Shown piece by piece: positions 1-64,000 of a stretch of DNA of 64,000 nt; the stretch's first letter is position 1; the number at the start of each line of letters is the position of its first letter. Source of the stretch: Prorocentrum cordatum (lineage: Eukaryota; Sar; Dinophyceae; Prorocentrales; Prorocentraceae); the NCBI GenBank assembly GCA_963575745.1, contig CAUYUJ010021043.1, positions 1 to 64,000 of the forward strand, in the 5' to 3' direction. The position numbers and the translations under genes were made by a program. The notes under the pieces were generated by a model, which did no database searches, was not told where the DNA came from, and saw only the letters and a program-made list of their open reading frames with translations.

Positions 1-445
1 GGAGCAGGAGCCCTCGTGTGGTATTATTTGGGCCTCTTGGAGGCCTCTTGGGCGCGTCTTGGGCGCCTCTTGGGGCCTCTTGGGGGCTTCTCTTGGCACA
101 CATCGAATGTTCGGTTCGTGGTCCCCTGGTTGGGCCCCTCTTGGGGCCGGCTCGGCGCCCTCTTGGGCCGTCTTGAGTGCTTCTTGGGCCATCTTGGAGC
201 CCTCTTGGGCCGTCTTGGAGCCTTCTTGGAGGCGTCTTGGGCTGTCTTGGGGCGGTCTTGGGAGCTTCTTGAGCCGTCTTGGAGCGTCGGAAAGCCGAAA
301 ATGCGAGAAGGCCAAGCCTTTAAAACAAATCGTCAAGTGTACGGTTTTGGCCTCTTGGGGCTCTCTCTGGAGGCCTCTTGGAGCACTTTTGGTGCCTCTT
401 TGGGCCCTCTGGGGCAGTCTCGGAACCATCATCGGCCTCTTTGAA
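1..445. repeat. Degenerate TCTTGG minisatellite
   Basis: The block repeats short units of the form GCC-TCTTGG-G with irregular 12-18 bp spacing. The same family recurs at 5235-5345 and 19960-20370, and the 260-300 part resembles 20110-20175. Reading frames through it (W/L/G-rich) are by-products of the repeat. Confidence 0.7.
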
Positions 446-489
446 GCAATCTTGGCCTCGGCAATGCGAATGCAGCGTAATTTGCGAAT

Positions 490-975
490 GTTTAGTTTGG
501 AACCTGGCCCCGCCGATTTGCGTCAGGGGTGCCACCGAATTTCAGAAATGTGGCACATCCGTTGTGTTTTTGGACCCTGGCCCCGCCGATTTGCGTGAGG
601 GGCGATACCGAATTTGAGAAATGTGGCACATCCCTTGTGTTTTTGGACCCTGACCCCGCCGATCTGCGTGAGGGGTGCCATCGAATTTCGGAAATGTGGC
701 ACATCCCTTGTGTTGTTGGACCCTGACCCCGCCGATTTGCGTGAGGGGCGCCGCCGAGTTTCAGAAATGTTGCGCATCCCCTGTGTTTTTGGACCCTGAC
801 CCCGCCGATCTGCGTGAGGGGTGTCACCGAATTTCAGAAATGTGGCAAATCCCATTGTTTGTTTGGCCCTGACCCCGCCGATCTGCGTGAGGGGTGCCAC
901 TGAAGTTCAAAATTGTAGCAAATCCATTGTGTGTTCGGACCCTGACCCTGCGGATTTGCGTGAGGGGTGTCAATT
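490..975. repeat. 73-bp tandem repeat array, about 7 copies
   Basis: The core CGCCGAT recurs at 511, 584, 657, 730, 803 and 876, with a diverged copy at 949: six consecutive intervals of exactly 73 bp. Each unit contains an inverted repeat GTGCCAC / GTGGCAC (529-535 and 550-556 in the first copy) around a smaller ATTTC-A-GAAAT palindrome, and a second pair ACCCC / GGGGT. Because 73 is not a multiple of 3, all frames show short repetitive ORFs; these are not genes. Confidence 0.93.
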
Positions 976-1188
976 TTCACCCCCCCAGAAATTCTGAGAA
1001 CCCTCCCGGGGCGTGGTAGTTGTGCTGGTTTGGGCTCCCCCCCTCGCACGTTCAGCAACGAGGAACAGTAACCAGCAAGAAACATAACTGTAACAGTGGA
1101 AACTGGAAACTGCAACTGGCACAGGGAGCAGCACATTCCCGGCCTACAGCCTGGTGGCCCCGCAAGCGGGCTGGCGGATAAGGATATC

Positions 1189-1189
<1 letters not shown>

Positions 1190-1224
<35 letters not shown>

Positions 1225-1241
1225 GATTATCGGTTTCTCTC

Positions 1242-1273
<32 letters not shown>

Positions 1274-1395
1274 ATGTTTCCTCTCCTCTCTCTCTATTCC
1301 TATGTTTTTTTTTTGTTTTTTTGTTTTCTCTCTCTCTCTCTCTCTGTCGCTCTCTCTCTCTCTCTCTCGATATATATATATATATACATGTATGT
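1190..1395. repeat. TA and CT microsatellites
   Basis: (TA)n at about 1194-1220, (CT)n at about 1232-1274 and 1327-1370, and (TA)n again at about 1370-1387, separated by T-rich sequence. About 1400-1860 holds no gene that I can support, only a further (TA)n tract at about 1779-1808. Confidence 0.9.
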
Positions 1396-1862
1396 ATATA
1401 CATGCATACATATAGATATCATCATGTCCCTTCTCCCGTGCCCGTTCTCTTTATATACGTGTATGTGTTTGCATCTACATATCTATGGATATACACAGCT
1501 AACCCGCACAGCAAGGATGAGCAATGTCCCGAGGTTGCCCTTGCATCCTTCCCGTTCGGCCCGTCCTTGGCCGCTTTCGCTGGCCGCGCACCGCCCGCAA
1601 AGTGTTGGCGCGGCCTTCCGAGGCCCTGGCATCCTTACCGCGCACCTTTATTATACAGGTTGTGTGTGCGCACATATGTGGTGATGCGCGTGTTAAGTGT
1701 GCGCATAGGTGCCTCTCGTTGTATACGTTCCTTGGTACTTATGCATAAACATATGTTTAGCTCATTACCCGTCTCTCGCGATATATATATGTATATATAT
1801 ATATATATGTACACAAGTATACCTATAATTCTACAGTACATAGGTAGTTCGATTCATCTATG

Positions 1863-1880
1863 TATTAGCCAGTCTTGGCT
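1863..1880 (+). other. Possible relic spliced-leader sequence
   Basis: TAGCCAGTCTTGGCTCAA differs from the end of the known dinoflagellate spliced leader by one inserted base and one substitution. Relic leaders mark genes that re-entered the genome from trans-spliced mRNA. A coding-like stretch follows at 2034-2285, but no poly-A tail is seen. A chance match is possible. Confidence 0.3.
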
Positions 1881-2033
1881 CAATGATCCCTCGTGATCCA
1901 GGGCCGCGCAACAAGACCCCCCGGTTTTCTGCACGTGCTGGACTGGACGACGGCCTTGTGCCGCCCACCAACGGGTCGGCCGCTCCTGCGCGTGCCGCCA
2001 TGGCTGGCCGCCGCGCTCCCCGCGCCGTTGACA

Positions 2034-2285
2034 GGCTTCCAGCCTCGCGCGGCGTGGGGCCTGCGTCGCGGCCCTCGACGCCACGGGCTCCGATCGCACC
2101 ATTGCTGCGTACGATGAGGCGGCCCACCTCGCCCCCGAGGATCTGGATCGCATCTGCCACCAGCACGGCCTTCAGCCCACAGGGCTGAGGAAGTCCATCC
2201 GGCGTCTAAGGACGCTGGCCCACAGCCGAACACAGAAGCGCCCACCACGCCGAGCGGATGAGCTGCAGGCTTCAGCGCTCAAGCC
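2034..2285 (+). pseudogene. Coding-like fragment, possible terminal exon
   Basis: An open frame of about 84 codons runs from a splice-acceptor-like GACAG|G at about 2033 to a TGA at 2283-2285. Its second half looks like real protein rather than repeat: it contains AAYDEAAHLAPEDLDRICHQ and then a basic helix with KSIRRLRTLAHSR. The preceding 1893-2030 segment has a different, hydrophobic open frame (LDWTTALCRPP, PPWLAAALPAP) that would need a splice or frameshift to join. I do not recognise the family. It may be a fragment of a retroposed gene, since a spliced-leader-like sequence lies about 150 bp upstream. Confidence 0.3.
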
Positions 2286-3160
2286 GCCTTGCTGATTCCA
2301 CCAAGGAGTCGGAATCACCATCATCGCCCTATCCACATCGCAGCCCTACACCATCGCCACCATCGTCGCCAGCCGGGCCCAGCTCCGGCCTCGCAGCGGC
2401 CACCTTGCTGCGGCCACTTTGCCGCACTTGTGGCGCCCTCCCTCTCCTTCTTTCCCCGCCTCCTTTTCTGCTCCTCCCCCTGTGTTGTTGTCCTCGCCTG
2501 CCAGGCACTACTCCGTGGCACGCGGTGGCGAGGCGTGCTGCAGTGATCTGCAGTGCTCACAGTGCGTGGTGTTGTTGCCGCCCGGGCTGAGCGGCGGAAA
2601 ATTTGATCCACCTGCCCCTTCCCCTCCAGCTCCCTCCCGACATGTGGGAAGTCATGGGCACGTTCGCTTGTGATTGGGACAACTCTTTCAAAGGGCAACG
2701 AACTTTTTCGCTCGTTTGGCGTTCTCTTCTCGGACCACTCCTTCATTGCGTCCACTCTTCCCTTCCTGGCCAGCGCCCCTCGCCCGCTTAGTTCCCGCAT
2801 CCATCCCACCCCTTGGGTTCACCTTCAGCACCACCCCAACAACCAGCACCATCGCCCATCATCAGCATCAGCATCACCGGTCCTCATCCTCACCCTCGCC
2901 ATCCGCATCGCCTTCTCCACCTCCCTCCCTCCCCCCCCCCTCATCCTGGTCTTTGCTTCCCTCTCTTTTTCCTTACCGCCCCCCCGTTCCTCCCCATCCC
3001 CTCCCTCCCTCCCCGCGCGCCCTCCCCCCTCCCCCGTCAAGCCCCCCCCTCCCCCCCCCCCCCTCCCCCCTTCCCCTCCCCCCTTCCCCTCCCCTCTCCC
3101 TCCCCCCTCCCCCCGCCGCCGCCCCCCCCCGTCCCATCCCGCGGCCGCCCCCGGGCCGAC
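2286..3160. other. Intergenic, C/T-rich toward the end
   Basis: I see no supported gene here. From about 2890 the strand is strongly pyrimidine-rich (runs of C and CCT), grading into the tract before 3165. Proline-rich frames across it follow from base composition. Confidence 0.6.
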
Positions 3161-3164
3161 GGCC

Positions 3165-3425
3165 GCCATGCCCGCCGCCCGCGCGGGCGCCCGGGACGAC
3201 GAGCCCTCCGTGGCGGCCGCCGCCGAGGGCGTCGGCGAGTACCGCGCGTCGAGGCTCCCCGGGGGGGCGGCGGCGGCGGCCACGGCGGCGGCCCCGCTCG
3301 ACATTCGAGCCTCGCTTCCTCTCGGGTGGCCTCGAGCGTCGAGCCTCGATTCTCTTCCTCGAGCCTCGATACCTCGATCTCGGCTCTCCTCCTCGAGCCC
3401 TTGGTCTTCGACTCCTCTCCGGGGA
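3165..3425. repeat. GC-rich stretch and CCTCGAG repeats
   Basis: A Kozak-like GCCGCCATG occurs at about 3168 and opens a short Ala-rich frame (starts MPAARAGARDDEP), which runs into repeats of CCTCGA/GCCTCGA from about 3296. The same CCTCG family returns at 4265-4545. A real first exon here is possible but unsupported. Confidence 0.4.
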
Positions 3426-3494
3426 GCGGCGGCGGCAGCAGGCAGGGAAATAGGCCAGGTTCGAGGCGCTGGGCTCGGCAAGGCTTCTCCAATG

Positions 3495-4108
3495 CTGCAG
3501 CCTCCGAGGGAGGAGGAGGAGGAGGGGGAGGAGGAGGAGGAGGATGATGATGATGAGGAGGAGGAGTAGGAGGAGGAGGAGGAAGAGGAGGAAGAGGAGG
3601 AGGAGGAGGAGGAGGAGGGGGAGGGAGGAGAGAGGAGGGAGGAGGGGAGGAGGAGGAGAGGAGGACGAGTGGGGGGGGGGGGGGAAGGAAGAGGAGAAGG
3701 GAGGGAGGAGGGGAGGAGGAGAGGAGAGGATGGAGGAAGAGGAGGGACGAAGGACTAGGAGGACGAGGAGGACGAGTGGGGGGGGAGAGGAGGAGGAGGA
3801 GAGGAGGAGGAGGAGGAGGAGGAGGAAGAGGAGGTGGAGGACGAGGCAGGAAGAGAGGACGAGTGGGAGGGGGGAGAGGAGGAGGAGGAGGAGGAGGGGA
3901 GGAGAGGAGAGAGGAGGATGATTGAGGAGGAGGAGGAGGAGGAGGAGGGGAGGAAGAGGAGGAAGAGGCGGTGGAGGACGAGGAAGACGAGGAGGACGAG
4001 GGGGAGGGGAGAGGAGGAGGAGGAGGAGGAGGAGGAGGAGGAGGAGGAGGAGTAGGAGGAGGAGGAGGCGGAGGAGGAGGAGGAGGAGGCGGTGGAGGAG
4101 GAGATGGG
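3495..4108. repeat. About 600-bp polypurine (GGA)n tract
   Basis: The + strand is almost all purine (GGA, GAG, GAA, GGG triplets with rare T or C). It is the longest of many such tracts in the window and has mirror symmetry, so it could form triplex DNA. Arg/Glu/Gly-rich frames (+) and poly-Leu frames (-) here are not genes. Confidence 0.9.
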
Positions 4109-4264
4109 TTAAGGATTTTTTCGGATCGGGACCGTCAAACAGGGACCGGGGGTGAAACATTGCACCAGGTGGACCCTGGGAGGGAGCCAATGACCGAGTT
4201 GTGTCGGATCTGGCTCCATGTCCCGCCCCATGGCCGATTTCCTGGGGCCCCAGCCAGTTCAGAC

Positions 4265-4545
4265 CCTCCAGCCGCCTCCAAGCTCGACCCTCGATCCTCG
4301 ATCCTCGGATGTCTTCGGGCCTCGGATATCCTCGGGCCTCGATCTTTGATCCTCGATCCTCGCGCCTCGATCCCCGACTCCTCCCTCGATCCTCGCGGAT
4401 CTCCTCGGGCCTCGAGCCTCGATCCGCGACTCCGAGCTCGACCCTCGGCCCTCGATCCTCGGATATCCTGGGGCCTCGATCCTCGAACCTCGGATCTCCT
4501 CGGGCCGCGACCCCCGACTCCTCCCTCGAGGATCGGCTCGCGCTC
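4265..4545. repeat. TCCTCGATCCTCGG minisatellite
   Basis: Degenerate tandem units of CCTCGATC, CCTCGGATC and CCTCGGGC fill the interval and are related to 3296-3410. Confidence 0.8.
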
Positions 4546-5234
4546 CGCCGCGGCGGCGGAGCGCGGGACGGCGGCGGCGCCCCCGAGGCGGCCACAGGGC
4601 GCCCACCGGGCGAAGGCCCAGGATGCCCAGCCAGCACGGCGATGCCCCCGGGCGCCCAGCAGGGCCGAGCCCAGAGCGAGAACTGCCGGCCCCAGACATG
4701 ATCGCGTCGTAGGAAAAAATCAGGGCGGGAGGTTTTTGGCTATCTTCGGCCCTGGGGGTGCCCTCGCCGGGCTCGCCGGGCCTCGGGACCGTCAAAAAGG
4801 GCTCAGGACGAAAAACTGGTCCCGGGGAAAGGGTCGGGACTTCCAGGGACGCCGTCCTGGGCTAGAACTGCAAGCCAATCCCAAGCCAAGGAGAGTGATG
4901 CGTCGCGGCCAGAGTAGACCTTTTGGCAGGCCCTGTCATATCGCCTCTGGTGTACAGCGCGGGCCGCTATGAGGCGCGGCTGCTTGTTCGATCTTCATGC
5001 GTTCTCCACGCAGCGCGCTTTTCATTTCAATCCGTGCCGGTCGCGAGCTTGGTCCATTATGTGCGTTGTCTGTTGGAGCGCTCTAGGACAGCACAGACGC
5101 GTGAGAGATCTTGCCAATAAGCCTTTAGTGCAAGCGTCGTTATGGGAACATATTTGTCTATTCGTACAAGTGTAGCTCTATTTAGCCCAGTCCGCCACCG
5201 TCTCCAGTCTGTGGGTCGGCGTCCGATGTGATGC
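4546..5234. other. No gene seen
   Basis: GC-rich unique-looking sequence with no convincing coding signal. A GGGACCGTCAAA-like phrase at 4127 and 4790 has a weak echo at about 17068. Confidence 0.5.
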
Positions 5235-5345
5235 ATATTGGTAGATTGGGAGGGGCCTTGGGGGGGCCTCTTGGTGGTCTCCTGGGGACCTTTCGGCTGC
5301 CTTTTGAAGCTTCTTCGGCGCCTCGAAGGGCCTCTGGGCGGTGTC
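5235..5345. repeat. TCTTGG minisatellite, second block
   Basis: Short degenerate copies of the GCCTCTTGG family seen at 1-445. Sequence from 5346 to about 5810 has no supported gene. Confidence 0.55.
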
Positions 5346-5813
5346 GACGGCCATCTTGTCACAATAGGGCTAGTGGAGCCAGCTCGTGAACACACACATG
5401 GTTGTTCAATGATGCTTTGGCCTCGGGGAGAGTCACGCAGTACACCCGAGAAGTCACGCGGCGATGCCCGGGATATCCAGCAATTTGAGCGTTGGGCCTC
5501 TGAAAGTGAATCCGAGCACTCAGCACAGACCACCCGAACGGACTTGAAGACATGCCACTCAGTGCCGACAGCACGGTGGCAGAGACAACGAAAGGGAACA
5601 CCATGAATACAGGTTTGGGAAGGGAGGAGGAGGAGCAGGGGCAGGTGAAGGGAAGAGAAAAAGGCGTAAAATGAAGGACGGAAGGGAGACATGTATGAGT
5701 GAGGGAAGGAGCCAGATGGAGTGAGGGGAGAGAGGGGACGGATATAGCGACCCCGCAAAGAGGAGGAGGAACACGAGATGGAGGGCGAGGGAGAAAGAAA
5801 CGGATGGGAGGAC

Positions 5814-5852
5814 GGAGGAGGAGGAGGAGGAGGAGGAGGAGGAGGAGGAGGA
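5814..5852. repeat. (GGA)n microsatellite
   Basis: A run of about 12 GGA triplets within a purine-rich region (5600-5850). Confidence 0.9.
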
Positions 5853-6073
5853 CAGCGACGTCGACGATGGGGGCAGCAACAGCGATGGAGGGCGAGGGCG
5901 ACGGCAACGGCGAGTGTCAATCCGAGAGTCCGACGAGCGTCGCAGGTTTGTGGTGCGCAGGACGCTCGCTTTCTGCTATTGCGGCGCCTTCCTGTCGCTG
6001 GCCGCTCAGGCCGGGAGAGGTGAAAGACGGAGGGGGAGGTTCGAAGTTGTCCGTTGTTCTGTTTCGCGTTTCT

Positions 6074-6131
6074 GGGAGGCTTCTCGTCGCAACGGCTGGA
6101 TATGTCTCGCAAGTCTGGTCGAGAGGCGCAC
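6074..6131 (+). repeat. Dispersed repeat R1, copy 1
   Basis: Shares the core CTCGTCGC-ACGGCTGGAT and then a CTGGTC-plus-GCGCACC pattern with copies at 16491-16545, 19246-19300 and 25571-25625, all on the + strand. This copy is the most diverged. 6132-6660 holds no supported gene. Confidence 0.5.
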
Positions 6132-6659
6132 CTGGACAGATCCAGAAATCGACTTGCGAGGGGAGAGGGAAGTGGTAAGGGAGAGCGCTTATCAGTCAGC
6201 ACGAAGGGAAGTGATCCTTGAGGTTTTACATCCTTTCGGGGGGGCGACAAAGAACGACTCGACTCAAGAAATGTCAGTACTTCATCGCGTCTTGCTCACA
6301 CGCCGTTGAGGCCTCATCGGGGCGTCGGGCTCTTCATCTAACATACACACACACACACTTCCTTCCGTCGCTGATACTTTCTTGTATTAATTACTGTCGC
6401 TCCGTGCCCCATTCTTGAAGCCCATGGTGGACGGTGTGACGAGTGTATCGGCAGGATGATCGTCGCGCCTTCCCTTTGCGCATCGTCTCCCCCTCGCCGA
6501 AAGATGCGCTTGCCAGAAGAAAAACATCTGTCCTTCCGCCAGCCAGGTGACGTCACCCGACGTTACCCTATCGGGTGATAGCTTGGGGCGCGAGCTATTG
6601 CGAGTTCCACAGGGCGCTGCAAGTGGGGGGCCGCGCGTGGCGGAACACAACTGAAAGGG

Positions 6660-6850
6660 AGGGCGGCACACACAGACACACACAGACGCACAAACACACA
6701 CAGACGCACACACATGCCCACACACACGCACACATGCCCACACACACATGCCCACACACATGCTCACACACAGATGCCCACACACACACAGACACACACA
6801 CAAACTCACACACACATGCCCACACGCCCAAACACACACACACACAGTTG
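6660..6850. repeat. (CA)n microsatellite
   Basis: Interrupted CACACA repeat with periodic CATGCCCACA phrases. His/Thr frames (+) and Cys/Val frames (-) across it are spurious. A shorter CA run lies near 7131-7149. Confidence 0.93.
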
Positions 6851-7194
6851 ATTTGGTGATCGCGGCCCCGCGCGCGCCAGCATCCGAGCAGGGCCGCACA
6901 AGATGCCATCGAGGCGTTGACGGCAGGGAGAAAGTGAGGACGGACCAGAGAGAAGCCGATCCGACGACAGGGGAAGGAGCCCGCACGGCTATCAGCGACA
7001 GCAAGGGCAACGCCGATGGAGATAGTAGGTGCGCGCTCACAGAGCGAGTGGGTTAGTGCGGCAAACGAAGCGTGAGAGATGGGAGCAGAAAAAGGTGGAA
7101 GGGGCGGAGTGGAGGGGGGACAGGAGGCCGCACACACGCACACACACATAGAAAAACCTATCCCGGCGAAGGATCCAACCATGTGCAGTTGTGA

Positions 7195-8130
7195 GCGCCG
7201 TCGATGCGGGTATCGCCTCCGGGGGAGCTCCTCATTGGGCCACGAAGCACGCGAAGGGGGTGCCGATATGGAGCGGGGCCGCCACGTGGGCGCCGACACT
7301 GGGGCTTTACGCGAAGCCCATTCATAGGGCCGCGAAACGCCTGAGGGGTGCGCCGCACTGGGGCGGGGCCGCCTCTGGGACATTCGGCAGAGCCCCCTTA
7401 TGGGGCTTCTCCTCCTCCCCCTCCTCCTCCTCCTCCTCCTCCTCCTCCTCCTCCTCAGCTCCTCCTTATGGGGCTACGAAACGTTGTACAGCGTGGGGGG
7501 GCGCATGCGGACACCGCCACCGGGGCCTTTGGCGGAGCTGCTTATGGGGCCACAAGCGCAATGCAGCGTGGGTGCGAGTGCAGCCACTGGGGCCTTCGGT
7601 GGAGATCCCTTTGAGGCCACGAAGCGTTGTACCGGGTGGGAAACCCGCATGCGAGCGCAGCTGCTGGGGCTATACTGGGTGGGGAACCGCATGCCTTCGG
7701 TGGAGCTCTCCATTGGGCCACGAAACGCTGTGCTGGGCAGGGGTCCCGCTTGCGAGTGCAGCCGTTGCGACCTTCGTTGGAGCTACTTATGGGCCCGCGA
7801 AACGCTGTACCGTGTGGGGGAGACGCATACTGATGAGGGCATAGGCAAGGAGGGTAGCTCCCCAGGGCCACGAAACGCTGTACAGCGTGGGGGTCCCGCA
7901 TGCAAGAGCCGCCACCGGGGCCTTCGGTGGAGCTACCTATGGGGCCACGAAGCGTTGCACAGGGTGCGCATTCGAGTGCAGCCACTGGGGCCTTCGGTGG
8001 AGCTCCCCATGAGGCCACGAAACGCTGTCAGCGTGGGGGTCCCACATGCTGGAGCAGCCACTGGGGCCTTCGGTGGATCTCCGTTTGGGGCCACGAAACG
8101 CTGTACTGGGTGGGGGAGACGCATTTTGAT
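7195..8130. repeat. About 76-bp degenerate tandem array
   Basis: The phrase GGGCCACGAAACGCTGTAC, or close variants, recurs at 7240, 7330, 7474, 7550, 7617, 7718, 7794, 7868, 7944, 8014 and 8091, mostly 67-77 bp apart (up to 101). Each unit also carries GGGGCCTTCGGTGGAGCT. The junction phrase is palindromic in the best copy (ACGCTGTACAGCGT at 7875-7888). A (CTC)n run at 7405-7455 interrupts the array. Long ORFs through it come from the repeat. Confidence 0.88.
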
Positions 8131-8640
8131 GAGGGCAGAGGCAAGGAGCTGGAGGAGGAGAGGAGAGGAGACGCGGGGACCGCCTCGTCGAAACGAGGAC
8201 TCAACAACAGGATTGTTGTGTAAAACAAAAAAGGAGTGTCATATGGAGCGCTCCGCTGGGCGGAGTGGGGAGTGGGGGACAGACTGGATTGGGATGCAGG
8301 GGCGAGAGGCAGGGAGGCGGAAGATGGGGGTGCGTGAGAACAGGAGAGCCAGAGGAGGAGGAGGGCGGGAAGAGGAGGGCGGAAGGGCGGGAGGTGGGGC
8401 GAGAGGTTGGGAGGAGGCAGAGGGGGGAGGGAAGAGCAGGAGAGCGAGATGGGAAAGCGTGAGGGGGGGGGGAGGACGGAAACGGGAGGCAGGGGCCGAA
8501 GGGAGGAGAGGCAGGTCGAGCAGGCGATGTGTTTGGTCGAAGTGCTGTGCTGTACGGAGCAGCGGCCGGCTCTGATCGTTCTCCTGTTTCCCCTCCTCGT
8601 GCACGCTGTGTTTGCCAAAACGTGCCAAAACGGTCCTTCA
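8131..8640. other. Purine-rich, no gene seen
   Basis: AGG/GGAGG-rich sequence from about 8140 to 8520 with no coding signal. Confidence 0.5.
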
Positions 8641-8860
8641 CCTCCCCGCTCCCTCCCCCTCCTCCTCCTCCTCCTCCTCCCTCCCTCCCTCCCTCCCTCC
8701 CTCCCTCCTCCCTCCTGCTCCTGGTCCCCTCCCTCCCTCTCTTCCTCCTCGCCCTCCTCCTCCTCGCCCTCCTCCCTCCTCCTCCTCCTCCTCCTCCTCA
8801 TCCTCCTCCCTCCCTCCCTCCTCCCCTCCCTCCTCCCTTCCCTCATCCTGCTGGACAGCA
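8640..8860. repeat. (TCC)n / (CCCT)n polypyrimidine tract
   Basis: About 220 bp almost entirely of TCC, CTCC and CCCT units on the + strand. 8861-9240 is GC-rich with no supported gene. Confidence 0.9.
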
Positions 8861-9251
8861 GGCCCGTTTTCGGTCCGGTGTCCACCGGGGCCAGGCGCGT
8901 CGGCTGAGGGTCCCAGGCCCGCCACGACTGGGGAGCGTGGAGGTCGTCGGCGTCGGGGCCGCGGTCGCGGCGGAGGTCGTACCCGAGGCCCCACGCCGCG
9001 AAAAGAATTGCAGCACCGCCAGATCTCCGGCGACATTTAATTTCGCAATCCCGGCGCCCTCCTCGATGTTCGGCCGTCGGAGGCCGCGATCGGGCCCCGG
9101 GACCACCAAGAATGGCGGTGGGGCAGACCGCTGCCCCCGGGGAAGTGTGGTCGAGACCTCTCTGGGGCCGCGGACTGGAGAAGTCATGTCGGCGGATGCC
9201 TCCTGGGCCTCCCGGAGGGGGTCCGAGCGGAGGAGGGGGGCGAAGGATCGG

Positions 9252-9425
9252 CGATGCATCGCCGATGCATCGCCGATGCATCGCTGATGCATCGCCGATG
9301 CGGCTCGATGTGGAGCCCGATGTTCTCCACGCCGGCGGCGCCGATGCATCGCCGACGTCCCCGGTGCATCGCCGATGCATCGGCGATGTATCGCCGATGT
9401 ATCGCCGATGCGGCGCCATCCTCGG
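9252..9425. repeat. 11-bp GATGCATCGCC repeat with palindromic core
   Basis: Unit GATGCATCGCC in short runs at 9252-9302 and 9345-9412. The 10-bp CGATGCATCG is a perfect palindrome, so both strands read alike. A related, more diverged block lies at 26090-26235 and ends with a similar GCGGC-CGATCCTCCGACCCC-type tail. Confidence 0.85.
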
Positions 9426-9837
9426 ACCCCGTCTACTCGGACCCCATCTAGGAGGCGTCTCATGTCAGGGCAGGGGGAAATCATTCATGCCAGTAGCCTT
9501 GGGCACAATCTCTCCGTGGCATCTCCTACCAAGGCCGCATCCGTCCGGGAGGGCCCCGCGGGGCCTGAGAGTGAGCAGAGACGCCGGGTGCGGAACAAGA
9601 CGCCCAGACCTCGGCAAATCTCGGGCGTGAGCCATCTTCCTCCTCATTCTCCTCCTCCTTCTCCTCCCCCTCCTCCTTCTCCTCCTCCGACTGCTTCCAC
9701 AGAGCCAGTTGTTCTTTCCGAGCAGTTCCTTTACGGTCCAGGTGGAGCCTGGCGAGGGCCACCAAGAGGCCGTCAGCGGTCAAGTCCAGTCGTGTTTCTC
9801 CCCCATGGGGAGGAGGTCCGGGTCGTTGTCGGCAACG

Positions 9838-10135
9838 TGGTGGTCGTCGTCTTGGTCGTGGTCGTGGCCGTGGTCGTCGTTGTCGTCGTCGTCGTGATGA
9901 CCGTCGTCGTTGTCGTCATCATCGTCGTTGTCGTCGTCGTCATTGTCGTCGTCGTCGGCGTCGGCGTCGTCATCTTCGTCGTCGTCGTCGTCGTCTTCGT
10001 CGTGATGGACGTCGTCGCCGTCGTCGTCGTCATATTCGTCGTCGTCTTCGTCGTCATCATGGCCGTCGTCGTCATGGCCGTCGTCGTCATCTTCGTCGTC
10101 GCCGTCGTCGTCATCTTCGTCGTTGTCGGCGGCGG
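9838..10135. repeat. (GTC)n trinucleotide tract
   Basis: About 290 bp of GTC repeats with scattered ATC/TTC variants. It gives poly-Val, poly-Ser/Arg and (minus) poly-Asp/Thr frames, which I reject as genes. Short (TCC)n runs at 9640-9690 precede it. Confidence 0.92.
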
Positions 10136-10310
10136 CGAGCGGCGGGCGGCCCCGCCAGCAGGCCGAGGGCCTCTTCGGGTGCGACGGCCCGTGGCCCGCC
10201 AAGGCTGGCTCCGTCCTGGCCCGCCTGCCGGGCGGGCTGCCGGCGTCCGCGGCGCTCCGCCGCCGGGGGGGGGCTCAGCAGAGGGGGGGCGCGGGGAGCG
10301 ATGGCAAGCA

Positions 10311-10506
10311 GTGGCGAAGCGTCCTGGCTCGCCTAAAGCCCCACCAAGCAATGTTCTGAAAACCTTTTGTGGCTTCCACGAAATGTTCTTAGAACATGTC
10401 TGACGGAGTCGGTCTTGTTTGATCACATCGGGTTTATGTTCTAAGAACATTGTACTTGCTTTTAGAACATTAGGAATGCCGGGACGGTCGGTCCCTCTGC
10501 TCAACG
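10311..10506. mobile_element. TIR element family M2, copy 1
   Basis: About 196 bp homologous to 13994-14224. It begins GTGGCGAAGCGTCCTGGC and ends GCCGGGACGGTCGGTCCC. The interior holds several GTTCTAAGAAC-like palindromes. It has lost the TAGGCCTACCA part of the right inverted repeat that the second copy retains. It has no coding capacity of its own, so it is a miniature non-autonomous element. Confidence 0.8.
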
Positions 10507-11130
10507 ATGACAACGACACCGATGTCTTCGTTGGTGTTATCGTTGTTACCGCTGTCGTCTCTGTGATCGGGGTTCGAGGGTTGAGGCTTCGAGGGGGGTG
10601 CGAGGCATGGGGTTTGACGGCCAAGGTTTTCGGACGTGTTCGTCAGTTCTCGACGGCTTTCCATCCTCGGGAGGCTCTCCAGCAGTTGCGCCTCGCCGAG
10701 AGCGTTCTGGGGGTGCCGGGATCGCCCCGTCAGCCGCCGGAGACCCGAGTTATGACCCGCAAATTAGACGACGAGGATCAGTGGGGGGATGGGCTCAGGG
10801 GGGGATGCGGTGAGGAATTTTGGTTTAGCGTGTGGGAAAAGTATATCGCATCCTGCAGCGTAGACCTCCGCTTGGGTGCTCCAAAGGTAGACCCGGCCTG
10901 CGGGAGCGCGGGGGCACAACGCTGCCGCCCCCCTTCCTTGGGGCCCACAGGACGCGGTTGGATATGAGCGGGGGCGGGGCCGACATTTGTATGCGCTGGG
11001 CCAGTCAGAGTCTGCGCGCCATGCAAACGCGCTGCTCTGAGATAGGCATTCGTGGTGTTCGGGCCATTCTGAAGCCAGGCGCGATGATGCGCGAACGTGC
11101 CCGCATGTGGCTTTCCTCTGAAGATTTGGA
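10507..11130. other. No supported gene; weak coding-like frame
   Basis: One + strand frame (about 10630-10860) reads plausibly (VRQFSTAFHPREALQQLRLA, later EEFWFSVWEKYIAS) but has no start, splice or family signal that I recognise. Confidence 0.25.
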
Positions 11131-12060
11131 CTGAGCTGATATGCGCCGAGATGCGGGGACTGGGTCTTGGCTGGATCTCACTGGGGTAAGCTATGCAGGG
11201 TCGGGCTGAAGTGGTTGAGCTGCAGTGGTCTGGGCGGAACTGGACTGCGCTGGCTCGTTGTAGCCGAGTTGATCTAGGCGGAACAGCAATGGGCTGAGCC
11301 GTGCTGGGCGGATCCACGGTAAGTTGGCTTGGACAGGCTTGAACTGGATTGAGTTTGGCAGGGCTAGCCCGGGCCGAGCAAGACAGAGGTAAGCAGAGGT
11401 CGGCTAGGCTAGAGCGTGTTGAGCTGAGCGGGACTGGGTTGGATTGGGTCGGGCGTTGCCAGCCTGAGCTGCGCCGAGCTGGGCTGGCGAGATGTACCTG
11501 CTGGACTGAGCTCGACGGATCATCGTCCGAGCTTGACAGGGCCGGGGCGAGTCAGGCTAGGGTGGGTTAGCCAGAACTGGGCTGGGCCAGCTGGACTGAA
11601 GTGGATCGAGCGGGATCGAAGCGGACTGTTGCAATCTGAGGTGGTGTGAGATCGGCTGGGTTTCGCCGAGATGTCTTGAGCTGAGCTGGGCGATGCTTGG
11701 ATTGGATCGACGGAGATGAGCTGGGTTGGGGTGGTCTGATCTGCGATGAGCCGAGATTGGCTGAAGTAGACTTAACTGGAATGCGATGCTCTGCGCAGGG
11801 CTGTATTGGTTCCGCCGCGCCGAGCTGGGCTGCATTCACTCGAACGGAACTTTGGCAGAGAATGCCAGTGTGTATTGGCAGGGCAGGGCCCAGCTGAAGT
11901 GGGGGGGACTAAGCTAAGCTGAACAGCGCGGATCTGGCTGGGCTCGCTTCGAACGAGCGCGGCTGCCTTGGATTGAGCTGAACTGGGCGGGGGTGACTTG
12001 GTTTGGATTAGTTGTTGGAGGCTGAATTCATTCTCGCCAGGACGAGTTGAACTCGAGGGG
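11130..12060. repeat. TGAGCTGGGC-type degenerate minisatellite
   Basis: About 900 bp of imperfect 5- and 10-bp units (GCTGG, GAGCTGGGCT, GACTGGG). No open frame survives with non-repetitive composition. Confidence 0.75.
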
Positions 12061-12284
12061 GTCGAGCCAGTGTGGGCGGGGGCTTTACAGGGATGGACTC
12101 AGTCGTGCTGAGTATGTCTACGTTGGACCGAGGTGGTCGGACGTGGGCCGAAGTGGGGAAGTGGGCGGAGTGGGGCCGTTTCGGAATAGGTTGGGCTGAC
12201 ATTTAGGAGTTGGGCCAGGGCTGGGCTGAGCTGGGCAACGGGATCGCGTGGATTTGGATCGGGTGCTTCGTCGCGTTCCCTTGT

Positions 12285-12526
12285 CAGGCACTCGTTCGTT
12301 CCATCGTCGGGTGTCTCGCGCTCGGGTGATGCACCCTCGGGTGCTTCGCGCTCGGGCTGCTTCGCACCGGGGTGCTTCGCACTCAGCTGGCTGCGCGAGC
12401 GGGAGCTGCACGCTCGGGTGGCTCTCTGCGTTCGGGGGCGGCTCGCTCTCCTACCCTCGTCTTTGCGCATTCTCCTCCTCCTCCTCCTCCTCCTCCTCCT
12501 CCTCCTCCTCCTCCTCCTCCTCCTGC
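12285..12526. repeat. GCTCGGGTGCTTCGC repeat followed by (CTC)n
   Basis: About 15-bp units with CTCGGGTGCTTCGC at 12285-12450, then (CTC)n at 12471-12524. 12527-13150 holds no supported gene. Confidence 0.8.
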
Positions 12527-13159
12527 ATTTCTCGTTCGAGCTCTTCCTCGTGTCCTTTTCGTTCCTCCTAGTTGACACGATGTAAGTGTGCGGCCATGTG
12601 TGGGCCGACGTGGGGCCCACATGCCCCTTGAGAGACGAAGGTGGCATGGCGTCCAGGCAGAACGGGTGACGCCAAAAGCGTAAGACCCTGCCTGCTCGCG
12701 CTTTCCTCCCGCCCCGCGGCAAACCCGAAGGGGCCAGTTCGAGTGAATTGGTGTTTGATGTTATTGGCAAGCCCGAGCTGTCTAGCGTTATCGTGCGTTG
12801 CTAGTCTCTTCGGTCTTGCGCTTTATGCTCGAGTTCCTCGCGCTTGGTTGCTGCGCGTTCGGGTGCCCCTGCCAAGGCGCTTCCAGGTCGGATGGTTCGC
12901 AGTCGAGTGTGTCGTGCTCGTCCTCCTAATTCGTTCCCCTTCGTCGTCATCCTCCCCCCTCCTCCCCTGCTCCCCTCCGCATCCCCTCCTCCTCCCCTAC
13001 CTCCTCCATGAAGGAGTCCTCATTCTCTTCGCCATCTCTTGCATCCGTGCTTCCCCCATTCTCTGACAACGATTCTTCCCTTGTTGATCGTTCGCTCTTC
13101 TAGGGTATCCCCCAGTCCTCGCGCCCCCAGGAGAGGCCTCTTCAAATGATTTTGGGTGA

Positions 13160-13352
13160 CGTCTCGTGGGTCTACATTCAAGGGGGGGGTCGCGGACTCT
13201 ACATCTGGAGCCGATTGTAATGTCCGTGGGATTGCCTGCAGGGTCTACATCTCATGGTGTTTATGGTGGGTTTATGGGGGGAGTCTGCATTTGATGCCCT
13301 TAAGTGGGGTCTACATTTGGAGGCCCTTCGTGGGGTCTACATGTAAAGGGGG
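13160..13352. repeat. GGGGTCTACATTTGG degenerate repeat
   Basis: The phrase GGGTCTACAT or a close variant occurs at about 13168, 13197, 13241, 13282, 13308 and 13332, irregularly spaced. 13353-13777 has no gene that I can support. Confidence 0.7.
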
Positions 13353-13777
13353 GCGATCCTCTCAAAAGACGACTCTTTTCTGAACGTGGATGCCCCCTTG
13401 CTTGGAGAAGATCTCTGGGCCAGCCCCCCAGGGCCCGTTTTGTTGGAGGGCGGAGAGGGTGAGCGGAGAGGGGGCGGCGTTGTTGGAAGACACGGACTAG
13501 GAGAGAAAAAACACACAGACACAATCAATCGTCGATTCCCCAGAAAATGTCGGAAAATATGGGAAGTTGGGGGAAGACAGAAACCCAGAACATATGAGAA
13601 AATACTGGGAGTCCTGTCATTTGTGGCTATTTATTTGTGTGTCCCAGGGCCCCTTCAGACAAGGAGGAGCCTGGAGGTGGATGTGGTGAGGGCCCCAGCC
13701 TGGCCCTGGGGTATGCGCAGCTCCGTCCGGAGAGCACAGGCCCTCTATAGGGGGCCACTTCTTGGCCGACCAGAGGG

Positions 13778-13828
13778 GGAGGAGGAGGAGGAGGAGGAGG
13801 AGGAGGAGGAGGAGGAGGAGGAGGAGGC
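13778..13828. repeat. (GGA)n microsatellite
   Basis: About 17 GGA triplets, flanked by GC-rich unique sequence. Confidence 0.92.
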
Positions 13829-13993
13829 CAGAGACAGCGAGGCTGCGAGGGCGGGGGGCGGGGCCGGCATGTACAGGCGGGGCCCGGGGGGGGGGAGGAG
13901 GGCGAGGGCAGCAGGGGAGAGCAGGCCGCAGTGGGTGTATGTTGGGTCCTCCCGCTGCTGTCTGGCTGATCTGTTGCGACATGCTGCGTCCAA

Positions 13994-14224
13994 GCAGTGG
14001 CGAAGCGTCCCGGCGTGCCTTTAGGCCTACCAAACAATGTTCTAAGAACCTGTTGTGGGTTCCAGGAAATGTTCTTCGAACATGTCTGACTGGGACTGTC
14101 TTGTTTTAGCGCATCGGGCTTATGTTCTAAGAACTTCGTATCTGTTATTAGAACAGTGCTGGGTTCTAAGAACATTTCGTGGTAGGCCTATAGGAATGCC
14201 GGGACGGTCGGTCCCTGCTCAACG
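13994..14224. mobile_element. TIR element family M2, copy 2 (complete)
   Basis: About 231 bp. The left arm (CGTCCCGGC, then TAGGCCTACCA, then AATGTTCT) is matched in reverse complement by the right arm (AGAACATT, TGGTAGGCCTA, GCCGGGACG), giving imperfect inverted repeats of roughly 40 bp. The interior is AT-richer than its surroundings and holds repeated GTTCTAAGAAC palindromes. Homologous to 10311-10506. Confidence 0.85.
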
Positions 14225-14279
14225 CGTGGGGCTTCTTGGATCCTTCCCAGGGCGACTTTTTGAGCCAAGCTTGCAGAAG

Positions 14280-15350
14280 ACGCGTTGGCCCCGGGGACGC
14301 GAATGCCAGGCAGTTCGACGGGAATCGTGGCCCTGAGAGTCGCAGATTGCGACAGAGCGCAGCCCCTGGAGCGCACGCCCATCGTAACTTCGAGGGCTCG
14401 TGGCCCTGGGGGCGCCGACCAGCGTAGTTTGCACGAAGCGTGGCCCTGGGTAGCGCAGATCGTAGAAAACTTGAGATGGGTCGCGGCACTGGGAATGCGG
14501 ACCTGCTGTAATTCACTGTGGCCGTGGCCGCGGGTGCGCAGGCCCAAAGCAATTCGACCAGGACTGGCTCCGGGAGCCTGGGGCACCCAAAAGCAAGCCA
14601 CGAGGGATCGCGGCCTTGGTCGCGACCCCCAGCGTCAGCCACAAGGGGTCATCGTCTGGGGAGCTGGAACCGCCGTGGTTCAAAAGATCGCCGCGCTGGA
14701 AGCCCGTATCTGCTCAAGCCTGAAAGGTTCGTGGCCTTTGGGCCCGGATTCAGCGCGCTAGATCGTTGGCCTTGGGGGCGCAGGTCTCCAATGCAATGTT
14801 CTTTGGAATTGTCGGCATGGTGGCGGGGACCTCTGTACTCGTTCAATGTTTCGTGGTCGTGAGCGTGAAGACCCTATTCATTACCTAGGGGTGGTAGCAT
14901 TCGGGGCCACGGCTGATAACTGTCCATGGCGTCGTGATAATTGCGAGTGGTTGCGGCCATTCCATCGAGGTGTGGACCCCGTTCAGTCTACAATGGATCG
15001 GGGTTGTGAAAACGTGGGCTCGCCAAAATGTGAGACGGGTCGTGGCGTTCGGGGCGCGGATCGAATGCAATGTAACAGAGATCATTGCCCTGGGAGCGCG
15101 GGTCCAAAATGCATTCTATGCTGGATCATGGCCCTTGGAGTGCGATTGCAGCGTGATCTGCGACGGATCCTGGCTTTGGGAGCGCGGATCCTTCGCGCTC
15201 CTCTATAACGTGCCCCCACGTTGGGTGACCGCTCTTATGTACTATGCGAGGGATTGCTCGGGAATGCGGGTCGTTGGTGACGCGGGGCGGGTCATGGCAT
15301 TGGGAGCGAGCGCCCAGCGCAATTTGACAGAGGTCGTGATCATGGTAGCG
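14280..15350. repeat. About 40-bp degenerate tandem repeat
   Basis: TCGTGGCCCTGGGAGCGC and variants recur near 14285, 14327, 14363, 14401, 14441, 14484 and 14522, and then less regularly to about 15330. Frames through it shift repeatedly and are not genes. Confidence 0.65.
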
Positions 15351-16490
15351 TGGACCCCAAAAGTCATTTACTTGGGGATGACCGCTGCCCTGGGGAAACG
15401 AACTCTTGTACAAGAAACGCGTGGGAGCAACAGTCTTGAAACTCGCCCGAGGGCCTGCTGGGCCGTTTCGATATCCAGGGGGGGACTTACAGAGGAAGGG
15501 GTGGTGCAATTGATACATCCATGCCCCGACAGAACAGCAACGCTGAAGATCACGCAACGATCGATGGCACTCTGGAAGTTTTTTTCCGCTAGGCCAGCGG
15601 GTTCTGCAGTTTGCGTGCTGGTGCCATCGAGGAGCACACCCGTTGCGCTCAAACCACCGTCTTAGCCCTACCGGGCTAGCAGCGACGAAGTGAAAAGCTC
15701 GGCATTGCAATGGCGTGCCCAGTGTTCAACGAGGACGGCATCCGAGCAAAGTTGCGCGACCTTCCGCTTTCGGGCGGGGCAGTGGCAGCCCCTTCTGGCC
15801 CTCCCCGCCCCCTCCCTCTCCCACTCCCTTCTCTGCCCCGCCCGCCCTCTTCCCGCCACGCGGTTTCCCTGCCCCTGCCCCCTCCCTTCCCCGCCGCGGC
15901 CTCCCGGTGCCCGATCCTCCTTTGTTTCCCCATGCACGTCTGGGCGCCGGCAGGCGCAGCGGTGGTCCTTGGCACTTGATATGCTCGCAGGCACTGTCAC
16001 TGGGCAGCAGAGGGGTGCTCAGGGACGGTGCGGTGATCGCTGGCCCTGCGGCGCGTTGTGAGCCACTGCTAGCGCTTGCCATCTCAAACCGGCGCGCGCT
16101 TGTTGGCGCGCGGGCCTGTTCAGAAAGGCTCTGGGCGCTATGGCCGCGCGCTTGCACGGCGGCATCGGCGAAGATCGGCCGAGGTTTCGGCAACGATGCT
16201 GGTTTGGGGCAGGGGGTCGGCTTCCCCAGCGGGTTGGGGCTTACCTTCGAAGGCGCCACCGACAGGTATTCATCTGAGGGGGGGTCTGCGTTCTGAGTCG
16301 CTTCGCCAGTTCAGGCCTACCACTATTCGCCCCTTCCGCCCCGCGGAGCGGAGCGACACGCTATCCAGTCGCAGGGCACAGCGTGTCGCTGGGGCCGCCG
16401 CCACGACACACTAAGCAAAAGTTCCTGACCATAGGCTCGCAAGCGTGTCCGAGCTTCGAGGTTGGATGAGTCAGTTCGCGGCGGTTTTCT
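15351..16490. other. No supported gene
   Basis: Mixed GC-rich sequence. A C/T-rich stretch at 15790-15930 creates Pro-rich frames. I see no splice or family signal. Confidence 0.5.
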
Positions 16491-16545
16491 AGCCTCGTCG
16501 CCACGGCTGGGTTCCTGCCGATGCTCTGGTCGGAGCGCGTCCGAG
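16491..16545 (+). repeat. Dispersed repeat R1, copy 2
   Basis: Contains CCTCGTCGCCACGGCTGG and a following CTCTGGTCGGAGCGC, like the copies at 6074, 19246 and 25571. Confidence 0.55.
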
Positions 16546-16603
16546 GACGGGTCCAGGGGCTGACGATGAGAGCCGTGAGAAAGAATGGTAACGTGAGATT
16601 TGT

Positions 16604-16762
16604 TTTAAGTCGGGCTTTTTCCTCTACAGGAGAAATAGTCAAAAATAGTAAAGAATAATGTGGGGACGACTTTAGTACTATTCTTGAGCGTTTTGGAATA
16701 TTTTTCGAATCTGCTTAGTTTTCGTCCGAAATCCCCCTGTACGGGGACATGCCCGACTTAAG
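16604..16762. mobile_element. TIR element family M1, copy A
   Basis: About 159 bp with terminal inverted repeats: left TTAAGTCGGGC, right GCCCGACTTAA, continuing as CCTCTACAGG against CCCTGTAC. The interior is AT-rich (AATAGTCAAAAATAG) in a GC-rich region. Homologous to 24270-24430 and 26246-26404. Too short to code for a transposase. Confidence 0.88.
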
Positions 16763-17218
16763 ATTGTATGCATTTCTCTGCCTCTGGGGGGCCCTCGCTG
16801 GGCCCCTGGAGCCGACAAAAGACTGGCTCCGGGAGGACGCGCCGGCCCCATGAAGTGCTCCAGACCTCCCGGGGGTCCACGTCGTGAAAAAACACACGGC
16901 GTGGAAGCAGCTCCGGGGAGAAGAACGAGGACGCGAAGGGACGAGGGAGGGGAGGGGGGGGGGGGCACGGGATAGGGGAGGAGGGCGGGGGGGAGTCGGG
17001 AGTGTTCGGGCGGGTTGAACGTTTCAGTCCCAGCGCGTCTCCTCCGCTTCGGCATCGGGGGGGGCGAGGGAGCATCAAAGACGGGCCCGGGAAGAAGATT
17101 GACCTGGGGAAGGGGTCGAGATTTCCGAGGCCGCGGATTGAATCGGTTCATCGTCGGAGGCCATAGGGGTGGGAGGGGGGTCAGCCACGCGCAGAGGGGG
17201 GTGGGGAGAGCGGGGAGA
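16763..17218. other. No supported gene
   Basis: GC-rich with G runs near 16950-16990; no coding signal that I trust. Confidence 0.5.
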
Positions 17219-17313
17219 GCTTCTTAGAAGCACCCCCGCTTCTTAGAAGGCGCAGGCCTCGTCTGTAGATGTAAGGTCCGCGCCTTCTAAGAAGCAGCCT
17301 CCTTCTAAGAAGC
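17219..17313. repeat. Cluster of CTTCTTAGAAG palindromes
   Basis: Four copies of CTTCTTAGAAG or its complement within 95 bp. 17238-17253 (GCTTCTTAGAAGGCGC) and 17280-17295 are a perfect 16-bp inverted repeat with a 26-bp spacer, and each arm is itself palindromic. Confidence 0.9.
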
Positions 17314-17517
17314 AGCCTCCCCCCCTCCATCCCCCTCCCTCCAGCCCAGATCGATGGAGTTACAAAGCGTATCACTGGGACCCACAAGTTTGCCAACTCG
17401 CAACACGGCGTCCACACGGGCCTCGAAAACGATGGGCTGATGCAATCTGAGGGGCTACGACCCCGCCGCCGACCTCTAGAGGAGGCGCTCCGGGCGCGCG
17501 CACGGAGCGGCATTGGC

Positions 17518-17575
17518 GCTCGCCTCGCCTCGCCTCGCCTCGCCTCGCCTCGCCTCGCCTCGCCTCGCCTCGCCT
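17518..17575. repeat. (CGCCT)n pentanucleotide repeat
   Basis: About 11 perfect CGCCT units. On the minus strand they create a spurious GEARR peptide repeat. Confidence 0.95.
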
Positions 17576-17775
17576 TGTGCGCACCGCCAAGGGGGGCATG
17601 AGAAGCAGCGCGCCGCTCGCACAGAGCACCTCCCCAGGAGGAGTCTGCAGAGGATCGATGGGCAGGCTCCTCGGGCGCGCTCCGCAGGCTGTGGTGGGTC
17701 GCCAGGGGTCCGCCCCGTCGCCGCGGCCGGGTGGCCAAGACGCATCCCTGGACATGTGCAGGGGAGGAGTCCCTC

Positions 17776-17852
17776 CTCCTCCTCCTCCTCCTCCTCCTCC
17801 TCCTCCTCCTCCTCCTCCTCCTCCTCCTCCTCCTCCTCCTCCTCCTCCCCCC
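17776..17852. repeat. (TCC)n microsatellite
   Basis: About 25 TCC triplets, immediately upstream of the candidate exon at 17928. Confidence 0.95.
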
Positions 17853-17927
17853 TCCCTCCACCCCCTGGTCCGCGCCGCCAGTCGGGGGGGGCGAGCCGAG
17901 GCCCACGGCCCCCCGGGCCCCCGCAGG

Positions 17928-18270
17928 CGCTGACCGCCGCAGGGCTGCTGGGCGGCGCCGTCAGCGGAGCGGCCTTTGTGGCGCCGCAGGCGCTCGAGAG
18001 GAGCCTCGGAGGCCTAGAGGTTGACGCCAACACCAACATCGGCGGTGTTCCTCCACCGAAGGACGAAGATCCCGATCTCGGCGATGGTGGTAATGGTCCT
18101 GGCTTCCAAGGCGACCGAGGCATTACCACCAACACCGAAATCTAGGATCATCTTCCTCCTGTGGAGGCAGACCCCTGTGTTGATGTTGGTGCCCATGTCC
18201 AGGCCTCCAAGAGCCGGCCGTCGAGGGCGGAGGCGTCGTCGACGGCAACGTCGTCGACGGAGATAATTCG
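17928..18270 (+). CDS. Candidate exons of an unrecognised gene
   Basis: After an acceptor-like CCCGCAG at about 17926, a frame reads LTAAGLLGGAVSGAAFVAP (a small hydrophobic segment), QALERSLGGLE, up to about 18019. There a GTTGAC begins a TIR element ending in CCAG|G at about 18200. Splicing out 18020-18200 keeps the frame open and continues with a Ser/Arg/Ala-rich stretch (SKSRPSRAEASSTATSS) to about 18270, where a second TIR element starts. The product is unknown. No upstream or downstream exon is certain. It could equally be a gene relic. Confidence 0.35.
18008..18208. mobile_element. TIR element T1, copy 1 (possible introner)
   Basis: About 201 bp. The two halves are imperfect inverted repeats: starting from GGAGGCCT, both arms read GCCAACACCAACATC or a close variant, then CTCCACCG/CTCCACAG, then GGTGGTAATG. 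Homologous to 23561-23760. GT at 18020 and AG at 18200 would make it a 181-bp intron. Both arms also read as related peptides (NTNIGGV and GTNINTGV), a result of the inverted structure. Confidence 0.8.
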
Positions 18271-18271
18271 A

Positions 18272-18444
18272 AGAAGAAAAAAGCCATAAGCATAAACTTC
18301 TCGGATCTGCGCTGGGCCCCCTGGCGGCGCCTCCGGCGCCGCCCCTGGCGCTCTCCGTGCGCCAGGGAGGGGGTCAGGCGCAGATCCAAGAAATCCGCGC
18401 GGAGCGCCAACAGTGTATATGTATAGCGCTTTTTCTTCTTCTAG
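18272..18444. mobile_element. TIR element T2, copy 1 (possible introner)
   Basis: About 173 bp, homologous to 24809-24998. It opens AGAAGAAAAAAGCCATAAGC and closes GCGCTTTTTCTTCTTCTAG, its near reverse complement. The interior carries GATCTGCGCTGG paired with CAGGCGCAGATC and a strong GC hairpin. The 3' end has the TTCTTCTAG acceptor but is followed by T, not the usual G. Confidence 0.82.
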
Positions 18445-18679
18445 TAAAGGCGATCACGAGGGCGGCGATGGCGCAGAGTAGCAATAGCTACCCCCCTGCC
18501 CCCGATGATACAGCATCCCCCCCCCTACCCCCTGAATATTTATTACCTCGTGTCAACAGTATGTAATTGTGGAGATGGGCGGCGAGGCCGAACTTGATAA
18601 TCCCCGGGGGAAGTTGCGAATCGAAGTTGCTATCATCTGATGTTGACTAGCAACAGCATCAAAAACGCTGAGCGTGGCA

Positions 18680-18842
18680 ATGGTGGACTCACCATTTCAG
18701 CTTTCGCAATCACGAGCTTGTGGCAGTGCTATGGGATTCTCACCAGTTCAGTTTTCCCAAGTCACGAACGCGCGGCAGGGCCATGGGATTCTCACTTTCT
18801 CAGCCGTTCCCGAGTCAGGAACGTGTGGCAGGGCCATGGGGA
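18680..18842. repeat. 52-bp tandem repeat, 3 copies
   Basis: GACTCACC (about 18683), GGGATTCTCACC (about 18734) and GGGATTCTCAC (about 18785) start three units ending GGCAG-GCCAT. Confidence 0.8.
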
Positions 18843-18937
18843 CCGATTTGACTTTGAAGTTACATGCGTTTTTCGAGCAGGCAAAGCATTGGAGTTACTT
18901 TCTAAGCGCATTCCTCATACGGTTCTTGGCCCCTCCT

Positions 18938-19120
18938 CGAGCGCCCAGACTCGAGATTTGTCGAGTCAGTTTTGTGCCAAGATCTACAAGGTCAGAAAAC
19001 ACGAGCGCCCAGACTCGAGATCAGTCGAGTCAGTTTTGTGCCAAGATCTACAGGGTCAGTCTACACGAGCGCCCAGGATCATCAGCAGCATCATCATCAT
19101 CAGCATCATCATCATCCGCC
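18938..19120. repeat. 64-bp tandem repeat, then (ATC)n
   Basis: CGAGCGCCCAGACTCGAGAT begins at 18938 and 19002, with a third start at 19066: exact 64-bp spacing. Each unit holds TCGAGTCAGTTTTGTGCC. An (ATC)n run at 19080-19118 follows. Confidence 0.88.
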
Positions 19121-19245
19121 AGGGAAATCGTTGATTATCCCCGCCAGACCCCCGAACATTACTGCCCCCCGGGGATGATTACCAGGGGCAGGGGGTTACG
19201 GATGGCGCTGCCCTTCCCTCCTTGTCACTTTTTTTGGGCCGCTTC

Positions 19246-19300
19246 GGAGGCCCTCGTCGCCACGGCTGGATTCGCTTCGAAATTCTGGTCAGCAAGCACC
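19246..19300 (+). repeat. Dispersed repeat R1, copy 3
   Basis: CCTCGTCGCCACGGCTGGAT followed by TCGAAATTCTGGTCAG; best match to 25571-25625. Confidence 0.65.
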
Positions 19301-19484
19301 AGGGGAGAGATCCGAGGAGCATCGGTATCGAAGCGTGTTGGTTTCCCCCCTGGCAACGGCATCGATGACGACGACGGCAAGGGCGGCGGCGAAGGCGACG
19401 GCGACGGCAGCGACCATTACGGCGAGGAAGTCGACCCCGCAGGGCCGCAGCGATCGCCGACCGCGCAGCGATTGCTGCTTTTAG

Positions 19485-19735
19485 GAGGAGGAAAAGGAGG
19501 AGGAGGAGGAGGAGGAGGAGGAGGAGGAGGAGGAGGACGACGAGGACGACGAGGAGGAGGAGGAGGAGCAGGAGGGGAAGGAGGAGGAGGAGGAGGAGGA
19601 GAAGGACAGAGAGCGAATATGGGAGGGAGGAGGGTAAGCAGCAGCGGGAGGGAGGAGCAGGAGGAGGAGGAGGTGGAGGTGAGGGAGGAGGAGGGGGAGG
19701 GAGAAAGAATAGGGAGAAGGTGCAACGGGATATTG
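19485..19735. repeat. (GGA)n polypurine tract
   Basis: GGA repeats with GAC/GCA interruptions. Purine-rich sequence continues to about 19915 without a gene. Confidence 0.9.
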
Positions 19736-19959
19736 ATACAATGAGAGGAGAGGGAGGGGCAAGAGGAGAATCACGAAGAACGGCGAGGGAGCAGCAGGAG
19801 GAGGATTTGTAGAAGGGGAGGACGGAAAAAAAGGGGCAAAGGGAGGAGGACGAAAGGGAACGTTGGAGAGAGAGAGAGAGGGAGAAGAGGGAGGAGGAGG
19901 CAAAGAGGAGTACGACGAGGTCGTGAGGCCTTTTGCTTAGACACCGTCGGCCCATCTCG

Positions 19960-20370
19960 CCACCGTGCCTGAGTTGTGGGCCAGATGCCTCTTGGGGCCT
20001 CTTAGGCGCTTCTGGAGGGCTCTCGGGCGCATCTTCTCGCTTGGGCCCATCCTGGGGTGGAAGACCCAAAAGGCCCCCCCCTCTCGGTGCCGTCTTGGGG
20101 GCATCCTGAACCGTCGTAGGGGCGATTTGGAGTCCTCTTCGACCGTCTTCGGGCGTTGGAAGCCCGAACGAGCGAGAACAGTAATCGCCAACATATAGTG
20201 AATCTATGACTTGGGCCGTTGGGGGATGCTCTGGAGGCCCTCTTCGGGCGTCTTGGGGGCCCTGTGGGTCGTCTTGAGCCGTCTGGAAAAGCTCTGGGAC
20301 CTTCTCGGGTCCTCTTGAATTGTCCTGGCGGCCTCACGGGATCGTCTTGGTCCATCTTGGGGCACTTCAG
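19960..20370. repeat. TCTTGG minisatellite, third block
   Basis: Degenerate CTCTTGGGGCC / CGTCTTGG units like 1-445. A piece near 20135-20170 (GTCTTCGGGCGTTGGAAGCC) parallels 270-300. Confidence 0.6.
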
Positions 20371-20637
20371 GCGCAGGAGAGCGACACATCCCGAAACGTC
20401 ACGCGATTGACCCCGTGAGGCATACGGGGAGCTCGAGACAATCCAGTGCGCTGGCCTCCAGGGCCCCGAACGCAGCACTCGGCATGCAGGACCGAGGGTT
20501 CGGGAAGACCAGAGGGCACTCCACTGAGCGCCTCGCTACACGGAAAGTGGATATGGGCACGTGTGTCTGCAGGCGTGCGCCAGAAGAAGCGCAATGAAAT
20601 GTTATGTTCCCGTGGTTGCGACAACGTCAAAGGGCCT

Positions 20638-20790
20638 CTGGAAGGAGGAGGAGGAGGAGATGGAGGAGGAGGAGGAGGAGGAGGAGGGGCGAGGAGGAGG
20701 AGGAGGAGGAGGAGGAGGAGGAGGAGGAGGAGGAGGAGGAGGGAGGAGGAGGAGGAGGAGGAAGAGGAGGAGGAGGATGGGGTAGGGACG
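20638..20790. repeat. (GGA)n tract
   Basis: About 150 bp of GGA triplets. Further shorter GGA runs occur at 21258-21335 and 21538-21556. No gene is supported between 20371 and 21980. Confidence 0.92.
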
Positions 20791-21989
20791 GAGTAGACGG
20801 AGAATGGAGGATGGAGGGATGAAGGAGGCGGGGTACGTAAGGAAGTAGAGGGAAGAAGGGAAATAGGTAAGGAGGGAGGAGGGATCAGCATCAGCATTGT
20901 GAAGAGTGGACGTGGGCCTTGTCTGCAGAAGTTGTTGCCCCTTCTTCTTCATGTTCCCCAGGATGAGGTCGGAGGGAGAAGGGAGGGAAGGAAGGGGGAG
21001 GAGAGGGAGAAAGAGGAGGGATGGAAGGAGACATGGGTGAGAGGGCGGGTCAAGCTTTGTGATCCGTCACGGATGCGACGACGTCCGCAGTCGCCCAGTG
21101 GGAAGAGGGCGGGGATACGGACAGCGAGACATTGTGGGCTTGTGGCTACGACCATGTCCTCCAACGCTGAAAGGAGGAGAAGCAGGGGGATGGCATGAGG
21201 AGGAGAAAGGAGCAGGACAATGAGAGGAGAGTAGGACAAGCGGGACGGAGGGAAGAGGGAGGCAGCACGGAGGAGGAGGAGGAGGAGGAGGAGGAGGAGG
21301 AGGAGGAGGAGCAGGAGGAGCAGGAGGATGGAGAGGGAGAGGGGCAGGGGGGGGGATGAGGTAGATGGTGGGCAGGGGGATGGGTTACACGCCTGAGCGC
21401 GTAGCGGAAACGCAGTTCAGGGCAGTAGCAGAGCATGGAGCGGTGATCGAATGATTTCACGTGGGCCCAACAGGAGAAGAACAACAGGAAGACGAAGAAT
21501 ACTAGGAGGGGGTGAGTGACGAGTGAGGACGAGGAAAGGAGGAGGAGGAGGAGGAGCATGAGGGGTGACTTCCTTTTCATCGCAGGATGGTGGCGGTGAG
21601 TTCTGCGAGGTTTCAGGATGATGGGAGGCTTGGGGCGTTATCATCCGTCTCTTGCGCCTTCTCCTCCCCTGGCTCCTTCTCATCATGGAACCCTCCTCCT
21701 AATCCGACTGGCAGGCATAATGCGCATCCGCATCCTCATCCTTGTCAGCAGTACGCACCTCTTTGCCTCGTGCTGCTCCTTGTCATGCTCCTTTTCCTCC
21801 GTCTTTCTCCCTCATCATCCCTCCACCTCCTCATCGTGCTTCCCCTCGTCATCATCGTTGTCCACCTTTGCCGACTCCGTCTCCTTCCTGCTTCTGTTCC
21901 TGCTCGTCCCTCCCCCTCCTCATCCTCCTGCTCATCCTCCTCATCCTGCGCGTCCTCACTACTGGCCCCCGCTGAGGGCTGCGTGCCTA

Positions 21990-22160
21990 CAGGGTCGCCA
22001 GTCGGCGAGTGTAGTGCTTGCTGTGGCTCGGCAAGTCGCCTGGCTTCGGAGGAACCTTCTCAGAGTACAGTCCAGCTTTTAGGCAGTCGGTGATGGGCCT
22101 GGTCAGGGCCTCCATGAGGATCTGCTGCGCTCTGCGACGCTTCCTCGCCCATCTCGTCAT
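21990..22160 (-). other. Weak coding-like stretch upstream of the host gene
   Basis: On the minus strand a frame reads ILMEALTRPITDCLKAGLYS then EKVPPKPGDLPSHSKHYT, with natural-looking composition. The plus strand also has an open frame here (FSEYSPAFRQSVMGLVRAS). Only one can be real. I cannot assign either to a family. Confidence 0.25.
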
Positions 22161-22201
22161 TCCTCTGCAGCCATGTTGGCTCGAGGGCTCGAGGCTCGGC
22201 C

Positions 22202-25130
22202 ATGTCGTTGCGCTCTTCGGCGCCACGGCTGTTTGCACCGCCTCTTCCCTCGCAGGCGAGCTGTCCACGCTGCAGGCAAGTGCCAGCATGGCGCACTCCT
22301 CGTGCGGGGCGCGCGGCAGCCACAGACTCGTTCGGGTACGCGTCGAGAGAAGAGGAGCGGGTGGTCAAGACCGCGCTGCACGAGCTGGGCACGCAGCACG
22401 AGAAGATGAAGCTCTCTCTCAAGGCGTTCCACTTCCAGGAGCTCTCGCGCACGTCTCTCAGAGACGTCACGCTGCGGCGGGACAACCGCTACGAGAGGCT
22501 CAAAGAGGATCTGCTCGAAAACGTCGGCAGCCTCTCCCCCGCGCAGCTGGTGGCGGCAGTGATATCCGCAGGCCGCCTGCGCATGCGGGAGCCCGCTGGG
22601 CTCTGGCGCGGCCTTGTCAGCGGGATAAGCCGCCACACCGTGCAGACGGCCAGCGGGGCGTCTGGCCTGCAGTTCTCGCAGATCTGCCTGGTGATGCACG
22701 CGCTGGGCAAGGCGCAGGTTAAGGTCAAGGTAAAGTTTTACTACCGGATGCTCAGATTCATGGTGCGCCGCCCCGAGCTCTGGACGGAGTTCGACATGGC
22801 TTGGATCCTTGGCGCAATGCGCCGTCGTGGGCTGCGCGCCAGGAGCGAGGAGTCGCCGCAGGACCGGCTCTGGGCCAAGGTGACGCTGTGCATCGCGGCG
22901 TACTTCCGGCAGAAGCTCCACTTCATCTCGCCGCGAGGGATCGTGTTCATTATGTACGAGTTTGCTCGCCTTGGCGTCTACCCCGGCCGTTGTGTGTTCA
23001 GGGCCGCGAAGCGGGTGCGGCAGCACCTGCCTTCGCTGAACGACAGGGCTTTGGTCGCGCTCGCGGTGGTGCTGGCGAAGTTCGACTGGCCAGACATGCG
23101 GCTGCTGCGGAAGATGAGCCACGTGATTCGTGAGCCCAGGCGGTTTGTCCGTATGCACCCGAGCCTCCTGATAATTGTCTTGCATTCGTACGCCAAGCTT
23201 GCTGTGCGCGAGGTCCGGGGGGCGCCGACTGCACGCCCGCACGGGCCCCGGCCAGGCCGATCGTGGGCCCAGGGTCGGTGTCTACGCCCCCGGGCCCAGG
23301 ATGGGTCTGGCCACCGGTGCAGGTGGTCGGCTGACGCCCCCCGAGAGGTGCCGCTGATCGAGGCCGTGGGGGGCGTGATCGCGCGGGGCGCGGGCCAGTT
23401 GGACGAGCGCTCGTGCGCCGTGGCCGCCTACTCGCTCGGCCGCCTGGGCGTGCGCGGGCCCGCCTGGGGGCCACTTGCGGAGCGCGTCGCCTCGCGCGCC
23501 GAGGTGCACCCGCCGCTGCACCTGGCCCTCATCTCGGGTCGGGCGAGAGGCTGCTGAGCCAGAGGCCCAGAGGTTGACACCAGCACCGATCTTGGCGGAG
23601 TGCACCCAGCGAGGGAAGATGGTCCCGATCTCGGTGACGGTGGCAATGCTCGGGCTTCCCAGGCAGCCGAAAGATTACCACCAACACCACAATCTACGAT
23701 GATCTCCCCCCGGTGGAGGCAGACCCCTGTTCTGGTGTTGGCGCCCACTGCCAAGCTTCCAGTGTCGTTGCCCTCGGCCTCCTGGGGGGGGCTTGCTGGG
23801 CCCCGGGAGGCCGCCGGAGCACGGCTCGGAGTGCGCACCCGGCCCCCGCCCCGGCGGAGGTGGTCCAGACTTTTGGGGACCCGCGCTGCGAAGCAGAGAG
23901 CGCGGCGTCGGAGATCTGGGAGGAGGGGGGGCAAAGGTCGCGGGCGGAAAACCTACCCGTATCGGCGGCCTCGTGGGCAGGGCCCCTGGGCCGCGACCCC
24001 ACGGAAGCGGGGCGCTTCTGGTTCGCGGATGCCCCGCGCGGGAGGTATCTGTGCAGCCGCGTTTCCGCGGGATCGCGCCCGGAGTTCAGACCGCGAGGGC
24101 GCGGATGCGGATCTGTCCGCCGCTCGTGTAAGGGGGGGGGGGGGGCGAATCGGCTTACACGAGGGTGGCTCTCATTGCGCCGGATGTGCCCACGTGTCGA
24201 GAAAGGCGCCTGGCGGCAGAGCCGAAACGGGCCGCTCGCAGGAGATGTCGTACCCCCCCGCATCATAGCCTTAAGTCGGACACGCCCCTCTACGGAAGGA
24301 ATACTTAACAGTAGTCAAAAATTAGTCTGAGGACGATCTTTCGACATTTTTTGTTGGCTATTTGTCCGCACTGTTTGATTATTTTCGTTTCCATCCAAAA
24401 TTCGCCTGTAGGGGGAAATGGCCGATCTCATCCTAGCCCCTCCTCTCGGCCGACCCGACCATCGCGCACGCCTTCGGAAAAGTTTCGATCCGCGATAGAC
24501 GGCTGCTGGCGGAGAGCCTCGCAGACGCCAGCCTCGCCTCCGTGGCCGGTTTCTCCCCCAAGCAGCTGTGCTGCCTGTTGGACGGCATGACGCTCGCCGG
24601 CTTCTACCGCGAGGACCTCTTCCGGGCCGCGCTGGACGAGTACGTGCGCCTGGGCTCAGCGGGCTCCTGGGCTCGCCGCAAGATGATGCACCGCATCCTC
24701 AGCTCCCTGCGGTTGGAGGCGCCGGGGCTGCTGAAGGACGCGCCGGCGGGCTGGCAGACGCTGGTCGAGCAGGCGAGCAGGATGCCCGTGAAGGCGGAGG
24801 AGATCGAGGAAGAAAAAACACCATAAACAATTGCTGTTGGCGCTCCGCGCGGATTTCTTTGATCTGCGCTGGACCCCCCTCCCTGGCGCGCGGAGCGCGC
24901 CAGGGGCGGCGCCGGAGGCGCCGCCGGGTGGTCCCAGCGCAGATCCAAGAAGTCCGCTCGGAGCGCCAATTTATGTTTATGGCGCGCTTTTCTTCTAGGA
25001 GAGGGACTACCACGCGGAGCTGGAGCTCTGCGCGGAGGCGCTGTCCCTGACTGGGGCCAAGACCCGCTTTCGCAAGGGCCCTCACATCGTGGACTTGAGC
25101 GTGGTGGTCGACGCGACGACGTCGGGCTCC
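22202..25130 (+). CDS. Helical-repeat (OPR/HPR-RAP-like) organelle RNA-binding-type protein
   Basis: Four exons are proposed: 22202-23212, 23348 to about 23545, 24437-24808, and 24999 to about 25130. The start ATG opens an N-terminus rich in Ser/Arg/Pro and poor in acidic residues (MSLRSSAPRLFAPPLPS), as expected for mitochondrial or plastid import. The body is a series of roughly 36-residue helical pairs, for example LSPAQLVAAVISAGRL, LQFSQICLVMHALGKA, ISPRGIVFIMYEFARLG, LNDRALVALAVVLAKF, HPSLLIIVLHSYAKL, LDERSCAVAAYSLGRLG and FSPKQLCCLLDGMTLAGF. This pattern is known from octo/heptatricopeptide proteins that usually end in a RAP domain and act on organelle RNA. The last exon (RDYHAELELCAEALSLTG, KGPHIVDLSVVVDA) could be the run-up to a RAP domain, which is then missing: repeats start at 25165. 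A 5-bp duplication (TCGGG twice, 23534-23543) throws the end of exon 2 out of frame. The gene may therefore be a recent pseudogene, or exon 2 may end earlier. Confidence 0.7.
23213..23347 (+). other. Intron 1 of the helical-repeat gene
   Basis: GT at 23213 and AG|G at 23346-23348, 135 bp. The frame stays open through it, but the encoded Pro/Arg/Gly-rich peptide breaks a helical repeat. Removing it joins KLAVRE to VPLIEAVGG and restores the ~36-residue periodicity. The ends form an inverted repeat (GGGGGGCG near 23217 and CGCCCCCC near 23335). Confidence 0.7.
23561..23760. mobile_element. TIR element T1, copy 2
   Basis: About 200 bp inside intron 2, homologous to 18008-18208. The left arm (AGAGGTTGACACCAGCACC) and the right arm (reverse complement GGGCGCCAACACC) pair imperfectly over about 90 bp each. 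The phrase GTGGAGGCAGACCCCTGT is shared with copy 1. The rest of the ~890-bp intron (23761-24269) is GC-rich with no coding signal. Confidence 0.82.
24270..24430. mobile_element. TIR element family M1, copy B
   Basis: About 161 bp, ends CTTAAGTCGGAC... and ...GGCCGATCTCA, interior AT-rich. It lies at the 3' end of intron 2, so that the acceptor AG (24435-24436) falls six bases beyond its right end. Homologous to 16604-16762 and 26246-26404. Confidence 0.85.
24809..24998 (+). mobile_element. TIR element T2, copy 2 = intron 3 (introner-like)
   Basis: 190 bp between codons GAG (24806-24808) and GAG (24999-25001). It starts GAAGAAAAAACACCATAAAC and ends GCGCGCTTTTCTTCTAG|G. The ends are near-perfect reverse complements that continue inward through GGCGCTCCG-GCGGA and GATCTGCGCTGG for about 65 bp per arm. 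The start is GA rather than GT, which dinoflagellate introns tolerate. GAG on both sides could be a target duplication. Confidence 0.85.
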
Positions 25131-25164
25131 GGACAGGACCTCCCGACGCATCACTTCCCCCACC

Positions 25165-25388
25165 CCTGCAGGGCTCATTTCGATTCCTCCGATTCGATTC
25201 GTGTCGATTTCGGTAGCTTCCGATTCCGATGTGATTCGACTTCGGAGTCCGATTTGGGCTCCGATTTTTCATTGAGGCCTACTAGCCTGCCGACTTCCGC
25301 CGATCCGACTTTTCCCGACTCGGCTGCCGATTTCCTCCGATCCGATTACTTTCGATTGCCGATCCGACTTCTCGATTCGATGCTGGGC
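25165..25388. repeat. TCCGATTTCGATTC degenerate repeat
   Basis: Imperfect units of CGATTC and CCGATT on the + strand directly follow the last exon-like sequence of the helical-repeat gene. Confidence 0.75.
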
Positions 25389-25570
25389 TCTCCTGCCCCG
25401 TCCCCTTGGGCATATCTGGCGCCGTGTGGGACAAAAAGCAGTCAACCAGAGCTGTGGAGCCTCCGTCTTCACACATGATTTCTTCGAGCTGCGCTGATGC
25501 ACCAGGTCGGAGGAGGAAAAGGTACCCATACCGCTACCCTTCCCTCGTTTTCCACTGTTGGGGCCTCCTG

Positions 25571-25625
25571 AGGGGCCCTCGTCGCCACCGCTGGATTCGC
25601 CTCGAAATTCGGGTCAGAACGCACC
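25571..25625 (+). repeat. Dispersed repeat R1, copy 4
   Basis: CCCTCGTCGCCACCGCTGGA then CTCGAAATTCGGGTCAGAAC; nearest to the copy at 19246. Confidence 0.65.
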
Positions 25626-25708
25626 CTGGGAGAGGTCGGGGAGTAGCGGTAGCGGTACCTCTTGATCCCCCATCAGGGCCCCAGGATCCGGAAGGAGGCA
25701 AATTTCCG

Positions 25709-26077
25709 ATCGTGAGTTGCGTGTTCGCGACGCCCAGATGTGGCCCAGGCCGCCCAAACGGAGCTGCTGGACTAGACGGGGTCTTTTTTATTCATTGTTT
25801 TGCCGATCGGCGCGGGCCTTCGCACCCCCCCCTCCGCCCCCCAATATGGAGTAGATCTTGGCTGTTCTTCTGGCGCCTGTTTCGAGCAGGTGGGGTCGGT
25901 CTCAGAACGCACTGCTGCAAACAGTCGCACTAAGCAGAGGTCTGGATCCAGACCCCCCCCTCCCCGCCCCCCCTTTCCGCCCAATGTCGAAACGCCGAAT
26001 CAAAAAAAAGCTCGCATCGTGAGTTGAGTGTTCGCGACGCCCAGATGTGGCCCAGGCCGCCCAAACGGAGCTGCTCG
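25709..26077. repeat. Direct duplication, 62-bp arms 307 bp apart
   Basis: 25709-25770 and 26016-26077 are nearly identical (both contain GTTCGCGACGCCCAGATGTG and GGCCGCCCAAACGGAGCTG). A C-rich stretch (CCCCCCCTCCGCCCC type) occurs between them and again before the second arm, so the duplicated unit may be the full 307 bp, since diverged. Confidence 0.85.
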
Positions 26078-26089
26078 ATTCGGGGTCGG

Positions 26090-26235
26090 AGGGTGCGTCG
26101 GCGATGCAGCGCGATCCGGAGACCGATCTCCTGCACCCCGAGGCGTCGCCCAAGGCATCGCCGGGGCATCGCCGAGGCATCGGCGCTGCGGCACGATCCT
26201 CCGACCCCACCTGCTCCAGCCCGATTTTGGCGGCA
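26090..26235. repeat. GGCATCGCC repeat block related to 9252-9425
   Basis: Short GCATCGCC(G) units with palindromic tendency, ending in CGATCCTCCGACCCC, parallel to the tail of the earlier block. Confidence 0.5.
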
Positions 26236-26245
26236 TCCACCTCGT

Positions 26246-26404
26246 CTTAAGTCGAACGTGTCCCTCTACAAGGGGAAAATTCAAGAATAGTCCAAAAATA
26301 ATCTGGGACGATTTGTTGTTACTATTTGTTGCTAAGTTTGATTATGTTCTGGCACTTTCATTTTTTCGCCAAAATCCGCGTGTAGGAGGACATGCCCGAC
26401 CTAA
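26246..26404. mobile_element. TIR element family M1, copy C
   Basis: About 159 bp. Left end CTTAAGTCGAACGTGTCCCT, right end GGACATGCCCGACCTAA, AT-rich interior with AATAGTCCAAAAATAAT. Homologous to 16604-16762 and 24270-24430. Confidence 0.87.
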
Positions 26405-26534
26405 ACCTCGTCCTGGCAAGGCTGGAGGCTGCGCACAGCCCGAAAAGGTGTACGCTGGCCTCAGAAGGTCGTTAAAGGCTTAACGACTTCTGCCGTCCTT
26501 TGACTCTCGCTGGAGCAGCCGCGAATTGCTCCAA

Positions 26535-26640
26535 CTTTCCCTGGAGATATCTGGATTTATTTGGATTTACCCGGATTTGTCTTTCGATGGACCTGGATGT
26601 ACCTCGATTTATCTGCATTTACCTGTAAGTATCTGGCTCG
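26535..26640. repeat. ACCTGGATTTATC short repeat
   Basis: About ten degenerate 9-11-bp units of TGGATTTA / CCTGGATGTA type. 26641-27631 is otherwise mixed sequence with a short (TCC)n at 26780-26803 and no supported gene. Confidence 0.6.
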
Positions 26641-27631
26641 ATCCCCACAAGTCGAATGGCGAAAAGTCGACAGGCCCGTAGGGAGAAGGGCCCCAAGCCC
26701 GGAGCGCGGGGCGCCCGAGGGGGCCCGCCGGAAGCGGTGCAGAGATGTTGAGACCGCCCCAGGCTGCCCTTGGGGCCTCCTCCTCCTCCTCCGCCTCCTC
26801 CTCCAGGACAGCTGGGACTGCAATCGACGCCTTGGTATAGGGCGCAATGTGGTTTCCGAAGGGGCTTGATGTTCCGCACGTCCCTTCAGTGCCGCTGGCG
26901 CTCGTCGTGCATCCAGGTGAGGAGGGGGGCCAGAGGGCGCATCGCTTCTCAAATGCAGGTTCCTTCTGGAAAGACGTTGGCGGTGGCTCCAGGGTATGTC
27001 TGTGAGCAAGCCAAATCGAGTCGGGCGAAAGGAGGGGTTAGGAGACAAGGAAGGGGGGGGGCAAAATGTGCTGCATGCAGCTGGGTTCGTTCCCACCTCC
27101 GGGCGCCTTTCTAAAGAATCGGGGCGCCTCGGGCGCACGGAGGCGACGGGCAAGCCAGCCACGTGAGTCTATTCGCTCCCCCCGCTTTCGTCCGACTCGG
27201 CCGAGGCCTTGCCACCTCCCAGACCTCCGCTTTGATGTTGCCGCAGCGTGGGCCGGTGGATGTCTCGATCCAGTAAATATGCTCCTTTCCGCCTCATGAT
27301 GCACTTGCCTCTCCTGCTGCCTGCCTTGCTGTACCTTGACATTGGTATCGATGTATACCGAAGCTGTATCTACTGCTCGAGTGGAAAAAAGGGGCGCGCC
27401 GGGGGGCGCGTGGGCGGCCCGTGTCGTCGTCCGTCCCTGGCCGGACTCCTCACTCCCTATACTTGAGTGTCGTTGCTGAACGGATAACCGATAGTTCCAT
27501 CGATGTCTCATCCCGTATCCTCTACCACTGAGCAGAGTCAACATGAGACCTTAATTCCTTTGGCATCTTACCCCGATTCTCAGAGGAAAGATTAGTTATC
27601 AGCCGAAACCCGCAACCAAGTCGCAACAGGG

Positions 27632-29524
27632 ATGAGCTATGATGAGACAGCCGAATTGCCCGTCGGATCACAGGTTGTACAGCGAGGCGGGCAAGAACAC
27701 AAGGACAGCGGCCCGGGGGAGGGCCGCCTTCTCTCTTCTTCTAATGCCATTCGAATTTCTCGTGGAAGGGGTGGGGGAGAAGTTATAGATCTGTCAATCG
27801 ATGATTCCCCCACTCGCATTCCGATCAGGGATCGTGAACAGACCCCAGACCCGATAAGGCGGGACGGCACGGCAGTAAATGTCAGGCGCAGAGCCTTTCC
27901 ATTTTGGATTGCCGAATCCTCTGAGACAATACATTCCAGCCCGGTCGCAATGCGGTCTGTTGAGCCGGCCGCTGGCCTAGCCAGTGGGTCGAAAGACGGA
28001 AAAGAGTCCGGCGGCATGCCCCCCTCCGTCCCAGACGGATGGGGTCGCGCGCATGGGACTTATCCCATCCCGATAGCCTTGGACGGGCAAGCCGGTCAAG
28101 ATAGCGACGAACAGCTTGATGACGAAAATGATATAAACTCCATGGAGGAAGACATAGAGTATGCCAATTTTCAAGTGTCACCAGGCCAAGATTTGTCGCT
28201 GATGAGTGCTGCTGACCATCCCGTCCCGGACGGAAGGTCATCCCCTGGGCAAGAAACCGTTGACTACGATCATTTGGAAGACCTTGTGAAGGCGCTCGCA
28301 GAGCCAGACTTAGATACCACGAACAGCGACCTGCCGCCACAGGCGGACGAGGTTGAAATGGGTTCTCAATATCATGTGAAGCATGACCGGGAGATTACGG
28401 GTCGAACCCCCGCCCCTCAACATAAGAAGCATAGGAGCGAAGATTATGATCTGAATGATTCCCCGCTTCAGGAAGGGTTTTATTGAACTGCCGTCGGCCC
28501 AGGCGATTGGCAACCGCTGGTGCCCGCGGTAGTTGAGGATGATGAGATGCTTGACCACCCGGCAACACTCACCGAATTGGTTAAACAAGATGCACGGGAT
28601 GAGGAGCTCCGAGAGGTGGCCAAGCCACCGGAGAGCACGCACGTCCGTCCTCGATCATCTGCCTCTAGCAGGGGAAGGCCCAAGATACCACGATCTGGTG
28701 CCCGATCGACTTCGAGGAGTAACAGTACAGTATCCATGCGTGAGGTGTGCTGGAACCGAGGCCCAGACTGCCCGCCCCAAGCGGAAAGCAGGTGTCCGGG
28801 GAAAACTCACAAACAGGGTTGACCCTGCAAGCGTCCAGTGTGTGGAAACTGTTCTAACGTGTGTCCCATTTGCGGCAATCAATGGCTGTGCGAGGATTGC
28901 TTCCAGATGGAAGAACATAACTGTTCATGCCTTCTCATACAGGCTATGCAGGATCAGGCCAGATTCGTCGAGGCCAAAATGCAGCAATCAATCGTAGCTT
29001 TGGAAGCCCAGAGGGCCGAGCAGGCCCGACTGGATCAAGAAGAAATGAACGCGGTTATTGAGGGCGTTCGGAAGAAGTTCGAGGCTGAAAGAGCCACCCT
29101 GGCCCAAGCTGCCAGAAGGCGGGAGCAAGAGCTGATGGAACAAATGTCATATCAGACCGCGGCTGTCCAACAGCGCGCGGAAGAAGAAGCCGAGAACATA
29201 CTTGTTGAGACAATATCTTCTGTGCGACAGGCTGCCGGGGCGGCGAACAATCAATCTGTCGACGCCAAGGCCGCATGCGCCGCTGTTGCCGCGGCGAGAA
29301 TAAAAAGGGAGAGGCCCGCGACGGCCAGGGCAGAACATGACAAACATGAGCTCCAAGACCAACTTAGTGCTGCCAGACTGGAAGTGGCCAACACACAGAT
29401 TGTAGCTGCGACGATAAGTGATCAGAATAATCAACACAGAAGAGAGATAAAGTTACATGAGAATGCCAGAGCATCTCTTCAGCGAATGCAAGCAGGCGAC
29501 GAGATGCGCCTACCGGCTAGCTAA
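27632..29524 (+). pseudogene. Copia element: N-terminal gag-like region
   Basis: A single frame runs through with TGA at 28484-28486 and 28820-28822 and TAA at 29522-29524. The first part is acidic and disordered (VIDLSIDDSPTRIPIRDR). The middle contains a Cys/His cluster (CGNCSNVCPICGNQWLCEDC, then EEHNCSC) resembling a B-box or treble-clef zinc site. The last ~200 residues are a long charged coiled coil (EAERATLAQAARRREQELME). Probably structural; the function is not known. 29525-30217 continues in broken frames with several stops (QAEWNEQWRRHSADPNFRAQ is readable at about 29799-29858). Confidence 0.6.
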
Positions 29525-30217
29525 GCCGGCGGAGGCGAGCAGACGACCATCGCCAGCGGCCCAGCCGACTGGTGCGACGCCCTCGCAGGCCCAGCCTGGC
29601 CTGGCGCCCCCCGGAGGGAGGAATGCCGCCAATGTTGCGAGCGAGGGCTGCCCAGCAGCCACAGCCCACAAAAGGGCCCAATGAAGAGAATTGCTCAGTA
29701 TCCTCGAGTCCGAAAATCGGGGAATGCGCTACTTGCGGATCGCCAAGTTGTAAAGACCACTTTAACACGAGCACCAACGAAAGAGTTTGCCTGTGGAACA
29801 GGCGGAGTGGAATGAGCAATGGCGGCGACATAGCGCTGACCCCAACTTTCGGGCTCAGCGGCAGAAGCTCCTTAATGAATTTTTCGCTGGTAAACTCACG
29901 TAAGACGCAGCGGATGAAGGGGGCAAACTGATGAACAGCTTCGTCTGAGCTCAGAAAAGTCAGCTGCCGAAGCTCGAGAGAAGGATGAGGCATTGGCACC
30001 CGCAGTTGCATCAGAGAACGAAGTGATGGAGCTCAAGGCTACCGCCACCGAATCCTTGAAAGAGAAAGGGCAACATGCGCAGAATCAGTTGCAATCTGCC
30101 GACCACGAAGCGGCCGTGATAGGAAGGGCAAAAGTGATGACGAGATCTATGGGGATGGAAGTCTTTCCACACATCGAGAAAGAATAAGATACACTGCCCA
30201 GGCTTAGTCTATTCGAC

Positions 30218-32518
30218 ATGCCCTATCTTTCACAGAAGACGCCCGTGAGGCCCACCATGCGACCTCATTATACTGTTCCTGGCCCTGCAACCGAAGGTCC
30301 GGCAAAGCCTGGTACCTCCGGGATCGGCGTACCCATCAACGCGGATTTGACAGGTATCACCGATGGCATGACCTTCATAAACTATCATCCTTTCACCGAG
30401 GCGGGGCCAGCGAAACCGCCAACTGCCCAGCCGCCTGGTGGAGATAAGGGTCATGCGCCAGCGGCCACGCCGCCTGGCGGGGCAGGACAAGACAAGGATG
30501 GGGATGATCATAGTACCGCGCCAAGTACCGAGATTCTGCCAGCACTCGCTAGCGCTATTCGAGACCAGTCGGAGAAGCCGCCCCCAGGGAGTCCAGGGGG
30601 TCCTGGATCCCCAGGCGGCGGAGGTGGTCGTGGTGGACCTTAGGGTCCAGGAGGGCCACATGACCAGGGAGGTCTTGATGAAAGTACCCCTCTGGATCAG
30701 TGGAGACAAGTTGGAAACAATCAGAAGGTGATGGACATTCCTGATTTTACAAAGATACGGGAGTGGCAGATGCACACGGTTCGTGCTGTTGCTGGATCGC
30801 CTCCTGAGACTCGGGAAGCACAGCTCTGGATCATGGAAGCTATGGACCCTTCTGTGGCTAACGAGCAGCTCAGAAATCCGGGTCGGTTCCAACGTTTGGA
30901 CATCATGATTGCCACTAACTTGATTGAGAAGTCCAACAAAATGCGTAGGAATCGCGGTCTCTCCACTCATCATATTCACTTCCTTCAACAGATCAATCGT
31001 ATGGAATACGGCGCCCAGAACGAGCAGAGGCTATTGAGGGGGCGCGAAATGATACGAGCCATTTGCACTTGGTGTTCCGTCAGATCGGAGTTGGGTCAAC
31101 ATCGCATTTCGCGTGATCTCTTTAAGGTAGTTATTAACCCCAATCGCCCAGATGCTGACCTATATCATTTCTATAATGAGTAGGCAGATGCTTATCAGCA
31201 GCTCTACGGCGTACGACCTCCATCTGACGAGATGCGAGCTTCGATCCATGCACACTTCATTGCGCAATGCAGGAAGCCGAAGAAATTGGAGTTTGTTTGC
31301 CAACTGTATGATTTGTCCACGGACAAGTTAGGATAGGGCATTAAAACCTATGCATGGCTCATATCTCAGATTGAATGGATGATGTTGCGTGAAGAGGAGG
31401 AATGGAACATCAGTATGCATGAGGGTACTTTGAACCAACGTGCGAGACGGACACGGCTGGGCGGTGGTGGAGGCAACGGCAACGACAATCGCCGAGGCCT
31501 CAACGGCAAAGCCGCTGCGGCAGAAGTGGCAGCGCGTCTTGGGAAATCCACGGATGTTATGAAGAACGGAGTAACCAAGGGCGAGACGACGTGCAAGTTT
31601 GTGCGTAAGGGCGATACCTGCCCGCATGCAGGTCAGGGATGCCCCTACAATCATAAGAGGCCTAAAGCCGCCGCTCCGGCCCAGCCGGTCGCGGGGGCTA
31701 CGTCAAGCGCTGCCCCGGCTCCGAACCCGAGTTCCAGAGGGAGGTCTGAGAAACCTTAAGGCGGAGGCCGAAAAGCACAGAGCCGATCGCAAACCCCGAC
31801 GGGTGGCCGTGGGAAGAGCACGCAGCAACGGAACAGGAGTCCATCCATTCGCTCGCGCGGACAAGAGAATACGTTGCCGTGTTGCGCTTACTCACGGGAC
31901 CCTAAGAACTGCCGTGGACCTCCAGACGGTTGCCACAGGCAACGCAGAGCCTTGACCGACGCAGAAAAGTTCAAGCGCGACAAATACGAACAAGCGAAGC
32001 TTGATGCGGGACAGACTCTGGGGCATGAGCGCACAATCAAACAAGCCAACGCCGCTGCTGCCAATGTCTCTTCATCCGCGGGTGGTGGTGGCTCTAGGGC
32101 CTCTAGCGCCAGCTCGGACAGACGCAAGAAATATGGAGACAATAACAAGGGCAGAGGCAAAGGTAAAGACATGCTATGTCGCTCTTTCAAGGAAACGGGG
32201 AAGTGCACGCGCGGAAAGGAGTGCTGGTTCGCTAAGACCACGCCCAATCATCCGCGACACTGGCTCCGCACTGGCGGCCCAGCCGCCAGCGCAGAAAGAC
32301 TGATTGGAATAAGTTTGTTAAGGATAATATTCCCTGCCTTCGTCGCTAGACGGACGCGGCGACGCCCGCGTCGGTCAAACCGAAAGCGGGGGGGCAGGGG
32401 TGCGTCCACTGACCCAGTCAGCTTGGGCGCGATAGCGCGCCCCGCCCCGTTAATTCGGGGCCTTCCCGGGCAGAAGCAGGTCGGCCCTCATTTTCCACAG
32501 GCCTCTATAGATATTGAC
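30218..32518 (+). pseudogene. Copia element: gag core with CCCH zinc fingers
   Basis: A proline-rich leader (30218-30643) is followed by a gag core (FTKIREWQMHTVRAVAGSPP, later LIEKSNKMRRNRGLSTHHIH) that continues through TAG at 31181-31183 and another TAG at 31334-31336. Next comes a nucleocapsid-like part with Cys/His clusters: CKFVRKGDTCPHAGQGCPYN+H (C-x8-C-x6-C-x3-H), a Cys cluster around CCAYSRDPKNCRGPP, and CRSFKETGKCTRGKECWFAK, where the expected final His is Lys. A TAA interrupts at 31757-31759. Such CCCH fingers bind the element RNA in related gag proteins. Confidence 0.7.
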
Positions 32519-32821
32519 GGATGAGTTGAGAGATATCCCGCCAGTGGGGAGTTTCTCCACGAGCGCAGGGAGCAAGTTGAGAGTCTGGTAAATATCCTGG
32601 CCAATGTCCTGCGCCCTCTTCCTCGGGGCGCTATCCGGATGCATTGGAGCGACCCCCCTAGCAAGAGTTGCCTTCGATCTCGGACGAAGGGTCGGTGCAA
32701 ATTCCGCGTCCGGTTTCGCCCCTCGACTGTGGAACCCGCCATCACTTGCAGGAAGGCGCGTCGCCACGACCTAAAAGAGTTGCCCTCAAGTGACACAGGC
32801 AGGTAGAGGCTCCCAGTTGAC

Positions 32822-33290
32822 ATGCGCCAGCAGTTATCCACCCAGTGGAGAGCGTCTGCGGCGGAGGCCCTAATCAAGGCATCAGACCTACAAGACGACG
32901 TCTGGCACCTTTGGTCGAGGACCGAGGAGGGGGAAGAGGGCCCACACGGCGCAACCGCTGCGGGATGTACAGACAGAGATGTTGCATATCTTGGAGCGCT
33001 GAGCTTTATCATTGATACAGGGTGCGGGTATAACCCCATAGCGGAAAGGCATATTAAAAGTGCAGGTGCAATGATATTGATTCGAAAGCTTCCGCAACCG
33101 ATCACTCTGAATACTGCCGGAGGGGAGTCAAAAGCCCTCGGTTCAGTTCGCATCGCATGCCCTAAATTTAAGGCTGGTAGTTTTAACGCATTGGTCATGC
33201 CGGAGACTCCAAGCGTGATCTCGGTAGGAGAGCGGCGCATGGATCACGGCTTTAGTTTCTTCTTGGCCAGCAGTTCGAAGGCCCTGCCTT
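32822..33290 (+). pseudogene. Copia element: aspartic protease
   Basis: Catalytic motif FIIDTGCGYNPIAERHI (D-T-G), flap-side strand ITLNTAGGESKALGSVRI, and the typical copia stretch MPETPSVISVGERRMDHGFSF. It cleaves the gag-pol polyprotein in the family. The frame is lost at about 33290, after which the next part is read one frame over. 32519-32821 has no clear open frame. Confidence 0.8.
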
Positions 33291-34166
33291 TTGTTGCCCA
33301 ACGGTCAAAGAGTGGACCTGATCGTTGGGGGCAAGATACCAGACTTGACCCTTTCAGGCAAAGAGGCGCTGGGTCAGTGGATGCGCGCGGTTGCCGCTGG
33401 GGAGGGCGAACCCCCTCATCAGTGGTGCTGCGTGACGCCAGGCGCCGAGGCGTTTCTGGATAATGTGGAATCGGCGGGAGGCCCTCCGCCCCATGCTGTT
33501 CAGACTCGCGTAACCATAGACTTGCATACACATGAGTTGATTGGAAACCACAGCTACGTTGACGGACGGCCGACTGAGCTCGCGCCCGTTTTTCCGTCTT
33601 CATTAGACTCTGCGGATACCATCATTTGTTTCTACTATTCGCCTCGTAAGGCAAGCGAATGCGGTTGGATTCGGACACCCACCGCCGTTGCTGCCTCCAA
33701 ATGTCTCTCGACTATGCCCTGCCACGGCCAAGCCGTCGGTTGGACTGACGAGCAGCCCGGCAAAGCTGTGGCCTGCGTAGCCGCATATAAGAGCCCTGGT
33801 TGGCACGGGGTCTCAGGATACCGACCCTATGAGATGGATCAAGGGTTGAACTCCAATGCGTGCGATGCGGCCCCCGGGCCCGAGGAGGGTGAAGTTGGAG
33901 ACGCTGACGGTGTCGACCTGGTCGACATCGACGCGCCGTCAGAACCAGACCCAGATGATGCAGAGGTTGAGGTGTCGGGCCCCCTTGCCGAGCGGCTCAA
34001 AAAGGCTGCAGCCCCCCTTTCGCATCTTCTAATTCATACTCCCAAGAACCCATATTGCTCAGTGTGCAACCGGGCCAAAGCCATCAGACGACAGCAGCGC
34101 AAAGCGCGCAACAAAGGGCTAAGGTTCCCCGCCCATGCGCTAACCCCACTTCGTTTGGACACCTGA
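33291..34166 (+). pseudogene. Copia element: linker and gag-pre-integrase zinc site
   Basis: Continues the protease C-terminal strand (MLPNGQRVDLIVGGKIPDL) in a new frame, then a long low-complexity acidic linker, and ends with an HH-CC zinc site (HLLIHTPKNPYCSVCNRAK) that normally precedes the integrase core. A TGA closes this frame at 34164-34166. The integrase core continues in another frame from about 34140. Confidence 0.7.
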
Positions 34167-35174
34167 CGACGATGGATCATTGGTTTGCGATGGATGCACT
34201 CTCGCGGTGGCTCTACGATGAGACCGCGCGCGTGCCTTTTCGCGACCGAGCAACTGATTTCCTCGCCGCTCAGGGTGTACACGACAAGTCTGCGGTTTAC
34301 ATTTGTAACTTTGTAGTAAACCTTAAAAGCCCCGGGAGAGGAGTTAGAATACTGTTGTACAGATGGTGCACGTGAGCTTGCAAGGGCATGTTACAAGCTC
34401 AAGATTGCCCATGATCCTACCATCCCAGGAAATAAGAAACAAAACGCTGTCGCCGAGCGCGCGAACGGCGTGGTGCAGATAGCTCGAGCTCTACTTATGC
34501 AGGCCGGTCCCCCACCACCATATTGCACGTATGCCGTCAGATATTTTTGTCTCTGCTACAACGCTAGGGCCCCTGAGGAAGGGAAGTCTAGTTGGGAACG
34601 TCGCTTTGGACATCCGTTTGAGGCGCCGCTTCTTCCCGTCGGGTCTCTCGTATGTTATGTACCCCCGCCAAAATCGAGATTTCGAAAAGCCAAGACTGGC
34701 GGCGCAATGATTCCTGGGTTATACCTGGGGCATGTGCACAAAGCGGGGGGCATGGTTGGTCCAGAGAGCTACGTTGTGCCGCTCAGGCAGCCAGACGGAC
34801 TCAATATGGAATCGGGGCGCGCGCCTGAGGGCAAGCGACCCGCCATTGAGAAGTCTGATCAGGTCTACAGCAACATCCTAGATGGCACTGCTGACGACCA
34901 GTCGCCCCAGTTTCCTATGAGGAAAGCGTGCGAGAAGGCTATGACTGAAGTGCGCTCCGTTGCGATCCCTCCAGCCGGCGAGGCCGCGGCCGTCCCAGAC
35001 GTTTCGGGGCAGGGGGCAGGAGTGCAGTCGGTCCATCCGTTTGGCGCAGAGGATTCCGCCATGATTATGCCGCCGCCTCCTCGAGGAGGCGAGGGCGCTC
35101 CACCACCAGACTCAGAGGCCGATTCCGACGACGACGGCGCGGGGGGTTGTGCGTGGATGACGAGCCTGCGGTAA
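34140..35174 (+). pseudogene. Copia element: integrase
   Basis: The first catalytic Asp lies in FGHLTTMDHWFAMD (about 34150-34195). After a frameshift near 34320 the second Asp lies in CCTDGARELARACYKL and the catalytic Glu in NKKQNAVAERANGVVQ, giving the D-D-E set of a DDE integrase. The C-terminal part (YAVRYFCLCYNARAP, WERRFGHPF, GSLVCYVPPP) is the usual copia extension. It inserts the cDNA. An acidic, proline-rich tail ends at 35174. Confidence 0.75.
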
Positions 35175-38100
35175 TTGACGGTCGGGGCCCACAGCGAGAC
35201 TCTCGTCCAGATGAAGATAAAGATCAGAAGTTAGGTCTCGCACACATCGAGTACCGTTTGGATCGCCAATCTAACTTTTCAGCGGCCAAGCCGCGTGAAA
35301 AAAGTCCCCGGGAAAGGGCGGCTCCTTGCTCGCGCGACTCAGAACCTTGATGCGTTGGAATGCGATGAGGACCGGCGCGTTGTCGTCGGACTGACGAAAG
35401 AAAAGCTGACACAAAAGCTCCCATTGACGGGTCGTCGAAAACATGCAGCATACGAGTTGTTCTGCATTATGATCCCGACTATGTTCCTGTTACTCAAGTG
35501 TGGGTTACAGACCCAGGCCCGAAGCGCGGTGCTCAACGGCTAAAGAAATTGCCCGAATCCACCAATCCTGGCATTCATCCTGGGCGCTGGTTCAATATGA
35601 TTCAGGCTCAACGCCGACGGGCTGCCGATCAATGCAAGGCTGAGAGGAGAGGATTCTTCGGCATTGACGATCCCGGCCCATGTCTTGCCCCCCTGCGTGA
35701 TATAGGCTTGGACGTGAAAGATCCGCCAACTCCGCCCGAGCCCGCAGTGGCACAGCCACCCGCGGTTCGCCCACTCTCTGAGGGGGACGCTGCTTACCTT
35801 GCGACGCAGCCAAAGGCAAGGAGAGCCGCGCCGTGGGTCGTTGAGCGATTCCGTCGTCAAGCGGCATAGGGCGGCCAAGCCGCAGCTGCGGCCACTGAAA
35901 CCTCCGAGGAGGACGACTCAGACGACTACCTTTCGGATGATGAGGATGCGCGGTGGAGGCAAACTTGGCACGGCGGCGCCATTGCGCGTGATGGTGCCCC
36001 CTGCGGCCCAGCCAGTAGGGGCCCATTGTCTGACGCGGATTCTTAAATTACTCAATGGGCAAGCCTGACCTCGAGTCCGGCGGCCGCCGCGTCGCGGCGA
36101 AGCGTGCCTCGAATGCCGTTGCAGCACAGCTCGGCCCCGATGCCAAGTCATCGTGAAAAAGAAAAGCTTGATTTGGATTACCCATACAACCCTTTTACTG
36201 ATCTCATTTCAATTATCGAAGAGCCTTTTCAACTTCCCGCTGAATGGCGACAAACTCAGGTTGATGCCGCTGTAGCTCGATCGGTTTCTCAAGTCGAAAC
36301 CCAGGCTAATCAAGATGCCCAGGCTGCTTTGAGAAAGGAATGGAACCGATTGCGAGACATAGGTACATGGGACGAGGAAGGCGTCAAATAATATGCCGAC
36401 GTTGTTGCAGAACTTCAAGGGCAGACTGCCCACTTCGGTCGTCCATTTGCGATCCTTGTCGAAAAGAACTCCGAGTTGCCACGCGGACACAAATATCGCA
36501 AGTATAAAGGTCGGGTCGTCTTCGACGGTTCGAGCGTGAGAGATCAGAATGCAGATGTCGCGTTGTTTCAGGAACTTTCCAGCAGCCCTGCTACGATGCA
36601 GGCCAGCAAAGCAGCTGACACCTATGGGCTCTTCGAAGGCCATAGTATCGAACAAGCCGACGCCCGTCAGGCCTACACTCAATCAAAGTTGGGTGGCACC
36701 CCGACATGGGCATTCCTGCCCCATGATGAGTGACTTGAGTCATGGTCACATATGCGCAATCCCGTATGCCCGTTGATTATATCTTTGCACGGGCACCCTG
36801 ATTCAGGGGGATATTGGGAGCAACGCTGCGAAGGGCACGTCACGGCTAAAGGCTCTATCAAATGTAGCCCGTGTCGCAGTTGTTATTTTCACACAGAAGT
36901 GAAATTAGTCCTGATACTCTATGTTGATGATTTCAAACTGGCTGGTCGTGCTGACAAGCTAGCTCAAGCATGGGTGTCGTTGCAATCCCCATCTCCCAGT
37001 TGCCCCAAAGGCATAGAGATAGATCCTCCAACAGCGGTCGGACGGCACTTGGGTTGCGAACATCGTCTCTCCACGCAGTTTGTCGAGTGGCAAGGTGAGT
37101 TGCCCGCGACTTTGGACCCACCGCCTCCTAAAGTTAAGAAGAACGCACCCGTCCCAGACGAGAGCGATGAGGAAGAAACGGGGGGTGACTCGACGGCCCA
37201 GCCGCCGGAGCCATACCAACCGAGAGAACCCAAACAGGCCAGAGCTATAGAGTACGACATGACTGAATTATTCGAATCCTGTGTCAATTTATATGCCCAA
37301 CTCACAGATACTGACCCAGCTACTTATCCTGCTGCGGGTGCCCCGTTTGGCCCCGAACTTGCAGATCTCGAGGGCGGTCAAGGCGGGCCGAGAGGCGAAG
37401 TTTGCCCCCCTGCGAAGGAAGCAATAGCATCAGCTTTGTATATCAATGTTGACATTGGGCCCCCAGATCAAGAGATCGTCGTGCACGGCCTGGACGCCGC
37501 AGCGGCCAGCCCCGATGATCCGGGGCCACCGACCCAGTCGGGCGTGCTCCAGCCCATTGCAGCGAAAGTATTGATGAAGATCCTGTACGGTGCGAGAATG
37601 GCTCGATATGACCTGCTCCGTGTTGTTTGCCATGCGGCCAGTTGCATTACCACATGGACAGAGCAACAAGACATGGATCTCTTCCGCTTCATTTGCTACA
37701 TAAATTGTACTTCTCACTACCGCATGTCTTCATGGGTAGGCGATAGGATGGAGGATGTCTTGTCGAAGCAATACTCCGATGCGGATCTGGCCAGTGACAT
37801 CCGAACACACAGGAGCACGAGTGCCAGTTATCAAGCAATTCGGGGCCCATATACTAGAGCTGGGCAGTCTATGAGATCTCAGCGGCAGACGTGCGTTTCC
37901 CATAGTACTCTTGAGGCTGAGATTGTGGCTGCCGACCTTGCCTTGCGAGAAGAACTGCTTGCAGCCCTCCCGCTTTGGGAAATATTGCCTGGGCGACAGA
38001 TGCGTTGCCTTTTCTTCGAAGATGGCCGGGCAGTTTGCAAGGTCATCAAACCCGGGGGGTCCATGAAGCTTGTGCACCTTCCGCGAACTCATCGCATTGA

Positions 38101-38284
38101 TGCTGCCGCAGTATCTGAACAGTTCTCTCGAGGTATCGTAGAACTTCAGCACGAGCGGACTCAAAATGAGGCTGCTGACATTGGAACGAAGAGATTTACA
38201 GACCCTTTGGCTTGGGTTAAAGTATTATATCTTGTAAAAATTGTAACTCCTAAATTTTGGATCGCCCAGCGGTGCCAAGACTAG
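35150..38284 (+). pseudogene. Copia element: reverse transcriptase and RNase H
   Basis: One frame from about 35498 to 38284, broken only by stops (TAG 35867-35869, TAA 36045-36047, TAA 36389-36391, TGA 36731-36733). RT fingers and palm: GRVVFDGSSVRDQNADVALF, EQADARQAYTQSKLGGTPTW. The catalytic YVDD is in LILYVDDFKLAGRAD (about 36909-36953). The stop at 36731 falls where relatives have a Trp-containing motif before PESW-like sequence. RNase H follows at about 37860-38200 (TCVSHSTLEAEIVAADLALR, HLPRTHRIDAAAVSEQF, ELQHERTQNEAADIGTK). It copies RNA into DNA and degrades the RNA strand in active relatives. Confidence 0.85.
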
Positions 38285-38363
38285 TTAGACTCGATGTTTT
38301 CAGACGGCCTCCCCCTGAAACCCGGGGGGGTTCTGAAGCCCAGCTTTAGGTCCGAGCCCGGCC

Positions 38364-38939
38364 TTGCGGAGAGGAGCTGCTGTACCCGGCAAGAAGATGA
38401 ATAAGAAAAAGAAGCGTGTCAACAAGGGTAAGCCCGCTGTGCATTCTCCAAAACCAATAAATATCCCAGCGGCGCCGAATGGCGCCCAGCGCCCGGCCGC
38501 CACCGACGCTGCCCCCGGACAAGCCGCGGTGGCAAATGCGCCCGGCCAAGCCGAGGTAGCGAGCGCGGCGAATGCACCCGGCCAGGCCGAGGTAGCTAGT
38601 ACAACTACTCTTGTTACGGAGAGAGACGGTTCCAGGAGAAGCCCCGATAAATCCAGGTCAAAGGAGGAGATCGAAATGAGGGCGATGTTTGACTTAACCG
38701 AGAGTGAAAGTGAGTCTGATACATCGGATCTGTCAAAAGCGATGCGCGACGAACAGTCGAGGCTCGAGCCGGTCAACACCGAGCAAGAAGAAGACACGCT
38801 CGGTTACAACCTTCTTCTTCCCCACCTTCCTCCTGCTGTTGCTGCTAACTTTCAGAGTAGGGGGATCACTGGACACAACGCGGACAGAGTCTTAAACGAT
38901 GGCACTTTGTTCCCAGACTTGTCACGCTTACGCCCGTGA
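38364..38939 (+). CDS. Basic/disordered ORF downstream of RNase H
   Basis: 191 codons. The N-terminus is Lys/Arg-rich (KKMNKKKKRVNKGKP), then Ala/Pro/Gly repeats encoded by two tandem 36-nt units (38540-38610, each with a CGGCCAAG/GGCCGAG hairpin core), then an acidic Ser/Asp/Glu stretch (DLTESESESDTSDLSKAM) and a C-terminal motif LGYNLLLPHLPPAVAANF. No family recognised. It starts 80 bp after the copia RNase H, so it is either an accessory ORF of that element or the first ORF of the next one. Confidence 0.4.
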   Translation: MRRGAAVPGKKMNKKKKRVNKGKPAVHSPKPINIPAAPNGAQRPAATDAAPGQAAVANAPGQAEVASAANAPGQAEVASTTTLVTERDGSRRSPDKSRSKEEIEMRAMFDLTESESESDTSDLSKAMRDEQSRLEPVNTEQEEDTLGYNLLLPHLPPAVAANFQSRGITGHNADRVLNDGTLFPDLSRLRP

Positions 38940-39159
38940 ATACAGGTTGTCCAGTTGACCCGAATAGGTTGGGTGATCGGCGTCGTACCTATGCAATCAA
39001 TGTCCGACATGGTTTGACTGTTGACCGTACGGATAATTGGCGTAACGAACGTAACACATATCATCACTCTTTTGAGCACAAGTCGAATGACGATTCCAGC
39101 GATGGCGACTATCATCCAAGTAGATGGACCGGCTGGACTGAATTCTGGATCCGGGACGA

Positions 39160-39860
39160 TTGCGCCCGGCCACCCAGTGGACCGGGGATCGACTCTTATT
39201 AGAATATTGTTGTGGCCCTCAGAGCAGGATTGGAAACCCCAAGAATTCTGTTGATAATTCGTGTAAGGTAATACGGTGTACGGAAAAGGAAGATATGAGG
39301 ACCGGCAAGGGAAGACGATTGGCTCTGAATGACATAAAGAAGTTCAAGGGACAACACATAACTTTTTGGGGCTCAGTGCCCTGTACGGGAGGTTCCCCCT
39401 GGCAATACGCGAACGAAGCCCATGATTTTCGCACTGGAAATCATAGAGCTATGCGTAGACTTCGAGGTATTAGGACTGATTTTTGATATCTGTTGGAATT
39501 TCCGCGTGATTGCCCGTGCTGTGCACAAAGCGAGGGGGTGCAGTTTGTCTTGAGTGGCCTACACAATGTAGTTATTGGAGGGCCCCCCAGGTGAAAGAGT
39601 TCATGAGAGAGCTAGGGTCTGTCAAAACGGCTTTGCATGGGTGTGCGTATGGATTAAGGGACAGTAAGGGTAATTTCATGGAACAAACCCTGGACGATCG
39701 CATCCACATCTCATGACGTGATTGAGGGACTCGAGCGCAAGTGTGACGGCACGCATGAGCATGTTGAGGCCAGAGGCCGGGAATGTAAGTCGGCTGAAGA
39801 TTACACGGGTGCCTTTGCTAAGCAGGTTCACGTTGTTGTTGTTCGCGCCGCTGAGCGCAT
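39160..39860 (+). pseudogene. Methyltransferase-like domain in retroelement
   Basis: Three successive frames rebuild one domain: LLLEYCCGPQSRIGN (glycine-rich first strand), CKVIRCTEKEDMRTGKGRRL, TFWGSVPCTGGSPWQYANEA (a PC motif after a strand, as in cytosine methyltransferases), VCLEWPTQCSYWRAPQVKEF, HGCAYGLRDSKGNFM, and CDGTHEHVEARGRECKSAED. The order suggests a Rossmann-type methyltransferase fold. Frameshifts near 39490 and 39717 and stops show decay. Family assignment is from motif order only. 38940-39159 has only short open frames. Confidence 0.5.
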
Positions 39861-42134
39861 GTTATCGACTCGTCGTCGTCCTGTCCCCTCCTCTAATTCC
39901 ATATGTGCCGCTGCCGTTTTGTCTCCACAGCTTGCGCGGGCCGCCCAGCGGCCGGCCTCCCCTCGGACCGCGCTGCCGCCGCGTTGCGGCTGCGCGGGCC
40001 CTGCCGGCCGCGGCCCCCGCGCGTCCGATTGGTCATTGGCCAAACCCATGTGTCAACCGCTGGATACTCCAGCGGCTAAGCCGTTGGGGGATGATGTGAC
40101 CTCGGTTTGCTCGGATGATGTTGTGTATGAACTCGCCTCGGATTTGCCTGAGGATGAAGAACCTCCCATCGGGGCAAAAGGACAGGCCCCTCCAAATGCA
40201 AGTCGAAAGGCACCCCCATCGGCCCAGCCGAGTGGGGGCGTCGCCCCGTCGGCCCAGCCGGCCACGGAGACGACTGACCCTTTTAGCCCCAGTGATGTCA
40301 TGATGAATGTTGACATCGAAATGGAAGGAGGCGTCGAGATTCACGCAGAGGATATCGCAGCTCGTAAGAGAGCTGCCTCCGCTGCTATTGACGACAACAA
40401 GCCTGCCAAAAGACAGCTGCCTCTTCTCAGGGGAAACATAGTTCCCGCGGGGAGCAGCCTGTCTTTCGGCGTTTTCCTGATAAGACCGAATGGTCCAGGC
40501 CTAGTTATGCAGGTAACATCAAGTTCGTGCGCAAAAAGGGATGGAGTTGGCGCTACACGATGTGGCGACACCATATCTTGTACATGCGGAACGACCAAGT
40601 CGTTACCGCATTGAAGGAAGATTTAGCTGCCAGCTCCCAGACGGTCTTTGAGCGTCTGTTTTCTCATGTCTCGCAAGACCCGTGGGTCGCCCACTGGACG
40701 ACATACGACAGAATGGCCACGTGCCGTCTTGATTGTGCTCCTCCTAAGATTGACCAGATTCCTGAGGGAACTTATGTTCAGTCATACCCTGATGAAATGA
40801 CGAAGCTGGTCTGCAGGTTTTCCACGAACGCACCGGGGGAGACCCGACGTCCTGTCCGAACTCTCGAGAAGGGAGAGGTCGCGGGCCCCACCTTTGGCAC
40901 AGCCATCCGGCGGGTGACGATATACGGTGATTTTGTGAGCATCCCAGTGAGGGACAACAAGACGAAAGGCTCTCCCATTTTGTGGTTGAACATGCGGGGC
41001 CCTTCGCCGCATGCCCCGCCCCGCGGCGAGCCCGCTGGGGACGGTTGGGGCACTATGTATGCCCTGCCTGTCGCCACAGGCCGACCTTACATGCCCGCGC
41101 ATGTTGTAGAGGAGGCTCTCACCGATTCAGCCAGAGCCAGTTATTTTCAGTCTTCTCCTCAGCAGGCTGTTGCCCGGCGCAGGGCAGCTCCTCGGTGGTC
41201 GCGCCCCTACGACTGCAAGGGATGGCTTGCGAGTGATGGCCTTGAAGACGGTGTCGGCTCGACTGACAAGCCGCACCTCCCGCCAGACACTGCGGCCAAT
41301 GCCGACCAGCGCGACCCAGTCGTTGCTGGAGAAAGGCCACTTTGCCCGAGGGTCTTGAGCAGCCCAATCTTGAGACGCCTTCTGAGGGCCCTTCTAAAGA
41401 CAGAGAGAAGTGTCCGGTCAAGGCGCCGAAAAGGCCACGCTTGGGAGCGGAGATGCCGGCCGACCCAGTCGGCTCGGCCGGCCAGCAATCGAGCGAACAT
41501 TGCCATGCCGCTTCCTTCGGTTGGATCTGCCCCGCAGACGCCCTTGCGCAACCCTGGAGCTGGTCGGCAGGCGACCGGCGGATCATCCGCCGGGTCGGCC
41601 TCGAATCCGGCTGCCCCGCCCGGCCAAGCCGAGGGCGGGGCAGGCGGTGGCTCTCCCCCTGGCCCAGCCGGTGGTGGAGGTGCCCCGTCCGGCTCAGGCG
41701 GCTCTCCCACGGGGAACCCTCCGCCCTCCGGTGACCCCCCTGGGGGCGGCGGCGGAGGTGGGCCCCCTGATGGGGGATCGATGGCAGTCGATGACGAGGG
41801 GAGGGACCTGCCCTACCTTGGGCGCGGCCCCTGGAACGTCCTCGATTACCACTGGCAGATGGGAGAATTAGCCGAGGACCCCAAACCGCCATTACGCGAA
41901 TGGGAGGCTCGAGTGTCCGAGATTATTCAGCCTTACGTTGGCATTACAGATCCCTGGCTGAAGGCCTGGACGGGGAAGTTGTCGCTTCAGGAGAATTGCC
42001 AGGCTATGACCCAGGTTGCCCGCCAGAGTGGGCATTCATGGGTCCCTTCTGTTGGTGAGGACATTGCGGCCATCATGGCCACCGGTAAGCCTACTGCGGA
42101 CTTTGTCCACCCTTTGTGCTTGATGCAACACTAG
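39861..42134 (+). CDS. Unrecognised retroelement coding region, long linker
   Basis: The first part (to 40614) is a Pro/Ala/Asp-rich linker with several hairpins in its DNA. From about 40527 another frame gives a compact segment (WSWRYTMWRHHILYMRNDQV, FERLFSHVSQDPWVAHWTTY, RRVTIYGDFVSIPVRDNKTK), then a long Gly/Pro/Ala linker to 41790, and a final folded-looking part (YVGITDPWLKAWTGKLSLQE, QVARQSGHSWVPSVGEDIAA). It ends at TAG 42132-42134, after which the same frame continues. No known family recognised. Confidence 0.45.
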
Positions 42135-43817
42135 CAATACAAATTCTGGTCTTGCTCCATTCATATTGTTTCTGATTCTACGGTCTCGTTCAGAACGACC
42201 GGCAAGAAAGCTACGCCGAGCCATTACATTCCATATTTTATGCAAGAACACGCCCATGGCATTTCTGCCAAAGTTATAAGTGGCTGCAAGGGCCCCGAAA
42301 GGGAAGCCGCTAATTCGCACAACTGGTCAGAGCATCAGTACTACAGGAAGGGGGTCCATACTCCAGTGAGGTTCATTCTTTGGAACTTTAATGACATTGC
42401 TGATGGGTCGACATTTAACGTGCTTGGAGTTCGCGTAGAAGGGAAGCGGGAGGAGAATCTCACGTTCCTTGCTGGAGCCCTCCGATTACTGTTGGAGGTA
42501 GCTGAGCGCCTCATAGACGATGCGGTTGCGCGCTCGCCTGATGGCGCGATTGAGATGATGTACATCGGTGGGGACCACAGGTGCTGGAAGTCCTCAGATG
42601 GAGGCGGTGTTGACCTCTTGTGGGGCGACGTCGCCACCCTCGTCCGAGCTCGAATGAACCGCCGGACTGAACACTACAAGGCCGCGGGGACATTCCCGCG
42701 TATCATGATTCTTGACGGCGCATGCCTTTATCGCAAATTGCAGCACCCGCCCAGTGATTTTTATAATTTCCTGTCGGAGCATAGCGACTATAAGGTAGAC
42801 AAGGACGGACAAATGGCACAAGGTAGAGCGGCCGAAATATTCGCGGAACACATGTTCAAGGCTGCGAAACTCGCCGCATTGTTCTTGTGCCAACTCTCCG
42901 GCGGCCCAGCCGTTCAGGAGGGTAACCCATCGCCGAGTAAAAGAGCCGATGGGTACACGGCAGAGGAGGCTTCCTTGAAAGAGCTAGTCTTGCACTGGCG
43001 AGACTGGAGCCCCACTGAGAACAATGTGCCCAAGTCGGTGTTCAACACTCGTCCATTCAAGATGCCTCTGGGCCCCGTTAGGTTCCCTGCCGTCCAAGAC
43101 GGGACCGGGGACGGGGCTGTTCATTCTAAGCTTTCCGACGCATTTATTGCTTTTCTCAAGCTAGGGAACGCACACGCAGAATTCTATCCGTGGCAAGATA
43201 ACCAATATTTCTTGCCACGGCGCCTTCCTTTTTGTCCGGGAATGCCCCCGAAGGGGAAACGCCTCCGATTGCCCACGGAAGGAGTGCAGAATGATCAATA
43301 CATGCGCCCTGCGGTAGAGGAGATGTCGAAGGCAATGTCCGTTGCTGGACCCAGCGGCCCAGCCGCCTCGGGTAACGTTGCAGCGGCGCGGGCGGCGCAG
43401 CCGCCCCGCGGTCCCGAACTCGCTCCTGTCTCGTGTGTACAGGGCGCCAAGACGCCCGGTGAAGCAGCGGAGGAAGCCCTCCGTGTGAAATGCCCCGTCG
43501 GCCGCGGAACCAAGCTCAGCGGCGTGCAGAAATTCCCCAGGCGCTTCAAAGAAGGGGGCAATCCCGAGAGTGGTGATGATTGGGAATATGATTGGCCTGT
43601 GCATCAGGTGTATCAGAAAATTAAAAGGTTGGCCTATAGCGATGCATCGAACACGGACCCAGTGCATTATAATTTCCTCCGACCATTCACTGCGAAGAGT
43701 GATGAGCTCTATAGACCAATGATGCCTGGGAATTGTTACCCAGGGGAGGAGGACCGCGTTGCACAGGTGGCGAAAGGAGAAAATCTTCCCCGCAGCAAAC
43801 AGTTCAAGACAATTTAG
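42135..43817 (+). CDS. SGNH/GDSL-hydrolase-like protein in retroelement
   Basis: In the same frame as the preceding segment, separated only by TAG 42132-42134. The order IHIVSDSTVSFR (block-I-like D-S), GISAKVISGCKGP (block-II-like Gly), VRFILWNFNDIADG (block-III-like N-D) and later IEMMYIGGDHRCWK, FPRIMILDGACLYRKLQHPP resembles an SGNH hydrolase core. Esterase domains of this fold are known in ORF1 of some non-LTR retrotransposons. The C-terminal half is unrecognised (FNTRPFKMPLGPVRF, DDWEYDWPVHQVYQKIKRL) with an Ala/Pro linker at about 43350-43400. It ends at TAG 43815-43817, and the frame again stays open beyond it. Confidence 0.45.
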   Translation, partial: QYKFWSCSIHIVSDSTVSFRTTGKKATPSHYIPYFMQEHAHGISAKVISGCKGPEREAANSHNWSEHQYYRKGVHTPVRFILWNFNDIADGSTFNVLGVRVEGKREENLTFLAGALRLLLEVAERLIDDAVARSPDGAIEMMYIGGDHRCWKSSDGGGVDLLWGDVATLVRARMNRRTEHYKAAGTFPRIMILDGACLYRKLQHPPSDFYNFLSEHSDYKVDKDGQMAQGRAAEIFAEHMFKAAKLAALFLCQLSGGPAVQEGNPSPSKRADGYTAEEASLKELVLHWRDWSPTENNVPKSVFNTRPFKMPLGPVRFPAVQDGTGDGAVHSKLSDAFIAFLKLGNAHAEFYPWQDNQYFLPRRLPFCPGMPPKGKRLRLPTEGVQNDQYMRPAVEEMSKAMSVAGPSGPAASGNVAAARAAQPPRGPELAPVSCVQGAKTPGEAAEEALRVKCPVGRGTKLSGVQKFPRRFKEGGNPESGDDWEYDWPVHQVYQKIKRLAYSDASNTDPVHYNFLRPFTAKSDELYRPMMPGNCYPGEEDRVAQVAKGENLPRSKQFKTI

Positions 43818-44457
43818 ATCCCCGCTCATGGAGAGGCTTGGTTAGGTTACCAGATGCTACAAACGTCCACGAAGACCCTTGTCTTGGAACCTGCTTATAT
43901 TGTTCCCAATTGGGCACGTTTCTTCGTGATTAAGGCCGATCGGTCACGTGAAGATCCGGAGGCCACCGTTGCTGATCGCCTGAATTGGGGGAGGTTGTCG
44001 ACAAAGAACCACAAGGCGGGGGGCATCCACTGTGCACAGCTCACTTTGCCCTTTCATGTAACTGAGAGTGAGCTTGAGGAGGTCCAAGACCCGTCCTCAG
44101 AATGGAGCAGACAATCTCATGGTACGTCTGTGACCGCCCTCCATTCGATATTGGAGGGCCATCAGTTGCTTGCGTCGAATCTCCTCTACGGAGGTGGTAG
44201 CAAGAAGCAACGTGTGGGTCTGTAGTCTTTTCCTTGTATTAATGACCCTTCCACACATACTGTATATTATGTTGCAGAGGAGACTTTTGTTGATGGCATC
44301 TGGGTACCTGCGGAGGTTATTTTCTATGCAAAACCTGCATGCGTCAGGGGCTCGCCCGATCAGTATTGCAGTGACCCATCACAGATGGTGTTGAGTGAGC
44401 TTCGCTTGTACCATTAGACGCCAGCGGCACTTCATGTCACTCCAGCTCACAGTTTCT
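43818..44457 (+). pseudogene. ADP-ribosyltransferase-like domain
   Basis: The same frame continues from the SGNH-like part. The core reads QSHGTSVTALHSILEGHQLL, then KKQRVGL-stop-SFPCIND, STHTVYYVAEETF, GIWVPAEVIFYA, and DQYCSDPSQMVLSELRLYH. An H-G-T-S strand followed by a helix, a GLY-like turn with YY, and a late Q-x-L-S-E strand is the layout of PARP/Tpt1-type ADP-ribosyltransferases (H-Y-E core). TAG codons at 44223-44225 and 44415-44417 interrupt; the first falls where a Tyr would fit. Confidence 0.4.
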
Positions 44458-44560
44458 TGCAACACGTCGCTAGACAGAAGAAGTGGCCCCTGGAGCAAGA
44501 CTTCGGGGTTGAGCGTCATCGCGCCAAGTCCGAGAGGCACAGAGAGGGTGGGTCCCAAAT

Positions 44561-45048
44561 TTGGGACCCATCGTTTGGCAGAAGGAGCGAAGTCCGTATC
44601 GGCCACATCGCCAAGAATTTGACGACATTTGGCCATGGCTCCAAGAAAAAGGAGTTAGGCTCACTAGGATTAACCCGCTGTACAAAGATGAAGCCTCTGA
44701 CGCATCCAAGACGCTTGTTAAGGCTAACAAGGAGAACGAGGACAAGGCCAAAGCCAAATCATCAACCGACGTTCGCGCCCAGGCGCCGATGGCCAAGCCT
44801 TAAGGCGCCCCTTTTTCGCTTGTTGCCGAGGACTTTCCGCCTTTGGGAAGGTCTGGATCCCAGGCTGAGGGGGTGCCCCAGTCTCCGCCCGGCCCAGCCG
44901 CGGCTGAGAAGGTGCCTCCTCCTCCTTGCGGAGATGCAGCTGCGGGCGCGGCTGCGCCTCCACCCCCGCCGAGGGAGGCGCCGTCATCAGTTGGGCCAGC
45001 GGACGATGCGCCAAAGAAGCCTCCGCCACCTTCTGATATAAAGATGGG
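44561..45048 (+). CDS. Proline-rich linker, left half (split by YR element)
   Basis: A short folded-looking part (QEFDDIWPWLQEKGVRLTRI) is followed by a Lys/Glu helix, TAA at 44801-44803, and a Pro/Ala linker ending DDAPKKPPPPSDIK at 45048. The same KKPPPP phrase and style resume at 60345, so the 15-kb YR element appears to have landed inside this linker. Confidence 0.5.
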
Positions 45049-45318
45049 TTTCCTCCTGGACTCTCCGCCTCAAAGCCCCGGGCGGATCGGGCTCGCCTGG
45101 GCCTGCTGGCCCTGAGCCCTCAGGCCGCCTCCGACAAACCTCCTCTTCCTCCTCCTCAAGCCGCCTCGAAACTCCTCCTCCTCCTCCTCCTCCTCCTCGC
45201 CTCTTTCTCTCCTGATGATGGCGAGGAGGACGAACGCACCTTTTTGGCACCAAGGCGCCTGCGGTCAGGTCCGCAGGCACGAGCTCTGCGGCTGGCGCCC
45301 CTCGCTGCCGCTGGACCC
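45049..45318. repeat. YR element repeat B2 (outer copy)
   Basis: About 270 bp, starts TTTCCTCCTGGACTCTCCGC. Near-identical to 45561-45828 except for the length of a (CTC)n run and a few substitutions; homology ends at GCTGGAC. Confidence 0.92.
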
Positions 45319-45446
45319 CCGCGAGAGGCCCTCGCGGAGAGCGAGGACCGCGCCGACCGCTGTGCGGCAAGCGCGTGCGAGCCCCCAGATGGGGCCCGCC
45401 GAGCAAACTCGGCAGGGGCCCCACTCCTTTGGCGTGGGTGGGTGGG

Positions 45447-45559
45447 ACCCCAAAAATATTCACTGCTCCGCAGGGGCCTTGAGCAAACGGCGGCGGAGGA
45501 GGGCAGCAGAGAGGAGGCTGCGAGGCGGGAGGAAACCCACTGTTCTCACGAACGATCAC
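45447..45559. repeat. YR element repeat A2
   Basis: 113 bp, starts ACCCCAAAAATATTC and ends CTCACGAACGATCAC. Matches 60231-60343, also 113 bp. One G separates it from B1. Confidence 0.93.
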
Positions 45560-45560
45560 G

Positions 45561-45828
45561 TTTCCTCCTGGACTCTCCGCCTCAAAGCCCCGGGCGGATC
45601 GGGCTCGCCTGGGCCTGCTGGCCCTGAGCCCTCAGGCCGCCTCCGACAAACCTCCTCCTCCTCCTCAAGCCGCCTCGAAACTCCTCCTCCTCCTCCTCGC
45701 CTCTTTATCTCCTGATGATGGCGAGGAGGACGAACGCCTTTTTTGGGCACCAAGGCGCTTGCGGTCAGGTCCGCAGGCACGAGCTCTGCGGCTGGCGCCC
45801 CTCGCCGCCGCTGGACTCCCCTCGTGCT
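45561..45828. repeat. YR element repeat B1 (inner copy)
   Basis: About 268 bp, near-identical to 45049-45318. It abuts A2, giving the B1A2 junction typical of split direct repeats. It contains a (CTC)n run and GATGATGGCGAGGAGGACGA. Confidence 0.92.
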
Positions 45829-46151
45829 CTCCTGGCGGCCCATCGCCGCCCCCTCTGGTGCATCCTGCACCGGATCTCTTCTTGGCGCGCCGCGGGGCCC
45901 ACCTCGAGGGCCCCCGCGCGCACTGGCGGGGGGGCCTGGCCCCGCGCAGCCCAGCGCTCCTGGCTATGCCTAGCGCCGCACTGCCAGCCTCGAAACTCCC
46001 CTGCGCTCTCAGCACAGGCCTGATCGGCCCCTGCTGCCCACGCGCTCTGAGCCTCCGGCCAACGCGACTGCACAACCTCTCAAACCATCGTGATGTCGGT
46101 GGCCGCCATACTGCTGGCAACCCCCTCTGCCATGCCGCGCGCCTCCCACAG

Positions 46152-49100
46152 CTACCCCTGGAAGGCGTCGCTGTTCCACCTGCCCCAGCGCTGCACCAGA
46201 GCGGTGTCCTTGAATGCCGCGTACAGCGCCGACGCTCCTCCGATCCTCAGGCTGTGCGAGCCCAGGTCGTTCGGGTCCATGCCCTCCGCCACCGCCGACT
46301 GCATCGCCACACGCTGGACGTCAGCACGCGTCACCAAGCGCATGTCGTCGAAAGCGAACAATGGGTCGTACATCCGCGCGCCCGAGAACCTCTCGCTGGC
46401 CCAACCAGCATAGATCTCGAGCGCCTCCACCACGCAGATGTGCTCAGCGCGATCTGAAGTCCCCGTGACCACAATACGAAAGTGGTTGCGCCACTCACCC
46501 CTGTTGTACTGATCGGTCTTGCTGGCCCGGATCTTGATGACGACCTCGTTCGCCTCGCCCCACGCGCGAGTCGGCTCGCCGCTCGCCTTCGGGGCGACGT
46601 CAGCTCCCCGAAGGCCCTTGTTGCCCATGTAGCCGCTTTGATCGTTCGAGACGTACTCGCTGGCCCTCAGGAGGAAGAAGTAGTCCGTGGCCGCCGCAGC
46701 CCACAGAGCTGCGCCTTCTCTCGACCTCTCTGGCTGCAGCTTCCGCCTAATCCACCGCATCATGCGGGGAGTGACTGGCTTCTTGCGCTTGGTGCCGCCA
46801 TCCCTCCTTCTAAGCCCGTCGATCGCCATCCAGAGCCTACCAGCTCCTTCTGTGATGTCGCCCATGCCGAGCGCGAGGTGCTGGGCTCGGACCGAGCTCA
46901 GGTACTGCTTGATGGTGCCCGCCTTCTTGCAGCCTCGGCGCGCCAAGTGGATGACGAACTCCAGCAGCAGCTCCTTCTCATTCCTCCTACTCTCTGGCGT
47001 GATCTCGCGAAGCGGACTGATTCCCCTCGCGCGGCAGAAGCGAGTCCACCACCTCCAGCCAATGCTGTACGACTTGATCGTGGAGCTAGCCAGCTTGTCG
47101 AGAATGAGCTCGAGTTTGGCCTTCTCCCAGTCCTCGCGCGTCTTGAGGTCCGTCAGAGCGAGGTCCTCCGGGCGGGCGCTCGCTCGAACAGCTTCTGGTC
47201 CAAGGAGGTTGGGCGGCTTGTTCTCGTACGGGCCGCGGACCCTTTTGCTGCCTTTCTTGCCCTTATGCGAGGTGGCACCCGCTCTGCGGTCGCGCTCTTC
47301 GCCTGCACCCATGGCTGCCATGGCCCAGTCGAGCCACCCTCCTCTCTGCTCGGGGTAGCTCCACCTCCTCACCAGCGCCTCAAGCTCCTCCTCAGCCTGC
47401 GCCCGCTCGAGGCACCCGCTCCTGCGGTCGTTTCCTCCACTGCTGCCGCGCCTGCGGTCCCCACCTCGATCGCGACGGCGGCCTGAGCCCTGCATGGCCT
47501 CCCGTGCCATGGCTTCGAGATGGGTGCGAACTCCTCTCTCGCCAGGGCCCGCGCTGCCAGAGCTCCGCCTGTCCGCTAGGTAGCGCGCGACCGCGCGCGG
47601 GTCGATCTCTACGTCCTCGCCGGGCAGCGGCGCGTAGGCCGGGCGCTCCTCCGCCTCAGCCTGCCGCGATGCGTGGAGCGGCGGGGAGCTCGGCGCCGAT
47701 AGCCCAGGCGGTAGGGAGCGCTCAGACCTAGGCGGTCCTCGGCTGAGGCCCTCCCGTGGCGCCCCTATCCTCTGCCGTGCCTCGTTCTTCTTGGCCATCT
47801 CCGCCGCGTCGTCCTCATCGCGCTTGATCTGGATGACCTGGGCCCTCAGCGCCGCCATCCTGGCCTCGCTGCTCGTGCCCGCGTCGGCCTCCATCGACTC
47901 TGCCTGCAGCTCTGTGTCGACAGAGCTCGCAGCATCATCATCGCCTCCCTCGTCCTCCGGGGTGGCACTGCGCCGGGGCGGGCTGCGGGAGACCGTTCTC
48001 TCCCTTGGTGACGGCATCGGCAAGGGCTCCCTGACGCGGGCACGCGGCACGCCGGTGCCCCGCGTAGGTCGGGGGGGGACTGAGCTAGCCCTCCTTGCCG
48101 GGCTCGCTGGGCGTCTCCTGTCTTCCGACGACCTGGACCGCCCCTGACCCTCGGGCGTGGCCGTTCCGCCGCGTCCTTCCTCAAGCACCTGCGGGCGCAA
48201 CTCCTGAGCCCGCGCTAGGGCGTGCGCTGCATGATCCAAAAGGCGGCGGTACTCCTGGTTCGCCGCGCTCTTCCCGATGGTGCGCTGGCCCTCCACGCGG
48301 TCAGCCAGCTCCTTGTACCTGCGCCATGCCGCCTCGGGGTCAGCCCCTCGGCCGCCCACTCCGCTCGCCTCCTGCCTTGACGACGAAGCTGCAGCCGTCT
48401 TCGAACCCTCATCCTCAGACTTCGCTTCCTCTTTCACCTCAGTTGGCAGCGTCCTCGCAACGAGCTTGATGCGCGGCTCGTTCTTGCGGGCCTCCGCCTC
48501 TGCGTCCCTCTTCCTCCTCCTCAGCTCACGTGGCGAGGGAGGTGGGCACTCAGGTGACGGCTCTTCCTCTTCGACATCATCGTGGAGCGCCGCCAGAACC
48601 CTGGCCCGACCCTCCGCCACCGCGTCATCCAGCGCGGGTCTCTTCTTTTTATTCTTCTTGCGGCTCCCGCCGCATCCTCCACCTCCTTCTCCTGGCTGCT
48701 GCTCTCCCTCGCGGCCGTAAGGCGCCTTCTCGCAGTACTTGTAGTGCGTGACGCCTCCCGCGGCCCAATCCTGTTCATGGTGGCGACCCCCGCACTTGTC
48801 GCAGCAGTAGCCCGGCTTCCATAGCCTTCCAGGGGCGCTGTGCTCCAGGTAGGGGCACCCCGCGTTGAGGCAGGGGGCCAGATCCCTGACACGCCTCCCT
48901 TCCTGGGCTGGAGCTTGGGCGGGCCCCGCCCCCGCCGCGCTGGCCGCGATCGCGCCGCCCGGGGTAGTGGCCTCCCGGCCCTGCGGGGCCCAGCCTCCCC
49001 ACCGCTCGTCGTCGGAGACAGCTCCGGCGTGCCTGCCCGGCCCGCTCGGAGGGATCGGATCGCCAAGCTGGGCGTCGCTGGGCAACGACTTGAGCGGCAG

Positions 49101-50552
49101 CGGCACCGCTCGGGCCGCTGCCGTCGCCGCACTCTCTGCCTCGGCTGCCCTCTGCGCCGCCAGCGCCCGATCCCGTGCCATCGAGATGGGGTAAACCCTA
49201 TGGCACATCGGGCAACCCACATCTCGACCCTCGCCTTGCACGCCGCAGTACTCGCACCACTCGTGTCGGGCGCTAGGGTCGCCTCCTGGGAAGGGTACGG
49301 GTGGCGGCTCGTCACCCCCCCAGATTCTCCTCTGCGTCGCCAGGGGCGGCGACCTGCCGCGAGGGGGGGAGCGAGACGGCAGTCTCCCTCCCACCACCTC
49401 CTCGGGTGCTGGCAGCGCCCATCCCGGCTGCGGTTCCATCGGTGGCGGCGTGGCCTGCGCCTCCTCGCCTGCTGCCTGGGCTCCAGGCCCTCCGCTGCCG
49501 CCCGCCTCCTCAGGCAGCAGACCCGCCTGCGCTGCACGTGGGGGTGCTTTCACCACCGCGGGCTGCTGCTCCTCCCAAATGGGGGGCAGGCGGCCGCCCG
49601 GCGCCGCCTTGGGCGGGGGGTGCCTCGATGCCTCCTCTCCTGCTGCATGGGCTCCGGGACCGCCGCTGCCGCTCGCCTCTCCCTTGGGCGGGGGGTGCCT
49701 CGATGCCTCCTCGCCTGCTGCCTGGGCTCCAGGACCATCGCTGCCACTCGCCTCCTCGCGGGCCGGTGGGCGGTAGCCTGCCTCTCTCTGCATCTTCTGG
49801 AGGTCCTCATGCTGGGCCTGACAGTAAGGCCCATGGGCTTCGCCATCCGTATTACGGCACGTCCGACAGCAGTACCAGCCCCAGCCCTGGTCAAGGCGAG
49901 CGCAGCTCCTCCCGCACCCATTCCAGCACTGTGGTCCTCCGTCCGGGTCACGCCCCGCACGCAGGGAAAGCACGTCTGGATACGGGTCGTCGAGTAAACT
50001 CTGCGCCCGCCTCTGGCCCAGCCCGTTGTCCTCGTCCGGGAGCATGCCGCACTTGGTAGGTAGCCTCTCCTTCCTGAGCGCTGCCGCCCGGCCTCCTGGG
50101 TCGCTCGGGCACTCACGGCATGCGCGCAGCCACGTCTGCAACCGCTCCCACTGCGCATCCTCTCTTGCTAGCGAGCAAACCCCCGTCTTGCCAGCGTCCT
50201 GATGCTGCCGGGAGCTCTCCAGCTGGAACAGCGCCTCCTCGATCATGGCGTCCGCAAGCTGGGGGGTAGCTGCTCTGATACCCCAGGCCACGAGGTCACT
50301 GGTCTCGGTGTCCTCCTCAACTGCCCGCCGAAAGATCGCCGGTGCGCCTCCTGTGAGCTTCCAGATCTCCTCGCCCCCCAGCTGCCAGACTCCTGGGAGC
50401 GGGCTCCGAGCATCGTGGAACAAGATGCGGTCTCCAGTCCCCCCTGCCAGCGCCGCGCTCCTAATGCTCGGCGACGGACCTTCTGACGAATACACCAGCT
50501 CCTTGGCGCCTCCTCCTCTGGGGCGGCCAGTGGCCGCAGGGTCGCGCACCAT
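46152..50552 (-). CDS. Cys-rich region and tyrosine recombinase of YR element
   Basis: Up to 1466 codons, entered from the RNase H ORF by a one-base shift at a G9 run near 50562. Three Cys/His clusters: CWNGCGRSCARLDQGWGWYC with CRTC (about 49830-49930), CEYCGVQGEGRDVGCPMCH (about 49205-49260), and CLNAGCPYLEH...CCDKCGGRHH (about 48775-48880). A long charged, disordered middle follows. The C-terminal ~330 residues are a tyrosine recombinase: core-binding part KLASSTIKSYSIGWRWWTRF, catalytic Arg in FFLLRASEYVSND, Lys in IRASKTDQYNRGE, HSLRIGGAS (H-x-x-R), QRWGRWNSDAFQG. The next codon, where the nucleophilic Tyr belongs, is TAG (46152-46154). The sequence after it (LWEARGMAEGVASSM) still looks like the family tail and ends at TGA 46080-46082. 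It would cut and join the circular DNA intermediate. Confidence 0.82.
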   Translation of the reverse strand: MVRDPAATGRPRGGGAKELVYSSEGPSPSIRSAALAGGTGDRILFHDARSPLPGVWQLGGEEIWKLTGGAPAIFRRAVEEDTETSDLVAWGIRAATPQLADAMIEEALFQLESSRQHQDAGKTGVCSLAREDAQWERLQTWLRACRECPSDPGGRAAALRKERLPTKCGMLPDEDNGLGQRRAQSLLDDPYPDVLSLRAGRDPDGGPQCWNGCGRSCARLDQGWGWYCCRTCRNTDGEAHGPYCQAQHEDLQKMQREAGYRPPAREEASGSDGPGAQAAGEEASRHPPPKGEASGSGGPGAHAAGEEASRHPPPKAAPGGRLPPIWEEQQPAVVKAPPRAAQAGLLPEEAGGSGGPGAQAAGEEAQATPPPMEPQPGWALPAPEEVVGGRLPSRSPPRGRSPPLATQRRIWGGDEPPPVPFPGGDPSARHEWCEYCGVQGEGRDVGCPMCHRVYPISMARDRALAAQRAAEAESAATAAARAVPLPLKSLPSDAQLGDPIPPSGPGRHAGAVSDDERWGGWAPQGREATTPGGAIAASAAGAGPAQAPAQEGRRVRDLAPCLNAGCPYLEHSAPGRLWKPGYCCDKCGGRHHEQDWAAGGVTHYKYCEKAPYGREGEQQPGEGGGGCGGSRKKNKKKRPALDDAVAEGRARVLAALHDDVEEEEPSPECPPPSPRELRRRKRDAEAEARKNEPRIKLVARTLPTEVKEEAKSEDEGSKTAAASSSRQEASGVGGRGADPEAAWRRYKELADRVEGQRTIGKSAANQEYRRLLDHAAHALARAQELRPQVLEEGRGGTATPEGQGRSRSSEDRRRPASPARRASSVPPRPTRGTGVPRARVREPLPMPSPRERTVSRSPPRRSATPEDEGGDDDAASSVDTELQAESMEADAGTSSEARMAALRAQVIQIKRDEDDAAEMAKKNEARQRIGAPREGLSRGPPRSERSLPPGLSAPSSPPLHASRQAEAEERPAYAPLPGEDVEIDPRAVARYLADRRSSGSAGPGERGVRTHLEAMAREAMQGSGRRRDRGGDRRRGSSGGNDRRSGCLERAQAEEELEALVRRWSYPEQRGGWLDWAMAAMGAGEERDRRAGATSHKGKKGSKRVRGPYENKPPNLLGPEAVRASARPEDLALTDLKTREDWEKAKLELILDKLASSTIKSYSIGWRWWTRFCRARGISPLREITPESRRNEKELLLEFVIHLARRGCKKAGTIKQYLSSVRAQHLALGMGDITEGAGRLWMAIDGLRRRDGGTKRKKPVTPRMMRWIRRKLQPERSREGAALWAAAATDYFFLLRASEYVSNDQSGYMGNKGLRGADVAPKASGEPTRAWGEANEVVIKIRASKTDQYNRGEWRNHFRIVVTGTSDRAEHICVVEALEIYAGWASERFSGARMYDPLFAFDDMRLVTRADVQRVAMQSAVAEGMDPNDLGSHSLRIGGASALYAAFKDTALVQRWGRWNSDAFQG

Positions 50553-50559
50553 CGGGCCC

Positions 50560-51724
50560 CCCCCCGCTTAGGAATGCGCGGGTCCAGGACCAGCTCGCCA
50601 TCCTCGCTGCTGAGTCTGATGGCGCCCTGGCTGAGCTTACCGACGCACGACCTGACGCCCTGCGGCTCCACGGACTCCTGGCCCGAGCTCATCGCCTCTC
50701 CTCCGCCTTGGACCGCCAGGACCACCCTGCGCTGCTTCGCGATCGGGTCGCCCAGCCTCGAGCAGCACGCTCCCACCTCCCCCCAGCTGTAGCCTGCGCC
50801 CCTCAGCCTCCGCAGCGCAGGGCCTAGATCAGCTGGGCCTGGCGCGCCCGCAATTGCGAACAACTGGACAACGAACTCCGCCCAGCGCCTCGCCTCCTCA
50901 CCGCCGTCGTTGATCAGGCTGGCTGCCGCCGCGTCTGCGTGCCCAGGGCCTCTGGCGCTCCATTCTGCCGCGCCCGGGGGCCGCGCGGTGTGCCCCGCCC
51001 CTGGGGCTCCGGGAGCCGCGAGCACCCAATCGACAGCGCCCCGGCGGGCCCCCGCTTTGCACAAGGCACCCGTGGCACCTCGCCACTCGACGAGAGTCAC
51101 CGCCCGCCCCGGTCTCATCTGGGGGGTCCGCGGACGGCGCGGCTCGCGTCGAGCCACGGCCAGCTGCTTCGCGACCCTGGCGTCTGCATCGCTCTGGCCC
51201 TCCCAGACCAGCGCCCGATGGAGCCAGCCCCGCTCGAGGTGCTCAGCCCAGCTGCCACGCAAGTCGACCGGGCCCCTCGACCTGGCCAACTCCACCGCCT
51301 CCTCGTCCTCGACCCTGGGGAAGGTGTCCGCGGTGACGTTGCGGCGCGTGCGGAAGTAGGCGCTCGCGACCTCATAGCCGTAGACCGCCTCGAGGCACGT
51401 GGCCACCGTAATCAGGAAGCCGGCGTGCCGGTTCTTCGCCCTGCGGTTCTGAAGCCAACAGTGCACGTTGTAGTTGTCCCCGCCGTGCATCACCACTCCG
51501 CGTTCCCACCAGTCTTCCGCTCCTGCTTTGGCTGCGAACGTCACGAGGTTCATGAATTCGGCGATCGCGATGATGGCCCCCTCATCCTCCTCTACGCCTA
51601 CCGCCTCCCGCAACGCCTGCGTGAAGTCAGGCACGGCGTGGAAGGCGCACTTGGCGTTAACCCAGTCGACGGCGGCGATCCTCTGCGGGGCGGCGTCGCC
51701 AGTGACCCATATCACGCGATACTG
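50560..51724 (-). CDS. RNase H of YR element
   Basis: In frame with the RT ORF upstream, from which a single TGA (51725-51727) separates it. First strand with catalytic Asp WVTGDAAPQRIAAVDWV, Glu in EFMNLVTFAAKAG, Asp in MHGGDNYNVHCWLQNRRAKN, and a final YFRTRRNVTADTFPR that matches the N-x-x-A-D end of retroelement RNases H. A ~190-residue tail with WRGATGALCKAG and YSWGEVGACCSRLGDP is not assigned. The frame is lost at a G9 homopolymer near 50562. Confidence 0.75.
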
Positions 51725-54700
51725 TCACCCAGGGGGCGCCAGCTTCTCATTGATGGAGAGGACGCCAGGCAGCGCGCCTGCGAAGCGTGAGTTCCACTTC
51801 GTCTTATCCGCTGACAGGACGCGCGCCACCTCTGTGGCCTGCCAGCAGTCCGTCCACGCCAAGTGCCCCTGCTGATCATCGCTCCTGGGACCTGCAAGCC
51901 TCCTCGGGCGACCCCGCATGAGCGCGTCGGTAGCGCTCACGAGGCAACGCATGGCTGGCATGACGAGGCACCAGCACTGCTGGTTGCCTCGATAGATCTC
52001 CAAGAAGTTCCAGGGCATGGTCTGATGTCCGTAGTCCAGCGTAGGGTCCGCCAGTAGATAGGCCGCCTTCTCGATCTTCGGCTCCAGCATCTCAATCGTG
52101 CCTTCGCCGGTGCGATAGAGGAGGCCCCAGCGTATCTTCGACGTCTCCCAGCCACCCTCCTCGAGGTCCTTCTCCTCGTTGATGGCCTCGTTGCCGAGGC
52201 ACGCCCTGATCCCTTCGAGCGCCGCGTCGCTACTCTGAGCCGCTCTCGCGCCGATGTCGGGCTCGACGAGCACCTGATCGCCCATGAGGAACGAGCTGTG
52301 AAAGGGGACGCTGTCGTCCCACCTCGCATCGGCAGGGCGGTAGGCTGCATGGTAGCACTTCGCCACCCGCGCCCATATCATCCACTCGCCCGGGCTGCCC
52401 GCCCAGCCGAACGCGAGGACCATGTGGACCGCCGTGATCAGGGCTGCGACACCCCACTTTCCACCCTCAAGGTCCGCGCCGAAGATGCACGCGTCCATCT
52501 CGTGCATCACCACCCACCTGAAGGCGTCCTTGACTTCCTTCTTGGCCAGCACAATGTCCACGCCCGGCATGCGCGCCTTCCACCGCATGATAATACGGGC
52601 GAGGTCCTCATGCCGCGGCTGGTCCGGTGGGGGGTGGCCCTCCTTGGGGCAGCTCTGGTTGGGGACCGTCCCGTCCCAAATGAGGCGGCCCTTGTCGCTC
52701 ATGGTGCGGTCTGGGTTCTGCTTGGGCACCCTCGCCATGGGTGCGCTCACAACCTTGCTGAGCAGGTGCTCGTGGACGTTGGTGCACAGCAGGGCGCGGC
52801 CCTTCACCGCATCTTTCCAGAGGGCGTGCATCACCTCATCGAGGTGATCCTTCGCACTGGGGTGGGGCAACGCCTTGAGGCGCGCCGGCACTCCTCTGAA
52901 CCTCGTCCTGGCCCCCTCCTTGGCCACCTTCCGCGCATATTCCAGCAGCGCGCCCTCTACTGGCGGCTCCAAATTCTCGTCGAAGATGCCCCTCAGGTGG
53001 TAGCCATGCCTCTCCCACCAGACCCCCCTTAGGGCGACAATCGCCTTCTCAAGCGGCCCCGCCTCCTCCAGCACCGCGTTTCCCAGCCTTGCCACCTCCT
53101 TGACCTGTTCCTCCTCGTAGTCCTGGTGGTCCTGCAAAAAATCGTAGTAGGCCCTGGCCGCCGCATCCTCCGGTCTACTCTTCGAGTCGCACTCGATGAT
53201 GACCTCCCCCGCCCTCGTTGACTCCTCAATCCTGCCGCCAAGCGCCTCTTCATCACCGTGCTGATCTGAACCCCCCCCGTCGTGCTCAACTCCACCTGCT
53301 TGGCGATCTCGCCGCGCCCGCTGCATGGCCGCCCTGGCTACCAGGTCGGCCATCTCTTGCGAGTGCGTCTCGCTGCGCTTGGTGACTGCCTTGCCCTCTA
53401 CCAAGTCATGCACATGGCCCCCGCCACAGCGGAGATTGAGGGCCTTGGCGACGTCCTCTGAGGTCGACACGACGCGGGCGGACTTGAGATGAAGCCCACC
53501 TGCCGCGCTCCGAAGGTTGAGCGCGCACTGATCGAGGCGGACCTGGCGCCGCGCAGGGTCGGCGAGGGTCGGGGCGAGCAGGCGCCACGCTGCCGAGAGC
53601 CGCGGGTTCTCTCCCGAGCAGCCCCGCCCCTTGGCGGCTCGCTCGACCATGATCCTCTTGGCCAGTGCGAGAAACACTGCACCCTCCTTCTTGACCTTGG
53701 ACAGGTCGACCCCTCGCGACTCGTTGAGAGCAACAAACGCACAGAAGGCGGTGCACGGCCAGCTAACCCACGTCTCGTGTGGGTCGTAGAGCTGGATGAG
53801 GCCCAGGAGAAGCTTCCTGCCCCTCCTGCGGCGCAAGTCCTGGCCGTGCTGGAGTCCGGTCTTGATGGCCCGGCCGCCTTGCTGAATCACTGCCTGGGAG
53901 ATGCGAGCCTCCCCTGCGAAGATCTCCAGGAAGTCAAGCCGGCGACCTTGCTGCGGCCGGAGTGCTGCCTGCGCGCCGAGCCAGATCCGGATTTCCTCCT
54001 CAGACGGGCCCGAGCTCATCTCCCCGACCTTCTCGCCTCCCTGACCCTCATCCTCCTCAACCTCTCCTGCCGCCGCCTTCTCCAGAAAGAGCGCGGAGTT
54101 GGCCAGCGTCTCGTCGCTCAAGAGGCCCACTAAGAAGCCCGAGGCAGGGCGCCTCGTGGCAACATGGCCCGCGGCCTCTGCGCAGCGCTGGCACGCCAGC
54201 GCGCCTGGGTGCGCGGGCGGGGACCGCGTGGTGAGCGCTAACTCGAGTAGCGCCTCCCAGCCCAGAGCGGGCAGCTCCTGCACGTCAACTCCTGCTCCGT
54301 AGAGTTGTCCCATGACGCCCACTCCTGGTGGGGCGAGGACCCGCATGTGGCCCTTGTGCACGAGCACCCACAGGATATCCTCCTCCCTTCTCGTGAACTC
54401 GGCGCCGATGATGAGTTCGACCGCGACCCTGCCATAATAGCCCACCCTCACCGCACCCAGCGCCTTCGTGCGCAGGAGGTCGGGCGGCAGGGCCGCGTGC
54501 ATGCGGTAGTCCTTGTCATGGTCTCGGTGCGTGAGGTCGTGGCAGAAGATGCGGAGGTCTGCCTCCGCCTGCGTCAGAAGGCCCGGGACCTCGCCCAAGG
54601 CGCCTTCGGCAATCCGCGCTGCTTGCAGCACCTCCTTTCGGAAACTCAAACTCTCCCCCTGAACGGCTATCGCCGATGGCCGCTCGCACTCCTGCGGCGG

Positions 54701-54853
54701 GGCCTCGCGAATCATGTGCGCGGCGATCACGTTGATGATAGCGCTCTCCCTGAGCTCGATGTCCGTGGGCCCCTTGCTCGAGTGCTGCAAACCGTCCAAC
54801 ACCTCGACCGTCTCGGGATCCAAAGCCAGCTTGTCGCGGTAGTCGAGCATCAC
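51725..54853 (-). CDS. Methyltransferase-like plus reverse transcriptase polyprotein
   Basis: 1042 codons. The first ~300 residues are unassigned. About residue 308 on: LDFLEIFAGEARISQAV (methyltransferase motif I, E-I-F-A-G), HETWVSWPCTAFCAF (motif IV with catalytic-type Pro-Cys) and CSGENPRLSAAW (motif VI-like E-N), the signature order of C5-cytosine methyltransferases. RT from about residue 690: LIWDGTVPNQSCPKEGH, IVLAKKEVKDAFRWVVMHE (motif A), LAFGWAGSPGEWMIW (motif B), SSFLMGDQVLVEP (motif C). Motif A has Glu and motif C has Gly at the positions of the catalytic aspartates, so this RT may be inactive. Cytosine methyltransferases are known in some dinoflagellate retrotransposons; here it precedes RT in the same ORF. 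Confidence 0.75.
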   Translation of the reverse strand: MMLDYRDKLALDPETVEVLDGLQHSSKGPTDIELRESAIINVIAAHMIREAPPQECERPSAIAVQGESLSFRKEVLQAARIAEGALGEVPGLLTQAEADLRIFCHDLTHRDHDKDYRMHAALPPDLLRTKALGAVRVGYYGRVAVELIIGAEFTRREEDILWVLVHKGHMRVLAPPGVGVMGQLYGAGVDVQELPALGWEALLELALTTRSPPAHPGALACQRCAEAAGHVATRRPASGFLVGLLSDETLANSALFLEKAAAGEVEEDEGQGGEKVGEMSSGPSEEEIRIWLGAQAALRPQQGRRLDFLEIFAGEARISQAVIQQGGRAIKTGLQHGQDLRRRRGRKLLLGLIQLYDPHETWVSWPCTAFCAFVALNESRGVDLSKVKKEGAVFLALAKRIMVERAAKGRGCSGENPRLSAAWRLLAPTLADPARRQVRLDQCALNLRSAAGGLHLKSARVVSTSEDVAKALNLRCGGGHVHDLVEGKAVTKRSETHSQEMADLVARAAMQRARRDRQAGGVEHDGGGSDQHGDEEALGGRIEESTRAGEVIIECDSKSRPEDAAARAYYDFLQDHQDYEEEQVKEVARLGNAVLEEAGPLEKAIVALRGVWWERHGYHLRGIFDENLEPPVEGALLEYARKVAKEGARTRFRGVPARLKALPHPSAKDHLDEVMHALWKDAVKGRALLCTNVHEHLLSKVVSAPMARVPKQNPDRTMSDKGRLIWDGTVPNQSCPKEGHPPPDQPRHEDLARIIMRWKARMPGVDIVLAKKEVKDAFRWVVMHEMDACIFGADLEGGKWGVAALITAVHMVLAFGWAGSPGEWMIWARVAKCYHAAYRPADARWDDSVPFHSSFLMGDQVLVEPDIGARAAQSSDAALEGIRACLGNEAINEEKDLEEGGWETSKIRWGLLYRTGEGTIEMLEPKIEKAAYLLADPTLDYGHQTMPWNFLEIYRGNQQCWCLVMPAMRCLVSATDALMRGRPRRLAGPRSDDQQGHLAWTDCWQATEVARVLSADKTKWNSRFAGALPGVLSINEKLAPPG

Positions 54854-56398
54854 TCACTCGCTGCCTGCCAACGTGAGCGTGCCTTTCCCCGGCCCGTCGT
54901 CCTCGCCCCACGTGATGGGGCCTACGATGGCCTGGTGAGCGGTGATCTCACCTGCCTTCCCCCGCCCGCAGTGCTGCTGCATGAACGCGTCCGCCGCCTC
55001 CGCGAGCTGAGGGCGCCCGTAGTCCACCGCGTGCGCGGCGAGGGCCTCCACGTCGTACTCTTCATTCGCCTCCTTGGCTGCTCGGACTCGATCCCGAAGG
55101 TAACAGCCAAGCAGGCCGGTCTCGGCCGCGATGTGCGCCAGCGTAGGGTCGGTGTCGATCTCGCGCATCACCTCCTTGCGCCTGGCCAGCTCAGGGGTAG
55201 AATCAGGCAGGTGGGCCCGCTGCTGCTTGGCCTGATGGCGGTTGCCAAGCCAGCGGGCATCCGGACCCTGCATGGTGACACGCAGGTGCTCCTCCAGCTC
55301 CGTCGGGTTGAAATCCTTGAGCTCCTGCGGTGCTTCCACCCAGCCGGACGGCAGGAGCACTGCGCTCTCCGCCCCGTCCTTGGCTACCCCCGCGGCCGGC
55401 GCTGCTCGGCTGTCACTCTCCTCTACCTCCTGGCCCTGGCCGACGCTGGGGTCGATGCTGCCGCCTCTCCGGCCGTCGACGCCTTTGCCGCTGCCCTTCC
55501 CGCCGTCGGCCCCTTTGCCGCCGCCTGCTGGAGCGGGCGCCTGTGCGCCCGCGTCGCCAGCTTTCTAGGACGCATCCTCAGCCTCTTGTGCTTGCCTGAG
55601 CGCCTCGATCTTCTTGTTCGCATCCTCGCGCGCGCCCACCTTGGGGCCTCCCTTGGGGCCCCCCCGCTTGATCAGCTGCATCTGCACGGAGCGGTCCAGC
55701 AGACCGACCTTGCCGATCGGCTTGTGCGAGTGCGGGCACGAGGAGTTGTGACACCCCTTCCAGCTGGAGTTGCCCCAGCAGATGATGCGGCCGCTCGCTG
55801 GAGACTTGGGGCGGTGGTCGAGACTGCGGCCGTGCTCCTTGCGCGAGAGAGCATGCCCGAGCAAGCCCGCGCCTCCGCGACCTCCGGCGGCCCCTCCCGC
55901 CGTTCCCCCGGCATCAGAGCCCCCTGAACCCGCCTTGCCCGCTTTGGGCCCGGACCTGGGCTGGATGGGCTGCGGGGGGGGGGGGGCCGCATTGGAGCGG
56001 AAGGCTGCCTGCCACTGCGACCTCGCCAGCTTGTTGTGGTGCCTGACCATGATGTCCGTCATGAAGTACTGGTCGGGCTCGTCCAAGAAGTAGGTGCGCG
56101 GCATACGCAACCACGGTCGCGGGTCCTCGCTGCTGGTGGGGGACGCGCGCGCGAACTTGATGCGGTCCCAGGTCGGGTTCTCATCGCCCATAAGCTCCAG
56201 CATGCGCGCCCTTTTCATCCGCAGCTCCTCGCACCAGCGGCCACGCAGCTCCGCCCAGATGCCGAAGATGACGTTGGGGGGGCCAGGCATACTCCGCCTC
56301 ATCATTAAGGCTGAGCAGGTGCTCGGCGGCCTTGATCTGCTGGTCGTAGTGCTCCTGGCCGTAGAAACAGGCCCACGCCCACGACTCGCGCTTGGCAT
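54854..56398 (-). CDS. CCCH zinc-finger ORF (gag-like) of YR element
   Basis: Same frame as the RT ORF, which it joins through TGA at 54854-54856 followed by GTG-ATG. The first part (WAELRGRWCEELRMKRARML, DPRPWLRMPRTYFLDEPDQY) is helical. A CCCH finger follows: CWGNSSWKGCHNSSCPHSHK (C-x8-C-x4-C-x3-H, about 55705-55775), then a basic stretch. TAG at 55565-55567 precedes a Gly/Ala/Lys linker and a final helical segment (LEEHLRVTMQGPDARWLGN, YDVEALAAHAVDYGRPQLAE). Likely binds the element RNA, like gag nucleocapsid parts. Confidence 0.6.
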
Positions 56399-58021
56399 CC
56401 TGGAACCAGTGCTGAGGGGTGGACGCGCGCCTCGGGCGCGTCTCTAACTTGTAGTCCTTCGGGGGCACGTAGCCGTCCATGTCCGCCTCCGTCGTCCTCG
56501 GAGAGTTCGCGCAGCTGAGGCAGTAGTCCAGCAGGTGCAGGTGATCGCGCCCCCCGTGCTGGAACGCCGCGAAGCCGTACGCGATGCTGTTGGTGATGTT
56601 GGTGGGGAACTTGATGGACCTAAAGAGTGGCCTCGAGTTCTGACCCACGGGCCTCAGCGCGTGGAAGGCGCCCTTGCCGAGCAGTCCTGGGCACAGCGTG
56701 ACCGTGTAGTAGTCGCACCCCCTGGCCATGAATACTAGCTGCTCCTCCGCGCGCCCAATGCTGGCCAGCGTGCCCTTGGCTGCGCCGCCCGCCTCCTCGG
56801 CGTGCTCGTTGGCCCTTCCCAGCTCGCGCACGAGGTCCTGCAGGCCGATGCAAACCTCGGACTCCGCCGTCGTCGCTGCCAGCACCTTCTCCTCCTGTGG
56901 CAGGGAGGACGCACCAGCGTGCCACTCCCTAGGGCGAGTCGCCATTTCCACAAATGAAGGTGACGTTGGCGGTGGAGCCGTCCAGGGTGTAGTCGAACTG
57001 GCTCCCCCGGATCCGTAGAACGCGCTCGGGTTGAAACCTGGCCGCGCCTCCGGCCGCGGTGGCGGCCTCTGCCCGAAGCCGAGAAAACCAGCCCCGGCGG
57101 AGGCAGAGTCGGGCCCGCCTGGCCTTCGGGAGGAGCCCGTGCAGGGGCCGTCGGCCTCGAGCCCCCTACTGCCGCCTGGTAACCATCATGCGGAGCGCGT
57201 GCTGGAGGGGGGAGTGGCGGCCCGTCCGCTGCTCCTGGGCGCGGGCTGCCCTCGCCACCCTCCAACTCTCGACTCCAGAGGTCGCGGCACCCTCGAAGAA
57301 GACTGACGCCGACCTCGCTGACTCCTCCTCCCTGCAGCGTGTCCGCCGCCTCGATCAGCTCCGCCAGCAGCTCGTGCTTGCCCATCCCGCTCTCCGCCGA
57401 GATGACCCCTCTGGCTGCGCTGTCTGTGAGGCCGTCGGCGCGCTTGGTGAGGTAGGCCGCAACGAGGGTTGACCTCGGGTCCTGGCACTTCTGCTCCTCG
57501 TCCTGTGCCTGGGCTCTGCGCAGCTTTGCGTCGAAATCGTCGTGGGCATCCCGACGAGTAGGGGTAGTGCTGCGACTCCGCGACCGAGCCCGCTTGGCCA
57601 TGAGGTGCCGACTGCGGTCCTTGCTCAGGGCGATGGCTGATGCAGGGCTCAAGGCGTCGCCGCGGTAGTTCGCGCCGTCCCCGTGGTCCGACAGGCGCAG
57701 CGCTGCGCCAGACCGCCGGCAGATCGCGGGCGGCTGCGCCTCCACGAACTCGTCGAGCAGCTCGGGCCTAGGGGGGGCAAAGGCCCCATCCGAGACGGAG
57801 AAGGTCAGCCCCAAGCCCATCGCCCCCACGTCCGTACGAGGGCCGTCGCTCTTGCAGTTCTTCGTCGGGCCGATGAAGCGGGCGGGGAAGCTGTAGTACG
57901 CGTCCCACTCCGATCCCTCTGATGCCAGAGGGTCACGAACGTGGATAAGCCAGACCACGTCCGCCTCGGCCTTGGCTGGGCTGCCCTTGCGGCTGGCGGC
58001 CGCCGGCGTGCGACGAGCCAC
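56270..58021 (-). pseudogene. Unrecognised ORF of YR element, frame-shifted
   Basis: The first frame (58021 to about 57000) begins ADVVWLIHVRDPLASEGSEW and AYYSFPARFIGPTKNCKSDG, contains an RS-like patch (KRARSRSRSTTPTRR), and reads LVAAYLTKRADGLTDSAARG. A neighbouring frame near 56955-57020 reads VLRIRGSQFDYTLDGSTANV. From 56951 another frame carries EVCIGLQDLVRELGRANEHA, YYTVTLCPGLLGKGAFHALR, NITNSIAYGFAAFQHGGRD. It returns to the main frame at a G7 run (56275-56281). The single-base shifts sit at CCC and G7 homopolymers and could be assembly errors. No known domain. Confidence 0.5.
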
Positions 58022-58084
58022 ACGCTCCTCACTCCTCCTCTCTGGCCTCGCACCTCCTGGGCGCTGATCGCCGTCCTCGCCATC

Positions 58085-59938
58085 TCAATGGGGAGTTGCT
58101 GACCGGCTCCGCCAGCCCACCGCGCGATCAGCCGCGTGAGCCGTGCACAGCGGGAAGCCGTCCATCTCAATCACATGGGCGCGGTGGCACTGTGAACGTG
58201 CGCACTTCCGCCGAGCTGCCTGGCTCTCGTAGGTACCCGCGTGATGCACGCACGCGCGGAAAGTCCAAGTGCCGGCCTCCTCTTGCAGATCGCGGGCGTC
58301 CGAGACAGCTGCGTCCTCCACCAAGAGGAAAACTGGACTCTGCCTAGCAGTGTCCCTGCAGCACTGAGCGCTCAGGACCTGCGCGCTGCCATCGGCGAGG
58401 TAGGCCACCTGGTCGGCCTGGCAGACGTCTACGCTGGGCTCCGACTCCGTCTCCGAGTTGGGGTCCATCTCCTCCGCCTTGCTAGTGGGGTGCCCAGGCT
58501 TGGGGTGCCTCATCCTCTTTCGGGCACAGCACCTGAGTAGTCGCCCCATTGCCTTGCCTACGCCCCGGCCCGCCCAAGCGCAGCAGAGCCTCCCGCCTGC
58601 GCGGGCCCTGCCTGCGGGAGAGAGCGCGGCCAGATCCGCCACGTTGATCGGGGAGCTGTGGGGCACGACGCACGACGAACAGATATGCACCATCGGCTTG
58701 TCCCCAGTGGGAAGCGGGCACGGAGTAGTGGCGCACCGGTGGACCACCCCGATACCGTCGTCATCGCGGGTGGCCTCCAGGTCCGCCTTCAAGTGCCGAT
58801 GCGAACTCCCCTTCGCCTCCCGAAACTTGTAGACGCACCCGTGGCGAGTAAGCCGGCCACCCTTAAGTGGGCCCTGCTCAAGTCTAGCCACGGAGCCTCC
58901 CGAACGGACGATGAGGTCGTTGGGCATCATCTTCTCTGCCCCTCCTCCTCGGCCTCGGACCTCGGTCTTGATGTAGTCTTCGCCAATTTCGAGTGCCTCG
59001 GCGCTGCCGTACCAGGTGAGCGCTGCGGCTGCGTTGCCGTCCAGCGCCAGCTTCACGTCGTGCCCTGACTTGCTGCCCTGCGCGAAGCCTCTCATCGTGG
59101 AGAACAACAGTGTCAAGTATCTCCATGCTGTGCCCACGAACCAGATCACGACGCCTACGGTGGAGCCCAGCACGGTGCCAACCGCGATCACCACCAGGGC
59201 TATAGCAGCCCACTGCAACCTGGCCCAGTAGGCCCCGAGCATGTAGCGGCCGATGGAGTCCACGAGTCCCATGATGAAGGCGATAAATTGGTAGAGGAGG
59301 GCGCCCAAGGCATAGCCCGTCCTCTCTCCCAGCCACTTCAGTGCAGCCTCGACTCCTGCGCTGACTCTCTCCCTGGAGAAGAGCGGCAACTTCGGCTCGG
59401 CGTCGAGGGAAGGGGCGTCCTGCTGCGGCGGTGCCTTGCCTTCCCCAGTGGCGTTGACGACGCCGCCCGACCTCGGCGGGGGCGGGGGAGGGCTCTCCTC
59501 TGCGGCTCGCGCCTCCTCAGCCTGGCTCTCCCGCCTGACCTCGTCCCGGGTCGGAGCCAGCCTCCTGGGCGTCTCCGTCTCCTCCTCCGCCAAGGAGCTC
59601 TTAGGAGGGGGCTCCGGCCTCGCCTCCACTGGGAGGTCGTCAGCGTAGTAGTAGCCGTAGTAGCGGTAGTACTCCTGGCCCCTCCCGCTGCTCTCGGCAG
59701 AGCGCTCGTCCAGACCGGCCATGGCTGGCGGCGGGTCCGCGACCAAGGGCTCGCTCGGGGCAGGGAGCGCCGCTGATGGAGGTGGCCTGACCGGCGCCCC
59801 CACCGCTAGCAGCTCGCCACTGTCCGTGGCACTGCAGCTGGCTCCACGCGTCTCCTCCAGCGAGGCCTGCTGCTCACCAGGGGCGCCTTCCTCATCTGGA
59901 TGTGCCCGTTCATGGCCTCCTTCCTCGGGGCTCGCCAT
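58085..59938 (-). CDS. ORF1 of YR element: membrane and Cys-rich protein
   Basis: 617 codons from ATG 59936-59938, which sits in a good context (CCACCATGG). The N-terminal half is disordered, with a Tyr-rich patch (EYYRYYGYYYADD) and Glu/Arg/Pro stretches. Two long hydrophobic segments follow at about 59250-59320 (YALGALLYQFIAFIMGLVDS) and 59110-59220 (IALVVIAVGTVLGSTVGVVI, WFVGTAWRYLTLLF), predicting a membrane hairpin. The C-terminal third has several Cys/His groups (HRCATTPCPLP...HICSSCVVPH; CARSQCHRAHVIEMDGFPLC). It is closed by TGA 58085-58087, with the same frame continuing. A membrane-anchored first ORF is unusual for YR elements. Function unknown. Confidence 0.6.
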   Translation of the reverse strand: MASPEEGGHERAHPDEEGAPGEQQASLEETRGASCSATDSGELLAVGAPVRPPPSAALPAPSEPLVADPPPAMAGLDERSAESSGRGQEYYRYYGYYYADDLPVEARPEPPPKSSLAEEETETPRRLAPTRDEVRRESQAEEARAAEESPPPPPPRSGGVVNATGEGKAPPQQDAPSLDAEPKLPLFSRERVSAGVEAALKWLGERTGYALGALLYQFIAFIMGLVDSIGRYMLGAYWARLQWAAIALVVIAVGTVLGSTVGVVIWFVGTAWRYLTLLFSTMRGFAQGSKSGHDVKLALDGNAAAALTWYGSAEALEIGEDYIKTEVRGRGGGAEKMMPNDLIVRSGGSVARLEQGPLKGGRLTRHGCVYKFREAKGSSHRHLKADLEATRDDDGIGVVHRCATTPCPLPTGDKPMVHICSSCVVPHSSPINVADLAALSPAGRARAGGRLCCAWAGRGVGKAMGRLLRCCARKRMRHPKPGHPTSKAEEMDPNSETESEPSVDVCQADQVAYLADGSAQVLSAQCCRDTARQSPVFLLVEDAAVSDARDLQEEAGTWTFRACVHHAGTYESQAARRKCARSQCHRAHVIEMDGFPLCTAHAADRAVGWRSRSATPH

Positions 59939-60230
59939 GGTGGCCGTCGCATGCACGGTCGCATGCCAGCCCACGCCGAACGACGAGTCCAGCCAGGTGA
60001 CCAACGCCCCAACAGCTAGCGCAAGCGTGCATTCAATGCTGTGGAGCGCCCTCACGCCTTCCCTGCCGCTGCGCCCAGCCAGGCACGCCACCGAGGAGGG
60101 ACCCGCAGGCGTCACTCTGCTGCGGGCCGCGGGGCTCCCCTCCGGAGCCCCCGCCCGCACTGGAGGGGGGGCCTGGCCCAGCCGCTGCCCAGCGCTCCTC
60201 AGAGTGCCCGTGCTATGGCCCCGCCCGCTC

Positions 60231-60343
60231 ACCCCAAAAATATTCGCGACCCCGCAGGGGCCTTGAGCAAACGGCGGCGGAGGAGGGCAGCAGAGAGGAG
60301 GCTGCGAGGCGGGAGGAAACCCACTGTTCTCACGAACGATCAC
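60231..60343. repeat. YR element repeat A1
   Basis: 113 bp matching A2 at 45447-45559 apart from scattered substitutions, ending CTCACGAACGATCAC at the element boundary. Confidence 0.93.
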
Positions 60344-60344
60344 C

Positions 60345-61185
60345 GCCGCCACCGGCCAAGTCGCCGAACGTTGTGGCGAAGAAGGATCCGCCCCCACTTA
60401 GGCCGTGGGATGATTTGCCGAAGAAGCCTCCGCCACCTTTCGGTCCGAGAAGTGATGCACGAGTGGCACTGCCTCCACCGGCGAAGGTGGCTCGCATTGA
60501 TACTGAGGAGAGATCCCCCGCTAGGCCCGCCGATGCTGCCCCCGCGGTCGCGCAGCCACCGGCAAAGCCGGCGGGCGAAGGAATGGCGGAAGGCGCGCCC
60601 CAGGCTTGGCCTGCGCCTCCAGGTAGGCCAGATTGGACGCCCCGTCTTCGCTCGCCTAAGCCCCCGCCTCGGACTGCTGCGAGATGGAGTTTTCAGCGTC
60701 AACCATTTGCCGACTATAGGGATCAGCAAGCTGACGCTACGCCTAAGGCGGCACCTCAGCGATCGCATTTCAAGGCTTATCCGGGGTCTTCCCAGTCTGC
60801 CCAAGGCGGCACTGGTGTGGACCCGGCTATGCAGGCCGAGGGCTCCGTGGCAAAGGCTGCGGCAACTGAGACAGAAGCCAAGACTGCCGAGGATGTGGGC
60901 TCTGATCGCCCCGGAGGCAATGAAAGGCTGGACAATCATGCAGCACCTCCCCCGAGTCAGACGGACGGTGACCCCTCGTCGGAGGAGTCTCTGCCCCCAA
61001 AAGGGGGAGACGCTGCATCTAATATTATCCGGACCATCAACGACGTCTCACATCGCCACTTTGAAGGAACGCAAGCACGCAACGCGCTAAATCTTGATAA
61101 TTTGCAGGAGATGGATGTGCAAATTGACGCAGCAATGAGGATATACAAACATGCGGAGAAAAAGAGGAAACACGAGCCGGGATAA
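60345..61185 (+). CDS. Proline-rich linker, right half
   Basis: Frame PPPPAKSPNVVAKKDPPP, WDDLPKKPPPPFGPRSD, continuing Pro/Ala-rich, then a helical C-terminal piece (HFEGTQARNALNLDNLQEMD, AAMRIYKHAEKKRKHEPG) ending at TAA 61183-61185. The same frame continues with DPWKRFAATVVDHIQSAKPD. Interpreted as the continuation of 44561-45048 beyond the inserted YR element. Confidence 0.5.
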
Positions 61186-63072
61186 TACTCGGACCCGTGG
61201 AAGCGGTTTGCAGCCACTGTTGTAGACCATATCCAGAGCGCGAAACCAGATTTCGTTCCTACTCCTGTGATCGCCGCCAAGAGCAAGCGTTCACAGCCTC
61301 GCACTGAAGGCGAATTGATTGTAGGTGGAAACAGGCTGCCTACTCCCCCTGCGCCACCGTCCGGCCCAGCCGTGGCGGCGAGCGCACCTAAGCCTCCGCC
61401 TGGCCCAGCCAGAGCGGAGACCACACCGACGCAGGGGGACCAGATGATGGTCGATTCGGGCGCTGTTGATGCAACGCACGCTGCGCCACATGAGGCTGCC
61501 GAGTCATCCCCTATCAAAGATGTCCAGAGCTCTTCTGATGAGGCGGCTGCGCCCGCTGCGAAGGCAACCCCGCCGGTCGCCGCTCCGAGCGGACATGGCG
61601 TGGCGGAGCCTTCCCCTGCGGACAGAACCCCGGGTGTCCCAGACACACCGGGGTCCCTTGAGGCCAGCCCAGACCTTGTTCACCTCCATGAGTTCCCGTA
61701 TCAAGGGGACCCTGACCCTATCCACCGTGAGGAGGAGCATTATCGGTCTGGCCCAGCCTCTACCAATTTCTACTGCCGAGCGAAACTGCCGTCTTCCCCT
61801 GATATGCGGCAGCCTAGCCCGACGGGGGATTCGCCCCGTGAGGGCGATCATGAGGTTTACGTCGGCCATGCTGACCAATTCAGGGGCAAAGAGCTATATC
61901 TTCCGCTGGAAGACCGCACTCGAATCAATGATATTACGCCCGTCCATTTGAAGCGGAGAGTTCGAGAGGCTCATACTACCGGTCCTGTACCCCCTCGTGT
62001 TGAGGCCCTTCGTAACAAAACGTTTGGCACGCTCAAACAGATTGCACAGCTCATGGAGGATCCCATATTTGCATTGTTAGGCGAGCTTTCTGTTGACATA
62101 GGTAGCTTTGAGCAGGTACGAGACTTTCTCCGTGCAGGATTTCACTCTGACGATGTCCCCAGCGGATTTGACTCTCAGGCCTTTAAGGTCCTGGCTCCGT
62201 TGGCTGTGGGCATTTCTAATGGCGAGAATCCAGCGGCCCTAGGCTCTGTGGACTTTTGGCGACACCACAGTTGTCGATTAGATGATTCTGCGAAGCGTAT
62301 TCGAGATTTTGCCATGTATCTCGCGAGACACTGCTCCGATTCTGCGCGGTCTTCGGGAGGCTGGGTCTACTTTGGAGACCTTGTGGAGAAGATGTCTGAA
62401 GATGGGTATATTTATCAAACATTCGCACTTGCTGCGCACGGCCTAGCCGCGCTGCAGCCAGGGACCGTGGAAGTCCTAGGTGTGCTCCCTGAAGACATTG
62501 CTAGCATTAAAGAAACGAGTGTTCACATGCAGTGGCGCGACCTTAAAGCGTGGCTCCTTCTTGGGGAAGAGCGGGCTAAATGCCTAGTTCCTGTTTTTCA
62601 TCGAGCGTGCCAGGGACATTCCACTCTTGTCGCCTCGATTGGGAGGATGTGTGCGCCTTACGACCCTGGCCTAGCCAGGTGTCATGGGCCCCTCCTCCAT
62701 ATCACTCACATGGAGACATTGATGGGATCCATGGTCGGAGAAGTCCAGTTCCCAAAGAGCACGCCTGGGCTTTGCCTCGAGGCGGACTATGGATTGTTGA
62801 GGCTTCTTCCAGCCAAGAGGGATCCGAACATGAGAGAACCAGATCATATTCCTTCCTGGCTAAGCCAGCGTAGGGATGGAGATCCTGCTCCTGTGAAAAA
62901 GCACCGCGCCATGGGCCAATACCAAGTGACGGGAGAGCCTCCTACGATTGGGGCATGGCCCGCAGCGGACACAGTCCGTCTGTGGTACCAGCTTCCGACA
63001 CACAGAGACTCTTGGCCAGTAGTTCTCGTTTTCAATGGCCGAGTGCTCACCCGGGTGCCGGATCTGCCGTGA
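61186..63072 (+). CDS. Tpt1/KptA-like RNA 2'-phosphotransferase-type protein
   Basis: About 300 residues of Pro/Ala-rich and unassigned sequence precede the core. The core begins AMYLARHCSDSARSSGGWVY then FGDLVEKM, which matches the LLRH ... GWV ... DLL winged-helix signature of Tpt1/KptA. About 80 residues later FHRACQGHSTLVASIG matches the family R-A-x-Q-G-H-S motif, followed by LARCHGPLLHITHMETLMGS in place of the usual H-G-T strand. Tpt1 transfers a splice-junction 2'-phosphate of tRNA to NAD. Here the HGT is HGP, so activity is uncertain. The C-terminal part (DYGLLRLLPAKRD, TVRLWYQLPTHRDSWPVVLV) ends at TGA 63070-63072. Confidence 0.5.
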   Translation, partial: YSDPWKRFAATVVDHIQSAKPDFVPTPVIAAKSKRSQPRTEGELIVGGNRLPTPPAPPSGPAVAASAPKPPPGPARAETTPTQGDQMMVDSGAVDATHAAPHEAAESSPIKDVQSSSDEAAAPAAKATPPVAAPSGHGVAEPSPADRTPGVPDTPGSLEASPDLVHLHEFPYQGDPDPIHREEEHYRSGPASTNFYCRAKLPSSPDMRQPSPTGDSPREGDHEVYVGHADQFRGKELYLPLEDRTRINDITPVHLKRRVREAHTTGPVPPRVEALRNKTFGTLKQIAQLMEDPIFALLGELSVDIGSFEQVRDFLRAGFHSDDVPSGFDSQAFKVLAPLAVGISNGENPAALGSVDFWRHHSCRLDDSAKRIRDFAMYLARHCSDSARSSGGWVYFGDLVEKMSEDGYIYQTFALAAHGLAALQPGTVEVLGVLPEDIASIKETSVHMQWRDLKAWLLLGEERAKCLVPVFHRACQGHSTLVASIGRMCAPYDPGLARCHGPLLHITHMETLMGSMVGEVQFPKSTPGLCLEADYGLLRLLPAKRDPNMREPDHIPSWLSQRRDGDPAPVKKHRAMGQYQVTGEPPTIGAWPAADTVRLWYQLPTHRDSWPVVLVFNGRVLTRVPDLP

Positions 63073-63099
63073 CGGGGCCCTCGTGCCCCGTGAAGTGCC

Positions 63100-63939
63100 A
63101 GGTTCACCGAGATCGATATAGCTGTCACTCGCGCCAAAATCAATGGTTGGCCCAATGCGAACCGACAGTTGATCTCATGGTCAGTTATCTTTAGCCAGGA
63201 GTGGACCTCATATGAGGTGGATTTTGATGATAACTCCATGCTTGGTTGGATTCACACCGACGAGACTTTGACATTGAGGCCAGGATTCCGTCCTTGGTCT
63301 GACAGAGCGGACGCATTTATTCAGTCCGTTCCCTGGGAAGACGACGGTCGGTTCCTTTGTGCTGGACTGCACTGGGTGCGGACTGGATTTGGCCGTTGCC
63401 CCTTTTGTAAGAACCCCGTGAAGTACAAGTACATGGTTGCGCAAAATTATCTGCTTCAGACACTTAAGCACAGAACCATCGAGGACTCGCTGCGGAGAAA
63501 TGGTTTTAGGCTGACCGTTCTCGATCATGAAACCTTTCCTTGGGCGCATGATCGTTATGTTACAGAGAGAATAAAACGGCAGCGTAGAGCGTCAGCGGAT
63601 GTCATGACGAATACCAACAATAATTTGAATCTGGAACGTAAGTGGGCAGAAAATGGATTACGTACAATGGCTGCTTCAGGTCAAACCTTTGGAAACAGTC
63701 GCCCTGGCAGCGTTCTTGCCTGGGTTCCTGAACGCGCAGCGGCCCAACCGCCGGCGCGTCGCGGACCTTTCTTTCAGCACCTTGAATTCCTCAAGAGGCG
63801 ATTCATAAAATGGATAGCGCACTTTGCTAATAGACATGGGTTTCTGGCACCAGCGATCGCTGAGTGGTGGCCGCTGCTTTGGGCCACAGACATCGATCAG
63901 TGTGCGCGCCCCTTCTCGTCCCGCCCCGGCTGCGATTGA
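63100..63939 (+). CDS. Cys-containing C-terminal segment, unrecognised
   Basis: Same frame as the Tpt1-like part, after TGA codons at 63070 and 63091. It reads FTEIDIAVTRAKINGWPNAN, WTSYEVDFDDNSMLGWIHTD, a small CPFCKNPVKYKYM zinc-knuckle-like site, a charged helical part (RYVTERIKRQRRASADVMTN), and FLKRRFIKWIAHFANRHGFL. It stops at TGA 63937-63939. The remaining 61 bp show no feature. No family recognised. Confidence 0.4.
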   Translation, partial: RFTEIDIAVTRAKINGWPNANRQLISWSVIFSQEWTSYEVDFDDNSMLGWIHTDETLTLRPGFRPWSDRADAFIQSVPWEDDGRFLCAGLHWVRTGFGRCPFCKNPVKYKYMVAQNYLLQTLKHRTIEDSLRRNGFRLTVLDHETFPWAHDRYVTERIKRQRRASADVMTNTNNNLNLERKWAENGLRTMAASGQTFGNSRPGSVLAWVPERAAAQPPARRGPFFQHLEFLKRRFIKWIAHFANRHGFLAPAIAEWWPLLWATDIDQCARPFSSRPGCD

Positions 63940-64000
63940 CTGGCCAGAAGCACCTGACTCGTACTTTTCACCCCAAGAAGGTTGGGATGCATGGGAGCGC

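Follow-up and report, generated by a model that had tools for sequence, protein, structure and literature searches.

A sense-strand family of bulged triloop hairpins in a giant Ty1/copia-like retrotransposon of Prorocentrum cordatum, a candidate dispersed RNA signal

In a stretch of 64,000 nucleotides from the dinoflagellate Prorocentrum cordatum (contig CAUYUJ010021043.1, positions 1 to 64,000, here called the window), a sequence-only reading had noticed a family of short hairpins with a three-base loop closed by C-G, scattered through retroelement coding regions, the arms of which differ while staying complementary. The question raised by this locus is whether such hairpins are more than a by-product of composition and codon usage, and what might then read them. 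The quoted hairpin sequences were present at 15 of 15 places looked up.

The hairpins are carried by one Ty1/copia-like LTR retrotransposon, which bears out the retroelement setting. It extends from window position 27,272 to contig position 66,231 and measures about 23.7 kb once a foreign stretch of 15.3 kb (45,048-60,343) is subtracted; copies on the contigs C12458 and C18655 are collinear with the part at 60344-63936 and do not have this stretch. The two LTRs of about 320 bp share 94% identity (302 of 321 aligned positions match between the 5' and 3' copies), and LTR pairs spaced 22-24 kb apart are found elsewhere in the genome. The order protease, integrase, reverse transcriptase and RNase H was read off the sequence; the match to a protease (Asp_protease_2, Pfam, E 0.008) lies under its cut-off, and for the integrase-like region, read by eye from its motifs, Pfam gave nothing up to E 0.1. 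In the Gag-like region zf-CCCH is matched at 31760-32521 with E 4e-4 and 20.5 bits at a cut-off of 20.5. The window's own broken reverse transcriptase/RNase H pieces have no Pfam match. Among the matches listed for the 516-amino-acid ORF 36734-38281, 26 of 100 contain PF07727 (RVT_2), the best of these with E 6.8e-83, and one is named Ty1/Copia family ribonuclease HI. Paired LTRs together with relatives having an RVT_2-type reverse transcriptase and a copia-type RNase H place the carrier, as judged by homology, among the Ty1/copia LTR retrotransposons. For ORF 42135-43814 of the extra region behind pol no relatives were found. Other giant LTR elements of more than 20 kb with extra sequence are known, such as Ogre of plants, which belongs to the Ty3/gypsy class; the present element differs in its copia-type reverse transcriptase and in its hairpin set.

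Table 1. Parts of the retrotransposon and its hairpins (window positions)
Feature	Position	Strand	Remark
5' LTR	27272..27591	+	partner at contig 65912-66231, beyond the window
Gag-like region, CCCH zinc finger and protease-like stretch	27596..33460	+	frames broken
Integrase-like region	33228..35171	+	by-eye reading
Reverse transcriptase / RNase H, Ty1/copia type	36047..38281	+	from relatives of ORF 36734-38281
Extra region behind pol	38337..45047	+	ORFs without known domain 38337-38936, 40392-42131, 42135-43814
Extra region, resumed after the insertion 45048-60343	60344..63936	+	ORFs 61186-63069, 63094-63936
Hairpin, loop CTA, 1-nt 3' bulge	27966..27991	+	
Hairpin, loop CCA, 1-nt 3' bulge	28021..28044	+	
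Hairpin, loop CCA, 1-nt 3' bulge	29551..29574	+	
Hairpin, loop CCA	29581..29606	+	full form defined from copy A
Hairpin, loop CAC	30456..30479	+	exception to the NNA rule
Hairpin, loop CCA	32268..32292	+	copy A: 11 perfect pairs
Hairpin, loop CCA, 2-nt 3' bulge	32402..32430	+	unfavoured in local folding
Hairpin, loop CAA, 1-nt 3' bulge	33716..33745	+	copy A: 8-bp outer arm
Hairpin, loop CAA, 1-nt 3' bulge	35276..35301	+	
Hairpin, loop CCA, 1-nt 3' bulge	35998..36021	+	
Hairpin, loop CCA, 1-nt 3' bulge	38255..38280	+	
Hairpin, loop CCA, 1-nt 3' bulge	40213..40238	+	
Hairpin, loop CAA, 1-nt 3' bulge	40584..40611	+	
Hairpin, loop CCA, 1-nt 3' bulge	41306..41329	+	
Hairpin, loop CCA or TCA, 1-nt 3' bulge	41455..41478	+	window copy unfavoured in local folding
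Hairpin, loop CAA, 2-nt 3' bulge	41611..41643	+	11-bp outer arm
Hairpin, loop CCA, 2-nt 3' bulge	42893..42923	+	distant paralogue: 11/13 pairs still standard
Hairpin, loop CAA, 3-nt 3' bulge	43084..43111	+	
Hairpin, loop GCA, 1-nt 3' bulge	43387..43410	+	copies A, B: CCA
Hairpin, loop CAA, 2-nt 3' bulge	44075..44099	+	
Hairpin, loop CAA, 1-nt 3' bulge	60792..60815	+	
Hairpin, loop CCA, 1-nt 3' bulge	61394..61419	+	
Hairpin, loop CCA, 1-nt 3' bulge	61627..61654	+	
Hairpin, loop CTA, 1-nt 3' bulge	62657..62688	+	within conserved PYDPGLARCHG
Hairpin, loop ACA, 1-nt 3' bulge	62960..62985	+	within conserved protein
Hairpin, closing pair mutated	63732..63759	+	copies A, B: triloop CCA

With a descriptor which demands a final loop A, 27 hairpins with 10 bp or more and a C-G-closed triloop were found in the window's element, against about 2 in shuffles, all on the sense strand and at a density of about one per kb. 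CCA is the commonest loop (14), as the sequence-only reading had it, followed by CAA (7); its CAC loop at 30456 is an exception to the A-ending form, and where it gave a five-base loop at 63732 for the window copy, both other copies have a triloop. It had not described that almost all loops end in A and almost all bulges lie on the 3' side (1-3 nt; 23 of the 27, with 2 on the 5' side). Both traits recur in two further copies of the element, A and B. Sense and antisense hairpins number 27/0 in the window element, 28/2 in copy A and 18/0 in copy B, 3' and 5' bulges stand at 23:2, 23:1 and 16:0, and loops with A as third base at 27, 28 and 17 compared with 2.25, 1.45 and 1.75 after shuffling. When the final A was no longer demanded, A was still third in 27 of 35 C-G triloops of the window element; C-G triloops ending otherwise reach about twice the shuffled number in the copies (13 versus 5.9 in A, 11 versus 5.25 in B). 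No base is fixed in the bulge, which lies 3 to 11 bp from the loop, and the arms vary between sites without any common sequence. Rfam covariance models gave no match to 27000-64000 up to E 1.

A scan for perfect arms of 5 bp or more around a C-YNA-G loop, compared with 40 dinucleotide shuffles, yielded 20 hairpins on the plus strand of 27.6-45 kb (shuffled 0.7, maximum 3) and none on the minus strand, and 4 and 2 on the plus and minus strands of 60.3-64 kb (shuffled 0.3 and 0.15). Over 1-27.6 kb it gave 6 on one strand and 7 on the other versus 1.3 and 1.35, and over 45-60.3 kb 0 and 2, so that the remainder of the window is also somewhat enriched when the threshold is as loose as this. When bulges were permitted and at least 10 bp in total required, the counts were 20 and 0 on the plus and minus strands of 27.5-45 kb (shuffled 1.6 and 1.3), 5 and 0 in 60.3-64 kb (0.5 each), 4 and 5 on the two strands of 1-27.5 kb (3.2 and 2.0), and 0 and 3 in 45-60.3 kb (2.0 and 2.1). 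Twenty arbitrary 10-kb stretches of the genome contained 51 such hairpins over 40 strands against about 35 shuffled, which is near background, with 13 bulges on the 3' and 11 on the 5' side and hence no side bias. As the window's pol proteins have no relative in these stretches, they are no test of other copia families. For RVT_2, a first look at the genome gave 8854 candidates.

A codon or composition artefact is ruled out by the dinucleotide shuffles and by a synonymous-codon shuffle of 16 of the 18 coding segments, two without an open frame being left out. The latter had been named beforehand as a test that could refute the hairpin family, which withstood it: 15 hairpins were observed versus a mean of 1.4 and a maximum of 5 in 300 shuffles, and among those bulged on the 3' side 14 versus 0.42. 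The hairpin sites are mostly kept in copies A and B, the one at 38333 being kept in neither. In the pooled set third codon positions vary in 31 of 178 cases in the stems and in 1388 of 4289 elsewhere (P 1.6e-5), which is about half the variation, while first and second positions do not differ significantly (P 0.07 and 0.18). Compared with chance hairpins the third positions of stems are likewise slow (32/181 versus 220/740, P 0.001; P 0.09 when only hairpins defined from the window copy are used). Pooled over three related copies, the loops fall into the three codon phases as 31/1/19, the background being 351/193/415, and thus shun the phase where synonymous change aids pairing least. Selection on hairpin structure, as proposed earlier, is supported by the codon shuffle, the slow third positions and the bias in loop and bulge.

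The description of the family as covarying holds in that the arms differ between hairpins; within single hairpins followed through 25 copies, compensatory change was not clearly above shuffles. Pairs changed on both sides numbered 3 versus 2.5 shuffled, compensatory cells 6 versus 3.7 (reached by 49 of 500 shuffles), the covariation score was reached in 206 of 500 shuffles, and 92.9% of cells were paired versus 92.6%. One pair of the hairpin 41455..41478 is GC in 19 of these copies, AU in 3 and GU in 1, while 2 copies leave it unpaired. For one 351-base region (41300-41650) a first look at the genome gave 315 candidate copies.

Template switching gives rise to short inverted repeats, and the hairpins might accordingly be mobile palindromes or templated inversions arising recurrently in the element, as the sequence-only reading had considered. 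We regard this origin as very improbable. In alignable copies the hairpins occupy the same sites save for local deletions or rearrangements, and no clean empty site was seen among the copies examined. The protein is gap-free across the hairpins 62657 and 62960 in comparison with a 52% identical relative and across 42893 in comparison with a distant paralogue, which argues against inserted palindromes. The arms share no sequence, the codon phase is avoided as described, and other genome stretches have no bulge-side bias. A mobile palindromic element was rejected on the missing clean empty sites in the copies examined and on the unshared arms.

On local folding the inner stems of 25 hairpins have a mean pairing probability of 0.79, compared with 0.34 for 28 other triloop hairpins; in 7 of the 25 it is 0.8 or lower, and in four of these below 0.3. 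Changed pairs are G-U rather than A-C in a ratio of 18 to 10 (P 0.18), with 15 to 6 in other triloops and 7 to 10 in the 25-copy set. When A-C was allowed in place of G-U, 24, 21 and 19 hairpins were counted versus 25, 28 and 19, so that it is not proved that the hairpins are read as RNA and not as DNA. The RNA or cDNA strand might also need spaced hairpins for their own sake, for compaction, pausing of the reverse transcriptase or protection, and no reader at all. The dispersal at about one per kb, the free arms and the favourable local folding in 18 of 25 agree with such a need, as does the excess of some other loop classes over shuffles (4-base C-G-closed 13 versus 5.5, 7-base G-C-closed 13 versus 4.8). 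We nevertheless consider it rather improbable, as general structure would demand neither an A as third base nor a C-G closing pair nor a 3' bulge, and the loops of 4, 6 and 7 bases have no recurring sequence.

A reader might be supplied by the host, either a protein of the Roquin/Regnase-1 type repressing or degrading the element's RNA or a factor for its export or localisation. Roquin reads triloop hairpins chiefly by their shape (PMC5603727), and its targets, the constitutive decay elements, resemble the hairpins described here in the short variable stem and the triloop. They differ in loop type, location in coding sequence and copy number, and the constant 3' bulge has no counterpart in the part of the Roquin account available (PMC5603727). 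The pyrimidine-purine-pyrimidine triloop of Roquin targets is not what is found here, where loops end in A and 21 of 27 are CCA or CAA. Besides, sites harmful to the element should be lost from it, and the stems instead change slowly among three copies. Control by such a hypothetical host reader is an unlikely alternative.

Another thought was that the hairpins are cut or processing sites of the RNA, in unconventional splicing or cleavage and repair. In this cycle they would be addresses of an endonuclease or modifier, a Tpt1/KptA-like protein encoded by the ORF 61186-63069 would heal or mark the ends, and the 23-kb RNA would be controlled at some thirty sites. RACQGHS and further stretches of this ORF and of its relative P0001 resemble by eye the Tpt1 motifs, and a comparison with E. 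coli KptA aligns the RACQGHS motif alone, with E 0.015 and a probability of just 2.9%. Pfam gave nothing for the ORF up to E 10, the best solved-structure match to its profile is ribonuclease T (E 0.12) and not a phosphotransferase, and the structure model of the product has a pLDDT of 32. With one motif and no domain-wide match the assignment as a Tpt1/KptA RNA 2'-phosphotransferase by profile was rejected; processing sites in general, and a cut-and-repair or RNA-modification cycle of the element's own in particular, are very improbable. Readthrough signals, an earlier suggestion, are unlikely because three hairpins lie in one open frame (41306-41643) and the density is about one per kb.

RNA packaging, from the same set of suggestions, is upheld as one candidate function. 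We give a probability of about one half to the reading that a protein, most probably the Gag of the element itself, recognises the hairpins as a dispersed RNA signal and uses them in selecting the RNA and in assembly. The hairpins would be repeats of one recognition signal, made up of an outer stem, a 3'-side bulge of 1-2 nt, some 5 bp of inner stem and an A-ended triloop closed by C-G, and codon choice would have written them about once per kb into the sense strand of the giant retrotransposon's coding regions. The form read would be RNA and not a DNA strand, and the reading protein would sense loop and bulge and disregard the sequence of the arms. The CCCH finger in the Gag-like part is counted as support for a Gag-like product with CCCH zinc fingers as this reader; many weak sites might jointly let it select, coat and condense the 23-kb genomic RNA, in the way that dispersed packaging signals work in small RNA viruses.

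The element contains many structured sites with a common recognition motif and free arms, as is the case for dispersed packaging signals. In MS2 and other single-stranded RNA viruses many stem-loops with a common loop and bulge motif are spread over the genome, the MS2 motif combining a loop (x)xYA with an A bulged on the 5' side, according to the parts of the review available (PMC6281560). In the element the bulge lies 3' and has no fixed base, the loop has three bases and is C-G-closed, the carrier is an LTR retrotransposon, and the contact with a coat protein is putative. The Gag of Ty1 preferentially binds RNA of its own copia-class element, for which the available part of the account proposes a single packaging region at +230-580 near the 5' end in a pseudoknot-bearing RNA (PMC8396678); the hairpins described here span the whole element. 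The listed titles and abstract openings on dinoflagellate and other LTR elements revealed no such hairpins, and no relatives of the element were found in four scans of viral contigs. Among genome contigs one relative of 3 kb (L054) has 1 hairpin on the matching strand (0.12 expected) and 3 on the opposite one (0.32), and so has no comparable sense-strand set. A different retroelement, on the minus strand of L024 and with a CCHC-type Gag by eye, has none on its sense strand.

If the proposed reading is true, an LTR retrotransposon would use a genome-wide structural code comparable to that suggested for small RNA viruses. Each molecule would contain about 30 natural variants of a single signal, with probably hundreds of related copies in the genome, and the way in which recognition is specified by loop, closing pair and bulge would become directly testable through comparison and binding assays. 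Assembly of the Gag-like kind and the packaging signals of viruses would thereby be unified under one heading.

All the hairpins under study lie inside a single LTR retrotransposon, and those quoted in the sequence-only reading are present, the 15 places looked up holding the sequences it gave. With a descriptor taking C-G-closed triloops ending in A, with at least 10 bp in total and one bulge or internal loop or with at least 7 bp unbroken, 27 hairpins were found on the sense strand of the window element and 0 on the opposite strand, 28 and 2 in copy A (on C12458), and 18 and 0 in copy B (on C18655), which is represented by a part of the copy only. In this order the bulge is on the 3' side in 23, 23, and 16 hairpins and on the 5' side in 2, 1, and 0, while 2, 4, and 2 are bulge-less. 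The loops of the window element are CCA (14), CAA (7), ACA (2), and CTA, TAA, GCA, and TGA (1 each). When the loop was left unrestricted, C-G-closed triloops with A as third base numbered 27 there versus 2.25 in shuffled sequence, and those with another third base 8 versus 5.85. Since such non-A triloops exceed the shuffles in copies A and B (13 versus 5.9 and 11 versus 5.25), some family members probably carry a mutated loop. Also above shuffles were 4-base C-G-closed loops (13 versus 5.5), 7-base G-C-closed loops (13 versus 4.8), and 5-base G-C-closed loops (19 versus 6.5), the last excess being partly identical hairpins with the C-G pair read open; no recurring loop sequence was found at loop sizes 4, 6, and 7.

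Dinucleotide shuffles, synonymous-codon shuffles, and 20 genome stretches of 10 kb served as controls. In the codon-preserving shuffle, named in the sequence-only reading as a test that could refute it and covering 16 of 18 segments, the 15 hairpins observed compare with a mean of 1.4 and a maximum of 5 in 300 shuffles, and for hairpins with a 3' bulge only the values are 14 versus 0.42. The genome stretches, an arbitrary choice at round coordinates on 15 contigs rather than a random draw, with runs of N in at least two, yielded 51 hairpins on 40 strands versus about 35 in shuffles, with 13 bulges on the 3' side versus 11 on the 5' side. Outside the hairpin-bearing parts of the element, 0 to 5 hairpins per region and strand were found in the window versus 2.0 to 3.2 expected; a looser descriptor gave 6 and 7 on the two strands of 1-27.6 kb versus 1.3 and 1.35 expected, and in 60.3-64 kb it found 2 minus-strand hairpins where 0.15 were expected.

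The window comprises bases 1-64000 of its contig, which is 145.7 kb long and belongs to an assembly totalling 4.13 Gb. The foreign stretch in the table is missing from both collinear copies compared, on C12458 and C18655, so the element without it measures about 23.7 kb. Among the 40 scored of 1249 candidates from a genome-wide LTR search, LTR pairs are 22.3 to 24.0 kb apart on at least 8 contigs, and further pairs span 25.7 kb (one) and 38 and 39 kb (two); of the 8, C20645 and C4544 agree in LTR spacing and in identities and may represent a single locus present in duplicate in the assembly. Because 26 of 100 relatives among the matches listed for the reverse transcriptase/RNase H ORF carry a PF07727 annotation, the element is assigned to the Ty1/copia type. 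About 12 kb of additional sequence follow pol, and the ORFs there have no known domain.

Features of the element and its window (window coordinates unless marked)
Feature	Position	Detail
LTRs, 320-bp direct repeats	27272-27591 and contig 65912-66231	302/321 aligned positions identical
Foreign stretch within element, 15.3 kb	45048-60343	long minus-strand ORFs of 1466 and 1042 aa; weak Phage_integrase match, E 0.061
113-bp direct repeats (self-comparison)	45447-45559 and 60231-60343	96% identical
Repeat region (self-comparison)	496-972	
ORF with RACQGHS motif	61186-63069	further stretches resembling Tpt1/KptA RNA 2'-phosphotransferase; relatives P0001 (52%) and P0002

Hairpins recur at matching sites in copies 78-87% identical. 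The exceptions are copies L005 and L007, not alignable at 42893 and 43084, an insertion interrupting 40584 in L008, the loss of half of 41306 in L042, and a different sequence there in L046. Hairpins weak in the window are sometimes stronger in another copy (32268, 33716, 63732), and the descriptor is matched in at least one of three copies at 42 sites, a count that leaves out one site upstream of copy A's LTR and presumably includes some single-copy sites due to chance. Divergence between copies is 6-11% in stems, 5-15% in loops, and 13-18% in 60-base flanks. In the aligned parts of the three copies (29546-45047 and 60344-64000), variable third codon positions amount to 31/178 in stems, 5/23 in loops, and 1388/4289 elsewhere, and stems did not differ significantly from other sequence at first and second positions (P 0.07 and 0.18). 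Defining hairpins from the compared copies favours conserved stems, a bias shared by a chance-hairpin control, in which 220/740 third positions vary versus 32/181 in target stems (P 0.001); with hairpins defined in a single copy P is 0.09 (window), 0.002 (A), and 0.006 (B). It is very likely (about 0.9) that selection acts on hairpin structure.

The hairpins had been described as covarying. The arms are indeed free, but compensatory change was not clearly beyond chance, 92.9% of cells being paired versus 92.6% in shuffles for three hairpins in 25 copies (26 minus L006), a similarity explained by many pairs hardly varying; this set was collected by similarity to the 41611 hairpin, whose conservation within it is thus ascertained. 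One pair in 41455-41478 is GC in 19 copies, AU in 3, GU in 1, and unpaired in 2. A distant paralogue upstream of copy A (34-58% identity in translated comparison) retains the 42893 hairpin, with 11 of 13 pairs standard despite 5 changed pairs; no second hairpin of this type was found in its 1966 bases.

An origin from a micro-mobile palindrome family, raised in the sequence-only reading, is opposed by protein alignments running without gaps across 62657 and 62960 against a 52%-identical relative, and across 42893 against the distant paralogue. Loop phases in open frames, pooled over three related copies, are 31, 1, and 19 for phases 0, 1, and 2, versus 351, 193, and 415 for all C-NNA-G pentamers. 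Phase 1 would be the one where third positions can restore fewest pairs, and its rarity is expected if the hairpins arose via synonymous change in pre-existing coding sequence.

Orientation relative to the element is nearly complete, and loop asymmetry by itself does not discriminate between RNA and a DNA strand as the form read. The ratio of G-U to A-C among changed pairs of target hairpins is 18 to 10 (P 0.18), versus 15 to 6 in other triloops and 41 to 41 in 4-7-base loops, whereas the 25-copy set has 7 G-U and 10 A-C; the descriptor with G-U finds 25, 28, and 19 hairpins versus 24, 21, and 19 with A-C swapped in. Local RNA folding gave a mean inner-stem pairing of 0.79, above 0.8 in 18 of 25 hairpins, versus 0.34 for 28 other triloop hairpins. 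RNA is the likelier form read, short of proof.

The L024 minus strand carries a different retroelement, in which a Gag of the CCHC type and a stretch resembling integrase were recognised by eye; its sense strand has none of the studied hairpins. An imperfect inverted repeat on the L027 minus strand (7542-7592 in reverse-complement coordinates) is long, with outer arms of 20 bp, and unlike the triloop hairpins. A copia-type reverse transcriptase on the 3-kb contig L054 (JAPKCZ010000429.1), binned in a Kiritimatiellae MAG, is probably a eukaryotic contaminant. The protein relatives P0002 and P0003 (83% identical across 56% of the query) are listed under a EukProt Pyramimonas sample, which may reflect cross-contamination or transfer. 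For the ORF with the RACQGHS motif, profile tests of a Tpt1/KptA identity were weak or negative, and the resemblance, from motifs seen by eye and one weak comparison, is not claimed.

The hairpins are likely a signal read by a protein, which would recognise a shape and few bases, namely the fixed loop end, the closing pair, and the one-sided bulge, with the arms free. The setting of a candidate reader would be the Gag-like part of the element, which encodes a CCCH finger (one match scoring at the cut-off, with a second finger recognised by eye). The nearest published pattern found is the dispersed packaging signal (PMC6281560), for which the MS2 sites have in common the loop motif (x)xYA and an A bulged on the 5' side. 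Gag-driven RNA selection or assembly is the leading use of the predicted signal, with roughly even odds.
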